A stretch of DNA of 64,000 nucleotides, from NCBI GenBank assembly GCA_943736015.1, contig OX031072.1, forward strand, positions 9,327,501 through 9,391,500, given 5' to 3'. The notes below the pieces were generated by a model. The model did no database searches. It was not told where the DNA came from and was given only the letters and a program-made list of their open reading frames with translations. Both the position numbers and the translations under genes were made by a program. How positions within the stretch are numbered: the stretch's first letter is position 1; each line of letters begins with the position of its first letter. The stretch comes from Tridacna crocea. Lineage: Eukaryota > Mollusca > Bivalvia > Cardiida > Cardiidae. Of this stretch, positions 1 through 64,000 are shown piece by piece.

Positions 1-1395
1 CTTTCAATATGGATAGGCCTAATATTTTACCATGTGGTAAAGGGTTAAAGGTAAGCCATCCCATAGCACCATCAATGTAAACGTAAAACACACAAACAAA
101 AATTGGTAGGGTAACTTATAGCCGTTCTCTTGAAAACCGCGAAAATGCTATAGAGCGGTAAACCAGCATTTTTCTGTTTCCCACAATGGAAAATTCTAAT
201 TATTTACGTCTTGCAAAGATTATTAACTGGTTGTATCTTTTAGCACTTTTAAATGTAAATCAAGATGTGACAGTTCATAGAAGAAGAAGAAGAAGAAGAA
301 GAAGCTTGTAAGTCTAGAAGAAGAAGAAGAAGAAGAAGCTTGTAAGTCTAAGTCACGATGTACACGGACAACACTTTCACACCAGGTAGTGAAGTGCCTT
401 GATGGCCACTCTGCCATAACCATTTTCGTCGTCATCATCATCATCATCATTAGAAAAAAAAAAGTGACTTCAAGAAAGCCAAACTTCAATGAAGGTACAT
501 ATTATTTCACTTCTTTTATTTTTTGTTAATCGGTCGCCAGTTTCTTTACTGAAACTATGCCTCCAGGCATGCAAAAAAAGAGAAGTAAATAAAACACATT
601 TTTTGAAAACAACCTTATTAACTTTTTCACTTCTTATAGATAAATTGCATTTTCCCAATGGCTAGAAGTGCAGTTCTACTACAAGATCATGGGGACAGTT
701 CGTTCATAATCTAGAATAAAGCAGTAGACAGTGCAGATCAGAGATCAGACTCCACGTTCTGTGCAGTGTGATCTTCATCTGCACTGTCCACGAGCTTCTC
801 GTTTCATCTTTGGCATGTAAAGTGTAAGAGCGAACCCAGACAAACCAAGAATGTACGGTAAAGGTTCTGGTCATTTCAAAAAGGATTAAATTCAGTTTTT
901 ATAAAATAACTTGATCTAATAAAATAAAGTACCGGGATTTATTTTTAAGCGAAAATTCCATATAAGACTGACCAATGGAACTCCAGCTATTTCTTTATGA
1001 ACAGACGGCCCTAAATCTATTCGTCCATGAACCCAAAACTTTTAATCGCGTTACTCTACGGGGTACCTCTTAATTAAGTCTAAGCAGATAAATATTGTAT
1101 AGTGATTTGAATTTCTTTATTTTTCTACAAATCCGAAGGTTTTAGTCTTTATTATCATTGTTGTAAAATATTTATTTTCTTAACAAATCCGAATAAAGAA
1201 TTAGTTGGCTGAAAGGATAGCGTGTGAGTAGAACTATACTTTTGAAACTCCTATTTTTATCTGTATGTGCGTCTTGTTTCAGTTTGTGTCATCTGGAAGT
1301 TTTAATTTTCGAAAAAGTGACAATACTGTAGAAAAAACAAAATCAATAAGATTTACAAGCATTTGAAGAACTTCTAAAGCCTGAACGAACATAAA
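1..1395. other. Left-edge non-coding DNA
   Basis: It holds (GAA)n arrays at 279-340, duplicated with the phrase AAGCTTGTAAGTCTAG, and an ATC run at about 431-453. One H-family palindrome lies at 722-797. Nothing coding is visible. Confidence 0.6.
722..797. repeat. H-family palindrome, diverged
   Basis: GACAGTGCAGATCAGAGATC is mirrored by GATCTTCATCTGCACTGTC around CACGTTCTGTGCAG. Confidence 0.6.
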
Positions 1396-1401
1396 TGTGG
1401 C

Positions 1402-1540
1402 AAACTCTGTGAAAAGGGGGCTCAATGCAGCTATAAACACTGTTGGCCGATGTCAGACAGCGCATTTCGCGCAGACTGACATGGACCGAAACTTTTTATC
1501 AATTTTCCGCAAAAGGAAAAGGACCAGTCTATCCCGTGAT
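1402..1540 (+). repeat. E-family element, decayed
   Basis: A GGGGGCTCAATGCAGC lead is followed by an inverted pair, CGATGTCAGACAGCGCA and TGCGCGCAGACTGACAT-like, then GACCGAAACTTTTT. Copy A1 begins just after it. Confidence 0.5.
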
Positions 1541-1552
1541 TTAGTCAGCCGT

Positions 1553-1781
1553 TTAACTCTTTACCAAACGACAATATTTTAGGCTTATCCAAATTGAAAA
1601 CATTTGCAGACGACAAAATAAAAGTGACTGAAAATTTGAAATTTGTTTTTTGAAGAGTAGAAAACATTGTGGGAAAAGGAGAAAATGCAGATTACCAGCA
1701 TTTTCTCCTATTCCCACTATGTTTTCTAAAGGCTTCTTTCTCAGGATCGTCAAAAGTAGGGATTGTGTGGTAATAGGTTAA
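1553..1781 (+). mobile_element. Family A MITE, copy A1
   Basis: Both TTAA sites are present (1553 and 1778). The left arm has ACTCTTTACCAAACGAC and the hairpin covers about 1661-1732. Confidence 0.9.
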
Positions 1782-1785
1782 CTTC

Positions 1786-2010
1786 TTAAGCAAACGAGAA
1801 AATGTTGGACTAGTTCAAAATGAAAGCATTTGCAGATGACAAAATAAATGTGAATCAAAAATTGAATTTTGATTTTGGACGGGAAGAAAACATTGTGGGT
1901 AAAGGAGAAAATGCTGGTTACCAGCGTTTTCTCCTTTTCCCTGGCAAATGTTTTCAAAAAGTTTCTTTCCCAGGGTCGTCAAAAGTAGGGATTGTGTGGT
2001 AATGGGTTAA
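1786..2010 (+). mobile_element. Family A MITE, copy A2, head-to-tail with A1
   Basis: TTAA at 1786 is followed by GCAAACGAG (the CCCTTTAC of the end is lost). TTAA closes at 2007. The hairpin is at about 1889-1955, with a CTGG insertion in its right arm. Confidence 0.85.
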
Positions 2011-2842
2011 CAAAATGAGTTTTTAGGGCATTCAAAGTTATGTATTGACTTGTTTAATTTAATTCATCACTCGGAGGCATTAAACCCCTTTTACCAAATC
2101 TATTCTGTTATATTTATTGGGATGCTGATTTATCAACAAATAGATATAAAAAGATATTCAGTGTTTCTAAGAATTGTTCTATGTTAGAGGAACGCCCCTC
2201 TTAAAGCGAAACTCCATGAAAAAAAAATGTTTTTCCCCATTTTTCCCCGACAATTTTGTAGGGAAACAGGGGAAAATTCGTTTGAAGTCAAGATTATTTC
2301 ACTTCAACCTCTTTCGTCTTTTTACTTATTTGTCAAACTGTCTGTGTATGGGACAGCTTTTCTGTGTACAGCATTTTATTATTATTATTATCACAATATT
2401 ATTTGAATCGTTATAGGACAAATAACTACATGTATAACAGACCTGTTAATTATGTGAAAGCTTTCAGATCTAGATGGATCAGAACAGGCTATAGATATTT
2501 TTGTCAGAGTATCAAGAAATATCAAAAAGAAATATCCCAAATTGTGGTTCTAAAATCATACAGCACGTTCTGAACAAATCTGGCCTTCATCCACATTATC
2601 CACTGGCACTAAATACTTCATACCGACAGGTTACAGCCTTGCGTATTTTTGCCAGGAAATCCAGATTTCAGACTGAATTCGTCAAAAATTACCAATTTTT
2701 TTTTTATATACAGATAGAATTATACATGTCTGTCTGTCTGTCTGTCTAGTATCTCACCAGCCATCCAACATAAATAACATTACAATTTTTCCCAGACAGC
2801 CATTGATTCCGTCCAATACAATTCGACCTACATCCAAACAAG
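2011..2842. other. Region upstream of homeobox exon 1
   Basis: AT-rich, with an ATT microsatellite (2380-2396) and a TGTC run (2728-2748). I see no TATA box or promoter that I can defend. Confidence 0.4.
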
Positions 2843-2948
2843 ATGACAAGCTCTTCCGGTTCAACTAGTACCCCACCACCCACTCTGTCGGATAACGACG
2901 ATGATGAGATAGACGTAGTGAATGGAACTGATCTCGATAAAACAAACG
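2843..2948 (+). CDS. Homeobox gene, coding exon 1
   Basis: Encodes residues 1-35 plus the first base of codon 36. It is Ser/Thr/Pro-rich and then acidic ([10 protein letters not shown]). It ends at a textbook donor, G|GTAAGT, at 2949. The 5' UTR or an upstream non-coding exon is not resolved; a TGTC microsatellite lies just upstream at about 2728-2748. Confidence 0.85.
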
Positions 2949-5900
2949 GTAAGTACAACAATGTATTCAGTTTAAACGTATTTATGAACAATTCTATGTG
3001 AAAAGGGGTTGACACTTTTCCCTTTTTTCTGTGGTCATTGTGCATTGTTATACAATCGTTTTTGAATTATCAACTTAAACAGACCTGCATTATCGTTGAT
3101 CTGTTTTCATCTGAACAGAATTCCCGGACGGTACCTTTTTGTGTGATAGGTCACATATGTGTGACTGGGATACGAGGTCTCTTGGCCAACCATGATTATA
3201 TGGTTTATTTATAATTAGAATTTTAGAATTTCATTCCCAATAATGTGTTAATATGACTCCTCATGTCTAGGAATGATATCACTTATTAGGCAAGAAATAG
3301 GACAGAATAGATGGTCTTGATTTGGCATCGAATTACCTGTTTCGCTTCGTCATTGTTTTCACCTTTTATCAAACAATACCGACCTGCAAGACCCTGTAGA
3401 GGAAAATCTGAAAACATTATGGGAAAAGGAGAAAATGCTGGTAAACAGCATTTTCTCCTTTTCCCACAATGTTTATATTCTGTAAACGATACCTTACGTC
3501 CTTTGTGGCGACACCTGATTTATTGTTGGCAGATACTTTCAAAAAGGTCAAGTTTAACATTTTGATATCTGGTAAAGGGTTTAAAACATATTAAAAGTGA
3601 AGATGTTCGCATATTTCTCTAGTTCGTGATTGTAAATGATAAAAGCAAATATCATCGTGATAAATATATCAAACGGCAACAATAAAAATGCACCCTTAGA
3701 GTATCAGAGCTCTAGATAGATGGAGTGATTTTGATTTCAAATTAGAAAGTATTATTTATTCTTCACTAACCCCAATGTTGTGGGTACTCATTAGAATCGT
3801 CTCAATAGTTGGTACTCTTTAGAATTGTCTAATTTAGACAATTCTAATGAATACACATAACATAGGGTTTCGAAGAGAGATAGTGGATTTAGAATACTTT
3901 AGAATACTGTCAACTACTCTTATCTGGAGGCTGGAGCTCCGTGTGTCTTTTTTTTTCTCTTTTACTATATGGATGAGTTTTAGTTTGGCAAGTTTAACCC
4001 TTCCGGCACGTAGAATAATTCATTGTGCTTTTGCAGATAGTGTAGATCAAGATCAGATCTGACATATGGTGTAGCGTTTTCCAATTTTTGATAACGCTAT
4101 GTCAGTTCTCTTCTCTCCCTCTCCCTCTCTCTCTCTCTCAAACCCAAATTTATATTTCATCAGTAATCTATTTTACACATTGAAACTCATAAGCACCAGG
4201 AATCTTAAGAGTTACATGAGGTGCTTAAACTGACAGTGTCGATCAAGATCGGACTGCACAGACAGTGTATTTCACTTTAATCTTTGCTTCAAACTGTATT
4301 ATATTTTGTGTCTTTTTACGAGAAAAAATAGAACAAGTCAATTATCATCCTTGTAACGACTGGATGTCACTTTACTTGGGCTCTATCAAAAAATTGTGGC
4401 AAAAGCAGAACATGTTCGTAACCAGCACTGAAAGAATAGAAAAAAAAATTAAAGGTAGAAAATGTTGCTCACCAGCATTTTTTCCTTTTCCTGTATTGTT
4501 CTCAAAAAGCTCTCCTCAAGGCCGTTAAACATGGGGTTGGTCGGTAAAAAGCTAGAGGTTTAAAGAAATGATTTTTTTATGTATATCAGATTACTTTGAT
4601 ATTTTCTTCAAGAAACGGTCTTCATCTACACGAAGTACGAATTAAACTTTTTACCCAACAACAAAATTTCAGACTAGTCCAGATCGACAACACTTGCAAA
4701 TGACAAAATAAGTGTGGCTCAAAAATTGAAACTTGTGTTTGGGATAGGTAGAAAAAAATCTTGTGGAAAAAGGAGAAAATGCTGGTAACCAGCATTTTCT
4801 CCTTTTCCCACAATGTTTTCAAAAGCTTTCTTTCTCAGAGTCTTTGACATTGTGTGAGAAAAAGTTAACAAAAAACGTTTGTAAGCTTGTAAAGACATTC
4901 ACATATAAAAATGTCTTGAATTGTAACGACAAAGATCTTTTATTGCCATTGCCGTTTTTATCGTTTTATTTTAGATTTCTTTCCTCAAGGTCGTTAAAAT
5001 GCTGGATTGTTTGAGTAAAGGTGTCTTACAGGAAATTTAGGACGATTTACCGTCAATAACTCGTTGTTACGCTACGGAAAATAAGACCTATTCCCATTTT
5101 TATTCTGTCTTTAATAATTACATATATTCATAGATAAATTTGAGACATATTTCTGAAAAGAGAATTTACGTAAATCTGCAAAAAGTTTGGACTCATGTCA
5201 GCTTGCTCGGAGAGTGCAGGCTGACTTTGACCGAAACTTTTTGCAGATGTATTAAACTCGGAGTTGCAATAAAGATGTTTTACCGGAAATTTAGACCGCT
5301 TTACCGCCATCGAATCATTTTGACGCTATGAAAAATAGCACCTGCCTGCTATCTGCCCATCTTTTAGTTGGCGGTAGTTTCATGTATTTATAGATCAATT
5401 CGAGACATTTTTGTGAAAATAGAATTTAATGCATCTGCAAAAAGTATCGACCTCGTCAGGCTGTGAAATCAGCGCAGGCTGAAAAGGGCCAAAAACTTCT
5501 ACTTGTAAATTTTCTTCTCGTCAAAGAGCCATGCTAAATCATGATGATTTAGACAGTTTTTTCTACAAAGTGATTTTATGGGTCCATAATTATGTGATGA
5601 CTTGCTTGGTAAGATGGATAACGGAGATGCATTAACTCATTACCAAACGACAACATTTCTGGTTTGTCCAAATTAAAAGCATTTGCAGACGACAAAGTAA
5701 AACTGACTGAAAATTTGAAATTTGTTTTGTGAAGCGTAGAAATCATAGACGACAATGTAAATGTGAATCAAAAAATGACATTTGTTTTGTGAGGGGTAGA
5801 AAACATTGTGGGAAAAGGAGAAAATGCTGGTTACCAGCATTTTCACCTTTTCGCACAATGTTTTCAAAAAGCTTCTTTCTCAGGGGCGTCAAAAGTAGGG

Positions 5901-8900
5901 ATTGTGTGGTAATGGAGTAGATTACTTTGGCGAGCGCGTGGCTCATTCATAATCATTTCTAATACTACTCCTTTTGCTACTACTACCACTAGTACTACTA
6001 CTACTTCCACAACCGCCTAAACAACATTTGAACAACGGTCTGGTAAAAGGAGGCTTAATTTATCTACCACAAGGATTGTACGACGCAAGTACAAGTAATC
6101 GTATAGTTATGATCGGAAATAGCAACTTTTCCAAAAACCGACTTAACTCATTACCAAACGACAAAATTTTAGACTGGTCCAAATCGAAAGCATTTGCAGA
6201 CGACAAAATAAAAGTGATTGAAAATTTGAAATTTGTTTTGTGAAGTGTAGAAATCATTGTGGAAAAAGGAGAAAATGCTGGTTACCAGCATTTTCTCCTT
6301 TTCCCACAATGTTTTCTAAAGGCTTCTTTCTCAGGGTCGTCAAAGGTAGGGATTGTGTGGTAATGGGTTAACAATTAGATAGATTGGTCCATGGATATAC
6401 AGAAAATTTGCCAGAAGCGAAAAAGTTTCCGCCAAGGTCAGCCTAAGTGGATTGCGACCTTGTTCGATACTTTTCGTAGGTGCCTTTAACCTAATACCAC
6501 ACAATCCCTACTTTTGACGACCCCCGAGAAAGAAGCATTTACAAAACATTGTGGAAAAAGACGAAAATGCTGGTAACCAGCATTTTCTCCCCTTCCCACA
6601 ATGTTTTCTACCCCTTACAAAACAAATGTCATTTTTGATTCACATTTACATTGTCGTCTGCAAATACTTTCGATTTGGACAAACCTAAAATATTGTCGTT
6701 TGGTAATGAGTTAATTAACCTCCTTCTCAGAGAACATTACTTATTTATGATTATATCTACCGCTTCTTCTTTTACTTCTACCAATACTAATATTTCTACT
6801 ACGATTACTATTTAACCCTTTACCAAACGACTAAATTTTAGACTGGTCCAAATTAAAAGCACGTGCAAACGACAAAATACATGTATCTCAAAAATTGAAA
6901 TTTATTTCCAGCAAGGTAGAAAACAGAAAATATTGTGGGAAAAGGAGAAAATGCTGGTAACCAGCATTTTCTCCTTTTCCAACAATGTTTTCAAAAGGCT
7001 TCTATCTCAGTGTCGTAAAAGCAAGGATTGTTTGGGAAAGGGTTAAACGACATTTATATTTCATTTCCAGATTCAGCTGAGATAGATGACGAGGACGACG
7101 ATGGGTTTTTATCACATCACAAGAAACAACGGAGAAACCGGACTACTTTCACCTCCGATCAGCTGAGGGAATTAGAGACAGTGTTTAGGCATACACACTA
7201 TCCCGACTGCACACTGCGAGAACAAATCGCCGAAAAAGTAGATCTCACGGAAGCTCGAGTACAGGTACTGAAATAAATTACATAGATTTTTACAAAGTCC
7301 GTATTCACAAGCCATTACCAAAAGCATTCTTACTTTAATCATAGATTTGAAAATAACACAACTTTTATTTGGCGAAATCATTTGGTTTAGCCAATTAGAA
7401 GGTGTTTTACTTTCAAATTTAGAAAATTCTTGAGAAAATGGATGCAAGGAGAGTAACGTAATGCTTCAAACCTGGGTTCCGAGAATGGCCACACATATAC
7501 TTGGCAGAGTTTCAGTTACATATCAATATACAAAATTCAGATCCGTCAATCTGATTAAACCCAGTAAACTTGATAATTAAGCCTATTTGAAATACTATAC
7601 CAAAGTTTTGATTCTTTGCCATTTAAATCTATTAGACAATTACCGATTTAAACGGATTAAGAATTCTTAAAACGCTTCAGTCGCGTGCACCACCTTTCCT
7701 TATGGATTTCCTTAATCCTTTATATACGTTCTCTCTTTTTTTAACGATCTTCAGATGCAAGATGTTTGAAAAACAGTGTGTGAATAGGAGATAATCATTA
7801 TCAGTACATTTACTGTTTTGTTGTTTACGTTAGTTCGACTGCAAAACTTTTGAAATTTTATTCATATATTGTTACCATTACCCAAGATACATGTATTTAC
7901 TTTAACTCCTTATCAAACGACAAAATTTTACAGTGGTCCAAATTGAAAGCACTTGCTGAGGACAAATGAAAGGTAATCCAAAAATTGATATTTGTTTCAA
8001 AGACGGTAGAAAACATTGTAGGAAAAGGAGAAAATGCTGGTTACCAGCATTTTCTCCTTTTCCTACAATGTTTTCAAAGGGTATCTATCTCAGGGTCGTA
8101 AAATCAGGGATTGTTTGGTAAAGGGTTAAACTAGGTCTAGTTGCTAGTTGTTAATTATCAAAAGGGGTGCCCATACAGCAAGTGCGCAGTAACCAACGAC
8201 ATGTTTACTGACTACAGAGCCATGGCAATACTTTGAGTTTCATTCGAATACAACCTAACTATAACTGTACATATATATTCTTATTGCAGGTATGGTTTCA
8301 AAACAGACGGGCAAAATGGCGGAAACACGAAAGAAACATAATAAGAATGTTTGACGTATTACGTCATCGAAGCGAAAATTTTCCCGTCATGCCGTCACCA
8401 TTAACCTTGAGCCCTGCTACCGTCCCAAGTCTGACAGCTTCCATGTATCCTTGGTTACCTAGGTTGCCGTTTCCATGGTCACACACATCGACGCCGTTGA
8501 CGCCTGTTCCCTGCATATTTCCACCATCATCTCCTATTTCGCCATTTCAAGGTAGTTTTTGTTGTAATTAATGTATGTAAGAAATCGACCAGTAACCAGA
8601 CCTTGTTAAGGCAACTTTCGACTCTTTACATGTATTTTGTGGAACAATTTCCAAAAACATATTGAATTCTCTCCTATTATTTTTCTTACAATGCTTGTCG
8701 TATATCTTTGGGTAGTTTTAATCATGGTTTTTGTTTCTGTATTTAAAATTTTGTTTTACATACATAAGTTTTAAGTATATATATATATTTTTTTTTTCGC
8801 TACGTTATTACTATTAATGCGGTAAAAAAAAAACCTTAAAAATAACTCATTGGTTTAATTTCTCCTCTAGCAGGTTCGCAAGAATAAGCGGTAAAATGCT

Positions 8901-9146
8901 CACGAATAATAATGAACATAACTCGGGCTTTACGAACGTAAAGAGCACAAAATAACAATACAAATTTTTGATGTCATTATTCCAGATCTTTCAATCTCAA
9001 GCACCAAACACCAGAATTTCATCTTGCCATCAAATCAACCTTTTGGAAATTACGCAAGAAGTTTCTTACACAAATTATCCAATAGCACGGAAACCAGTTC
9101 TCACGTGTCACATGACCCGGATATGACGTCAAAAGAGGATACATAA
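2843..9146 (+). CDS. Paired-like (PRD-class, Q50) homeodomain transcription factor, four exons, complete
   Basis: Coding exons are 2843-2948, 7071-7264, 8290-8551 and 8986-9146, joined by canonical GT-AG introns in phases 1, 0 and 1. The joined frame is open for 240 residues and ends at TAA 9144. The start is the first ATG after in-frame stops at 2771 and 2804. Layout: Ser/Thr/Pro-rich and acidic N-terminus (residues 1-50), homeodomain (55-114), Pro-rich region (about 130-187), Ser-rich tail to 240. The homeodomain has R5, F8, L16, F20, Y25, W48, F49, Q50, N51 and R53. The second intron falls between homeodomain residues 46 and 47, a position common in PRD-class genes. The HTHYPD and [17 protein letters not shown] signatures place it in the paired-like group. 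It should bind TAAT-type palindromes in the nucleus. Among families I know, the homeodomain looks nearest Drgx, Isx or Prrx, but the [12 protein letters not shown] stretch is unusual. No paired domain, octapeptide or clear OAR motif is visible, so I give no symbol. Confidence 0.93.
3360..3583 (-). mobile_element. Family A MITE, copy A3, partly decayed
   Basis: The hairpin at 3405-3474 is almost intact. The right flank has lost the family sequence except GGCAGATACTTTCAA and GGTAAAGGGTTTAA. It lies in intron 1 of the homeobox gene. Confidence 0.65.
3704..3943. repeat. I-family foldback, copy 1
   Basis: The arms GAGCTCTAGATAGATGGAGT and ATCTGGAGGCTGGAGCTC are inverted. The centre is TAGAATTGTCTAATTTAGAC followed by its complement. 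The inner motif ATGTTGTGGGTACTCATTAG is shared with the copies at 10582 and 43909. Confidence 0.75.
4033..4268. repeat. H-family fragments
   Basis: AGTGTAGATCAAGATCAGAT (4036-4055) and GTGTCGATCAAGATCGGACT (4234-4254) flank a CT microsatellite at about 4108-4140. Confidence 0.45.
4395..4550 (+). mobile_element. Family A MITE, copy A4, decayed
   Basis: Remnant hairpin (GTAGAAAATGTTGCTCACCAGC) and right arm ending GGTCGGTAAAAAG. Confidence 0.45.
4642..4868 (+). mobile_element. Family A MITE, copy A5
   Basis: TTAA at 4642 and 4865. A near-perfect hairpin is centred on CTGGTAACCAG at about 4783-4793. Confidence 0.85.
4972..5022 (+). mobile_element. Family A right-end fragment
   Basis: TTCTTTCCTCAAGGTCGTTA then GGATTGTTTGAGTAAAGG matches only the right terminal 50 bp. 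Confidence 0.4.
5141..5510. repeat. E-family elements, two decayed copies
   Basis: AATCTGCAAAAAGTTTGGAC with a CAGCTTGCTCGG..GTGCAGGCTG inverted pair (5170-5230), and a second copy at 5400-5500 with CAAAAAGTATCGACCTCGTC. The phrases around TACCGGAAATTTAG are also duplicated. Confidence 0.55.
5632..5921 (+). mobile_element. Family A MITE, copy A6, with internal partial duplication
   Basis: TTAA at 5632; the right end is mutated to GGAGTAGA. It is longer than usual because the segment from AGACGACAA to TGTTTTGTGA occurs twice (about 5686-5731 and 5748-5792). Confidence 0.85.
6143..6371 (+). mobile_element. Family A MITE, copy A7
   Basis: Complete, TTAA at both ends. The hairpin centre GGTTACC makes it a good reference copy with A8. 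Confidence 0.92.
6486..6714 (-). mobile_element. Family A MITE, copy A8
   Basis: Complete, opposite to A7, TTAA at both ends (followed by a second TTAA). Confidence 0.92.
6812..7046 (+). mobile_element. Family A MITE, copy A9, abutting homeobox exon 2
   Basis: TTAA at 6812 and 7043, canonical CCCTTTACCAAACGAC left end and GGGAAAGGG right end. Its end lies 24 bp from exon 2, so the branch-point region is MITE or junction sequence. Confidence 0.92.
7071..7264 (+). CDS. Homeobox gene, coding exon 2 (homeodomain residues 1-46)
   Basis: The acceptor is TTTCATTTCCAG at 7059-7070. The first two bases complete an Asp codon with exon 1. The exon carries an acidic run (EIDDEDDDG), basic KKQRRNR, and homeodomain helices 1 and 2 up to ARVQ. 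The donor CAG|GTACTG follows 7264. A family A MITE ends at 7046, only 24 bp before the exon. Confidence 0.93.
7299..7442. repeat. G-family foldback, decayed
   Basis: GTCCGTATTCACAAGCCATT, ATTTGGTTTAGCCAATTAGA and TTTAGAAAATTCTTGAG match the family. The right end is lost. It lies in homeobox intron 2. Confidence 0.6.
7902..8129 (+). mobile_element. Family A MITE, copy A10
   Basis: Complete, TTAA at both ends, in homeobox intron 2. Hairpin arms read TGTAGGAAAAGGAG and CTCCTTTTCCTACA: both arms carry the same variant base, keeping the pairing. Confidence 0.92.
8290..8551 (+). CDS. Homeobox gene, coding exon 3 (recognition helix and Pro-rich region)
   Basis: The acceptor is ATTCTTATTGCAG. The exon begins with [15 protein letters not shown], the rest of helix 3, followed by a Pro/Ser/Thr-rich segment with several aromatic residues ([11 protein letters not shown]). 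Reading on past 8551 meets a stop at 8569. The CAAG|GTAGTT site at 8552 is a usable donor and matches exon 4 in phase, so I end the exon there. Retention of intron 3 would give a shorter tail. Confidence 0.9.
8986..9146 (+). CDS. Homeobox gene, terminal coding exon 4
   Basis: The acceptor ATTATTCCAG precedes 8986. In the phase left by exon 3 the frame is open for 53 residues (about 188-240) and ends at TAA 9144-9146. The tail is rich in Ser, Thr, Asn and His, and I see no OAR motif. Codon usage and the absence of stops in only this frame support it, but no domain confirms it. No clear AATAAA lies before the G-family repeat at 9304. Confidence 0.75.
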
Positions 9147-9303
9147 TGACGTATACTTCGGAAATTTGTCGGGTCTTCATCCACCAACTGTTCTACATTT
9201 AACTTTTTTTCTAAATTCAGAGACGATATATCTGTTGGCTCGGACAGAACGTCTAGGCCAATGAGATGACTTGATTTAAAATTAACACAGAGATATACAG
9301 TCC

Positions 9304-9505
9304 TGGGTCCGTATTCACCAACCATTCTTAAGAACGTTCTTTGTCTTAGTCTCCAAGATTTTCTGAGAGTGAAAGTAACAGAACTTCTGATCGGTTAAAC
9401 CATATGTGGTTTAGCCAATCAGAAGTTCTGTTACTTTCACACTGACGAAATTCAGAAGAATAAGACTAAGAATGCTCTTAAGAATGATTGGTGAACACGT
9501 CCCCT
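9304..9505. repeat. G-family foldback, copy with CTG target duplication
   Basis: Ends GGTCCGTATTCACCAACCAT and its complement, flanked by CTG on both sides. Long inner arms include GTGAAAGTAACAGAACTTCT. Confidence 0.85.
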
Positions 9506-9713
9506 GGTACCTGACATATTGTACCTTACTGGACAATATATTTACATCTTTATTGCTGGTAAGCAGGTTCCAGTGCGCCTTTGCAAACAGAGAGATTATG
9601 AGATTTGATTGCAAAGAAATTGTAGTCTAATCCTGGATCCACTGTGTTTGAAAGAATCAGATTTTTAAAGAAAAAAGAGAGAAAAAACGTTTCATTTAAA
9701 TTTATGTAGCAGT

Positions 9714-9942
9714 TTAACCCTTGACCACATAATCTCGTCTTTGACGATCCTGAAGAAGAAAGCTTTTGAAAGCATTGTGGGAAAAAAGAAAATGCTGGTA
9801 ATCAACATTTTCTTATTTTTCCATAATATTTCTACTATTCCATTTCAAAGAATGCAAGAAGTCTCTTAAGCCTGACCTACACTGTCGTCTGCAAATGCTT
9901 TCAATTTGGAAAAATCTAAAATTTTGCTGTTTGGTAAAGAAT
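9714..9942 (-). mobile_element. Family A MITE, copy A11
   Basis: TTAA at 9714. The right end GGTAAAGAATGC has lost its TTAA. The hairpin is mismatched in several places. Confidence 0.75.
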
Positions 9943-9975
9943 GCTACTATAAAGAGGTTTTTAGATAATGATTGT

Positions 9976-10122
9976 GGGATATATAGAGTTTATTTTATCC
10001 GCTTGTGGTTGATATGGGGAAATATTTGCCGAAAAAGGGAAAGGTATGCGAAAATCAAAAGTGCCCTTTTGAGGCAAATATTTCCGCATAGTAACCACAA
10101 GTAAACTCTGTATTATATTTCC
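9976..10122. repeat. Solitary foldback
   Basis: GGGGAAATATTTGCC (10016-10030) pairs with GGCAAATATTTCCGC (10072-10086), and ATCCGCTTGTGGTT with AACCACAAG. I see no second copy in the window. Confidence 0.55.
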
Positions 10123-10581
10123 TCTGATTATTTTGTCAACGAATGCTACTTTTAAAACTAGTGATCTCAAGAAAGTTAACCGAATAACAGATATTTTCAA
10201 AAAGTAGTTCCAGATTTTCGGCAGGAGGAAAATATTCACTGTGACGGGGAAATAATTTCCTCAGCTTAAATTACGACATTTCTTTACCCCTAATATTTCT
10301 GAAAAACAGACACATGAAATATAGTATAGGTACTTTACTGTCTTTGTTTTTTGTGGAATCTCAACTTTATAGGTTCATTTTTTATGTTCTAATTACATTC
10401 TATGATGCAAAGGCGTCCAAGATTCAGATTTACAGTTGTTAGGAAAATTGTACAGATATAATACTGAAATAAACATCAGAAGGTGCTATAGCTTGGACAC
10501 AGTCGTTGCTCGATTTTATTTTTCCATTTCCCTTACTGTCTTTATACCCCCCTCCAAACCCTTACACTGGTCCTCTAGAAA

Positions 10582-10798
10582 TGGAGCTAATCAGTGCTTT
10601 AGATAGAGGGAGTGATTTTGATTTCAAAATTGAAAATATTTGTTATTCTACACTGAACCCTATGTTGTGGGTACTCATTAGAATCGTCTCATTGAGACGA
10701 TTCTAATGAGTGCCCACAACATGGGGTTTCAAAGAGAAATAATGGATATAGAATACAACCACTCCCTCTTTTCTGGGGCTCTGATTAATGAAGCTCCG
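10582..10798. repeat. I-family foldback, copy 2
   Basis: Best-preserved copy: ATTAGAATCGTCTCATTGAG is followed by its mirror around 10690. Outer arms are GGAGCTAATCAGTGC and GCTCTGATTAATGAAGCTCC. Confidence 0.8.
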
Positions 10799-10829
10799 TG
10801 ATGCCTTTAAGAAAGGTAGTCGTCACGTA

Positions 10830-10990
10830 ATAATGGAGCCATAAAATCTATTTTGTCTCATAAGGTAGAAGAGTCCATGCTCATTCAGAAAAAAATATAA
10901 AAAGCTAGTTTTGACTAATGTCAGCCTGAGTCAATAGTGTAGGCTGACATAGATCGATGCTTCACAGAACATGACTAAATTATATTTATG
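10830..10990 (+). repeat. E-family element, decayed
   Basis: TAATGTCAGCCTGAG and TAGGCTGACATAGATCGATG form the usual short inverted core. Confidence 0.5.
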
Positions 10991-11139
10991 CAAAGACAAA
11001 CTGATGTCTGAGTCTGAAAACCATTAAATACTATTCACCGGGGTTTATACAGATTTATCAAATGTGCATAATCTTTTCTGCCAAAATTGTCATATACTAG
11101 TATAGCAGAATTAAGATGTCTAACAGAAAGAATTATTTT

Positions 11140-11205
11140 CTCCGAGGCAGTATTTGGCAACTGTGAGGTTTTTGTTTACATTGAATCTGGGTCAATTTGG
11201 ATGCA
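11140..11205 (+). repeat. Unnamed dispersed repeat (mate at 34768-34845, inverted)
   Basis: GAGGCAGTATTTGGCAACTG and GTGAGGTTTTTGTTTACATT reappear as reverse complement near 34.8 kb. Confidence 0.55.
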
Positions 11206-11452
11206 TATAAACTAACGTTAACTTCTTTAGTCTAAAAAAAACATTTTTTTTCAAACAGCCGACTGCACCTTAACGTAGAATAGTACATAGTCATGCAGAA
11301 AATTTACAAATGGCAAAACCTTTGTCAATCTAGGCGAACTGTGCAGGCCAACATAACTTGATACATTTTGCAGCTACACTGAACAATCTTTTCACATAAC
11401 ATAACTCAGTTACTATCTTTTTAACGACACACACACTTGGACACCAATAATT

Positions 11453-11702
11453 GGCTTGCAACACGGGAAAAGGGACATTCGGACATTTGCGTAAAGTGCT
11501 GTTTCGGATCAGCCTGTGCAATCCGCGCAGGCTGATCCGAGACGACACTTTCCGATCGTGTGTGATATTTTGTTTCATGCAAATCTACTGTAGGAAAATA
11601 ATCTAATATTGGCGTAAAGTGCCGTCTCGGATTAGTCTGCGTGGATCCGAGACGACACTTTACGCAACTGTCCGAATGCCCCTTTGCGTGTGTTGCAAGC
11701 CA
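11453..11702. mobile_element. D-family foldback element
   Basis: Ends GGCTTGCAACACG and GTGTTGCAAGCC. Inner arms GGACATTTGCGTAAAGTGC and its complement enclose two smaller palindromes with CAGCCTGTGCAATCCGCGCA. MITE-like, with no coding capacity. Confidence 0.75.
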
Positions 11703-11705
11703 TTA

Positions 11706-12939
11706 TTATGATATCGGTTGATACAGCGACACTCATGGTCGGGACGCCCATAACGCAGCTACAGTTGTTGGTGTCTTTATGGGAATCCCTGAGCATTTAC
11801 CAGCCGATGGTCTTTGACTGTGGTCCAAGACACGAATAAGGAAGGCAATTACCAAATAAATGCAGATTATCTCGAGACTAAGTCTAGATTTGAAACAAAT
11901 AGGTTTTTTTTTTCATTTACCATACCTGACTACGTCAAACATCAGGACCTACTCAATGGGACTATCTTTGACGACATGGTCACCATTCGTACACCTTTGG
12001 TGTAAGGACATTCGATCAAGATGCAAAACAAATATTGATACCCCGCCCTTGCAGTTTCAGACATTTTAGTTGTTCTTTTTCAAATTTCCACCTGTGCCTC
12101 TATGTAAAACATAATTATAAACATCCGGTAAGTGCCTGCTTTAAATAGTTCCAGGGGCACAACATGAGCATCTCAGAGGATCACTAAGCTCAATACGTCA
12201 ATACAAGAAGATCTTTTATGTTCTCGTTTACAAATCGATAGATCATAGTACTGTACTTCAGTATTTAACCTACAGAAAATAAGTCAAAGGTCTGTCTATG
12301 CCAATTATATGAAAAAAAAAAACTCTGAGGTATTAGTGACAGTGAGAAGTCATATCAAGTTCTTGGGAGAAGTGAGTCTGAATGACCGAGAGGTGTCTGA
12401 GGAAAATATCTTTGAACTAGATGATGGACAAAAGTCGTGCTGAGAGGAGGCGACGGGCTGTGGGCCATTATGAAAGCTAAACTCTAGCATAAAGTGCTCT
12501 TGCGAGCTGACTAAAAACATATCGTACAGAAACACGTATACCAAAGCCTGTGAAAGGTAACACTAGCTACGATGATGCCGAACAGAAGTAACATTTTCCG
12601 TGACTTTTTCAACAACCTCATAGTGCTATTCACGGAATAGTACTAAACAATGAATGACATGAAGCAATCAACATCTCTGGTGCCTAGCAATAACTTGAAA
12701 ACTATTTCAATTAAACTGGTATTACACTTGTATTACTGTCTATAATGATTATGTTGAAAAGTTGCATACTCTTACCGGACGATTATGTCATCTACGAGCT
12801 TTCAGTAGGAAGGTTTTTTGAACATGGCGGGTGAAAGCATCTGTATATCCTTTTTTTTCCATCGATTTTCTTTTCCATTGTTTCAAACGCATATTCCATC
12901 ATTTGAATGATATACATGTTTATCATCTGTTAAACCTTC
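11706..12939. other. Unique-looking intergenic stretch
   Basis: I see no repeat family, RNA gene or convincing exon here. Short ORFs in it lack splice sites and codon bias. Confidence 0.4.
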
Positions 12940-13157
12940 TTAAATTCATTACCAAACGACAATATTTCAAATTTGTCCAAATCGAAAGCATTTGCAGACG
13001 ACAAAACAAAAGTGACTGAAAATTTGAAATTTATTTTGTGAATGGTAGAAAACATTGGTAACAATGGTAACCAGCATTTTCTCCTTGTTCCACAATGTTT
13101 TCTAAAGCCTTCTTTCCTAGGATCATCAAATGTAGGGATTGTGTGGTAATGGGTTAA
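12940..13157 (+). mobile_element. Family A MITE, copy A12, hairpin reduced
   Basis: TTAA at both ends. The left hairpin arm has collapsed to CATTGGTAACAATGGTAACC, while the right arm is intact. Confidence 0.85.
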
Positions 13158-13831
13158 ACGAATGCGTTTATCGTTTTGTTGTCTGGATTCTGATTGCGAT
13201 TAAATACGTTAAAAGTGATGATTAAAGATACGTTCTTTGTATGAATTCTCTATAGCCTTGCGGTAATGTTGGTAGGTCTGTCATCCGTGTGCCAAACACC
13301 TTTCCTGACCTTATATACGAGGTTCTTAAAAAAAGGGTCTGTGACTGATTAGATTTCTCGGGTTTATCCAAAGAATTTCTCAAAACCCTTCACTTAAATG
13401 TCGAGTCGCTAACGATATCCGCTATTGGTACACATTGATTTTAAATGTTTAAGTCATTTCACGTTGAGATAGATGTGGCCTTATACAATGGCCTACGTCC
13501 AAGCAAAGGATGCTCAGAGGTCTATCTTGTACACGACAAGGCCTTCTCACGAAAGTTTGACATTACTTCTGAAATACTTTGAATGTTTGTAATGGGGATC
13601 AATTTGGCATCATCATACCGTTTTAAGAAGTCTGAGTCCAATGATGGGATGTTTTGCTGGCGCCTTGTGTAGTTCAATCAACAGAATAATGGCTTTTTTG
13701 TGGCACTTTTCAAAATTGTGCTGCAACTCGCACAGAAATGCAGTGTTCTAGCTTCACACAACCAACCAAACCAGCACTCTACTTCATGCTTTTTTTTGCG
13801 CTGGCACCCGCTGATTCTGACTGACTAAAAC

Positions 13832-13934
13832 AAGTGGTTTAGCCAATCAAGAGTTGTATTACTTTCACATTTAGAAAATTCTGGGGGCCAGAAATAAGAA
13901 CATTCTGAAGAATGGTTGGTGAGGACGGGCCCTG
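13832..13934. repeat. G-family half element
   Basis: AGTGGTTTAGCCAATCAAGA through GAATGGTTGGTGAGGACGGG: the right half only. The 13158-13831 stretch before it holds nothing I recognise. Confidence 0.55.
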
Positions 13935-14147
13935 CAGCATGTACGTCAAAAGTCAGCTATTCAGCTTAACCGAAGATGCTGACGAATCGAAGACACCAAA
14001 ACCACACATCACTGAAAAACCCACATGTAACGGTAAAAAACATGAAAACCCTATCATTCATTGCTGTCAGATAACCTTCGACGGCTGAAAGAGACCCAGT
14101 CATCGAAACACTACTGTAATCTGCGAAAATCTAATTTAAAAGAAATA

Positions 14148-15329
14148 CAAACAAGAGGGCCATTGGCCCTGGAGCGCTTACCTGAGATTTAGCTTTATAT
14201 CAAAGCTCTACGCCTTCAAGTTTAAGATAAGAAAATTCTTAAAGTTTCCCTTCTTTGTTCATGTGTTCTAACTTATGACCCCCGGGGCTAGGCCAGTTTT
14301 GACCCCAAGGAAATCATATGAACAAATGTGGTAGAGATCCACTAGGAGATGCTACATACCAAATATCAAAGCTCTATGCCTTTTAGTTTTTGAGAAGAAG
14401 AACATTAAAGTTTTCATTCTTTGTTCCTATGTTTGAACTTGTAACCCCCGGGGCGGGACCAGTTTTGACGCCAGGGGTATTACGTGAACAAACTTAGTAG
14501 AGGTCAACTAGGAGACGCTACTTACCAAATATCAAAGCTCTATGACTTCTAATTTCAGAGGGAAAGATTTCTTAAAATGTTCCTTCTTTTTTGCTATGCT
14601 TATACTTGTGTCCCGCGGAGCGGCGCCAGTTATGACCTCAGAGGCATTATTTGAACAAAGTTGGTAGAGGTCCACTAGGAAATGCCACATACCAAATATC
14701 AAAGCTCTACGCCATCTAGTTTTAGACGAGAAGATTTTTAAATTTTTCCTTCTTTGTTCCTATGCTCAAACTTGTGACCCCCGGGGCGGGGCCAGTTTTG
14801 ACCCAAGGGGCATCAGTTGAAGAAACTTGGTAGAGTTTCACTAGGAAATGCCACATACCAAATATCGAAGCTCAACGCCATCTAGTTTCAAAAAAGAAGA
14901 GTGTTAAAGCTTTCCTTCTTTGTTCCTATGCTCAAACTTGTGACCCTCCCGGGTGGGGCCAGCTTTGACCCCAGGGGCATCATTTGAATCAACTAAATAG
15001 AGGTCCACTAGGAGATGCCACATACCAAATATCAAAGCTCTACGCCTTCTAGTTTCAGAGAAGAAGATTTTCAAAGATCTTGTATTTTATTTCCTTTTTG
15101 TTGCCATGGCAACCACAGTTATGGGTGTAATTCAATTATTTGAATAAGTTTGGTAGAGCCTCAACGAAGAAGCATCTCTGCCAAGTTTCATCAAGATTAA
15201 ACCAGTAGTTAAGGAGAAGAAGATGTTTAAAGAAATTGTTGACGGACGATGGACGATGAACGACGGACGCCGGACATAGGGCAATCACAATAGCTCACCT
15301 TTAGCGCTTCCTGCTAAGGTGAGCTAAAA
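14148..15329 (+). mobile_element. J element with 166-bp internal tandem array
   Basis: Head ACAAGAGGGCCATTGGCCCT is a hairpin, then GCGCTTACCTGAG. Six starts of ATCAAAGCTCTACGCC-like sequence at 14201, 14367, 14533, 14700, 14866 and 15033 give a period of 166-167 bp. The tail has a GTTGCCATGGCAACC palindrome, repeated GACGGACG, and a terminal hairpin region ending AAGGTGAGCTAAAAA. No protein coding capacity. The architecture recalls oyster pearl-type elements and non-autonomous Helitron-like elements; the class is not certain. Confidence 0.75.
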
Positions 15330-15837
15330 ACCCACTCTCTTGCACTCTGGATCATTCACATTCACCTCTGTAGTGGGCTCAGAAAGTAGTCCGTCATTCC
15401 GTGATACTTTCGTCACATGACCAGAACTAAAAATGGCGACACAAACGCCGGTGAAAAAAAGACCAATATCGATTACTTTGTGTGGTGTTCAAACAGCATA
15501 CGGCCAAACAGACTAAGTGATAGGAAATGTGAAAAAGAGGGATCTTCTGAAAAGCTTAAATGTCTTTTAAAGGACGATAACTTGTTTTTTTAATCTTATA
15601 AACTGAGATCCATCGGTGTGTCAAAATTGTTGTCATCATTCATGGGCGCAGCCGTTTTTGTTAAAATTCTGATCAGTAAAGAAGCTTGAAAAAAATAGTT
15701 CCCTTGCATACAGGTAAATTCATCAGTTTGAATGCACCTATAATGTATCCAGAATCATATTTCCTTTGTCTACTTTATAATGTTACACATGAAACAGTTA
15801 AACAGTGACAAAACATGTTTTCCTCGGTTTGACTCTT

Positions 15838-16215
15838 GTCATTTAGCCCATTGCAGGGTTGTCTGCGCATGTCATATTCTTCGAAGATTCGACTTGCCTT
15901 ATATGACGCATCACTAGCCCCAAAACCGGGCTGACTGTAATATACCGCTCTATATAGTAGTAATGTAGAAAATAGCTTTGATCAATACGTTTGAGGAGAA
16001 ATGAGACCTGCTTTAGCTCCAGATTTCTCTAGGCTGCTGATCAAAGCTGAGTGAATTGCACGAGGTAGCGTTTTATTGAGTAAATGTTTTTTTTTTTTTA
16101 AATTCAAAGTAACGGTTGTTTTGTAGGAAAGTGGTTCGGTTCTGTACCCAGGAGGCCCAAATTAGATAGATGAGTATTTATAGAATGCCGTCTACCGGGA
16201 GATAATGCCCATTGC
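15838..16215 (+). repeat. R-family dispersed repeat
   Basis: GTCATATTCTTCGAAGATTC (15872), CTGATCAAAGCTGAGTGAAT (about 16037) and ACCGGGAGATAATGCC (16195) recur at 19.7, 23.4, 36.8, 44.5 and 53.5 kb. Confidence 0.5.
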
Positions 16216-16474
16216 AGAGATATGTGGTAAGAGTAACGAACGACAACTCTGGTCGGAGATTGCTAAAAACCGGAAGTCATTATCAAGTGACAGGTGTTCT
16301 AAAATTAGACCAAGATGAATTGGGTTTCAAATTTACATTATTTAAATGTTAATTTGAGATCAAGACTGATTATCCCATAATTAACTGACATTTTGAAGTT
16401 TTTCGACAGAAATTGTAAACATAGTAATAATTACGACTTAAATAAATCAAGGAGAAAATGAGTCATTCCTTTTG

Positions 16475-16670
16475 AAATAGGGACTTAATGCATCTGCAAC
16501 AAGTACCCACTCAGGTCAGACTCCGCAGTTCGCGCAGGCTGAGCTGGGTTGAACCTTTTCGTCAATCGGTCAATTTTGTGCGTGTCAAAGGAATGGTCTA
16601 CCTTATAATTCAGTGGGTTGTAAGACAGAAATATATTCCATGGATCCATATTATATGAGATGACTGGTTT
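16475..16670 (+). repeat. E-family element
   Basis: GCATCTGCAACAAGTACCCA, then CAGTTCGCGCAGGCTGA, then GTCAATCGGTCAATTTTGTG and a CATGGATCCATATTATATGA tail shared with the copy at 25036. Confidence 0.55.
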
Positions 16671-16792
16671 TGAATATTGCATCATGGAAATGCATGGAAC
16701 CCTTCAATGCCAGAGCGTGGCTCAGTTATTTCAGCACTATTTGTACAAGTTGTAATAAGATGTATCTATATTTGAAACTTTGTCACGTGTTC

Positions 16793-17021
16793 TTATCCCA
16801 TTACCACACACTCCCTACCTTTGACTACCCTGAGAAAGAAGCCTTTAGAAAACATTGTGGGAAAAGGAGAAAATGCTGGTAACCAGCATTTTCTCCTTTT
16901 CCCATAATGTTTTCTACCCTTCACAAAACAAATTTCAAATTATCAGTCACTTTTATTTAGTCGTCTGCAAATGCTTCCAATTTCGGCAAGCCTTAAATAT
17001 TGTCGTTTGGTAATGAGTGAA
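16793..17021 (-). mobile_element. Family A MITE, copy A13
   Basis: Near-perfect hairpin centred at about 16880. Both TTAA sites are mutated (TTAT and GTGA). Confidence 0.88.
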
Positions 17022-17152
17022 ATAACAGTTGTTCATTGACGTAATACTGTTACTATGTTTGGCGCTTAGTCAGTGTCGTGTTCGTTTCAATATTCCGGAA
17101 ATTGATTAGTTAAAAGAATAGGTTGGACAAAAACAACAGTAGTAAATTTACA

Positions 17153-17288
17153 CAGTAAAGCACTTACCGCAAATTGCCGACTTTGAACGACCCTGGGAAA
17201 GAAGCCTTTTCAAAACATTGTGGGAAAAAGAGAAAATGCTGATAACCAGTATTTTCTACTTATCCAACAATGTTGTCTACCTATAAAA
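17153..17288 (-). mobile_element. Family A MITE, copy A14, truncated by a J head
   Basis: The left end and hairpin are present. At about 17287 the sequence passes directly into AAACAAGAGGACCATGATGG. Confidence 0.7.
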
Positions 17289-17392
17289 GAAACAAGAGGA
17301 CCATGATGGTCTTATATGGCTTACCTGAGTACTAAGCAAAAAGGTCTACGATGAAGATAAATACCAAATATTGAGGTACAAGGCCAAATGAT
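17286..17392 (+). mobile_element. J-type head fragment
   Basis: AACAAGAGGACCATGATGGTC (hairpin), GGCTTACCTGAG, then TACCAAATATTGAGG. It is interrupted at the K head. Confidence 0.55.
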
Positions 17393-18071
17393 AACAAGAG
17401 AAAAAGAAGACGCAAGAGCGTCAAAGGTCGCCCGAAAATGATTTTTTTCCCTTTCCATTATTAAACAAATATGCAGTCAAGAGAATATATCCGACTTCAA
17501 TTTTTTCAGTTATTTTTCATTTGAGAAAAAAATAGATATTGTTTTCCAATAAATTGACATGACAATAGTGACCTGCAATGTCATATAACCAACTGTCAAG
17601 ATAAAGTATGGGTTTTCGGGCTGGAAAACGTTCAAATGCCCGATTTACATTTTATGCTACTTTTATGTCTATTTTCAATTTTGCCATCTGAGAATAACTG
17701 CATAATGAAAAAAAAAAAAAAAAATGCTACAAATATATTTTTCAGCCATGATTACAAAAATATTGTATTTCGTTTATAACTGGAGATATAATTGGTCAAT
17801 GACTACAAATAAAATTAACACATTTGAAACAATACGTGGATACCAAATACTTTACTTTACAACTTATATTATAGTAACATTATATTTCCAATGCGAATTT
17901 TGTTTTTCCATTGCGCCTATCCCGCGCAATGGAAATTTGAAATGAAGTTTTATTATCTGGGTACTCAATAGGTATTGGGAAAAAAGTTTCAGTTTATTTA
18001 ACTTACAACTTATAACTTAACACTTCATCTTTATTTTGCACACCAAATGACAAAATTTTTAGAACAATCCG

Positions 18072-18265
18072 AAATATCTGAGAACGGTGTAGATGAAGAT
18101 CAGACTTACCAAAATTACAATCTGATCCTATATTCACGCAATGTAATGCACCGGTATATAAGATCATACATGTAACCAAAGCCGATCAGTGAAATATCTG
18201 AAGAGGGTGTAGATCAAATTCAGACTTACCAAAACTGGAGTCTGATCCTACATTCACGCAGTCTA
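18072..18265 (+). repeat. H-like tandem pair inside K
   Basis: GAAATATCTGA..GGTGTAGATGAAGATCAGAC and its second copy about 119 bp later, each followed by GGAGTCTGATCCTA-like sequence. Confidence 0.5.
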
Positions 18266-18611
18266 ATGCATGTTAGCTGATATATAAATCAAGTTATTAT
18301 CCATTTTAAAATTCGATCTGAACTTTAAGACCTGTGTTGGGTGCATTATATTGTACTAGTTCGAACTTGGTAATTTTTCCATTTCCCCTTCTGAGATTAC
18401 CTGCTTAAGGAAGGAAATATTGCTACAAATATATTTTTTTACCAGTAAAAACTTTATTTTTCAATATTCCTGTAGATATACCCTAGGAAAGATATATGAG
18501 TACAAATACACACGTTTGAAATCATACATATTTACTTTATATAGTAACAAATGTATAATGTCTATTGCATATACTTTCTTTCCCATTGCGCCAGTCCCGC
18601 ACAAAGGAAAT

Positions 18612-18839
18612 TTAACCCTTTCCCAAACAATCCCTGGTTTTTACGGATCTAGAATAGTAGCCTTTTGAAAACATTGTGGGAAAAGAAGAAAATGCTGGTA
18701 TCCAGCATTCTCTGCTTTTCCCACAATGTTTTCTACCCTATCATAGACAGAAATCATCTTTTCAGCAATAGTTTAAATTTCGTCTTCTAATGCTTTCAAT
18801 TTGGTCTAGTCCAAAAGTTTGTCGTTTGGAAAGGGTTAA
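18612..18839 (-). mobile_element. Family A MITE, copy A15
   Basis: Complete, TTAA at both ends, CCCTTTCCCAAAC variant end. Nested in the K element. Confidence 0.92.
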
Positions 18840-19699
18840 AAGGTTTTAACATTTGTACTTATAAGCATAAAGAAATTCTAATCATTTTCTTCAATTAAAG
18901 GTGGCCCTTCAGGTCTTGGGACGAAAATTGTACAAAAATGCAAAAAAATCATCCTTACACTCCCAAAGCCTTTTAATTTTCATTCATAAAACCCCAGTAG
19001 TCGAACACCGTCCAACAACACGAGAAATTAGAGATTTACTACAGCCCAGGTCGACACCGAGGGGAGACACGTTCTATTTTTAGATTATCAATTCGCTCAT
19101 TTACAAACAGGTATACACAGACGAAGTTTCAAACATAGCGTTTGAAGAAGACTTTATGGAAAATAATTATTACGTGTTTGTTATGTAATGGAATTAAAGC
19201 GTTATGAGTCACGTGCCAGTCACTAGGCATTCCCGAAATGCTTTATTGATTTTTGGCGCGAAATCTAAAAACATCTTAAGTGGCTACGTAGCCTTTTAAG
19301 GGAATACCATCAAAAAAAATTTTTTTTGTAATTTCATGAATCTTAATTATTGATGATTTGTATTATTTTTTCATATGAATTTCAGTGATATATATATTTT
19401 TTAATTTGGTGAGATGAAAAAATTCTAAATACCCACCTTTAACTACCCATAAGAAAATACATTAAAGACCTGTAACACTTTAGGTACAATATACTGTTGG
19501 TAAATTTTTCATTTCGCCATCTAGGAATACGTGCATAAACTTAAATATCACTACAAGTACATTTTTTTCAGCGGTACAAAAACGTAAGTTTTGGTTTTTA
19601 CTTGTAAATTACCTTTAATGGGTAGAAAAAATCAAATCATTATTGTTATTATATTTAATAAACAGGCATGATATATTTCCATGCGTATTTTCTTTTCCA

Positions 19700-19930
19700 T
19701 TCCGTCCATTGCTCTAAAATATTTCCATTCCGCTCTTTAGGCCTACCGGTAAAGAGTCATTATCTCCCGCTAGATGGTATTCTATAAATACTCAATCATC
19801 GACAGACAAAGGTAAAGAGTAGGAGCAGTTCTGCATTTCCATTGGTTCCTAAGATCATGTGACTGGACGAGTTCATTTGCGTTAAAAATAGATGCATTCT
19901 GCACAAGAACATTAATTGTTTTACAAAATG
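19700..19930 (-). repeat. R-family fragment inside or beside K
   Basis: CATTATCTCCCGCTAGATGG then TCTATAAATACTCAATC is the reverse of the 16150-16210 sequence. Confidence 0.45.
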
Positions 19931-20173
19931 TTGCGCAGCAGACCGTTAATAATTCTTTCACGATTCTTTATCGGTTTAAAAACAGGTAAACAACCTCAAA
20001 AAAGGTGAAGAAAACCCCACACAACAATTTCACAAACATTCACACCTATTTTACCAAATTAAATCTGGCGAATATGGTGAAATATTTCAACCGGAAGTAC
20101 CTACACTCTCCATGAGCATCTCTTCTGAACTATATTAAATATAAGGTCGCCGGCTTCTGCCGGGCGACCAATG

Positions 20174-22062
20174 AAACAAGAGAGGCAAACTGTCGCAAGA
20201 TATGCCCATCCCACCGCCAATTGTCGAGGAGGTATAATAATTCAAAAGGTCAGGTAACGCAACAAACATGTTTATCAAGTTTCTAATCAATTTGACTTAA
20301 TACTTCAAAGTTCCATTCCGGACAAGCAAAAATACAGTAAAAATGAAGATCAAAGGGGAATAACGCAAAAACCGCCCTAGGTAGAGTTATTGTTCTTGCG
20401 CACAGTACTGGGTAATATTGCAACAAACATGCATACCAAGTTTGAAGCCCTTCTGACTCGAGATGACAAAGTTATATTCCGGACAAGCAGCTGCACTAAA
20501 CACTGTAAAACTGACAATCAAAGGGAAATAATTCGTAGACAGCATGAGGCAGACTTACAGTTCTTGTGCACTGCACTTCCAAATATTCCAAATAAACAAA
20601 TAAGTATACCAAATTTCAAGTCATTCCTACTTCAGATGACAAAGTTTTGCTCCAGACAAGGAAGAAAGGCTACAAAAATGAAGGTCAAAGGGGGAATAAC
20701 TCAAAATTTAAGACAGGAAGAGTTATGGTTCTTGTGCACTGCACTCCGTAATTTTGAAATCACGCATACAAAATCTGAAGATGCTCAGGCTAGAGATGAC
20801 AGTTATATTCCAAAGCAGAAAATGCTGTAAGAATGATGGTCAAAGTGAACTAGCTCATAGACAGTACGAGGTAGAGTTATGGTTCTTTCACACTGCATTC
20901 TGTATTATTGCAAACACAAATTGCCAAGTTTTAAGTCAAACGGACTGGAGATGACAAAGTTATGCTCTAGACAAGGAACTTTTCTATAGAACTTTCTCAT
21001 TTAAGGGCAAATGATTCCTGTCGTTCTGATCTAATTAGACCCATAAACGAACTCATCCGATATCTTATGGTCATATATATTTTGACCAAGTTTGGTGCTG
21101 ATTGGTTGATATTTATGGATGCTAGAGTGTAAACAATGTCAAATATAGTAATTCTTATAATTCAAGGGCAAATAACTCCAGTCGTTGTAGTTGGATTATA
21201 CCCATTATCAAACTCGTCCGAGACCTTATAGTCATATATATTTTGACCAAGTTTGGTGCTGACTGGTTGATACTTCTAGATGATAGAGTGTAAACAAAGT
21301 CAAATATAGCAGGTTTTCTCATTCAAGGACAAAATCTCTATGTGAAATCCGATACCAATAGGGCTAATTTTCACTCCAGGGCCATAATTTTAAGTATTTT
21401 GGTAGAGGGCTACTAGATGATGCTAAATGCCAAATATGAAAGCTCTAGCCCTTACGGTTTGGGACATGAATATTTTCAAAGATTTCTTTCTTTATCTCTA
21501 TGTATGTGAAATCCGAGAACCCACAGCATAGGGCCATATTCCACGCTAGAGCCATAATTTAAGTATTTTGGTAGAGGGCCACTAGATGATGCTACATGTC
21601 AAATGCGAAAGTTCTACCCCTACCGGTTTGGGACAAGAAGATTTTTTACAAATTTCCTTCTTTATCTCTATGTGAAATCCGAGAACCCATAACATAGGGC
21701 CATTTTCAACACTAGGGCCATAACTTGAAGTATTTTGGTAGAGGGCCACTAGATGAAGCTACATGCCATATATAAAAAGCTCTAGCCCTTACAGTTTGGG
21801 ACAAGAAGATTTTTAAAGTTTTTTCTTTCGGTTGCCATGGCAACCATAGTTCTTCATGGAAAACAAATCTTTGAAGTATTCTGAAAGTGCATCACTTAAG
21901 GATCATTTCTGTGAAGTTTATTGAAATCTGATCGGTGGATTCAGAGGAGAAGATTTTTTTAGTCATTGTTTACGGACGGACAGACAGACGAACAGACGGA
22001 CGACGGACATTGGCCGATCACAAAAGCTCACCCCGAGCACTATGTGCTCCGGTGAGCTAAAA
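20174..22062 (+). mobile_element. J-type composite element with three internal tandem arrays
   Basis: Head AAACAAGAGAGGCAAACTGT. Array 1 (about 20240-20960) repeats ACGAGGTAGAGTTATGGTTC and GGGGAATAACTC. Array 2 (about 21000-21320) has two units of GACCAAGTTTGGTGCTGA. Array 3 (about 21330-21830) has three units with TTTGGTAGAGGGCCACTAGA. The tail has GTTGCCATGGCAACC, GGACGGACAGACAGAC, hairpin GAGCACTATGTGCTC and GGTGAGCTAAAAA. The 146-codon frame at 20390-20830 is repeat sequence, not a gene. Confidence 0.65.
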
Positions 22063-22078
22063 ATGCATCATTTAAACC

Positions 22079-22425
22079 CCATTGAAATTGTCGTTTAGAA
22101 ATGCTTTCATTTTGGACGAGCGTCTAAAATTTTGTGGACCAATAAAGGCTTGATTTAAGCTAATAGCAATCCTATGTCGTCAGCCAGCCAAATGCAGTCA
22201 CCCATAACCACACAACAGAATTGCAGACTGTGCCCAAAAATGGACAGTATTTGCAGAGGACAAATTAAGTGTTGCGTTAGTAATATAAAGTGTCTGTGAT
22301 AGAGCTGAAGACACCGTGGAAGGAAAAACTGCTGGTACCAGCAGTATCTTCTTTTCTAAAATGATTACAATAGCCTGTTTTCTCGAGGTTGTTTAAAAAA
22401 GGAAGTATTTATTAAAAAATTTAAT
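22079..22425. mobile_element. Decayed family A pieces
   Basis: 22085-22142 is an A right end in minus sense (GTCGTTTAGAAATGCTTTCA). 22195-22425 is a heavily mutated plus copy with a shortened GCTGGTACCAGC hairpin. Confidence 0.45.
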
Positions 22426-22524
22426 GGGTGTGGTCGGTCCTTAAATAGGTAGAAAACAAGATCTGTTTGTAAGCGCCATCTCATGATTTGTTGGAAACTG
22501 TAGATTCAAGATCACATAGCAAAT

Positions 22525-22602
22525 TGTCGGCTTACTTCGAAAACCTCTTAACTACAGCTTAATACAAACTGTAGTTAGGAGGTTTTTGAAGTAAACCGAC
22601 GA
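22525..22602. repeat. F-family 80-bp palindrome
   Basis: GTCGGCTTACTTCGAAAACC pairs with GGTTTTTGAAGTAAACCGAC around CTACAGCTTAATACAAACTG. Confidence 0.8.
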
Positions 22603-22676
22603 TATTCATAACAGCTTTTTTATTTTTATCCACAATTCACAAAGCTACAAACACTTGTCTATAACACCGAAATGGA

Positions 22677-22903
22677 TTAACCCTTTACCAAACAATCCCT
22701 GTTTTTTACGACCTAGAGGAAGAAACCCTCTGAAAACATAGTTGGAAAAGAAGAAAATGCTGGTTACCAGCATTTTCTCCTTTTCCCACTATGTTTCTAC
22801 CCTGCTGGAAACAAACTTCAATTTTTTAGTTAGGTTGATTTTGTCGTCTGCAAGTGCTTTCAATTTGGAATGGTCTACAACTTTGTCGTTTGGTAAAGAG
22901 TAA
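22677..22903 (-). mobile_element. Family A MITE, copy A16
   Basis: TTAA at 22677; the right end GGTAAAGAGTAAA is slightly decayed. The hairpin is intact apart from AGTT/ACTA changes. Confidence 0.88.
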
Positions 22904-22993
22904 AAAAAGAAAGTATTCGTCGTACATGTATGCCTACTGATGTTAGCAGAAGAACTTGTTTGCTTCAATAAAGAAGATTGCATGCAATAGTAG

Positions 22994-23213
22994 TTAAAGT
23001 CTTCACCAATATTGGACTTGCCGAAGTCCAAAACGTTTGCAGATGACAAAGTATAGTGTAAATCAAATACTGGTATTGGTCTATGAAAGAATAGAAATCA
23101 TTTGAGAAAAGGAAAATATGCTGGCTACTAACGTTTTCTCCTTTTCCCAAATTGCTTTCAAAGCCTTCTTTATCAGGGTTGTTAAAATGAGGAATTGCGC
23201 GATAAAGGGTTAA
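22994..23213 (+). mobile_element. Family A MITE, copy A17, diverged
   Basis: TTAA at 22994 and 23210, the right end GATAAAGGG is kept. The hairpin is degraded to TATGCTGGCTACTAACG. Confidence 0.7.
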
Positions 23214-23249
23214 ATCTATCAGAGTAGAAATACAATCAAACTACGCGTA

Positions 23250-24376
23250 TGGTACTGGTGAACGAAACCACAGGACTGCGGGGGCAGGTGTACTGTTGCT
23301 ATAGAGCGACACATTGTACCCAAACACTAATTAATACTAAGCATAACCGATACATTCAATACGCCACACTGAGTAAGCACCGTTGTCTACACATGTCATA
23401 TTCTTCGAAGATTCGACCTGTCTGCTCATTCGGTGCGGATGATGGGAGCTATCAAATCCCTCTGCTATATCTGGTAGCTTGATATGCACCTACACGGTGC
23501 ATTTCATTGCCGGAAATACGCCGGTTTACCGTTCTGCAAATTGTAAGGCTCCTCTTAAAAAAGAAATCTCGAGTCTCAATTTTCTATCGAAATCTTCTAA
23601 CTGTATTTCAGTTGACAAACACCGCACATTCATTTTTAAGGTTGTTTATCTAATCCGATCGAAGTTTTCACCGACAGATAGATAGATGTGAATAATGTCA
23701 TCGAGATTGTTTATGTCGTTGCTAAACGACTTACAGTGGCGCCGCCATGACTAAGATCACGTGAATGGAAACAACCGTTATACAGACAGGTACGGAATCG
23801 ACCGAGTAGTGACGAGTGCTTTCTGCTATGACGCATCACACCATCCTCTACAATATATTAATACGCCGCTAATAAAGCACCAATGAAGAAAATGGCTATA
23901 AACAATGCATCAGTGGAAAATTGTTGCCTGTTTTTCGCTCCAAATATTTTGAAAATTTGATTATTTCAAAAGGGAAAAACAGTTTTTTGCAAATATTCTT
24001 GTTTTACTGCACATCTTTGAATACAGTTTCTAAATATAAATTAAAGGGTAAGCAAAATGCGTGCAGCTTTTTTTTCCACAGACATATCAACAAGAAATAT
24101 CTGGGCTTACACCTAAGCAAATACCCTATGGGGGCTGGTTTTATGAATAGCCGGAGCATAGGTTCCATGCAATGTACCAGGTACCGTTTAAATGGGCAAA
24201 GGTTCTTTTTATTTTGAAATTCAGAGTAACGGTTGTCGTTTGAGCCAATAAATTGCCATAAACAAAAAACAACAACATTTTTCTATAGTAGACCGTATCT
24301 GCTGCGTACTATCTGAATTTCATTCTGAAATCTTTTCGCTACTTAGTAACATTATTCCAATCGAACACAACAGAGG
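23250..24376. other. Region upstream of the DUF4430-like gene with R-family pieces
   Basis: GTCATATTCTTCGAAGATTC at about 23395 and TTCAGAGTAACGGTTGTCGT at about 24220 are R-family phrases. A run of Spi/ETS-like motifs could be fortuitous. Nothing coding is supported. Confidence 0.4.
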
Positions 24377-24398
24377 ATGAATCTGAGTTTTTCTAGAG

Positions 24399-24423
24399 CA
24401 CGTGATTATAAACGCCCCGCCCC
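24399..24423 (+). promoter_or_regulatory. Candidate core promoter of the DUF4430-like gene
   Basis: An E-box CACGTG (24399-24404) is followed by TATAAA (24407-24412) and a GC box, GCCCCGCCCC (24414-24423). This would place transcription start near 24437 and give a 5' UTR of about 150 nt before ATG 24590. The combination is rare in such AT-rich DNA. It is inference from motifs only. Confidence 0.45.
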
Positions 24424-24589
24424 TATCGGATTGAAATCACAGAATTCGCCGTTAAAAATGCCATTCGAACGTCGCATCTGGCACAAATCGGATTTTCTCT
24501 TTAAAAAGTTGGTTACTTATTTACGTATCACTACGTACAAAAGAACCTTCGAACTTAAAGAAAAAAACTTAACCAAAGTAAAGGGAAAA

Positions 24590-24697
24590 ATGCATTTGTC
24601 TAAGCTTAGTGTGTTCATTATTTTTTTCTATGCACTTTTGAGAAAATCGGTTGGTGATGAAGTCTCGACGAACGACAAAGGTGCAACAATGACAGTG
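24590..24697 (+). CDS. DUF4430-like gene, exon 1 (signal peptide)
   Basis: Encodes 36 residues: Lys5, a hydrophobic core (LSVFIIFFYALL), then a polar stretch. It ends GTG|GTAAGT at 24698, phase 0. The frame is open upstream as far as 24377, but that part would add a basic region before the signal peptide and would start upstream of the TATA box. Confidence 0.75.
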
Positions 24698-27600
24698 GTA
24701 AGTTAATTATGTCTTATGAAAAAAAAAAAAATTCTTCTTTATTAATTTGAGGATAACGAAAAACTAAACAACAACAGAGTCTTACACGTTGCATTTAAAA
24801 AGAAATGCTCGGTAAACAGGGGCTTTAATCCTTATCCTGCTGAATAAATAAAAAGAAATTTTCAATTCGATAGTAAAAACCTAAATATTAATATTTCAAA
24901 GTTATATCTTGTGGAATTATATCTCCTTATCGGACAGTGTAGATCAAGATCAGACTGCACGTTCTGTGCAGTCTGATCTTGATCTACACTGTCCTCTAAA
25001 GATCAGTGAGTTGCGCTTAGCAGCCTAAGGGTCAATTTATCTGCAAAAAAGCATCGACACATGTTAGCCTGCGCAGTCTATTTAGGCTGACATGAGTCTA
25101 AACCTGTTGCTTTTTGGTCAATGTTTTGCACATAAAAGGACCATTCTACTTCATGATTCTGCCAATTGTTAGGAAAGATGGATTGCATAGATCCATATCA
25201 TATGACTCGCAACACGCGAAAAGGGGCATTCGAATATTTGCGTAAAGTGTCTTCTCGTATCAACCTGCGCAACCTGAGCAGTCCGCGCAGGTTAGTCTGA
25301 GATGGTACTTTACGACTACATTAGATTTTGCGCTACATTAGACTTGTGCAAAACAAAACAAGAGGGCCAAGATGGCCCTGGATCGCTCACCTGAATTTTT
25401 GGGAGGACCATAGCCTTTTTTTTTTGAAACACTGGAAACAAAACCATTAATTTGCCAAGCAATTTTTAAAAGGTCACCTGTAAAAGTACTTTCAAAATCT
25501 GATTAGCAGTTTCAAAAAAGGAGAATTTTTATGAGTTTCTTAATTTCCGAACAGTGCAAGTAGCCCCCATTCACAAGAGCCATGTTTCTTGACCTATCAA
25601 AATTTCGCGAACAAATTTTAAAAAAGGCCATTCAAGGAATATTTCCGTGAAACAATTTTCAAATCTGACCAGCTGTTTCAGAGAAGAAGAATTTTCAAGA
25701 ATTTCTTCATTTCCATATAGTGCAAGTAGCCCCCATTCACCAGAGCAATGTTTCTCAACGAATCAAACTTTCACAAACAATTTTTGAAAAGGGTCACCCA
25801 AGGAATATCTCTGTGAAAATTTTCCAAAATCTGACCAGCCGTTTCAGAGAATGACCAGAGCCATGTTTCTTGATGAATCAAAATTTCATGAACGCTTTTT
25901 GAACACTTTTTTAAAAGGGTCACCAAAGGAACATCTCTGTGAAATTATTTCAAAATCTGATCAGCCGTTCTCGAGAAGAAAAATTTTTTATGAATTCTTT
26001 CATTTCCCTATAGCGCAAGTAGCCCCCATTCACCAGAGCCAGGTTTCTTGACATATCAGAATTTCACGGACAATTTTTGAAAAAGGTCATCCAAGGAACA
26101 TCTCTGTGAAATTATTTCAAAATCTGACCAGCGGTTTCGGAGAAGAAGAATTTTTAAGAATTTCTTCATTTCTGTATAGTGCAAGAAGCCCCAATTCACC
26201 AGAGCCATGTATCTTGACGGATCAAAATTTCGCTAACAGTTTTTGAAAAGGGTCACCAAAGGAACATCTCTGTGAAATTATTTTAAAATCTGGCCGGCAG
26301 TTTCTGAGAAGAAGAATTTTTAAGAATTTCTTAATTTCTGTATAGTGCAAGAAACCCCCATTCACCAGAGCCATATTCCTGGACGGATCAAAATTTCACG
26401 AACAAATTTTGAAAAGGGTCATCCAAGGAACATCTCTGTGAAATTATTTTAAAATCTGACCAGCGGTTTCAGAGAAGAAGAATTTTTAAGAATTTCTTCA
26501 TTTCTGTATAGTGCAAGAAGCCCCCATTCACCAGAGCCATGTTCCTCGACGGATCAAAATTTCGCGAACACTTTTTGAAAAGGGTCACCCAAGAAACATC
26601 TGTGTGAAATTATTTTAAAATCCGGCAAGCGGTTTCAGAGAAGAAGATTTTTAAAGAATTTCCTAAAAAAATCCATTTCGTTGCCATGGCAACCAGAGTT
26701 TTTCACGGAATCAAATCCTGTGAACATTTTTTAAAGAGGACCTCCCAAGGAACATTCCAGCCAAGTTTGGTCCAAATTTGCCCCGCGGTTTAGGAGGAGT
26801 TGATGTTTGAAGAATTGTTGACGACACACGACGCACTGATGCACGACGCACGACGGACACCGTGTGATCCTAAAAGCTCCCTTTGAGCACGTTGTGCTCA
26901 GGTGAGCTAAAAAAAATATAAGTGAAAGTATCGTATCCGATGAACCCGCGCGGATTTCACTAGTAACCAGTGGTTTATTTTTTTGTCTGTTCCCATGATG
27001 TTTTCCATCCTGTCAAAGGAAAAACTTTCCACTTGTGCGCCACATTGTATGACTGTGTAGTCTGCAAATGCTCTCAAATTTGGATTCAATATTTTCTCGC
27101 TAGGTAGAGGGTTAGGCCATTGCAAGTTTCTACGATAAAAAAGGAGCATAGGAAAAACAGCAGCAGTATTTTATTATTTAGTCATGTAGCCCATCTCTTT
27201 GTTATCTTTGATTTTACACGCTTTCTTTACTACCTTTCAGGTTTGGTTTATAAATAATCAAACTTCATCAAAAACCAAAAAAACGGCTATGATTTATAAG
27301 CCTTTAGTGCTTGTTCGTGTAAAAGCTGCACAGCGACTTAAAAAGTACCCTTGTTATATGAATTTAATCCCCAAATAAAAGCTCAACTATCTTCATATTC
27401 CTTCAATTATTAATATAAATAAGAAATGCGTTTTTTTTCCCACATTTTTCAATAATTCTGAGCATTTAGCAATACCATTCATCTAAGCTTGTGAACAGTG
27501 CATGTTTGATATGCAAAGTCTGGATTTGACAATTAAAAGGGAAAGATGCATCATAAGTAAATCTATGTCTTAAGTACTGCACGAATCAAAATCAAGATTT

Positions 27601-30600
27601 TATCCAATATCGCTTATTCAAAAATGGATAAAAAGTTAAGGTTACAAAGGCTCTCCTTGCTTCAGTCCAATTGATTTCTTAGACAGTTTAATATGTGCCT
27701 GAACTTCATTATAAAATGCATTTGATGATATTTGACCTTATGATTTTGGTCCTAACATCCAAATAATTGTTAAAGATTACCTGTCATTGCATTTCATTAT
27801 CTATGATTTCAAAATATATATAAACAAGCTAAACTGTGTGAAATATTTATCCATGGTCACGGTGAGCCTATCCTAATATAGAAATTGGGCGAATATGGGC
27901 GAGAAAACCTGGCCATATAAACTTACAATACTGGGTCGATTTTCTAGTTCTTTCTCAAATTTTTCAAAAAATTTTTTTCAGTAATTTATTTTTTTCTCCT
28001 TTATTGTTCTTCAGGAAAATGGAAACCCCTTTTCGCAGTCATCAAATGAGTACGAGGATTCTGAATCCTCTACAATGAAAGTCGAAGCGTCTGTTGATGA
28101 TACAGACTCGTTTGACATCAGTCAGCAAGACGAAATGTACACACTTTTACAAGATACTGATGAAAATCTGGTTGATGAAGACGCTTTGACAGGAGTACAA
28201 GCACAACAAAAGGATGCACAAACGAGAAACCTATATAATCTACACAAAAGATTCATGTTCCTGGTAAGCATCATCTGTACATTTAATTTTTCATCAAACC
28301 ACAAAATTTCGAACTAGTCAAAATTGAAAGCATTTGGACACAACAAAATAAAAATGTCAATCAAAAATTAAAATCTGATTTGGAAAGGGAAAAAAAGCAG
28401 TAAAAAAAAGGAGAAAATGCTGGTAACCAGCATTTTCTCCTTTCCCCACAGTGTTTTCTAAAGCCTTCTCTCTCGGGGGCATTAAAATTCGTCAATGCGT
28501 AAAGGGTTACAATGAAAGTACAATGTAGTAGCATGCTAAAAATCAGATAAGAATAATATAATTGAATCTGTCTATGAGAGTGTAGAAAACTTTTTGGACA
28601 AAGCATAAAATGCTAGTTCCCAGCATTTTTTCCCCTTTATTCAACAGCGGCCTTTCTCATGGTAGTAAAACACAAACTCTTTTGGTGAAGTTTTAGGTAA
28701 TTGTAGAAGCACTGAAACATTTGAGTATCTCCATGAGAGTGTCCCCATGTCGCTAGAGTTCAGTGGGCGTGGCTACCTGAAATGCAATTCTCTGACGCGT
28801 CATTCACATGATGACCAATCGAATACTTATTGTTATGGCTTTTAAAAACTTTTTTACTAACCTCTCAAAGACAAATCCTGTTTTGTTTCACATAGTTATT
28901 CGCTAGCAAATGCTTTCTATATCAACTAGTCTGAAATTGTGTTGTCCGAGAAAGTGTTACTTCAAAGTAAAGTCACATATATGCTACGTTTGATTCAGTC
29001 AGATCTTGACTTATCTTGTTTGTAATTGATAAAAAAAATATCGCCTGCATATCTAGAATTAACGGATCTTTGACCGAAGGCTTGCTGCGATCTAAAGATG
29101 TCAGTGTTCTTTTAAGAATATTGTCGGTCAAAATCCGATTAAAGACTGTGTAAATAATAAAAGTCGGTAGACAAGATGCATCATCAGTTGTAATCCCCAT
29201 TTACAAAGACCTGGTAGACAGGAAACTGTTGACGCTAGGCGAGCTATGTACATTTTAGGTAATTCTGTACATATGGACAATTTCTTTTGATAACGATGAT
29301 GTATTTCCGGTTATTTCTGTGAAATTAACAAGCCAAAATGTTTGCAACTGTGTTTCTCTCTGACTATTGTGGCGGCATTACGAATGGCTCCCTACTAGAT
29401 CACATCATCTTTCGCCAAAATATCGTACATACCTATTTGATTTGGACATTCTGGCTTTAAGATGGTAATTAGTACGGGGAATTTCAAAATAAGATATGCG
29501 TTTATTCAAAATAATGCTAAACGGTACGTTTTATTCAGCAATGGTTTGCTAGCATATACATGTAATCTATGTACCAGTTATTTATAAACACAGTCCCTAT
29601 AGGCCCGGGAAATAGGTCCAGTATAAGCTCAGCTTGGAGAGAGCATTTTTTTGCGTAAAGCCTGTGAAAATCCCTGCACAAATTACGTTTTTTTTTTTGT
29701 ATTTAGTATCTGTTAAAAAAAAAAAAACACACATTTGCAATAAACAAGGATATTTTCGAAAGCACTTTTCCGGTTTTAAATTGTTGCAATCTTCAGATTA
29801 AAGGCATGATTTCTCCACAGCCATTTTCCGTTTGCTTCTTTTTAGCGGGTGATTCTTGATCTATGCGCACCGCAAGTCAGCGGACAGGTCAATCTCTGAA
29901 GAATATGACATGAGCAAGGCACTAACTCAAGTGTTAGGACATCTAATGCCCTGTATCAAGACTTTTCAACACCACCTTATATAAAGTCGACAGCTTTGAC
30001 AGCTGAAAATACAATATACAGTCAGAGAAATTTCAAAGCAAGCGGACTATGTATATCTGGGTCCGCAATTTTAAGTGTCATTTTCATCATTGGTCCTAAA
30101 ACGATTGAGAACCAGATTCAGTCAACGTTATAACGCCGCAAAAACCAAACATCTGATTGAAAGCTGTGACTGTACAGGGAGCAAAAGATCTTTATGCAAT
30201 AGAAAATGGAAGGGACACCTATGGCATTACTTCGATGTAACAATTGAACAGCAAATCTTAAAGTTAAATTTCTTTGAGAGTGAAACAGGACGACAGTCTG
30301 AATGTCAGTTAAAATTACTGAACTACTTTTAATGGAAGCATTATTTTTGTGTTGGCCCTGACACGCCTGAACTTTTTCGGTTTCAGATCAGAGTCCGTAT
30401 TCACCAATCATTCTTAAGAACACTCTTAGTCTTAGTCTTCAAAATTTAGTCAATGTGAAAGTAACAGAACTTCAGATTGGCCAAACCATTTGGTTTAGCC
30501 AATCAGAAGTTCTGTTACTTTCACAGTCAGACAATCTTGAAGAATAAAACAAAATTTTGTTTCTTAAGAATGGTTGGTGAATACGGACCCAGAGCTGTCG

Positions 30601-31460
30601 TAGAGTAATCAGGCTGAAAATAGTACTTCAAAGCTTCCTAGAATAATAACTGATATTATTATATGAGTATGATTTTGCAGAACCTCAAGCTATCATTGAA
30701 CGTGAACATGGAAGGAGGAGCAAGGCGGCGATATGAATTAACATTACCGATTCCTCAGATTTTAGCTGTAATGGATGCTTTCGTTCAAGCCGCCTTCAGT
30801 CTTAAAGACGCTTATCCAAACTCACGAAACCCGTTTAACCTGTCTCTCAGATACAAAGACGGTGGTTGTCTACAGGTTGTGAAGGCTTTTGGGCTGAAGA
30901 CCGATGAAAATCACGCTTGGATTATAAACATTTCAGGATATCAAGGAAAGGTGGGTAACCCGCTTCTTATTATCATACCCAGCATCTAAATACGGCCATG
31001 TAACAATACGACGATTTGCTAAGAGTAAAAGACCAATGAAATGACAATCACCACAAAAATGTTCATTTGATAACTTATTTTAGATACACTAATTTATTCA
31101 TACCTATTACCAATTTCTTTGCACTATTTTGTTACCCTGCCTTTTCTCTGTAATGTTCTCATCTGAGCACGCAAATCTGCAAACCAAATTCTTCTCAAGT
31201 TAGGCCTTTTTCTTAAGGCAATCCATATCACGCCTGTTTCTTACAGGGACACAGCTGTCGCAAGACAATATAGATTCTTTTTACTGGTTTAAAGGTTTAG
31301 AGTATTTCACCTGATTTGAACAAGTTCTTATCGCACACGTCTTTTGTCATTCCAGGAGGTATACCGGGGACTATGTTTACCAAACAGACACGAGGTTAAA
31401 GTTGGTCCATTCTTCGAAATTGCGCTCATCTACACAAGCTTGAATGATACACAGCTTTAG
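24590..31460 (+). CDS. Secreted protein with a DUF4430-like (transcobalamin C-terminal-like) domain, four exons
   Basis: Coding exons are 24590-24697, 28015-28263, 30681-30950 and 31356-31460. All junctions are phase 0 with GT-AG borders, and the joined frame is open for 243 residues. Residues 1-22 form a signal peptide (MHLSKLSVFIIFFYALLRKS). Residues 37-119 are an acidic, Ser/Gln-rich linker. Residues 120-243 resemble DUF4430: a beta strand (LKLSLNVNM), a helix with AVMDAFVQAA, NPFNLSLRYKDGG, a WIINI strand (W199) and a closing FFEIALIYTS strand. In transcobalamin and intrinsic factor this fold caps bound cobalamin; here the large alpha-barrel half is absent, so vitamin binding should not be assumed. 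Cys182 and Cys216 could pair. The start was chosen because the signal peptide follows it and the upstream in-frame ATG (24377) precedes the TATA candidate. The domain call is by eye; the gene structure is stronger than the domain name. Confidence 0.8.
24826..25036 (+). mobile_element. H-family TTAA-bounded foldback element
   Basis: The left end TTAATCCTTATCCTGCTGAA is the inverse of the right end CGCTTAGCAGCCTAAGGGTC(AA). The centre is a perfect palindrome, AGATCAAGATCAGACTGCAC and its mirror around GTTCTG (24940-24996). It lies in intron 1 of the DUF4430-like gene. Confidence 0.7.
25036..25205 (+). repeat. E-family element
   Basis: TCTGCAAAAAAGCATCGACA, then the TAGCCTGCGCAGTC..AGGCTGACA inverted core, then the TGGATTGCATAGATCCATAT tail. 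Confidence 0.55.
25206..25350 (+). mobile_element. D-family element, 5' part, truncated by a J element
   Basis: CTCGCAACACGCGAAAAGGG then CCTGCGCAACCTGAG..GTCCGCGCAGG. It stops at GTGCAAAACAAAACAAGAGG. Confidence 0.55.
25352..26911 (+). mobile_element. J element with 160-165 bp tandem array, in intron 1 of the DUF4430-like gene
   Basis: Head ACAAGAGGGCCAAGATGGCC, then GATCGCTCACCTGA. About seven units share TTCACCAGAGCCATG and ACATCTCTGTGAAATTATTT. The tail has GTTGCCATGGCAACC, ACGACGCACGACGGACACCG, hairpin GAGCACGTTGTGCTC and AGGTGAGCTAAAA. Confidence 0.78.
26975..27117 (-). mobile_element. Family A right half
   Basis: CCCATGATGTTTTCCATCCT through CTGCAAATGCTCTCAAATTT to GGTAGAGGGTTAGG. 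The left half and hairpin arm are missing. Confidence 0.55.
27241..27378 (+). CDS. Possible alternative terminal exon inside intron 1 of the DUF4430-like gene
   Basis: A strong polypyrimidine tract and acceptor (TTTACTACCTTTCAG) end at 27240. From 27241 the phase-0 frame left by exon 1 is open for 45 codons and stops at TAA 27376. AATAAA (27374-27379) overlaps the stop. Joined to exon 1 it would give a short secreted, Lys-rich peptide. The first residues, VWFINN, also recall a homeodomain helix 3 starting exactly after a 46/47 intron, but the rest does not match. Unproven. Confidence 0.25.
   Translation, partial: VWFINNQTSSKTKKTAMIYKPLVLVRVKAAQRLKKYPCYMNLIPK
28015..28263 (+). CDS. DUF4430-like gene, exon 2 (acidic linker)
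   Basis: The acceptor is TTATTGTTCTTCAG and the donor is CTG|GTAAGC. It encodes 83 residues, mostly Asp, Glu, Ser, Gln and Thr, with no cysteine, and ends in a more basic, aromatic stretch (NLYNLHKRFMFL). A family A MITE begins 20 bp into the following intron, at 28283. Confidence 0.78.
28283..28509 (+). mobile_element. Family A MITE, copy A18, next to a splice donor
   Basis: TTAA at 28283, right end GTAAAGGGTTAC. The hairpin is shortened on the left (AAAAAAAAGGAGAAAATGC). It starts 20 bp after the exon 2 donor of the DUF4430-like gene. Confidence 0.8.
28576..28962. mobile_element. Decayed family A pieces in intron 2
   Basis: A worn hairpin at 28582-28650 (TAAAATGCTAGTTCCCAGCA) and a minus-sense right end at 28890-28955 (CTAGCAAATGCTTTCTATAT). 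Confidence 0.4.
29500..29960 (-). repeat. R-family pieces
   Basis: GGTACGTTTTATTCAGCAAT and GAAGAATATGACATGAGCAA match R phrases in reverse. Confidence 0.35.
30391..30590. repeat. G-family foldback, complete
   Basis: Ends AGTCCGTATTCACCAATCAT and complement, flanked by CAG on both sides. Arms meet at CCAAACCATTTGGTTTAGCC. Confidence 0.88.
30681..30950 (+). CDS. DUF4430-like gene, exon 3 (domain core)
   Basis: The acceptor is GATTTTGCAG and the donor AAG|GTGGGT. The 90 residues carry most of the domain: strand, PIPQILAVMDAFVQAAF helix, NPFNLSLRYKDGGCLQVV strand pair, and HAWIINISG. A G-family foldback ends 91 bp upstream, at 30590. Confidence 0.82.
31356..31460 (+). CDS. DUF4430-like gene, terminal exon 4
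   Basis: The acceptor TTGTCATTCCAG ends at 31355. The 34 residues (EVYRGLCLPNRHEVKVG, then FFEIALIYTSLNDTQL) supply the last two strands expected of the domain and end at TAG 31458. A poly(A) signal follows 234 bp later. Confidence 0.8.
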   Translation, partial: EVYRGLCLPNRHEVKVGPFFEIALIYTSLNDTQL

Positions 31461-31693
31461 GAAAATCAGCGCTGACTATACATGGATTTCTTCTGAAACA
31501 GAGAACCTCATCAATATCGAATTATATGTATATATTTCACTTAACCTTTCATTTGATCTTTCGAACTCTTGTTTCAGTACTTTACGATCTTCGTCTTTAG
31601 TGATTATAGCGACTGCTGTAGAAAGTATGATAAAAGATTATTTCTGTGAAATTTAAAGAAAAATATCATTGATACAATTATGACCAAAAGAAA

Positions 31694-31699
31694 AATAAA
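31694..31699 (+). other. Candidate poly(A) signal of the DUF4430-like gene
   Basis: This AATAAA is the first good signal I see after the stop at 31460, 234 bp downstream and in AT-rich sequence. Confidence 0.45.
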
Positions 31700-32039
31700 T
31701 GGGCACAAAATATGGCAGCATTTCTTGTGTCCCTCACGAACCTTTGCAAGTCCGTTCGGTTGACCATTTTATTTCATGCTTTCCGGTGGGATATCGAGAA
31801 ATAGCAGTGAAAATATTTTTCGATCTTACACTGGTACCACCTGCGAAAATACCGATTTTCACGTTCTTGTTGCCTAGGTAAATTGCGCGTGCCTAACATC
31901 CAGATGGGAAATATGACGTCATATACCTTACATTTCTCGCGCTTGACGTAACTTTGCTATGCGGGAGGGGTACGCTACGGGGAATGAGGGAAAAGAATTG
32001 TACTGAATTTTGATAAAGCTCCTCCCAGAAAGGGTTAAA

Positions 32040-32222
32040 AGCATAAAATAAATAGAATATTTGTTTTTTCGGTGAAAGATCGAAATTTATTTCATCGAGT
32101 GAACACCATCAGTAATATTTTCACTCGTGGCAGCCACGAGTGAAAATATTACCGATGGTGTTCACTCGATGAAATAAATTTCGATCTTTCACCGAAAAAA
32201 ACAAATATCCTCTATTTATTAC
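32040..32222. repeat. Long near-perfect solitary palindrome
   Basis: Arms of about 80 bp: GATCGAAATTTATTTCATCG, AGTGAACACCATC and TATTTTCACTCGTGGC on the left, all mirrored on the right; the centre is GTGGCAGCCAC. I see no other copy here. Confidence 0.75.
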
Positions 32223-32572
32223 ACCATCTTGCATCAAGACCTTACGTCTATAAGAAGCATTGTGGGAATATGAGCAATTGCCAATTTCCACGCTATTATT
32301 TCAGTGTAATTTTGATACAGCTATTTTCTTTTACTCCGAGACGCTTCCCCTTCGCATCATGTGACTTGTACAGCTCTACACAGAGTTTGTCTATAAGTGG
32401 CCTTTTCATTTAGTTATTTACCCAATATTGTCATGTTGTTATGTATGATACCGAAGAAGAGGGCTGTTGCAAACAAAGTGGAAAAGGCAAATATTGTAGA
32501 AAATCAGCATTTCATCGATCTCGCTCAACATCGTTTTATCGCCATAGGACATTCCACCAGTTGAGTCACATT

Positions 32573-32643
32573 TCGTCGGTTTGCTCCCAAAACCTCGTAA
32601 CTACAACTTGTTTCAAGCGAGGTTTTGGAAGCAAACCGACGAT
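32573..32643. repeat. F-family palindrome
   Basis: CGTCGGTTTGCTCCCAAAAC pairs with GTTTTGGAAGCAAACCGACG. T-to-G/C changes are compensated in both arms. Confidence 0.8.
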
Positions 32644-32707
32644 TTGATGTGTCACCTGCAAATGCTTTCAACCTAAACAAGACCAGGATGTTCTCTTCTG
32701 GTATTGG

Positions 32708-32978
32708 CCTAGAAACGCGAAAAGGTGCTGTCGGACATTTGTGTAGTGTCACGAGTGTCGGTTCAGCCAGCGCAGTCCACGCAGGCTAATCTTGGTAAAC
32801 CGAGACGGCATTTTACGGCTATATTAGATTTTGTCCTGCAGTAGACTTGCACAAAACAGGAAATTGCATGAAAACGGAAAATGTCGCTTCGGATTAGTCA
32901 GCGCAGAAGGCGCAGACTGATTCGCAACTTCACCTTCCGCAAATGTCCCAATGCCCCTGTTCGCGTGATGCATGCCAT
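32708..32978. mobile_element. D-family foldback element, diverged
   Basis: AACGCGAAAAGGTGCTGTCG at the left and CCCAATGCCCCTGTTCGCGT at the right, with two GCGCAG-type inner palindromes. Confidence 0.65.
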
Positions 32979-33650
32979 TTAAACTATCGTGACCAATAAC
33001 CTTCAATTAAACTTTTTTCTCTTGCTAAAGACACTTGATTATTATTTACGATACAGCAACGGAGCTTTTTATACATGTGGTTCAGAAAGTACATGTAGTC
33101 AACGGTATAACAACACCTCTATACAGATGTTATATCTATATAGATGGGATGTATGGTATCAGACATGTCAGGCACTTGTGGGTATAGTACAGATAACTGT
33201 AATAAGGCGATGTTACTTTTTGACTGGTCGCCTCTGGTTACAGAGACGATCAAGACAAAAGCAGGGCGATAGAATTATATTCACGAGTTTGTCTGATAAA
33301 GAGCTATACCCTCTGAAGCTTCAACTAGCACCAATGAAGTGCTACAACGGGAGTTCTACTAATAATGATAGACCGCCATTTTCTCATTATTGCATTGGCC
33401 ATGGCTCCTTTATTCCATTAATGAGTCTCTTTGGCAATTCAAACTCTTGGCAAGCTGAAGGCCAGTTGTTATGCCTATGCAGCCCGTATAGATTAGGATC
33501 ACACTGCACAATACGTGCAGTATTGTCTTTATTCTGTACAGTCTGATATTTTTTTATGAGAGGTCACAGTCAAACGCTATCTCGACTGTATATTTAGATG
33601 AACTTAAAACATGAAAAAAAAACCAACAAATGACAAAGAGATTCCTCGCT
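32979..33650. other. Unassigned stretch with a 185-codon open frame
   Basis: The plus frame 32989-33546 is open, but the product has no recognisable domain. It lacks splice signals and a credible start context, and its end reads into a palindromic repeat-like CACAATACGTGCAG. I do not call it a gene. Confidence 0.3.
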
Positions 33651-33862
33651 TAACTCTTTGCCACACAATTTCGTCTTTTAACGACCCAAGTGCTTCTATA
33701 TATGATAAGTTGATATTAATACAAAGGGGATGTTCACACTGATAGTGTAGGAAGCATCGTTGGCAAAAGAGGAATTGTTTGTTGCAAGCAATCTCTCTTT
33801 TTTCCGGGGCTTTCAAAGGCTGGCTTTCCATAAAACTAGGGATTGTAGGGTAAAAATTAAGT
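33651..33862 (-). mobile_element. Family A/B-like MITE, strongly diverged
   Basis: GCTTAACTCTTTGCCACACA left end, GGGATTGTAGGGTAAAAATT right end. The hairpin is replaced by GGAATTGTTTGTTGCAAGCA, closer to family B. Confidence 0.5.
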
Positions 33863-34189
33863 GGATCAGCTAAGGCAAAGTTCCGTTACCCCTTATATGT
33901 TTGGTTTTGTCTTATTAGACCTTTGTTTCACGTTCGCAGTGGTATGATGGACTGCTGTCTTTCCGTAATTATAACAACTTTGACACTTTATAGATGTTAT
34001 CATAATATTTCAGCACCAAGAGGCCAATCCTACCATAAACAATTTAAATTACTTTCTTTCCAACTAATTTAAGTGCCAAAATGTGTGACCGCATACACTA
34101 TAGTACAACAGTGATATAATGTGTTATCTCGTAAGGGTAAGATCGGAAAGATGTCCGACAGAAATGTACGAGCCGAGTTTTGAGACAAG

Positions 34190-34590
34190 GGGGCTTAATG
34201 TACCGGCAAAAGGTATCGACCAGATCAGCCTGCGCAGTCCGCATAGGCTAACCTAGGTCGAAAGTGCTTGCTTAACCCTTTCCCAAACGAAAAACTTTTG
34301 GACTAGACCAAACTGAAAGCATTTGCAGACGACAATTCAACTCTTGCTGAAAAGATGATTTCTGTCTATGATAGGGTAGAAAATATTGTGGGAAAAGGAG
34401 AAAATGCTGGTTACCAGCATTTTCTCTTTTTCCCACAATGTTTATAAAAGGCTACTATTCCAGACCCGTAACAACCAGGAATTGTTTGGGAAAGGGTTAA
34501 GGTCGTTTTTACCATGTCCAAGGACTGGACTACCTCATGATTAAGTCGGTTGTTTGACGAAATGGATTATGGATCTTTGATTAAAAATGG
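34190..34590 (+). repeat. E-family element split by MITE A19
   Basis: GTACCGGCAAAAGGTATCGA and GCCTGCGCAGTCCGC to 34271; the family tail (CCATGTCCAAGGACTGGACT, ATGGATTATGGATC) resumes after 34500. Confidence 0.6.
34272..34500 (+). mobile_element. Family A MITE, copy A19, nested in an E element
   Basis: Perfect TTAA at both ends and GGGAAAGGG right end. The flanking E sequence continues across the insertion, proving the boundaries. Confidence 0.93.
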
Positions 34591-34767
34591 CTTTCTAGGT
34601 ATGATGCAACACGGAAATGTGTTAAGTCTGAATTTTTGCAGGAGCAAAGCACAAAAGGAATATACTAAAATAAAGAGACGATACACTACGTTCCTAAATA
34701 TACAATAATTTCATAGTATCATTTCCGTGATGTTGTTTTGATTTTTAGACTTGCGAAGCTAGTCTAT

Positions 34768-34845
34768 AGGCATCCAGATTGAGCCAGACTCAATGTAGAC
34801 GAAAAACCTCACAGTTGTCAAATACTGCCTCACATAAAATAATTC
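34768..34845 (-). repeat. Unnamed dispersed repeat (mate at 11140-11205)
   Basis: ACCTCACAGTTGTCAAATAC and ACTGCCTCACATAAAATAAT are the reverse of the 11.1 kb sequence. The 34591-35222 stretch otherwise holds nothing recognised. Confidence 0.5.
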
Positions 34846-35222
34846 CTCACCGTTAGGAATTTTAATTCAATCATTATGACAACTTTGACTTAAAGCGCAG
34901 AAGCTCTACCATTCCAATTTGAACTTGTCCACTTTCAAAGCAATAGACTGTACAAGATGTCATTAATAAGGTACATGATGCTTGCTTATATGTAAATTAA
35001 GTGACCTATATGCAAATCAGATTCATATCACTGATTCCTACTCCGCAGTACACAAAAATATGAATGGATCTAAAAATAATACCACCAGGTGACTTTTAGC
35101 AAATTCCAGTTACACAAACCCTCACTGGCCAGGGAACCCTTCTCATTCCTCCAGTCATTCATTATTTTGGTATTTGTGAATGCAAAACTAATACGTTAAA
35201 CTGTTTTTTAACGTCTTGTAAA

Positions 35223-35434
35223 TTAACCCTTTACCACACAATCCTGATTTTTCACATAAGTGGGGAAGAAGCCCTTTGAAAACAAGAAGAAAATGTTGGT
35301 TACAAGCATTTCCCCCTTTTCTCATGTTGTTTTCAACCCTTTTAGAATATGTTTTCATTAATTTTCATTAATTTAGTCACATTTAACTTCATCGTCTGGA
35401 GGGCCGTAAAATGTTTCGTTTTGTAAAGAGTTAA
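35223..35434 (-). mobile_element. Family A MITE, copy A20
   Basis: TTAA at both ends. The left hairpin arm is shortened (AACAAGAAGAAAATG). Confidence 0.82.
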
Positions 35435-35460
35435 ATAGTTGACTATTGCATCCTGTGCTG

Positions 35461-35684
35461 TTAACCCTTTACCACACAATGACAACTATTAACGACCCTG
35501 AGAAAGAAGCCTTTTGAAAACATTGTGGGAAAAGGAGAAAATAATGGTAACCTTTTTACCTTTTCCCACAACGTTTCCTACCCTATCAAAGCACAATTGC
35601 ACCATTTGAGCCACTTTGAAATTGCCATCTGCAAATGTTTTCAATTTGGAATGTCTAAAAGTTTGCTGTATGGTAACGGGTTAA
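35461..35684 (-). mobile_element. Family A MITE, copy A21, AATAATGG variant
   Basis: TTAA at both ends. The hairpin centre reads GAGAAAATAATGGTAACC and the left flank has ACAATGACAACTATTAACGA, both shared with A26 in the LINE. Confidence 0.92.
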
Positions 35685-35699
35685 CTGTATAATCCAAGT

Positions 35700-35885
35700 T
35701 AATCCTCAACCTGATAAGAACAAGTTAAATGAAACATTCTGGCGAATGGTGAAAATCTGAATATTGTTATTTTAAAGTTATATTTTTGTAAAAGAAAAAT
35801 AAATATCCCATTATCGGTTAGTATAGATCCAAGATCAGATTGTACAGACTTTGTTGCCTGATCTTATTCCACATTGTCTATCCGG
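35700..35885 (+). mobile_element. H-family element, right end decayed
   Basis: Left end TTAATCCTCAACCTGATAAG, then a TTTTAAAGTTATAT segment, then the worn palindrome AGATCCAAGATCAGATTGTA. Confidence 0.55.
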
Positions 35886-36367
35886 TCCTCTGTCCAGACA
35901 GACATCTTTTAAAATCCTTGATGAAAACTGGTGAAACATCATTCATAATTATATTCCTCACGATAGTCCACCGTTAAAGATTCTTTTTTCATCTGATGCC
36001 GTGTCATCGGAAAAGGGGGTTTGATGTATATTTCCATTATGGACTGATGGACAAAATTTTATGAAACTTTTCGTATTCATTTTGTAAACAGGCCACAAAC
36101 AATCATATTTGTTTTATCTTTTTAAATGCTATTCTAAGGAAATAACTAAAAGGCCAGGTGTACGTGCAAAACACCATTTACCTCTTGTTTCCTCCTATCT
36201 AAAGATGTCCTTTTAGGCAGGAAATTTCATTTCAAGAAAATAATCTGTTTTAAATTGAAAGTTAACAAACTGAAATTTTTTGCAATATTTCTTGTGTTAG
36301 AGAAGAAAACAGTCAAGAGCGTCGGGTGAAGTGGATTGAACTGTGTTTGTATTGAACCGAATGGGGA

Positions 36368-36595
36368 TTAACCCTTTACCAAACAATCCCTGGTTTTTAT
36401 GACCCTGAGAAAGAAGCTTTTTGAAAACATTGTGGTAAAAGGAGAAAATGCTGGTAACCAGCATATTCTCCTTTTCCCACAATGTTTTCTACCCTTCTGG
36501 AAACAAATTTCAATTTTTAATTATGTTTATTTTGTCGTCTGCAAGCGCTTTCATTTTGGATCAGTCTAAAATTTTGTCGTTTGGGAAAGGGTTAA
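36368..36595 (-). mobile_element. Family A MITE, copy A22
   Basis: Complete, TTAA at both ends; only two hairpin mismatches. Confidence 0.93.
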
Positions 36596-36727
36596 TAACC
36601 AGAATAAACCAATGGACCTGGAACAGACTCAGAAACCAAATATGACAATACTTCTTCAGTCTGGTATAAATCAAGAAAGATTTACATTTACCATAGCCAC
36701 TTACTAGTTTCAAATTCGCTAGTCTGT

Positions 36728-37139
36728 CAGTACTTTCAGTACTTTGATTATTTCTATTTATCGTTGTCTGCGCATATCATCTTCTTCCAAGATTCGACCT
36801 GTCTGCTATGAAGCATCAACTATTCTGCGTGGGAAACATAAGACTTACACCGAAGCTATTACCAAAGCCTGTAGGGTTGGTTTAATAGATTGCCAGTACT
36901 TTCAGTACTTTGATTATCTCTATTTATCGTTGTCTGCGCATATCATCTCCTTCGAAGATTCGACCTGTCTACTATGAAGCATCAACTATTCCACGTACAT
37001 AAGACTTACACTGAAGCTATTACCAAAGCCTGTAGGGTTGGTTTAATAGATTGCTGGTGCTGATCATTGCTGAATGAATCGCACCAGGAATCGTTTTATT
37101 GTCTAATCATTTATTTATTTTCAAAGTAATGGCTGTCGT
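36728..37139 (+). repeat. R-family, tandemly duplicated (166-bp period)
   Basis: CAGTACTTTCAGTACTTTGA occurs at 36728 and 36894. Each unit contains CGTTGTCTGCGCATATCATC and CAAAGCCTGTAGGGTTGGTT. GCTGAATGAATCGCACCAGG follows, as at 16.04 kb. Confidence 0.7.
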
Positions 37140-38331
37140 TTCTAAAAGTAGTCTGAACAATAGTGGTTATCCAAGCATCCGAATCTACTCTTTTACCCTT
37201 AGCAACAGGTGTGCTCCAGGGTTCTGTTTGTGGGCGTCTTCTATTCATTATCTATGTAAATGATATCACCCAATCCTTATTAAGTTTAACACGACTACAT
37301 GTATATGCAGACGACAGTGCTTTGTTTTGTTTTGTTCTGCAACATCATTACAAGATATAGAGGGTATACTAAATCATGATTAAACTATTGTCTCCAAATG
37401 GGCAAAGCAGTGGCTGGTTGATTTCAACCCAAACAAGACTGAAGCAGTTGTTTTCTTCTACGAAAAGAGATTTAAGAGAACCAGTGTTAACTTTTGAAAA
37501 CACTAAGATCAAAATCGTAGATCAACATTAACATATTGCTTTGACATTGGGCTCAGCCCAATGGAATGACCATAATTATAAACAATAATTTAGAGGCTGC
37601 GTCTGAAGTAATACACATGCGTAGACTTCAGTTTAATCTTACTCGTACTGCTCTTAATCAAATTTATCTGTTTTATATAAGACCAACTCTGGAGTATGCA
37701 TCGATAGTTTGGGATGGTTGTTCTATAAGACATCTTCAGATTCCATTCAAAAATTACAAAATGAAGCTGCACGCATTGTAACGGGCCTTACGAGATAGTT
37801 TCCCGAGAAAATTTTACAAAGAATGTGGCTGGGAAACATTAGAGTCCAGAAGAAAAAGTTTTAAATTACATTTTATGTTCAAAGTGTCAAATAATATTGT
37901 CCCGCATTACATAGAAGAACTGATTCCTCTTTTGGTTGTTAAAGAACGTAATATGAGCTTAGAGACAGCCAAAATTTTGATAACTTATATGTATATGCCA
38001 GAACAAGTTTAATGCAAAAGCCATGTATCCCTTCTTCTATTTGTCTTTGGAATAATCTCGAACAAGATATAAGAAATAGTATTTCGATTAGTTCCTTTCA
38101 ATCCAAAATAAGTAAAAAGACGAAACCTATAAAAGTTCCAAAAATCTACTGTATTGGAAATAGAAATATTTCGGTTTTACATGCACGGTTAAGAAATAAC
38201 TGCAGTAATCTAAATGAAAGCCTCTACCAAAATCACTTGAGACTGGACCCTATGTGTGAATGCGGTAACGAAATTGAAAAGCAGAACATTATTTATTTAG
38301 GTGTTCCCGCTATGCAGATATCAGATCCACG

Positions 38332-38467
38332 CTTTTCCACACAATGACAATTATTAACGACCCTGAGAAAGAAGCCCTTTGAAAACATTGTGGGAAAAGG
38401 AGAAAATAATGGTAACCTTTTCTCCTTTTCCCACAACGTTTTCTACCCTATCAAAGCACAATGCACT
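38332..38467 (-). mobile_element. Family A MITE fragment, copy A26, inside the LINE
   Basis: Carries the ACAATGACAATTATTAACGA and GAAAATAATGGTAACC variants of A21. Terminal TTAA is missing on both sides, so it is truncated or arrived by local duplication. Confidence 0.8.
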
Positions 38468-38689
38468 ATTAGAGCTTTTCATCCTTTGAGCGTTCACAAA
38501 TTACTGTTTGGAAATGCCAACTTGAGTTATGAACAAAACTGTTTACTTTTTGAGGCAGTTCACTCATACATTAGAGATACCAAGCGTTTTGTGTAATTGG
38601 GTTTTTTTTTTTGCAGCAGCTCTACTTTTTACTGCCTATTAGAGCATCAACATTCTACAGAGATCACCATCTTATATCCTATAAATTCT

Positions 38690-38712
38690 CTCTCTCTCTC
38701 TCTCTTTCTCTT
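38690..38712. repeat. CT microsatellite
   Basis: (TC)n in the LINE 3' region; another (CT)n lies at 40471-40489. Confidence 0.8.
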
Positions 38713-38880
38713 TGCCTGCGGGTGTATATGTGTGTGTGATGCGTGAGCACGTCTGTTTGGTTTCTAGAGCCATTGTATAATTTACACTGAATGTATTGTA
38801 GGGGAAGGACAGATTCCAAGTTGAAAGAACTTGTTGTCCAACCCCATTTCTTCTTGTTGAAATAAAATATGTTTAAACTA

Positions 38881-40629
38881 AGTGATTAGGTATCGACGCT
38901 TTAAATAAGTCCTCGTGACGCCCAAAAGCAAGCATTGCGAGTATTAAAATGTATCTAGATTTAAGTCATACTATCTGAAAAATATTGAAACCATTGTGAA
39001 GATGACAATCTCTAATTGCACGGTCAGTCCAAGTGCCAGTCGAGGGCAATCGAATGAAATTTAAAACTATGCAAACTGGTGCCAATTCGCGATGAATTTC
39101 ATGATTCATTTTTCTGTCAGTGACTAACACTTTATAAACAGGATACAGACAAGCAAACAAAATTAATCAACAAATATGAATATGAATAAATGGTTCTCTT
39201 ATTGACCCAAGGGTGTGGCTTCACGAACTCGGGCTTAACTGAGAAATTGTAACTTACGTGTAATTTGAATCTTGTAAATATTACACAATTTTCAAATAAA
39301 TAACATCTGTAGCACTTGCCACACCCCTTTTTTAAACTGAAGCCGAGATCTTGATTATTCAAATTTGTGGAAGTTCGATGGGTTCAACCGACCATTGGAC
39401 GAATTAACACTCCATTGTTTGGCCAGGGAATCCCTCTCAAGGGATTCCCTTGCCTGTAGGGATCGTAAGCTGCCTTTTCCGGACTACTTTCAGACAAAAT
39501 GTTGAACGGTGTGTCCACTCGATATCGCTGAGTCCGCCAAAACAACTAGTTTCCCTCAAAGCTTTCATCTCCAAAATGCCATGGAATTGCAAGGGTATTA
39601 CGACCCTTAAATAACTGACGAGTGAGTGTTTTTATCCCGTTTTCGTCATTAACATTGACCTAATAAAGGGGTAACCTAATAAACTTAGCTTTATCCGGCA
39701 GTTGTGTATTCCTACGCGCTATACGGTTAATATCTATAACGTTATGTTAAAATTTGAACACATGTGTTACAAAGCTCGTCTCCGCTGAAATGCGATTGTA
39801 AATAAAGCAAACTACATGTACATATAGAATATTGGCCCATGTTACGTTTATGACTTTTTCTTATGTATATCGACTAAATCTAGGGTACTTTGATTGTCTG
39901 TGGTGCTTTCTACACCGACAAAAACCAACTATTTTCCACGACACTAGTGTGTCCACTTCTCTGCATACCACCCGCTGCTGTGAAGCAATTTCCGACTGTC
40001 CAAGAAATCGGCCCCTGGAAAAATCGTCCCCAAACTGCTAGGAGACGATTTCTCCGGAGAAATCTGCTGAAATCGTCCCAAAATAATATTTTAGAGAAAT
40101 CGACCCCAACATCAAATTTCATCCATATCGTTATTCAAGTTATCTATAAAAATTATTTTTGAAACTTCGTTGTCTTTAGTACCTACATTATGTGTACTAG
40201 TTACCTTTATCTAAGAGTCATTTGGTAGTTTTGCCATTGTTTATAACTGCCTATTTCACACTGATAGGATGTATTTCAAACCTTTTACACCTGTCACAAA
40301 TAGATTACACCTGTGTGATTCTTAAAATATGTATTTGATTGACTTTGATTTGAAACCAAATAAATGCTTATATTTTTTTTTTGTTATAGTTCGCTTGCCA
40401 TTTGATATATATTTTTTATAATCATATGTGCCCATTATTTTGATTTATTGTACGAAGTTTTTTTTTTCATTCTCTCTCTCTCTCTCTCGTATGTTTTCCT
40501 GCCCTTTCCTACCTGTACATTTTCCATCACCCAATACGAGATTCATGTCCAGCAGTCGATCTTGAAGTCACTAGTTTGATCCCATAAAGTGTGTTTTATT
40601 GAATCACATTTCTGGTTACTGTATATTGA
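38881..40629. other. Intergenic stretch with no recognised feature
   Basis: It has short inverted pairs such as GGGAATCCCTCTCAAGGGATTCCC (39427-39450) and repeated GAAATCG phrases at 40000-40100, but no gene or family I can name. Confidence 0.4.
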
Positions 40630-40780
40630 AACCCCTTTTCAACAAAAGCATTTCCTCCTTTTCCCACAATATTTTCTAGCATTTGAAAGACGAATGCTAC
40701 TTTTTTATTAACATTTGATTTGTCTTCTGCAACTGCTTTCAACTTTTTTTTCTAGAAAAAAAATGTCTTTTGGTTAATTT
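40630..40780 (-). mobile_element. Family A right half, decayed
   Basis: GCATTTCCTCCTTTTCCCAC through TCTTCTGCAACTGCTTTCAA. Confidence 0.5.
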
Positions 40781-41448
40781 ATTATCTGTAAAAGTTGCTT
40801 ATAAATCTCAGTTTTTAATTGTAATTATATGTTGGCCCTATAATCTCTCATGAAGTGATTACTAATTTTATGTGGGTCATCAATGGAAATATAATAAAGG
40901 TAGTTGATTTGGCAATTAAAATGGTGATAAAACATTTTTAATACATGTATACAATCTACTGTGAAACGTAATTGACAATAAAGAAACTTGTCATTTGATT
41001 TCGATATATTTTGGGGAAAAATATGCTACTGTGAATAGACGACTCATAAATGTGAAAAATAACGTCATTCAGGACTTCATATGTTTTCAGAAAATTTAGA
41101 TAACCAAAGTTGGTATTGCACCGATTGAATAGTTCAATTTTGACTTGCGATTGTTTACAAGCACGACAAATTACTAAGTATTCTAAGCCATTATCAAGCA
41201 CCCCATAACTGTGAGCAAATGCCTAGCTCTGGCTTAATTAGTTTCTGGCTGGTGCTTTCTTGTATCAGCTCAAAATTTCCAGTTAAAACCAAGAATTCCA
41301 GGGGCTTAGTGGAATCTGCGTGTATCCCTGTCCGTCTACCTGTTTGTATTAATTAAAATTGATCTCTTGTATTGTTTCGTATCCTCAATCTCCTGACCTT
41401 CAGTACTATCAGTACTTTGATTTATAACAGTTCTCAGAACAGATGACT

Positions 41449-41672
41449 GCATTACCAAAACTTCCAGACAATCCTTGTTCGTGTTTGTATGTCTCTGGGG
41501 AAGACAGTTCTAAAAAACATTGTTGAAAAAGGAGAAAACGCTATTAACCAGGATTTTCTCCTGTTGTACCAATCTTTACATGGCCCTCAAAAATTAAATT
41601 CCGTATTTTCGTAGTGAAGTTTAGTTTCTCGCTAGCAAATACTTTCAATAAGCGTACCAACCTAACTCTTAT
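41449..41672 (-). mobile_element. Family A MITE, copy A23, decayed
   Basis: CATTACCAAAACTTCCAGAC left end, hairpin AACGCTATTAACCAGGATTT, right CTAGCAAATACTTTCAATAA. Confidence 0.55.
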
Positions 41673-42031
41673 CCTGCTATAAAAACTAAAATCAAATTTT
41701 CAATTTGATACTAATAACCCAATTACTGCTGATTTAAAGTTGTGTTGTGTTTTGCACGTTCTGTGCAGTCTGGGCCTGTATTCACCAACCATTCTTGAGA
41801 ATTTTCTTAGTCTTATTCTTCAAGACTTTCTACATTTGTAAGTAACACAACTTCTGATTGGCTAAACCGAATGGTTTAGCCAATCAGAAGTTGTGTTACT
41901 TACAGATGTAGAAAATTCTGGAGAATAAGACAAAGAATGTTCTTAAGAATGGTTGGTGAATACGGGCCCTGGTCTTAATCTACACTGTCCGCAAAAGGTC
42001 AGTGAGTCGCGCTTAGCAGCCAAAGGGTTAA
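41670..42031 (+). mobile_element. H-family element split by a G element
   Basis: Left end CTAACTCTTATCCTGCTATA. The palindrome is broken after GTTCTGTGCAGTCTG (about 41773) and resumes at GTCTTAATCTACACTGTCC (41973). Right end CGCTTAGCAGCCAAAGGGTT(AA). Confidence 0.75.
41772..41971. repeat. G-family foldback nested in H
   Basis: Flanked by CTG on both sides; ends GGCCTGTATTCACCAACC and complement. The interrupted host sequence is known from the H copy at 24826. Confidence 0.9.
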
Positions 42032-42109
42032 ATTTGCACGTCAAAGTTCTGTTTTGTTTCTGTTTTTCCCATATTAACCACAAGCTGATGAAATAATCTC
42101 TATTTATCA

Positions 42110-42850
42110 AACAATCGACTCAACCTTGAGGTAGACTCGTCCTTTGACATGGAGAATATTGACCAGTGGCAAACTGTTTCGACTCTTTGATACATTATAC
42201 AAAGAAAGTAATCATACAATTATAGATCTATAACATTCATTTTATCAAACAACTTAATGAACCATGAAGTAGACTGGTCCTTTGACATGAAGAATATCCA
42301 CCAGTTGCAAAAAGTTTCGACTCAGGTCAGCCTGCTTGGACTGCACAGGCTGATCTGAGTCGATACGTTTTGCAGCTACGTTAAGCCCCCATTTTCAATG
42401 AAAATGGCTCATGTGTACATGCAGGTAGACTGGTCCTTTGACATGAAGAATGTCGACCAGTGGCAAAAAGTTTCGACTCGGGTCAGCCTGCGTGGACTGC
42501 CCGGGCTGACCTGGGTCGATACTTTCTGCAGATACGTTAAACCACCATTTTCAATGAAAACGGCTCATGTGTACATGCAGGTAAACTGGTCCTTTGACAT
42601 GAAGAATATCGACCAGTGGCAAAAAGTTTCGACCCAGTTCAGCCTTCGTAGACTGCGCAGGTTGATCTGGGTTGATACATTTTTGAAGACGCGTAAAGCC
42701 CCTTTTTCAATAAAAAATGTGTACATGTAGATTGTTCCGTTGACATCTAGAATATTGACCAATGACAAAAGGTTTAGACTCAGGTCTTCCTGCACAGACT
42801 ACGAAGGCCGATCTAATTTAATGCTTTTTGCAGATTCATTAAGCTCCCCT
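42110..42850 (+). repeat. E-family tandem array, five units
   Basis: AGACTGGTCCTTTGACATGA and variants start at 42133, 42271, 42427, 42583 and 42729 (spacing 138, 156, 156, 146). Each unit has CAGTGGCAAAAAGTTTCGAC and a CAGCCTGCGTGGACTGC inverted core. The apparent ORF at 42398-42730 is this array. Confidence 0.82.
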
Positions 42851-43068
42851 TTTCATAGAGTGTGACTATATTCGAACTAATTTCTGGTTTCTAACGAATT
42901 TCTTTCGAATGCATCAAACTCAGGTGAATACGCGGAATTCTTCCTTCACTGTGTAAGAAGAAAAGTTCAAATTCTTTTGTGCAAGTAGTAATTACTTTCT
43001 ATATTCAAAATCTTAATACGATACTTTGTTATTGTTGATTAATGATGGAACCTTTTGATTTGCTTCAG

Positions 43069-43266
43069 ATGCAAACTTTTATTTGGACGTTCTGTCTCAT
43101 TGGTTACACTTTTAACTTTTCTGGTAGAGCTGCAGTATTTGTCGTGACAAATACTGGGGAAAATAGAGAAATAGCTACCACTATCTCAACCGTCAGTTCT
43201 ATAAACACTGAGTCTTCTCGAAATGCTAAATCTCACCTCGACATTAGCGGAAACACTTTACCCTGA
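43069..43266 (+). CDS. Possible small secreted peptide (65 residues)
   Basis: The ATG follows directly after a CTTCAG acceptor-like sequence. The product starts MQTFIWTFCLIGYTFNFSG, a plausible signal peptide, and continues Ser/Thr/Asn-rich to TGA. There are no cysteines after the signal region and no family is recognised. It may be a first coding exon of a larger gene, since intron retention would also give this stop. An AG microsatellite begins 24 bp later. Weak. Confidence 0.25.
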   Translation: MQTFIWTFCLIGYTFNFSGRAAVFVVTNTGENREIATTISTVSSINTESSRNAKSHLDISGNTLP

Positions 43267-43289
43267 GAAACGCGGTGCTATCGATCCCC

Positions 43290-43328
43290 GAGAGAGAGAG
43301 AGAGACAGAGACAGACAGACAGACAGAC
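43290..43328. repeat. AG/CAGA microsatellite
   Basis: (AG)n followed by (ACAG)n. The 43330-43908 stretch after it shows nothing recognised. Confidence 0.85.
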
Positions 43329-43908
43329 GAGATTACCATGGTATCACAGAAAAGAAGACTTTTCTGAAAAGCAGCCACTTCTTTCATAATCATCTCTTGT
43401 TGCTTGGTAGAACAAATAAATTGACAGATAAACAGACACCCTGACACGTAAGAAAAGACGGACACACGAAAAATCAGGGTATAGTTACATTAATAAATGA
43501 GCCATGCTCTGGCAAAAGGGGGTTAATTATATACCTAGCAGTGAAATCCTGGAATTTCCCAGTGTAATAAATTTGGATATCATCACTAGTGACGATATAA
43601 ACTTTCACTTACACTTCCTGCCGTAATTTAGGAACTTTTTTTTTTCATTAAGCACTTATAGATAGTGTTAATTGTAAGTTCTATATTTTCAACCAGACAA
43701 TCCAACTACTTTTCTCAGTCTTGTTTTGTTCTTTTAAATTATGTATTCATCCGCACTATATCCCTGATTTCTGCTTTCACTCGTTTTTTTTTCAACGCTT
43801 AACAATGCATCCTCGTGAGATATTTTTCATATCAAAAATAACCAGTTGATTATCCTCTATTTAACTCGTCTCCATGATGCATTACACCAAGCAAGCTATC
43901 ACATTATC

Positions 43909-44097
43909 AGAGCTCCAGATAAGAGGGAGTGATGTATTTCTAAATCCATTATTTCTCTTTGAAACCCTATGTTGTGGGTACTCATTAGAAACGTCTCATC
44001 GAGACGATTCTAATGAGTACCCACAACATAGGTTTCAGTGCAGAAAAATTAATATTTCCAATTTTGAAATCAAAATCACTCCCTCTAAATGGAGCTC
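43909..44097. repeat. I-family foldback, copy 3
   Basis: GAGCTCCAGATAAGAGGGAG and CTCCCTCTAAATGGAGCTC arms. Centre ATTAGAAACGTCTCATCGAG then its mirror. Confidence 0.8.
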
Positions 44098-44109
44098 AGC
44101 ATAATCATG

Positions 44110-44310
44110 CAGCCATAAAATTTATTTTGTCTACCAACCATGAGGTAAACTGGTCCTTGGAAATACCGAAAATTGAGCACTAGCAAAAAGGTTCGGCCCT
44201 AGTCAGCCTGCGCGGACTGCGCAGCCTGACCTAGGTCGATAATTTTTGCAAGATGCATTGACCCCCTCACACCCCTCCTTGCCTTTTCACAGACCATGGC
44301 TTACATACTA
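44110..44310 (+). repeat. E-family element
   Basis: ACCATGAGGTAAACTGGTCC, CTAGCAAAAAGGTTCGGCCC, core CAGCCTGCGCGGACTGCGCA, GACCTAGGTCGATAATTTTT. Confidence 0.65.
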
Positions 44311-44400
44311 GTAGGTGTTGAATAAATTTACGTAAAGCAAAAATTTGCGTTGGTGTGACCGAGTCAGGTAATTAAATTTGAGCTGCACAGGTCTGCAATA

Positions 44401-44445
44401 ATTAATCCTTTACCAAACAATCCTTGTTTTTTACGACCCATAGGC
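44401..44445 (-). mobile_element. Family A left-end fragment
   Basis: TTAATCCTTTACCAAACAAT then TTTTTTACGACCC; it passes straight into an R-family piece (CATTATCTCCCGTTAGATG). Confidence 0.6.
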
Positions 44446-44660
44446 ATTATCTCCCGTTAGATGCCATTCCACAGACACACACGTATCTAATTTGAGCATT
44501 CTGGGTACAGAACTGGACTAATTTTCTTTGAATTTCAAACTAAAATACACGTTTATTCAATAAAACGCTACCTGATGCGATTCAGTCAGCTATGATCAGC
44601 AGTTTGGAGAAATCTGGACCTAAACCAGGCCTGATTTCTCCTAGAAAGTATTGATTTAGG
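44446..44660 (-). repeat. R-family fragment
   Basis: Reverse of the 16.0-16.2 kb sequence: GGGTACAGAACTGGAC, ATAAAACGCTACCTGATGCG, GCTATGATCAGCAG. Confidence 0.55.
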
Positions 44661-44689
44661 CCATTTTCTCCATTGCTACTTTATAGCCC

Positions 44690-45661
44690 ATTATAGTTTT
44701 TTCTAGGATTTGACCTGGTGACCTAGTTTTTGACAATACATGGCCCCTTTTCAGATTCAAATGAGAATTCATCAAGACAAATATTCTGACCAACTTAAAC
44801 TGAAAATGTGGCTCATGAGCGTACACAAGGTTTTTCTAAGATTTGATCTGGTGACCTAGTTTTTGTTTCGACATGGCCCATTTTCAGACTCTTCCGAAAT
44901 ATCATCAAGACAAACATTCTGAGCAATTTTCAAGTGAACTGGACAGAAATTGTGGCTTCTGGAGCGTACACAAAGTTTTTTTTTCTAAGATTTGACCTGG
45001 TGAACTAGCTTTTGACTTAACATGGCCCATTTTTCAAACCCGTCGGAGATATTTTCATGACAAACATTCTGAGCAACTTTCAAGAATATTGGACTGAAAA
45101 TGTAGCCTCTAAAGCGTACAAAGATTTTCTTAGATTTTACCTGGTTACCTAGTTTTGACACGACATTACACATTTTCGAACTGCTCCGCGATATTATTAA
45201 GAGAAACATTTTATTCAACTTTCAGGAGTATTGGACTGAAAATGTGGCCTACCTCCACAAGGTTTACTAAGATTCTAAGATTCGACCTGATGACATAGTT
45301 TTGACCCGACCTGACCAATTTCAAGCTCGTCCGAGATATCATCAAGACAAACATTCTGACAAACTTTAAGATGTATTGGACTGTAAATGTGGCCTCTAGG
45401 GCTTGCAAAAGTTTTTTTTTTTTTTTTTTTTTCTAAAATTTGACCTTTTGACCTAGTTTCTGACCCTACATGACCCATTTTTTGACAATGTTCGAGATAT
45501 CATCGGGGCAAACATTCTGACCAAGTTTCATGAGTATCCGACGGAAAATGTGATTTCTAGAGGGTACACAAGGTAAAAGGTTTACGACGCACGACTGACG
45601 CCGGACACACCACGATCACCATAGCTCAACATGAGCAGTTCGTGTTCAGGTGAGCTACAAA
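44690..45661 (+). mobile_element. J-type element (3' part) with a tandem array of about 130-155 bp
   Basis: About six units of ATTTGACCTGGTGACCTAGT, CATCAAGACAAACATTCTGA and GGACTGAAAATGTGGCC. The tail has ACGACGCACGACTGACGCCG, GAGCAGTTCGTGTTC and AGGTGAGCTA. The AACAAGAG head is not seen. Confidence 0.65.
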
Positions 45662-46123
45662 TAAGATACCAACCTCACCGCATTTTCTGTAGGATATTTA
45701 CATGCGATACATATGACCATGACTATTTACATCAAAATAAATCAATATGACTGTACCACAGTGCAATGAATAAAGATAATAAAGATAGGTGAATTGTATC
45801 GAACCAACTATGCTGAGAAAAGGGGCGGATTTCTCTAGAATAAGCCATAGACTACTGAGCTCCATTGGTCTATCACAGAATACCGAAATTTTCGATCTTG
45901 ATCATCAAACACCGGACAAAAAGTAGCACATCGGCACATCGCCTCTTTATCGTATATCTATTAGGTATACAAGATATAGAAGAGGATTCGCTAATGTACT
46001 ATTTCAAGAAGTCACTTTTCGATGATCGACCAATGAATATTTCAGTGTTTCATATATCCATCCTTTTCCTGGGTACTTCGCACAATATTTTTCCACTTAA
46101 CAACCATAGAAAAAAAATTATCA

Positions 46124-46319
46124 GGGTCCGTATTCAACAACCATTCTTAAGAACGTTCTTTGTCTTATTATCCAGAATTTTCTACATTAGTAACACAACA
46201 TCTGATTGGCTAAACCATATGGTTTAGCCATTCAGAAGTTAAGTTACTTACAAGTATAGAAAACCTAGGAGAATAAGACTAAGAATATTCTCAAGAATGG
46301 TTGGTGAATACGGGCCCTG
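46124..46319. repeat. G-family foldback
   Basis: Ends GGGTCCGTATTCAACAACCA and complement; flanked by CAG left and CTG right. The inner arms are worn on one side. Confidence 0.82.
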
Positions 46320-46671
46320 CTGTCAAAGACAAAACAACCCAGTTCCGGTGACTACCGTCAATCCTTGCAAAGAAACTGTGAATTCGCATCAACAGCCCCG
46401 TGGTATCAAGTGCTGTAGATTACAATAGAAGATAATTATGATAGCCGACTTGACGATAAAATATGATATGTGATGAAAAAGACAAGCTGTCACTTTCAAT
46501 CAAAAACCAATTGAATGTCATAGGGTTCAGTCAAAAGGCACAGTCATGGGTACAACCGAATCACACCCCTAGGTATAGGCCTATTTTCAAACGAAAAAAC
46601 GGAGGCTTTGGTGGATTCCCCTAAGGTTATCTACTTTACGCAATCCCATCACGGATTTTTCCCAAAATTTG

Positions 46672-47108
46672 TCAACTACACTTTAGCTCCTAGCAGTGTT
46701 TTTTCTCAAAGTTGTCTACTACCCTATTGCCCCTTGTAGGGATTTTTCCCTAAACTTGTCTACTACCCTATAGCCCCTTGTAGGGATTTTTCCCTAAACT
46801 TTTCTACTACCCTTTAGCCCCTTGCAGGGATTTTCCCTAAACTTTTCTACTACCCTATAGCCCCTCGTAGGGATTTTCTCTAAACTTTTCTACTACCCTA
46901 TAGCCCCTCGTAGGGATTTTTCCCTAAAATTTTCTACTACCATTTAACCCCTTGTAGGGGTTTTCCCTAAACTTGACTACTACCCTATAGCCCCTTGTAG
47001 GGGTTTTTCCCTAAAGTTTTCTACTACCCTTTACCCCTTTACAGAGATTTTCCCCAAGATTGTCTACTACTCTTTTGCCCCCCCAACAGGGATATTCCCA
47101 AAAGTTGT
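46672..47108 (+). repeat. Minisatellite, 43-44 bp unit, about nine copies
   Basis: CTACTACCCTATAGCCCCTT then GTAGGGATTTTTCCCTAAAC. Unit starts lie near 46716, 46760, 46804, 46847, 46890, 46934, 46977 and 47021. Each unit contains a GGGATTTTTCCC palindrome. Confidence 0.9.
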
Positions 47109-47164
47109 TGCATATCATTCTCAGTCCTGATGTACATAATGTCCCAACCATTTACTAAATGACC

Positions 47165-47545
47165 ATGTGTCCAGTCAGATAGCGCCGTCGGTAGTGCGCA
47201 GGCCTTAACTCATTACCAAACGACAAAATTCTAGGTTTGTCCAAATCGAAAGCATTTGTAGACGACAAAATAAAAGTGATTGAAAATTTTAAATTTGTTT
47301 TGTTAAGGGTAGAAAACATTATGGAAAAAGGAGAAAATGCTGGTTACCAGCATTTTCTCCTTTTCCCACGATGTTTTCTAAAGACTTCTTTCTTAGGATC
47401 GTCAAAACTAGCGATTGTGTGGTAATTGGTGAAATAAATAGGAGATGACCAATGGTTCGAAATCCTAGCTTGGCCATTTTTTCCCGAGGATTAGTGATAG
47501 TCATTGGGTGTTTCTTTCTCACCTTCTGTATGATTTTACAGCCTT
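47165..47545 (+). repeat. tRNA-derived SINE-like sequence split by MITE A24
   Basis: An A-box-like TAGCGCCGTCGGTAGTGCGC lies at 47180-47199. After the MITE come the B-box-like GGTTCGAAATCC (47454) and a tail (ATTAGTGATAGTCATTGGG) homologous to 55708-55770. No intact tRNA cloverleaf. Confidence 0.55.
47205..47433 (+). mobile_element. Family A MITE, copy A24, nested in the SINE
   Basis: TTAA at 47205; the right end is mutated to TGAA. The hairpin is nearly perfect. Confidence 0.9.
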
Positions 47546-47675
47546 AAAATAAATATTTTATGTACAAGGTAAGTTCTATACATGACTTGCACAAAGTAAC
47601 CCGCCATGTTGATTCTCAGATTACGCGTATCTAAGGGCGAGTGATAAAGGAAATATCAAACCTGAGAAAGAACTA

Positions 47676-47755
47676 ATCGTCGGTTTACTTCAAAAACCTC
47701 GTATCTACAGCTTGAAACAAGCTGTAGTTATGAGGTTTTCGAAGTAAACCAACGT
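47676..47755. repeat. F-family palindrome
   Basis: ATCGTCGGTTTACTTCAAAA ... TTTTCGAAGTAAACCAACGT, loop CTTGAAACAAG. Confidence 0.85.
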
Positions 47756-47808
47756 AATATTATAGAGGCAAATCAAGTTTACCCATAGGCGGTCAAGCGC
47801 AACTCAAA

Positions 47809-48283
47809 GGGCGTATTCCTTTAACCTGTTCTGGCACAATGTTCTGTGTTCTGGAATGTTTTTCTGGAATGTGCGAAAGGAATATTTCAGAACACAATAC
47901 AGTTTCGGAGGTATGTTCGAAATGGTGCTTGTTCGGACCATTGTTCTAAACCATATCGAAATGAAATACATAGTCATGATGGCTGTTGCAAGAGCTATTG
48001 TCATAGCTGTGTTAGTTAAGGAAATGATTAGCTGCGGAGAGGGAGTAGGGAAGAGTCTACAATGCCCCCATTTATGGCATTCATATCGTAAAAAAGACAA
48101 TTGCAAATTTGGCAACGAAAAATTGTCCGTCTTTCAGCCATCTTGTATCGCCTAGCAACCGTTCAGCAGGTGCGCTGCACCTCGATTGGATTAGAACAGT
48201 CAGAACATGTTCTGAAGAACACGGCACAGTTTTCCGAAATACTCATTGACCTAGAACATGTTCGGAGTGTTCGGAATCCGCCC
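47809..48283. mobile_element. Non-autonomous DNA transposon with short TIRs (about 475 bp)
   Basis: Ends GGGCGTATTCC and GGAATCCGCCC are inverted (one mismatch) and flanked by AAA. GAACATGTTC-type motifs repeat inside both ends. Frames open on both strands (103 and 99 codons) give no recognised domain; one may be a relic of a Harbinger-like parent, which is a guess. Confidence 0.5.
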
Positions 48284-48304
48284 AAAGACATTTCGCCGAC
48301 GGCC

Positions 48305-48478
48305 TAGATCAAAATCAGACTGTACAGGATGTGCAGTCTGATCTTGATTCTACTATGTCCGATTAGGAGATATCTTTCTCCCAAATGCCTTGGAAACAGC
48401 GAAATTTGGTTTTTACTTTCAGTTTTGGAAAGATTCATTTCAATTATCTAGCAGGTTAACGGTTAAACTAGACGCTTG
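48305..48478 (-). mobile_element. H-family element
   Basis: Palindrome AGATCAAAATCAGACTGTAC and mirror, right end CTAGCAGGTTAACGGTTAA. Confidence 0.6.
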
Positions 48479-48851
48479 TTTTTTATTACTATGAATGTGC
48501 CCTTGGTTTTTTCCAACACCTTTGAAATTGTCGATCACAACATAGCGCGCACACCTACGTGTCACATTTTAATTCACGCCATGCTGGTATTTTTTTTCCA
48601 AAAAAAAATCAGTCAAAGTGCGAACACAGAGGTCTAAAATTAGATGACAATTTCACGAGCTGAATAAATTACAAGTCGATTTGTACCTAAGATATCAACG
48701 TAATTGGAAACTTTATCGTAATTTTTTTCTATGGCTCAGGAAATAATTTCTTTAAACATAGTAAATATAGACCTTATAGCTAGTATGATACCGTTTCACT
48801 TTCTTCCGAGTAAGAATTTTTCTATTATTTAATTTCAAATGTAAGCTCTAC

Positions 48852-48933
48852 ATCGCCGGTTTACATTCAAAAACCTCGTAACTACAGCTTATTTGAAGCT
48901 GTAGTTACGAGGTTTTTTAAGTAAAAAGACGAT
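48852..48933. repeat. F-family palindrome
   Basis: CGGTTTACATTCAAAAACCT pairs with AGGTTTTTTAAGTAAAAAG; loop ATTTG. Confidence 0.82.
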
Positions 48934-49110
48934 ATAGGCCTACCCTGGCAAAATGCATCTCGGGGAAGCATCTAGTAGTTTTCATCGTCATTGGTCCTCT
49001 ATTGCCCAAGGTATGCCACTGTTTAATGAATGTTTTTTTTTCCTGATCCAATGTCAAGATAACGCCGCTTTCAGCATTATTTAGGTCACATAATGGTTAT
49101 AGCTCACATA

Positions 49111-49189
49111 GGTCGGTGTACTTCAAAAACCTCGTAACTACAGCTTGTGACTAGCTGCAGTTACGAGCTTTTCGAAGTAAACCGACGGT
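49111..49189. repeat. F-family palindrome
   Basis: GGTCGGTGTACTTCAAAAAC ... GCTTTTCGAAGTAAACCGAC, loop TGTGACTA. Confidence 0.82.
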
Positions 49190-49308
49190 ATTCATGCATT
49201 TCCTGAGTTTCACCAGTACTGGGCTGGGGTTCTGACTGTCTGGCATAAGGTCAACCCCACGAAAAACTCGAAGTCCGGGCCTTCAGATCACGGGTCCATC
49301 TCTTTAAG

Positions 49309-49353
49309 TTTGAAACAAGCTGCAGTTACGAGGTTTTTGAAGTAAACCGACCA
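49309..49353. repeat. F-family half palindrome
   Basis: Right arm only: TGAAACAAGCTGCAGTTACG then GAAGTAAACCGACC. Confidence 0.65.
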
Positions 49354-49394
49354 TATTTCTATTTCGAAGAAATGGGGGGGGGGGGTTAATATAA

Positions 49395-49494
49395 TCTCAT
49401 CGGACATTGTAGATCTTAGATCAGACCGCACGTTCTTTGCAGTCTGATTTTGATCTACATTGTCAGCAAGAGTCCTGAATCGCAATTAGCAGCC
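49395..49494 (+). mobile_element. H-family element ending at MITE A25
   Basis: GGACATTGTAGATCTTAGAT ... GTCTGATTTTGATCTACATT, then CGCAATTAGCAGCC. The next bases are the TTAA of A25, so the MITE sits in the terminal TTAA of H. Confidence 0.7.
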
Positions 49495-49726
49495 TTAACC
49501 TTTTTCCACACAATAATGACTTTTGACGACCCTTGGAAAGTAGCATTTTGAAAAGTGAAAACATTGTGTGAAAAGGAGAAAATGCTGGTAACCAGCATTT
49601 TCTCCTTTTCCCACAATGTTTTCTTCCCTATCAATATACAATTGCACCATTTGAGACACATTGAGTCCTGTGCAAATGCTTTCAATTTGTACAGGGCTAA
49701 AATTTTGTCGTCTGGTAAAGGGTTAA
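49495..49726 (-). mobile_element. Family A MITE, copy A25
   Basis: Complete, TTAA at both ends. The left arm has AAAGTGAAAACATTGTGTG, a small duplication. Confidence 0.9.
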
Positions 49727-49925
49727 GGCCAGCTGTTAGACAGAGTGAATTTTACTTGTCCATTAACATGTGGACCAGTGATAGCTTTCTTGATATAATA
49801 TAGGTGCATTAAACCCCAATTTGCCAGAGCAGTGGGCAATAAAATACATTCAAGTCAGTTTTAATCATTTTTGATATTTTACCAAGGAAACGTTGCACTT
49901 CAGCCGTTCGTTTTCTCTTCGACCA

Positions 49926-50112
49926 GGGTCTGTATTCACTAACTATTCTTAAGAACATTCTTAGTCTTGTTCTTCAAAATTTTATCAACGTGAAAGTAAC
50001 GGAACCCTAAACCATTTTGTTCAGCCAATCAGAAGTTCTGTTACTTTCAGTCAGGAAATCTTGAAGAACAGGGCAAAGAATGTTCTTAAGAGTGGTTGGT
50101 GAATATGGACCC
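49926..50112. repeat. G-family foldback
   Basis: Flanked by CAG on both sides; ends GGTCTGTATTCACTAACTAT and GGTTGGTGAATATGGACC. Confidence 0.82.
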
Positions 50113-50480
50113 AGATGTTTTGTTGTCCTTTGCTAGAGTGACCCAGTATCGATGCATTCTGTAATGCATCGAGTGTAACGTAATGCTTCAAACCTGGGTT
50201 CCGAGGATGTCACTACAGTTGCGAGCTCTCATTTGCAGATTAAATTACCACAGCAAATTATTTTACCCATGCATGGCTTGCTTTCCCTTTTTGTAAGAAA
50301 CATTCTTTTTTTCGAAAACACCAACCGACGGTTTTAGTTCAATATTATCTTTTTTAAGGGAGATAATCCTGTATAAACCAAAGAATGCTCCACAGAAAAA
50401 AGGAAACTACCAAAATACCAGATTCATTGGTTTTTTTTTTTTATTGCTATTCAATTGCACACCAAATCCATGTTTTTCTC

Positions 50481-50702
50481 TTAACCCTTTACCCCATAAG
50501 GCATTTCTATGGTATGTCTAATTGACCCTAAATAACAGCAAGAGTGAAGCCGTTGGGTAAATGAGACCTTTGATAGTATTAAAAACATTGTGACAAAAGG
50601 TGAAATTGCTCCTCACGAGCAATTTCACCTTTTGCCACATTGTTTTCAAAAGGCTCCTATAAGCAATGCATAGAAACGAGTACCTATGGAGTAAAGGGTT
50701 AA
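50481..50702 (+). mobile_element. Family B MITE, copy B1
   Basis: TTAA at both ends. Left CCCTTTACCCCATAAGGCAT, right ACCTATGGAGTAAAGGG. Hairpin TGACAAAAGGTGAAATTGCT and complement. Confidence 0.92.
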
Positions 50703-50865
50703 TTTATATGTCTCACAGAAAACAACAGGAAAACTGTTTCGTGGCATCATGTCTTTAGCTACGTAGATAACAACAAATTCGTTTTCCAATGGGAGATAAG
50801 CCAACTAATTCGTAACCGGACTCAACAGTTTGATAATCAAACTCAGTAATAAAGATAATTTTTAC

Positions 50866-51072
50866 CAAATTAATAATCTTCACTTAAAAGACCCCAGAAA
50901 AAAGTTTCTGAATGCATCAGTGAAAAAGAGAAAATGCTGGTAAATCAGCATTTTGTCCTTCCCCATGATGTTTTCTAACCGGTCACAGGGAAAAATCTTG
51001 CAAACAATATAATAAACCAGTTGTCTGCAGTCCTTGGGCCAGTCTATTTGTGTGCATTTGGTAAAGTGTGAA
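50866..51072 (-). mobile_element. Family A MITE, decayed
   Basis: AAAAGAGAAAATGCTGGTAA core; right part ACCAGTTGTCTGCAGTCCTT, TTTGGTAAAGTG. Confidence 0.55.
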
Positions 51073-51094
51073 CATTAGCAAATGAGATCTCGAT

Positions 51095-51134
51095 TCCCCC
51101 CCCCTCTCTCTCTCTGTTTCTCTCTCTCTCTCTC
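51095..51134. repeat. C/CT microsatellite
   Basis: (C)n followed by (CT)n with interruptions. Confidence 0.8.
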
Positions 51135-51272
51135 AACAGTAGGAATAATAAATTGTAATGAGTAACAGGGTTTTTTTTTCTTTAAAAAAGACAATTACCG
51201 ATGCACTTGTACAAAACAATATCGGGGACAAACTAAATTTAATTCAAATGTGATAATGGAATGATGAAAAAT

Positions 51273-51372
51273 AGGTTTGGAAATGGTAAAAGCTGGTGGT
51301 TACTTGCATTTTCTCACCATGTTTTCAATAGTCTTCTTTCTGAAATACAGCTTTGGAATGTTTGAAAAAGGG
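51273..51372 (+). mobile_element. Family A right half, decayed
   Basis: TAAAAGCTGGTGGTTACTTG, CACCATGTTTTCAATAG, TTTGAAAAAGGG. Confidence 0.4.
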
Positions 51373-51862
51373 CAAGCCTATGTCTCTCTGTGGGATGACA
51401 CCGGGTATTCCTCGGTCTATTTCATGGTCAAAGGGACATAATTCAAGGAAGTACCTATTCTACGGCCAAAGGGAGATCACCTCGCGGAAAAAGAAAAAAA
51501 TTGGATTGAATTCTTGTTTTTCCTAATTCGAACAGCAAAGTATTCCGTAAAAATGACTGATTTGTCATAAAGGTTGTAGGTCTACTAGTAAAAAAACAGC
51601 GTGGCATAATGCACATTTCTTTTCATACCATCTTTTCATCCGTATTCATGTATTGAATCTTAATCGATGCTGATGATTCAAATATGATGCAGCGATGTTT
51701 TTAAAATATCTTGTGGAGAAAATTGTTTCGGAGAGAAATGAGTTCGTCACGTAGAGGATAAAAGTTTTCTGTGACTTTTGACTGTAAAACCAAAATTTAG
51801 ACTAGACTCTACTTACTCTTTCGCGATCGACAAAATTCAAGACCTTTTCTAGTAAACGGGTT

Positions 51863-51865
<3 letters not shown>

Positions 51866-51910
<45 letters not shown>
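51866..51910. repeat. CT microsatellite, 45 bp
   Basis: Uninterrupted (CT)n directly after ACGGGTTAAA, a possible MITE end. The rest of 51373-52084 shows nothing recognised. Confidence 0.9.
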
Positions 51911-51912
<2 letters not shown>

Positions 51913-52084
51913 GAATAAATAATTGATCATACTGGAAAAAATGTTCCTTTCAAAATAGACATGTACCAATACAATTGTACATTTATACTGAATTTCAAGA
52001 TTTCGCGCGCAATTTTTTATGGTCAAAGGGAGGTAACTCAAACGAATATCATGAATGTTAGATCTAGCATGCATAAAAACACAT

Positions 52085-52166
52085 ATCGTCGGTTTACTTC
52101 CGAAACCTCGTAACTACAGATTGTTTCAAGCTGTAGTTACGAGGTTTTTTTAAGTAAACCGGCGAT
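52085..52166. repeat. F-family palindrome
   Basis: ATCGTCGGTTTACTTCCGAA ... TTTAAGTAAACCGGCGAT; arms of about 35 bp. Confidence 0.85.
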
Positions 52167-52224
52167 ACCTGTTTTATGTCTTCTAGATCTCTTTTATCTA
52201 TGTCTGTAGTTGTCAATGGATACC

Positions 52225-52331
52225 TTTATAGACGACAAAATTTTGCACTTGTTCACATTGGAAGAATTTCCGGACATATTCAATGTGGACAGGGTCGTTT
52301 AAAGTTGGGACTACGTGGTAAAGGGTTTTAA
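52225..52331 (+). mobile_element. Family A deletion derivative lacking the hairpin
   Basis: GACGACAAAATTTTGCACTT is followed almost directly by AGGGTCGTTTAAAGTTGGGA and GGTAAAGGGTT; the hairpin core is gone. Confidence 0.6.
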
Positions 52332-52513
52332 CTCTTTACCACACAGTGCCGACTTTTAACGACCCTAAGAAGGAAAGCCTTTGGTAATCAGCATTTTCTC
52401 CTCTTCCCCCAATGTTTTCTACCCTTTCCAAATAAAATTGCAATTTATTTTATTGTCTGAAAATGCTTTCAATTTTGATTGATCCAAAATTTTGTCGTTT
52501 GGAAAAGAGATAA
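52328..52513 (-). mobile_element. Family A MITE with one hairpin arm deleted
   Basis: TTAA at 52328, then AACGACCCTAAGAAGGAAAG. The left arm is missing; the right arm and end are intact to GGAAAAGAGATAA. Confidence 0.8.
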
Positions 52514-53109
52514 CTATCTAATAAACTCAACTAATTTCACTTACCCTTTTCAGTAGACCGATATCATGATCTTTCATTCCATAAAGAACTGCTCCTGTGA
52601 TGTTTTCGGCAGTGTGACCAGCAGTCTGACCCATCAGTGTAGATCGGAAAGTGATGTAGATGAATTCAACAGGCAAGACTTACTCCAACACTTCAGTCTT
52701 ACTCCGACAATGATAGCCAACTCAAAAAACGCCCAAAGTCCTGTTTTTGTTGTCGTTGCTTACAAATTCCGAGCGATTGCGCCCGCAATAAAATGTCGTC
52801 TGCTACTTTTTCAATCGGCGCACCTTTTTTAAATAAGTTTTGAAAAAATATAATGCTTTTTCACAAAAGTTTGGACTGAGATTAGATGCTGAATCACTTA
52901 TTGTCTAATCTCGATGGAAAGTTTCACCTAGATATATCCTAATTTACTCGAATTTAAAATTCCAAATCGTCTACAAACCTGTGTATTTTCAGAAATTCTT
53001 GAACTGTCAAAAAAATAATGTATATTTCAAAATTCTATTTATAGCGACACTAACAGGAAACAGTCATGCGCAACAGAACTGTTACCCGACAGATCTAAAC
53101 CATCCTTAA
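52514..53109. other. Unassigned stretch with an 88-codon open frame
   Basis: The frame 52566-52832 has somewhat gene-like composition and follows a TTTTCAG. However, the in-frame codon after that acceptor is TAG and no domain is visible. Left uncalled. Confidence 0.3.
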
Positions 53110-53385
53110 TTTAAACGATCCTTTACCACACAATCCCAAGTTTTGAAACCTGACGATTCTGCAGAGAAAAGGTTTTTTTTTTAAAAACATAATGGGAATA
53201 GGAGAAAACGCTGGTAGCTAATCAGGATTTTCTCCTATTTCCCGAAATGCTTTGTAAACCATCAAAGACAGAAAATCATCATTTTAGCTGCCTTGGTCTT
53301 GTTGTCTTCAACTTCTTTGAATTTGGTCAGGGATACTAGATAGGATCCCTGATTTGGTCGAGTCCAAGATATAGTCGTATTTTTA
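53110..53385 (-). mobile_element. Family A MITE, diverged, with insertion
   Basis: CGATCCTTTACCACACAATC left end, hairpin AACGCTGGTAGCTAATCAGG. An extra GGGATACTAGATAGGATCCC palindrome lies in the right arm. Confidence 0.6.
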
Positions 53386-53663
53386 AAGACTTACATATTC
53401 CTGTAGAAGATGATGACGAGGAGCAAGACAATGAAATACACAAATATCGAAATGGACAGAAACTACAGCAAATATTTTCTTGTTGATGAAAGTTGATAAG
53501 TTATGTATGCAGTTCATAACGCCATTCCGTCACTCTGGCTGCACAAGAAGCACGAGATCCTCGCGACAATCCACCGCGTTGACTGCGCATGTCATTTTCT
53601 TCTGCGTATTTGAAGAATGCCATCTAGCGGGAGATAATGCAGTCTACTGGCACTTGTTGTCTT

Positions 53664-54385
53664 GGTTGACAAACTTAGCCTTGCATCGCATAAGCCTTTG
53701 CCAAACAACCCTTTTTTTAACCCGTAGAATGAAAGCTGTTGAAAACATTGTGGGAAAATGAGAAAATGCTGGTAACCAGCATTTTCTCCTTTTCCCACAA
53801 TGTTTTCTACTCTTCTAGAGTCAATTTTCGAGTTTTTGGTTGACAAACTTAGCCTTGCGTAATCCGTTACCAAACAATCCCTCGTTTTAATGACCCTGAA
53901 ATAAAAGCCTGTTGAAAACATTGTGGAAAATGGGGACAATGCTGGTAACCAGCATTTTCTCCTTTTCCCACAATGTTTTCTACTCTTCTATAGTCAAGTT
54001 TACAGTTTTTGGTTGACAAACATAGACTTGCATAATCCTTTACCAAACAATCCCTTGTTTTTACGATTCTGAGATAGAAGCCTGTTGAAAACATTGTGGG
54101 AAAAGGAGAAAATGCTGGCAAAGAAGCATTTTCTCCTTTCCCCACAATGTTTTCTACTCTTCTACAGTCAAGTTTCAAGTTTTTGGTTGACAAACATAGT
54201 CTTGCATAATCCTTTACCTAACAATCCATCGTTTTTATGACCCTGAAATAAAAGCCAGTTGAAAATGTGGTAAAAGGAGAATGCTGGTGGCCAGCATTTC
54301 CTCCATTTCCTACAATGTTTTCTACCCAGCAGGAAACAAATTTCAAAGTTTGAGTTACATTTATTTTGTCGTCTGCAAATGCTTT
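53664..54385 (-). repeat. MITE-derived satellite: four tandem units of 173-174 bp
   Basis: GGTTGACAAACTTAGCCTTG begins units at 53664, 53838, 54011 and 54185. Each unit holds CCTTTACCAAACAATCCC, the whole family A hairpin, and CTACTCTTCTA.AGTCAA. The last unit runs on into a normal A right arm (GTCGTCTGCAAATGC). Confidence 0.88.
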
Positions 54386-54408
54386 TGGTCAAGTCTAAAA
54401 TTATGTCA

Positions 54409-54541
54409 AAAATTGGCTTTGGAAGAGTGGAAACATAGTGGGAAAAAGAGAAAATGCTGGTAACTAGCATTTTTTTTTTCCTTTTCCTAAAATGTTTTCA
54501 AGAAGGCCACTTCCTCTGAGATGGTTTGGTAAAGGGTTAAA
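54409..54541 (+). mobile_element. Family A MITE right half, continuing the cluster
   Basis: Hairpin AAATGCTGGTAACTAGCATT, right end TGGTTTGGTAAAGGGTTAA. Confidence 0.75.
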
Positions 54542-54613
54542 ACAAGAGCAGTTACTGGTGACATGCACTTGATCCTTTTTCCACAATGTTTCAAAGCTGA
54601 CAATTACTATCTT

Positions 54614-54835
54614 TTAACCCTTTACCACACAACAGAATTTTAGACCTATCAAAAACAAACGCATTTGTGGGCAATAATTTCATAGTGGCTCTAATGATGC
54701 AATTTTTCTTTGATAAAGAAGAAAACTATTTGTTAGAAAAGGAGAAAATGCTGGTAACCAGCATTTTCTCCTTTTCCTTCACAGTTTTCAAAGGCCTTTT
54801 CCTCAGGGGCGTTATAAGTCGTGGTAAAAGGTTAA
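54614..54835 (+). mobile_element. Family A MITE, copy A27
   Basis: TTAA at both ends, ACACAACAGAATTTTAGACC left variant shared with the copy at 60816. Confidence 0.88.
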
Positions 54836-54949
54836 TCTGCAAACTTCCTTGGCTAGTACCCATCCACTTTAAAAAAAATGTTCTTTTAGGACCTAATAGT
54901 GATAGATTGCCATTATGTTTGGTTACTTAGTTTTCATGTTTCAATAAAT

Positions 54950-55060
54950 TAACCTTTCAATGGTATAGGTGAAAAGACAGGCTTTTGTAGAATGCATAGA
55001 CCAAGATCAGGCTGCACAGTTCGTGCAAGATGGTCTTAGATCTTTACCATCCCCCTGTCA
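54950..55060. repeat. H-family element, decayed
   Basis: ATAGACCAAGATCAGGCTGC and GATGGTCTTAGATCTTTACC around ACAGTTCGTGC. Confidence 0.45.
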
Positions 55061-55427
55061 ATTAATCGCATAAAATAAGAAGAGCACCATATGCAGATGC
55101 CAAAACTTGGCTGCAGTTGCTTGATTTTTTTAGTGAAAAAGGGACATGACTGTATCAAAGATGTGTTGATGGTTGCCTGCCCCTATTGTACGAGTTTCCC
55201 TATGGAAAGTCAATAACTTGTCCAAATTTGGAGTAAATTTCTTCTGTGTTGACAAAGATAAGATAAAATGTCAAATTTAGGAACAACGTTGATGTTGCAG
55301 GCTATGATAACAGGGTGAAAATATCTCAATGTTTCCTTTGAAAATAGTCAAACCAAAAAAATAACTAAACTTTTTCTGTGAATTGTGTTGTCAGCCTCAG
55401 AATTATGGCACTGAAAATTTCAATAGT

Positions 55428-55657
55428 TTAACAATTCCCCACACAATGTTTACTTTAGACTACCCCTGGAAAAAAGCTTTTTGAAAACATTGTGGCAAAA
55501 GGAGAAAATGCTGGTAGCAAGCATTTTCTCCTTTTCCTACAATGTTTTCTACCCTTTCCAAAAACAAATTTCAATTTTTGAGCCACATTTATATTGTCAA
55601 CTGCAAATGCTTTCAATTTGGACATGTCTCAAATTTTGTTTTCTGGTAAAGAGTTAA
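55428..55657 (-). mobile_element. Family A MITE, copy A28
   Basis: TTAA at both ends; left end ACAATTCCCCACACAATG is mutated, hairpin good. Confidence 0.88.
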
Positions 55658-55664
55658 AGGTTGA

Positions 55665-55810
55665 GCACTAGTAGCCCCATTGGTAAAGGACAGGGTGTTG
55701 CTGGTTCAAATCCCTAGCTAGGCCATGTTTAGGCTTTCCGACGATTTATGATAGTCATAGGGACAGAATTCTTTCCTCTCTGAGTCACCTCTTAATTTTA
55801 TTCTTATGAT
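55665..55810 (+). repeat. tRNA-derived SINE-like sequence
   Basis: GTAGCCCCATTGGTAAAGGA (A-box-like) and GGTTCAAATCCCTAGCTAGG (B-box-like). The tail ATGATAGTCATAGGGACAGA matches the SINE at 47454. It directly follows MITE A28. Confidence 0.5.
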
Positions 55811-55919
55811 GGTTACATGGGAAAGCAGCAAGTGGTTTGCTAAGAATATTGTACAAAGAACTAGAAACAGAAACTTTGGGAAAGCAAGGATAAGTGCGCT
55901 GGCCATTATTATGTGGTCT

Positions 55920-56168
55920 GCAACACGCGAAAAAGGGCATTCAGACATTTGCGTAAAGTGTTGTCTCGGATCAGCCTGCCCTGGCCAAGACAGCACTTTA
56001 CAACTACATGTATATTAGATTTTGTGCTACAGTAGGCTTGTGCAAAATAGAAGATATTATAAAGACCGAAAGTGTTGTTTTGGATTAGCCTGCATGGACT
56101 GCAGAGGCTGATCCGAGATGACACTTTACGCAAATGTTTGAATGCCCTTTTCGCATGGTACGGGCCAT
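55920..56168. mobile_element. D-family foldback element
   Basis: CTGCAACACGCGAAAAAGGG ... TGCCCTTTTCGCATGGTACG; inner CTCGGATCAGCCTGCC and GGCTGATCCGAGATG. Confidence 0.72.
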
Positions 56169-56328
56169 TTAACTAAGTAACGTTAAGCATCATGGTATCG
56201 ATCAATCAGGAAATTAAACTATGGTGTTAATCATTCATAATTTACATGGTTGTTGTCAAAGCCTGGTGCAAATTTATTATAGCGGGTGGTAAGGATGTTT
56301 CACTGGGAAAGGTTTATTTCTAATATAA

Positions 56329-56521
56329 TTAATCCTGTACCAAACAATCCTGCTTTGGGGAAGGAAGTCTTTAGAAAAACTTGTGAGAAAAGGAGAAAAT
56401 GCTGGTCACAAGCATTTTCTCCTTTTCCCACAATGTTTTCTACACTATTAATCAGAAATTTGTCATCTTTGAATGCTTGAATTGGGTAAGTGTAAAATTC
56501 TGTAATTTGGTAAACAGTTAA
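56329..56521 (-). mobile_element. Family A MITE, copy A29, short right arm
   Basis: TTAA at both ends. About 35 bp of the right flank is deleted. Confidence 0.85.
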
Positions 56522-56706
56522 CAAAATCACCACAATGTTCTGCTACAGTTGCTCTTTCAATGATAATTATAAGCTGAAAAAGGGGCATAACTCTGTAATT
56601 AATATTTTGAAGGTTATCTGCTCTTTTTTTATTGGTTCCTGCTTCAATAGTTTTGCTCTCTGATAAGGTGTCAGAGAGTAAAAGTCAATGTAGTGAGTAT
56701 CTTTTC

Positions 56707-56942
56707 TTAACCCTTTACCACACAATCCCTACTTTTAAAGGCCCTGAGAAAGAAAGCTCTTGTAAACATTGTGGGAAAAGGAGAAAATGTTGGAAGTCAG
56801 TATTTCCTCCTTTTCCCACCCATGTTTTCTACCCTTTCCAAATCAATTTTAATATCTGTTTTTAATTTTATATTGTCTTCTGCAAATGCTGTCAATTTGG
56901 ATGAATCTAAAAATTTTTTTTTGTCATTTGGTAAAGAGTTAA
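56707..56942 (-). mobile_element. Family A MITE, copy A30
   Basis: TTAA at both ends, CCCTTTACCACACAATCCC left end, hairpin centre AATGTTGGAAGTCAGTATT. Confidence 0.9.
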
Positions 56943-56997
56943 ATGGAGTAATACTTCCTTTTTTTTCAGCCTTGTACCAGGACTATCTCATGGTAAG

Positions 56998-57000
<3 letters not shown>

Positions 57001-57029
<29 letters not shown>

Positions 57030-57030
57030 G
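57001..57030. repeat. ATC microsatellite
   Basis: (ATC)n followed by AGCAGCAG. Confidence 0.85.
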
Positions 57031-57080
57031 CAGCAGTAGCATCAATTGCATGTTTCTGTTTCATCATTGCATTACATTGC

Positions 57081-57291
57081 AGACAAGATTTCATGATTGT
57101 CCAGATTGGAAGCATTATGCTATCAACGAATTACATACTTATGGCTAAATCTTAAGGACTGTATCTGTGACAGGGCAAAAAAACACTGTGAGAAAAGGGA
57201 AAATACTGGTTACCACCATTTTCTCCTTTTTCCACTGTATTTCAAAAAAAAGTCTTCAATCTCACAGTCATTAAAACTCAGGACTGTTTAG
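57081..57291 (+). mobile_element. Family A MITE, decayed
   Basis: GCAGACAAGATTTCATGATT left; hairpin AATACTGGTTACCACCATT; right ACTCAGGACTGTTTAG. Confidence 0.55.
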
Positions 57292-57370
57292 TTTACAGGA
57301 GATCACCCCTACCTTACTGCATAGCTTTCCCGAATAAAATCAATACCTGACAACTGCCTCAGAGAGAATT

Positions 57371-57675
57371 CTCTTTGGTTCAGTGGTTATGGTATTGGTC
57401 TTTTAACCCTTTACTCCATAGATACTCATTTCTACGCATTGCTTGTTGGAGCCTTTGGAAAACATTGTGACAAAAAGGTGAAATTGCTCATGACAAGCAA
57501 TTTCACCTTTTGTCACAATGTTTTCTATGCTATCAAAAAGTGTCATATACCCATAAGAAACGGCTTCATCCTTGCTGTTATTTAGGGTCAATTAGAGATA
57601 CCATAGAAATGCCTTATTGGGTAAAGGGTTAACCTCGAAAAATGAGGATATTTGCCCTTCATGAGTTCAAATCCT
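57371..57675 (+). repeat. tRNA-like sequence split by MITE B2
   Basis: TTGGTTCAGTGGTTATGGTA (57375-57394) resembles a tRNA 5' half with an A box. After the MITE come CCTCGAAAAATGAGG and the B-box-like GAGTTCAAATCCTGCTAGA. Removing the MITE and one TTAA gives a continuous tRNA-like order; it is a SINE head or tRNA pseudogene. Confidence 0.5.
57403..57632 (-). mobile_element. Family B MITE, copy B2
   Basis: TTAA at both ends; CCCTTTACTCCATAGATACT left, TTATTGGGTAAAGGG right. Nested in a tRNA-like sequence. Confidence 0.92.
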
Positions 57676-58325
57676 GCTAGATGTGGTTTGTATTTGAGCT
57701 ATGCATTTATTTGTTTCTTTGTTACAGACATTGTTCTAAAGATTAGTAAAGACGACAAGTCAATGAAGTATTGTCTGTTGCATAAATTTTATCCAAGACC
57801 AAGTATAATACATGTATACAAAAATAGCTATCTTTTTATACGTAAGTCTCCTGAGAAAACATATTTTACAGTTATGTACATATATTTACAAATTACTAAA
57901 ATAAAAGCACATTTCTGTTTTTCTCTGATTTCCTGGCCAGTTTCAAAAGGATTTTATCCTTTTTATGTATCGGTTTTGTCCATTATGTCTGTATAAGTGT
58001 ATCAGGACATTTCTTGATCAACACAAAAAATTACCTGCATGCAGTGGACAGCCTTTGAAAACATTCTTGGAAAAGGAGAGATTGCTTTTTAAAAGCAACT
58101 ATTCCATTTAGTTGATCGTTTTACAGGGCCAGTGGACCTATTTACCAGTATGTATCCTATGTGCTTCCATACAAGTAGTATGCCAAAACTCCTTTCAGAC
58201 ACTTTGCACTAAACTCTATTTCAGTTGCTGGCTGCTTTCCCACAACAAAGTTGCTAGCTGCTTTCCCACAAAAACTAAATCAAAACAACTTAAAGCCAAA
58301 AGGATACATAAAAATTCTTGCACGT
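57633..58325. other. Non-coding stretch with one worn MITE core
   Basis: 58040-58110 has GCCTTTGAAAACATTCTTGG and a short GATTGCTTTTTAAAAGCAA hairpin, family B-like. The frame at 57652-57996 lacks domain or splice support. Confidence 0.4.
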
Positions 58326-58553
58326 TTAACCTCTTACCCCAAAAGGCATTTCTGTGGTATCTCTAATTGACCCTAAATAACAGCAAGGATGAAGCCATTT
58401 CTAATGTGTAATGACACCTTTTGATAGCACAGAAAACATTGTGACAAAAGGTGAAATTGCTCATCACGAGCAGTTTCACCTTTTGCCACAATGTTTTCCA
58501 AAGGCTCAGACAAGCAATGCTTAGAAATGAGTATCTATGGAGTAAAGGGTTAA
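58326..58553 (+). mobile_element. Family B MITE, copy B3
   Basis: TTAA at both ends; CCTCTTACCCCAAAAGGCAT left, TCTATGGAGTAAAGGG right. Confidence 0.92.
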
Positions 58554-58868
58554 CTCTTATCAAACCATAAAAGGAATGTTTGCCAGGAAAGAGATTCCAA
58601 CTTCAAACCTCATCATGAGAAACCAAGAGACCTACAGTTAACCCACATGGCAAAATTTGAGACCCCTCCATTTTGAAGGAATTTAAATAAGGTAATTCAA
58701 ATGTTTTTAAAATGATAGAATACATACAAATTTGCATAAAAAAATAGAACAAACACATCTGTAGTGAGTTATAAATTCTTTTTATGGATGACAGATGAAT
58801 GTTATAATGTCACATTTACAATGAATGAATTCAATGTTGTTTTATGGCTCATCTATGACCAAGGTTAT

Positions 58869-59094
58869 CTAACTCATTACCAAACGACAAAATGTTAGAC
58901 TTGTCCAAATCGAAAGCATTTGAAGACGACAAAATAAATGGAAATGAAAAACTGTAAATTGATTTGGAAAGGGTAGAAAAAATTGTGGAAAAAGTAGAAA
59001 ATCCTGGTTACTAGCATTTTCTCCTTTTCCCACAATGTTTTCTAAAGGCTTCTTTCCCAGGGTCGTCAAAAGTAGGGATTGTGTGGTAAAGAGA
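58869..59094 (+). mobile_element. Family A MITE, copy A31
   Basis: Left TTAA mutated to CTAA, right end GGTAAAGAGAAG. It is followed directly by A32 in the same direction. Confidence 0.85.
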
Positions 59095-59307
59095 AGCAAG
59101 AAAATGTAGTCCATATTGAAAGCATTTGCACAAAACAAATGAAAAGTGTCTCGATTCATAAAATTTGTTTTGGAATGGCGAGAAAACCTTGTGGGATAAG
59201 GAGAAAATGGTGGTTACCAGCATTTTCTCATTTTTGCACAAGCTAGGTTTTCAAAGCTTTCCTTCCCAGGGTCGTGAAAACCAGGGCTTGTTTGGTAAAG
59301 AGTTTTA
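59095..59307 (+). mobile_element. Family A MITE, copy A32, head-to-tail with A31
   Basis: GTAGTCCATATTGAAAGCAT left remnant, hairpin AAATGGTGGTTACCAGCATT, right end TTGTTTGGTAAAGAGTTTTAA. Confidence 0.78.
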
Positions 59308-59459
59308 ATATATATAACAAGGAATGCTGTAGTAAAGTGATAAATATGAAGAACTCTGTAATGGTATGAAAAGGTGAAAATGATAAAATGATAGTAAGAT
59401 GTACACAAGAGCATTACATGCCATTGCCAGTGCTCTGTTATAGTTGCTTGTTGCAGAGA

Positions 59460-60047
59460 AAAACTGAAGTCAAAAAAAAGGGCATAACTGTATAGAAAAA
59501 AACCTTGATAGGTACCTACCCTTGTACTGCGGGTTCTCTCTTACATAGTTAAAAATTGTCTGAGTTTAAAGTAAATATCTAGAGTAATAACAGATGATAT
59601 TGTAGAATATCAAAGTTTTTGCAAGATGATAATGACACAGACAATGATGACAACACTGCTATGACAGTGACTCAAAAGTTTTCTTAAAAAACAGCCTTAC
59701 CAACTAGAGCTAACACTAATCATGATCATACCCCTTGCCAGCTCCTGGTCACAAACAGGTCTTTGTCAAAGAATGCAGAATGGTTAAGTACAAAAGTAAG
59801 AGTTAAAAAAAAGTTCAAGGGGTGATAACTCCATATAAATCACAGCAGTGTCATGAAAATTGCACATGCACAACGTTATGTATATAGTAACCCTGTGTGT
59901 AAATATGAGTTCAGTAAGTGAAAAACTGTAGGAGTATAGCTCCGGACAAATTTGTGTCTATGGACAGGCAGATGTGCGGACAGACAGATGGACAGACAGC
60001 CATGGCAAATCCAGTATACCCCCCTCAACTATGTTGTGGGGGGTATA
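59460..60047 (+). repeat. Dispersed repeat tail with GGACAGAC run and CCCCCC/GGGGGG hairpin
   Basis: AAAAAGGGCATAACTGTATA-type phrases (also at 55140 and 56580) lead to GGACAGACAGATGGACAGAC. The end is GTATACCCCCCTCAACTATG then TTGTGGGGGGTATAA. It resembles the J/K 3' hairpin plan; the head is not found. Confidence 0.45.
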
Positions 60048-60354
60048 ATTATGAAAAGACCTGTTATATACAAAATACATTACTAAGTGGCTGCCTACTG
60101 ATAGGCCTTTGTAATTAAGTATAAAGGCAAATTTTGGATAGAGATATGTCACTATTGTGTGATAGGTAACATTTTGACAAATCTAATTGGAAATGTAACT
60201 GACAGTAATCAGTATGCAGTTTACTCCATCATGACATGTTTCAGAAAGTCTTTGACACAGTGTAGATATAGACTTGTTCCTATTGAGTCAGATTTTATGC
60301 TCCTGAGATACATGCATTTTGGGCCGGAAATGTTGCAGCTGATTAACCCTTTAA

Positions 60355-60583
60355 TTAACCCATTACCACACAATCCCTACTTTTGACACCCCTGAGAAAG
60401 AAGCCTTTTGAAAACACTGTGGGAAAAGGAGAAAATGCTGGTTACCAGCATTTTCTCCTTTTCCCACAGTGTTTTCTACCCTTGCCAGATCAAATTTCGA
60501 TGTTTCAGTCACCTTTATGTTGTCGTCTGCAAATGCTTCCAATTCGAACCAGTCTAAAATTTTGTCGTGTGGTAAAGAGTTAA
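60355..60583 (-). mobile_element. Family A MITE, copy A33
   Basis: TTAA at both ends. A perfect hairpin has the compensated variant ACACTGTGGG and CCCACAGTGT. Confidence 0.93.
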
Positions 60584-60591
60584 CCCTTTAA

Positions 60592-60819
60592 TTAACCCAT
60601 TACCACACAATCCCTACTTTTGACACCCCTGAGAAAGAAGCCTTTTGAAAACACTGTGGGAAAAGGAGAAAATGCTGGTTACCAGCATTTTCTCCTTTTC
60701 CCACAGTGTTTTCAACACTTACCAGAACAAATTTCTATTTTTGAGTCACCTTTATTTTGTCATCTGCAAATGCTCTGAATTTGGACCAGTCTATATTTTC
60801 TCGTGTGGTAATGGTTTAA
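60592..60819 (-). mobile_element. Family A MITE, copy A34, near-identical left half to A33
   Basis: Same CCTTTAATTAACCCATTACC lead and same hairpin variant as A33; the right arm differs. Confidence 0.92.
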
Positions 60820-61035
60820 CACACAGCAAAATTTTAGACCTATCCAAATTGGAGGCATTTGCAGACAACATTTCAAAGTGGCTCAAATGGTGCAATTTTG
60901 TTTTAATAGGGTAGAAAACATTGTGGGAAAAGGAGAAAATGCTGGTTACCAGCATTTTCTCCATTCCCCACAATCTTATCAAAAGGCTTCTTCCTCAGGG
61001 TTGTTAAAAGTCGTCATTGTGTGGTAAAGGGTTAA
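60816..61035 (+). mobile_element. Family A MITE, copy A35, sharing a TTAA with A34
   Basis: TTAACACACAGCAAAATTTT left (terminal CCCTTTAC lost), TTAA at 61032. Three copies therefore lie back to back. Confidence 0.9.
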
Positions 61036-61316
61036 ACAAGAATATTTCATACAGGGGAATGCTTACTATTGCGTAGTTCACATGTTCTGTATGCACTGAA
61101 GGCTTGCCAGGCCTTTTCTATAGATCTAGAGGAATAATTGCCCATCACTGTACAGTTCTTCTTGCCCTAATGACAGTCTCTCAACTTGTATTTCTCTTCG
61201 TAATAAATCTAACTGATTACCTCTTCAGAAAAATTTGCCGCTGATGAATTAAAAAAAAAAAACCCTTGTAAAAAATGGACAATTTTCTTTGTATCAAGTT
61301 TCACCATTTCATAACA

Positions 61317-61400
61317 GGCAAAAACATTGTGACAAAAGGAATTACAGCGCGCAACAAGCAATTTCATCTTTTACCAAAGTGTTTTCAAAATGTTTTGTGG
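61317..61400. mobile_element. Family B hairpin remnant
   Basis: AAAACATTGTGACAAAAGGA ... AAGCAATTTCATCTTTTACC. Confidence 0.5.
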
Positions 61401-61502
61401 GATAGTAAGCAAAAAAAGAGAAAGAATTAATCTAGGAGAGGTAATTTGTTAGACATTAAAAATGGATGATATTGGAGAATAATGTCTTTGCCAACTTCGG
61501 AC

Positions 61503-61811
61503 TTAAATGTGCATGTTGATGGCCCCTGGGTTATCAAGTCCGTATTTCCGACTCATCTCGTGCCCATCAGAAATGGGTTTTTTATCACTGCCGTCATTTG
61601 GTCCCCATTCATCTGTTGGAGTTGTAATTGAATGAAGTCTCTCCATAAAGTCTCCTTCAGCCATGAAAAGCTTGTAGATAAACATAAGTGGGATAGGAAC
61701 CAGCACAATACAAGTTAGGACCCAGCCAACAGCCTGTGCAAATTCTGGGAATGGCTCTCCGTCTGTGATCTCTGGTGCTTTGTATTTTATCATTCTGTAT
61801 AAAAACAGAGC
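61503..61811 (-). CDS. SLC6 transporter, last coding exon
   Basis: The acceptor on the minus strand reads TTTATACTTCAG|GCT. It encodes 102 residues and a stop. It contains TM12 and the intracellular C-terminus with the SLC6 TP.DEWGP motif. Confidence 0.92.
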   Translation of the reverse strand, partial: ALFLYRMIKYKAPEITDGEPFPEFAQAVGWVLTCIVLVPIPLMFIYKLFMAEGDFMERLHSITTPTDEWGPNDGSDKKPISDGHEMSRKYGLDNPGAINMHI

Positions 61812-63062
61812 CTGAAGTATAAAGATAGAATATACATAAACATGAATATTGTGCTATTGCGAAGAAAGAACTGCATCAAAAATATATTATACAGGAACAT
61901 AAAAATACTGTAATGAAAGCACTGTGACTCAAGCACCTTAACTTTCTTTTTAACCCTTTACCAAATGACAAATTTTAGACTAGTCTAAATTGGAAGCATT
62001 TGCAGACAACAAAATAAATGTAGCTCAAATGATGTTTTTTTTTTATCTTTGATAGGGTAGAAAAAATTGTGGTTACCAGCATTTTCTCCTTTTCCCACAA
62101 TGTTTTCAAAAGGTTTCTTCCACAGGAGTGTTAAAAGTCTGGATTGGGTGGTAAAGGGTTAAATCACTGAAATACGGGCAACTTATTTTGAAGCCCATTT
62201 ACCTCTCAACCCTGAAGAAGACGACTCCTGAAAAACACATTGGGAAAGGAGAATTTTCTCCTTAGGCGTTACTGTTTTCTACCCTTTCAAAGACAAATTT
62301 CAGCATATGAGCAGCATTTAGTAATTGTCATCTGCATCACAAAGTAAATAACATGCACAAGGAAAGTTACTACAACATAATTATATACATGTAATATTCC
62401 TTTCATTATATACCTATAACTTATAACGGCAACATTTTGCAGTTATTGACATTTTATTCGAGAACAGTAAACAAAATGAGACAATTGATAGTGTTGAAAA
62501 TAGTAATTCTGTTTTAATGTACAGTGGATTAATATAACAGCATAACATTTTGACTAATCAAATCGCGAATGAACAGATGCTTAGTCTAAGTGCTTGACAT
62601 GTTATTATACCATATTTGGAATTGTATTTCACAGTGTGTGTGTATACAGATATTTTTTCTGTTGTGTGATTTATTTTATTCAATTGTACTTGAGCTGCAA
62701 AAATTTACTGGTATATAATTTAACCCTTTACTCCATAGATACTCATTTGTATGCATTACTTGTGGGAGCCTTTGGAAAACATTGTGGCAAAAGGTGAAAT
62801 TGCTCGTGACGAGCAATTTCACCTTTTGCCACAATGTTTTCTACACTACCAAAAGGTGTCATATACACATAAGAAACGGCTTCATCCTTGGTGTTATTTA
62901 GGGTCAATTAGAGATACCATAGAAATGCTTTATGGGGTAAAGGGTTAAAACTTACCCCTATCAACAGTGGAGATATAATAGACCAACACACAATCCAGAA
63001 ATATTTGGGCGCAGGTGGATGACCCAGCATGTAGGACATATCCCTTACAAATCTACCAACCC
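61503..63062 (-). CDS. SLC6 family Na+/Cl- dependent transporter, 3' part (last two exons; 5' part outside the window)
   Basis: Minus-strand exons are 62956-63062 and 61503-61811. The penultimate exon encodes VGRFVRDMSYMLGHPPAP, then KYFWIVCWSIISPLLIG. It corresponds to the SLC6 extracellular RDV.MLG segment and the start of TM11, and its phase-0 donor is GGG|GTAAGT. The last exon begins ALFLYRMIKYKAPEITDGE and continues FPEFAQAVGWVLTCIVLVPI (TM12). It then has the conserved cytoplasmic tail RLHSITTPTDEWGPND and ends in AINMHI. This family imports amino acids, glycine, taurine or neurotransmitters using Na+ and Cl- gradients at the plasma membrane. The substrate-site TM segments lie outside the window, so the substrate cannot be named; the tail looks most like glycine/neutral amino acid types. 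Two MITEs (61950-62162 and 62720-62948) sit in the intron. Confidence 0.92.
61950..62162 (+). mobile_element. Family A MITE, copy A36, in the last SLC6 intron
   Basis: TTAA at both ends. The left hairpin arm is lost (AAAAATTGTGGTTACCAGC). Confidence 0.85.
62198..62335 (-). mobile_element. Family A MITE, decayed
   Basis: Short hairpin GGAGAATTTTCTCCTT, then ACCCTTTCAAAGACAAATTT. Confidence 0.5.
62720..62948 (-). mobile_element. Family B MITE, copy B4, touching an SLC6 splice donor
   Basis: TTAA at both ends. A perfect hairpin, TTGCTCGTGACGAGCAA, is central. The end lies 7 bp from the exon boundary at 62956. Confidence 0.94.
62956..63062 (-). CDS. SLC6 transporter, penultimate coding exon
   Basis: It runs on the minus strand from acceptor TATTTTTCAG to donor GTAAGT. 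It begins in phase 1 (two bases complete a codon) and ends in phase 0. A family B MITE begins 7 bp beyond the exon end, leaving only the donor consensus intact between them. Confidence 0.88.
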
Positions 63063-63134
63063 CTGAAAAATACACAAAAATGGCATGTCACCAGAAAATT
63101 ACCATCTAAAAATGATCTGTAGCAGATCCAGTAT

Positions 63135-63570
63135 TAAAACGTTGTGACAAAAAGAGAAATTTAAATCATTGAGAAAAATGAGTCTTATGAAAACTCTGTT
63201 AAAAAAGGAGAAATTTTACTGTAAAGCAAAAAAATACTGAATTTTAGACTTGTCAATACTGTAAGCATTAAAATTTTTGTTGTGACAAAAAGAAAAATTT
63301 AAATCTTTGAGAAAAATGAGTCTTATGAAAACTCTGTTAAAAAAAGAGAAATTTTACTGTAAAGCAGAAAAAAACACAAAATTTTAGAATTGTCAATACT
63401 GTAAGCATTAAAATTTTTGTTGTGACAAAAAGGGAAATTTAAATCTTTGAGAAAAATGAGTTTTATGAAAACTCTGTTAAAAAAGGAGAAATTTTACTGT
63501 AAAGCAAAAAAACACAAAATTTCAGACTTGTCAATACTGTAAGCATTAAAATTTTGCAGAACAAAATACA
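63135..63570 (+). repeat. MITE-derived tandem array, three units of about 140 bp
   Basis: GTTGTGACAAAAAGAGAAAT-like starts near 63140, 63279 and 63419. Each unit has GAGAAAAATGAGTCTTATGA, GGAGAAATTTTACTGTAAAG and AAATTTTAGACTTGTCAATA. The last phrase is the family A left arm. Confidence 0.82.
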
Positions 63571-63710
63571 ATGTGCCTCATTTGATGTCGTAAGTCTCTG
63601 AGCCATAAGAAAAATTGTTGGAAATGGAGAAAATGCTGGTACCCAGTATTTTCTCCCCTTCCTACACTGTTTTTAAAACACGTCTTCTTCAGGGTCATTT
63701 ACCTTTAGGC
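63541..63710 (+). mobile_element. Family A MITE, decayed, continuing the array
   Basis: GCATTAAAATTTTGCAGAAC, hairpin AAATGCTGGTACCCAGTATT, right TTCAGGGTCATTTACC. Confidence 0.6.
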
Positions 63711-63741
63711 TACCAAGCATGACTCTTGAATCTAAACTGAT

Positions 63742-63970
63742 TTAACCCTTTACCCCATAAGGCATTTCTATGGTATCTCTAATTGACCCTAAATAACAGC
63801 AAGAATGAAGCCATTTCTTATGTGTATATGATACCTTTTGATAGCATAGAAAACATTGTGACTAAAGGTGAAATTGCTCGTCACGAGCAATTTCACCTTT
63901 TGCCACAATATTTTCCAAAAGCTCCTACAAGTAATGCTTAGAAATGAGTATCTATGAAGTAAAGGGTTAA
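63742..63970 (+). mobile_element. Family B MITE, copy B5
   Basis: TTAA at both ends; CCCTTTACCCCATAAGGCAT left; hairpin centre TTGCTCGTCACGAGCAA is perfect. Confidence 0.94.
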
Positions 63971-64000
63971 TAATATCAGAAGATATCTTTCCCCAAAAAA

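Follow-up and report, generated by a model that had tools for sequence, protein, structure and literature searches.

TTAA elements in the window

The window, that is, the whole 64-kb stretch of DNA analysed, is populated by two families of short TTAA-flanked elements, A and B, which share a palindromic core. A profile census (E ≤ 1e-3) identified 71 non-overlapping A/B loci that cover 12,779 bp, or 20% of the window; by best profile, 65 of these loci belong to A and six to B, the latter comprising five full copies and a 92-bp fragment (61301-61392). Matches to the end TTAACCCTTTACC (at most two mismatches, both strands) likewise numbered 71, compared with a mean of 2.19 and a maximum of 7 such ends in 100 dinucleotide shuffles. 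The shuffle control of the census was restricted to the A profile, which, run on ten dinucleotide-shuffled versions of the window, had no match at E ≤ 1. A preliminary description had proposed more than 50 copies of one dominant family: the census bears out the copy number and the abundance of A, whereas the second family with its common core had been overlooked.

The span given in that description opens with the first full copy (1553-1781) and closes with the last one (63742-63970, a B copy), and an A copy cut off by the window start is also present at 1-48. The list below is selective, the census of 71 loci including further weak and partial ones.

1..48 (+): family A, right end alone, truncated where the window begins (profile census)
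1553..1781 (-): family A full copy, TTAA both sides
1789..2010 (-): family A copy, one worn end (profile census)
3358..3583 (+): family A copy, worn at both ends
4643..4868 (-): family A copy, T-centred core
5632..5915 (-): family A copy, internally rearranged; overlapping profile stretches 5632-5746 and 5746-5915
6143..6371 (-): family A full copy, TTAA both sides; weak related empty site 42206-42344
6486..6714 (+): family A full copy, TTAA both sides
6812..7046 (-): family A full copy, core with T at the centre
7902..8129 (-): family A full copy, 33/33 core pairs intact, one private matched change at pair 12
9714..9940 (+): family A copy, worn (profile census)
12945..13157 (-): family A copy, core damaged
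16793..17021 (+): family A copy, TTAA mutated at both sides
17163..17282 (+): family A partial copy including core
18612..18839 (+): family A full copy
22677..22904 (+): family A copy, core with T at the centre and a matched change in pair 9
23008..23213 (-): family A partial copy (profile census)
28289..28509 (-): family A copy, T-centred core
33650..33854 (-): A/B-related copy, decayed (profile census)
34272..34500 (-): family A full copy within another repeat; empty relatives at 42.2-42.7 kb and 44.1-44.2 kb
35223..35434 (+): family A copy, core damaged
35461..35684 (+): family A full copy, 3' core arm shortened
36368..36595 (+): family A full copy
38330..38512 (+): family A partial copy, core shortened as in 35461
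47205..47433 (-): family A copy, TTAA mutated at one side
49495..49726 (+): family A full copy
50481..50702 (-): family B full copy
52328..52513 (+): family A copy, 5' core arm mostly missing
53688..54325 (+): tandem array of truncated A copies, unit ~173 bp (TRF); units at 53691, 53860, 54033 and 54207 (profile)
54614..54835 (-): family A full copy, core with T at the centre
55428..55657 (+): family A full copy
56329..56521 (+): family A copy, body shortened
56707..56942 (+): family A full copy
57403..57632 (+): family B full copy, core pair 13 A-T
58326..58553 (-): family B full copy
58870..59091 (-): family A copy (profile census)
59108..59304 (-): family A partial copy (profile census)
60355..60583 (+): family A full copy, T-centred, 33/33 pairs intact, matched change at pair 8
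60410..60476 (+): palindromic core, 67 bp, of copy 60355
60592..60819 (+): tandem duplicate of copy 60355, identical core (TRF period 237)
60815..61035 (-): family A copy (profile census)
61301..61392 (-): core fragment, decayed, best match to the B profile
61950..62162 (-): family A full copy, 3' core arm mostly missing
62720..62948 (+): family B full copy, 33/33 core pairs intact
62775..62841 (+): palindromic core, 67 bp, of B copy 62720
63742..63970 (-): family B full copy

The consensus length is 229 bp for A and B alike, and 23 end pairs, representing 21 copies, span 193-241 bp with most falling within the 220-235 bp previously given for full copies. The terminal inverted repeats of A are imperfect and, because its left and right outer sides are unlike each other, limited to ~20 bp at the ends, a further point overlooked in the preliminary description. 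Size, copy number (71 loci in 64 kb) and terminal inverted repeats are those of a MITE. The A ends read CCCTTTACC and, as a consensus, CTCTTTACC (that base being split about half and half), in keeping with a CC[C/T]T terminus, and the B ends read CCCTTTAC at either side.

Target site and class

Both ends are kept in 29 of the 71 loci, and in 23 of these 29 TTAA flanks both sides. Duplication of the target could be followed at copy 34272-34500, which lies inside another repeat: empty relatives of that repeat carry one four-base site where the filled copy has two TTAA, and all four of the alignments viewed are ungapped across the junction with this single site, the empty stretches being paralogues in which the four bases have diverged rather than empty alleles. 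A fifth listed spanning match (25046-25184, 67% identical) lies outside the four alignments viewed, and the spanning matches of the 60592 query (60590-60471 and 1765-1891) both run over other A copies. A target duplication longer than TTAA was considered and set aside. Direct repeats beyond the TTAA in the 29 copies were as follows: six of one base (7.8 expected), none of two (2.1 expected), two of three bases (0.56 expected; copies 7902 and 35461), none of four to seven, and one of eight, in tandem copy 60355. Together with the flanking TTAA and the CC[C/T]T fit, the empty relatives of 34272-34500 uphold the earlier reading of a TTAA-bounded MITE with piggyBac-type ends.

TTAA insertion and CC[C/T]T ends are shared with the piggyBac superfamily, including T. 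ni piggyBac and piggyBat. Kolobok elements also target TTAA, as A and B do, and are probably set apart by a different end motif. The piggyBac definition in PMC2872659 specifies terminal repeats of 12-19 bp and the CC[C/T]T motif, and molluscs are described as containing piggyBac elements (PMC10813416). A and B are non-autonomous, TTAA-inserting MITEs whose inferred mover, acting in trans, is most likely a transposase of the piggyBac superfamily with its gene elsewhere in the host. Their 229 bp are too short to hold a transposase, and the long open frames overlying copies look incidental. Within the window, tblastn with one 224-residue piggyBac core found no transposase (best E 1.9), nor did Pfam in 10 of the 45 long frames, and a tRNA scan returned nothing. 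Viral contigs gave no match to a 31-base A core, a 21-base A arm or a 22-base B arm; an 18-base pattern occurred in four viral contigs, one of which had a weak A-profile stretch (E 0.011, 9.7 bits) that was taken as chance.

A palindromic core with matched arm changes

The core of A is a 67-bp palindrome of 33-bp arms around one base. The consensus arms are fully complementary, consistent with the nearly perfect hairpin noted before; all 33 pairs are intact in four of the 59 loci that span the core, the other 12 loci being left out of core counts. Decay inside single copies is mostly unmatched between the arms. In 24 A copies, identity to the consensus was 0.949 and 0.939 for the core arms, 0.833 and 0.820 for the flanks, and 0.925 and 0.887 for the ends, the core being the best-conserved part of A. 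Such conservation would be consistent with a site for a dimeric protein, for example one with piggyBac-type cysteine-rich domains, whose half-sites would change together as specificity drifts. The piggyBac transposases bind palindromes near the element ends; binding is by two cysteine-rich domains in both piggyBac and piggyBat, and the palindrome measures 19 bp in piggyBac (PMC11707139). However, the A/B palindrome is central rather than subterminal and much longer, its 33-bp arms far exceed such half-sites, and the changed positions are scattered across pairs 14-31, making a protein site very improbable.

Family B has outer parts unlike those of A and a homologous core, the two consensuses being identical at 57/67 aligned positions in the core, 34/54 in the left part and 55/104 in the right part (ends included). 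The four differences between their 5' arms (pairs 14, 21, 26 and 31) are all matched in the 3' arm, with a chance of ~1.5e-6 under a simple random-placement null. All four are complement swaps, and these fixed changes therefore bypass G-U. The likeness of the cores might also reflect common descent from an older, separate palindromic element carried by both families, the A/B differences having already been present in two captured versions. Near-palindromes with arms of at least 20 bp do occur elsewhere in the window (9 of 34 lie outside the A/B loci, 25 inside), several of them in repeated families, but capture leaves unexplained both the better conservation of core than flanks within A and the switching of the centre base described below. 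We regard this origin as unlikely.

Matched changes were also sought across individual cores. For 26 distinct ungapped cores with scores of 85 or more (from 27 of the 59 core-spanning loci, the core of 60592 being the same as that of 60355, and B copy 57403 left out for a one-base insertion), the covariation score was 0.103 compared with 0.048 in shuffles, none of 500 reaching it, and at most 0.038 when slid; seven pairs were changed at both sides, compared with 3.1 in shuffles. Private matched changes numbered 6 in 37 A copies (3.1 expected, p 0.077), 4 in the 27 best (1.2 expected, p 0.030) and 10 in 47 (6.8 expected, p 0.14), these sets being score cuts with duplicate 60592 dropped; keeping it gave 7 in 38 copies (3.1 expected, p 0.030). 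The excess within single A copies is only marginal, and some of these changes lie on doubtful alignments.

The high conservation of the core and the seven doubly changed pairs would be expected if the hairpin itself were functional, as a DNA cruciform aiding amplification or transposition or as an RNA hairpin transcript, with matched changes persisting because elements with broken cores fail to amplify. Pair 13 of B, which is G-C, G-T or A-T depending on the copy, also fits a wobble-pair path. However, Rfam gave no match at gathering scores, the four fixed A/B changes did not pass through G-U, and selection on structure does not predict A/T-only switching at an unpaired centre. As the explanation of the core, it seems to us somewhat unlikely.

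Centre base, proposed strand switching and precedents

In the 26 A-type cores that retain GGT and ACC and have a base at their centre, it is A in 18 and T in eight, and never G or C. A flank tree of 32 A copies, eight rows of which are T-centred (one tandem pair counted twice), places ~7 A/T changes at the centre, a figure that is an estimate given the tree's poor resolution (19 of its 29 inner branches open). None of the other 66 core columns exceeds two complement changes or two rows on this tree, in a comparison for which the centre column was singled out after looking at the data. The T-centred copies do not appear to be a sublineage: among 29 copies, mean flank identity was 0.654 for T-T, 0.688 for A-A and 0.672 for A-T pairs, and the best column marking T-centred copies was equalled in 59 of 300 permutations. 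A link between T centres and matched changes, seen by eye, was set aside as too small and partly dependent on a doubtful alignment (54614). B shows no centre switch, since its centre is G in all five full copies.

The preliminary description held that the conserved hairpin calls for an explanation, and we agree: the matched A/B arm changes and the alternation of A and T at the centre point either to strand switching during replication or to selection on structure. As a rule, long perfect palindromes are unstable. We consider it probable that A and B are trans-mobilised piggyBac-type MITEs whose shared core has been kept matched by strand-switch inversion and re-copying. During replication through the palindrome, strands could be switched by a jump to the opposite strand or by fold-back copying, which would invert the core and occasionally re-copy one arm off the other; source elements would thereby retain matched arms, and inserted copies would decay one base at a time. 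We infer strand switching that inverts or re-copies the core, with structural selection perhaps acting on it in addition; the complement-swap nature of all four A/B pair changes is not predicted by strand switching. More tentatively, the core may be an actively flipping palindrome, extruded and then inverted or re-copied during replication or transposition. If so, flipping would let a near-perfect palindrome of 67 bp survive in an animal genome, and the element would naturally record palindrome inversions, the centre base serving as the read-out.

Template-switch mutation, in which hairpin arms are made or repaired by copying the complementary or nascent strand, has been described for RNA genes (PMC8794818), whereas here it is proposed for a transposon core with a switching centre. 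A high-copy MITE with matched arms and drifting flanks offers many replicate natural experiments in an animal genome, which could be used to measure template-switch inversion and arm re-copying.

The closest precedent is provided by the CMITEs of Acropora corals, and A is a new family, unusual in its core, rather than a new kind of element. As described in PMC2872659, CMITEs share with A and B the TTAA target, CCCTTT-type ends, tandem arrays of copies and an internal region that differs less from family to family than the terminal repeats do, the A/B core likewise being better conserved between families than the rest; their link to piggyBac was drawn from the ends and one autonomous element. 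CMITEs are ~100 bp long compared with 229 bp for A, and the available text of their description makes no mention of matched arm changes or centre switching (PMC2872659). The family studied here may also help to explain why some TTAA MITEs, coral ones included, retain a conserved core that the transposase is not known to require. The internal regions are not detectably homologous, since the published 60-bp CMITE core does not significantly resemble either A (best E 0.75) or any part of the window (best E 0.36), and the CMITE core folds weakly, at -11.0 kcal/mol compared with -53.2 kcal/mol for the A core (RNA parameters).

Abundance and anatomy of the two families

Our profile search, seeded with 16 A copies and 5 B copies, recovered 71 non-overlapping loci in the window at E ≤ 1e-3, of which 65 were assigned to A and six to B, two families of TTAA-bounded MITEs that together occupy 12,779 bp (20%) of DNA with 36.5% G+C; when the window was dinucleotide-shuffled ten times, the A profile had no match with E ≤ 1. 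The sequence TTAACCCTTTACC, with which the ends of A start, occurred 71 times with at most two mismatches, versus 2.19 expected. Family A is 229 bp long, with ends that form imperfect repeats of about 20 bp, a left body unlike its right body, and a palindromic core at consensus positions 56-122, composed of 33-bp arms around a single centre base, A or T. The B consensus is also 229 bp and has the ends TTAACCCTTTACyCCATA; its body differs from that of A, and its core is homologous. Individual copies folded much more stably than their shuffles, with z -9.4 for the A copy at 60355 as DNA and z -13.4 for the B copy at 62720 as RNA.

Copies and arrays of families A and B
50481, 57403, 58326, 62720 and 63742: starts of the full B copies
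61301: decayed core fragment, best fit to the B profile
53688-54325: satellite-like tandem array of ~173-bp units, each a truncated A copy plus ~20 bp
60343-60811: 237-bp duplication, an array of A copies

Two open frames matched the ends of Pfam families under the curated cut-offs, a homeodomain at 8212-8568 and a sodium:neurotransmitter symporter at 61503-61850, each as a partial exon, and by these frame matches the window looks like animal DNA; its repeat sequences may point to a bivalve mollusc as host.

Insertion target and piggyBac-type ends

Among the 29 copies with both ends, TTAA was found at the low end in 26, at the high end in 24 and at both in 23. Direct repeats outside TTAA were rare, with three bases in 2/29 copies (0.56 expected), four to seven bases in none, and eight bases in one, the tandem copy 60355, whose unit is itself duplicated. 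The A copy at 34272-34500 sits within another repeat, four relatives of which, at 42218-42390, 42418-42546, 42574-42683 and 44136-44249 (72-75% identical), are empty and align ungapped across the site, with small gaps a few bases beyond. Each has one four-base stretch (AACT, CACT, CACT, TAGT) versus two TTAA at the filled locus, the pattern predicted by TTAA duplication. This comparison, with paralogues of diverged bases rather than empty alleles, is consistent with the preliminary description of elements with TTAA targets, and a weaker spanning match for copy 6143 (69%) also agrees.

A tblastn search of the window with a piggyBac transposase core yielded no transposase (best E 1.9). The window has 45 stop-to-stop frames of at least 90 residues, and Pfam recognised no transposase in the 10 to which it was applied. 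The piggyBac definition given in PMC2872659 comprises TTAA, terminal repeats of 12-19 bp and a CC[C/T]T motif. By their ends and target, which fit this definition, A and B are putative piggyBac-type MITEs. Mollusc genomes have yielded piggyBac elements (PMC10813416). The CMITE families of Acropora corals, as presented in PMC2872659, resemble A and B in their TTAA target, CCCTTT ends, tandem arrays and a core conserved across families. The core of the CMITEs has a different, unrelated sequence and does not form a strong palindrome. No description of A or B appeared among the open-access papers listed for bivalve or mollusc TTAA or piggyBac MITEs, palindromic or hairpin MITE cores, CMITE-like elements or the A end sequence; the family may already bear a name in Repbase.

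Matched changes in the palindromic core

The arms of 24 near-complete A copies had mean identities to the consensus of 0.949 and 0.939, versus 0.833 and 0.820 for the flanks and 0.925 and 0.887 for the ends. The A and B consensus sequences agreed at 57/67 core positions, versus 34/54 to the left and 55/104 to the right, ends included. Their 5' arms carry different bases at pairs 14, 21, 26 and 31, all four matched in the 3' arm (~1.5e-6 by random placement, under a simple null devised post hoc); the 3' arm differs additionally at pair 13, which is G-T in three full B copies, A-T in 57403 and G-C in 62720. Across 26 distinct ungapped cores, seven pairs had changed on both sides (3.1 in shuffles, reached by 2/500), 93.1% of cells were paired (89.9), further pair types numbered 18 (14.9; 20/500) and the covariation score was 0.103 (0.048; 0/500), falling to at most 0.038 when the partner was slid by one to three columns. 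Since 15/18 both-side cells come from B rows at the four pairs that separate B from A, the events amount to about four between the families, plus a single one at each of pairs 8, 9 and 12. Structural selection in source elements would keep the arms matched in this way. A dimeric protein binding the palindrome would be in line with the palindrome binding of piggyBac-type transposases (PMC11707139), but is less likely with arms of 33 bp.

The fixed A/B changes are all complement swaps (G-C to C-G, A-T to T-A), with no transition, a pattern that template switching would not predict.

Within single copies, the 5' arms of 37 A copies carried 82 changes and their 3' arms 92. Both sides had changed at only 13 pairs, of which six were matched, versus 3.1 matched in a null from arms of different copies (p 0.077). 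Retaining the tandem duplicate gave seven versus 3.1 (p 0.030), the best 27 copies four versus 1.2 (p 0.030), and 47 copies ten versus 6.8 (p 0.14). Copies thus decay largely unrepaired, and any excess of matched changes is slight.

Centre base, proposed template switching and other palindromes

Read as its reverse complement, the core is unchanged except for a swapped centre, and A/T switching therefore marks inversion. The centre was A in 22, T in eight, G in one and C in one of the 32 A copies in the tree. Among the 26 A-type cores that retain a centre base between intact neighbours, it was A in 18 and T in eight; both T counts include the tandem pair 60355 and 60592. On the poorly resolved flank tree the centre required seven changes, whereas none of the remaining 66 columns required more than two complement changes. 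A T-centred sublineage found no support: the flanks of T-centred copies were no more alike than those of others, and no flank column marked these copies (the best was equalled in 59/300 permutations). The centre is G in all five full B copies and T in fragment 61301. A template switch copying the palindrome off the opposite strand would invert the core and flip its centre; with unequal switch points, one arm would also be re-copied from the other, producing matched changes. Template switching reportedly creates and repairs hairpin arms in RNA genes (PMC8794818), and structural selection could act alongside it.

Other palindromes and tandem arrays (arms searched up to 60 bp; "at least 60 bp" is a lower bound)
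10656-10728, 43963-44035 and 3812-3854 (placed by eye): separate palindromic repeat family outside A and B, arms to 36 bp, AACCCTATGTTGTGGGTACTCATTAGAA...
41810-41931 (near-perfect arms of at least 60 bp) and 46197-46240: palindromes with common TCTGATTGGCTAAACC
32072-32192: near-perfect palindrome, arms of at least 60 bp
24924-25002: near-palindrome, 38-bp arms
48866-48920 and 52103-52147: palindrome pair with common AAACCTCGTAACTACAG
14197-15076, 20993-21333, 25490-26791, 42269-42793 and 44799-45420: tandem arrays, units of ~145-166 bp
63141-63555: tandem array, three copies of a 138-bp unit

The unit of this last array contains a core-like stretch and may represent a third relative of the A/B core.
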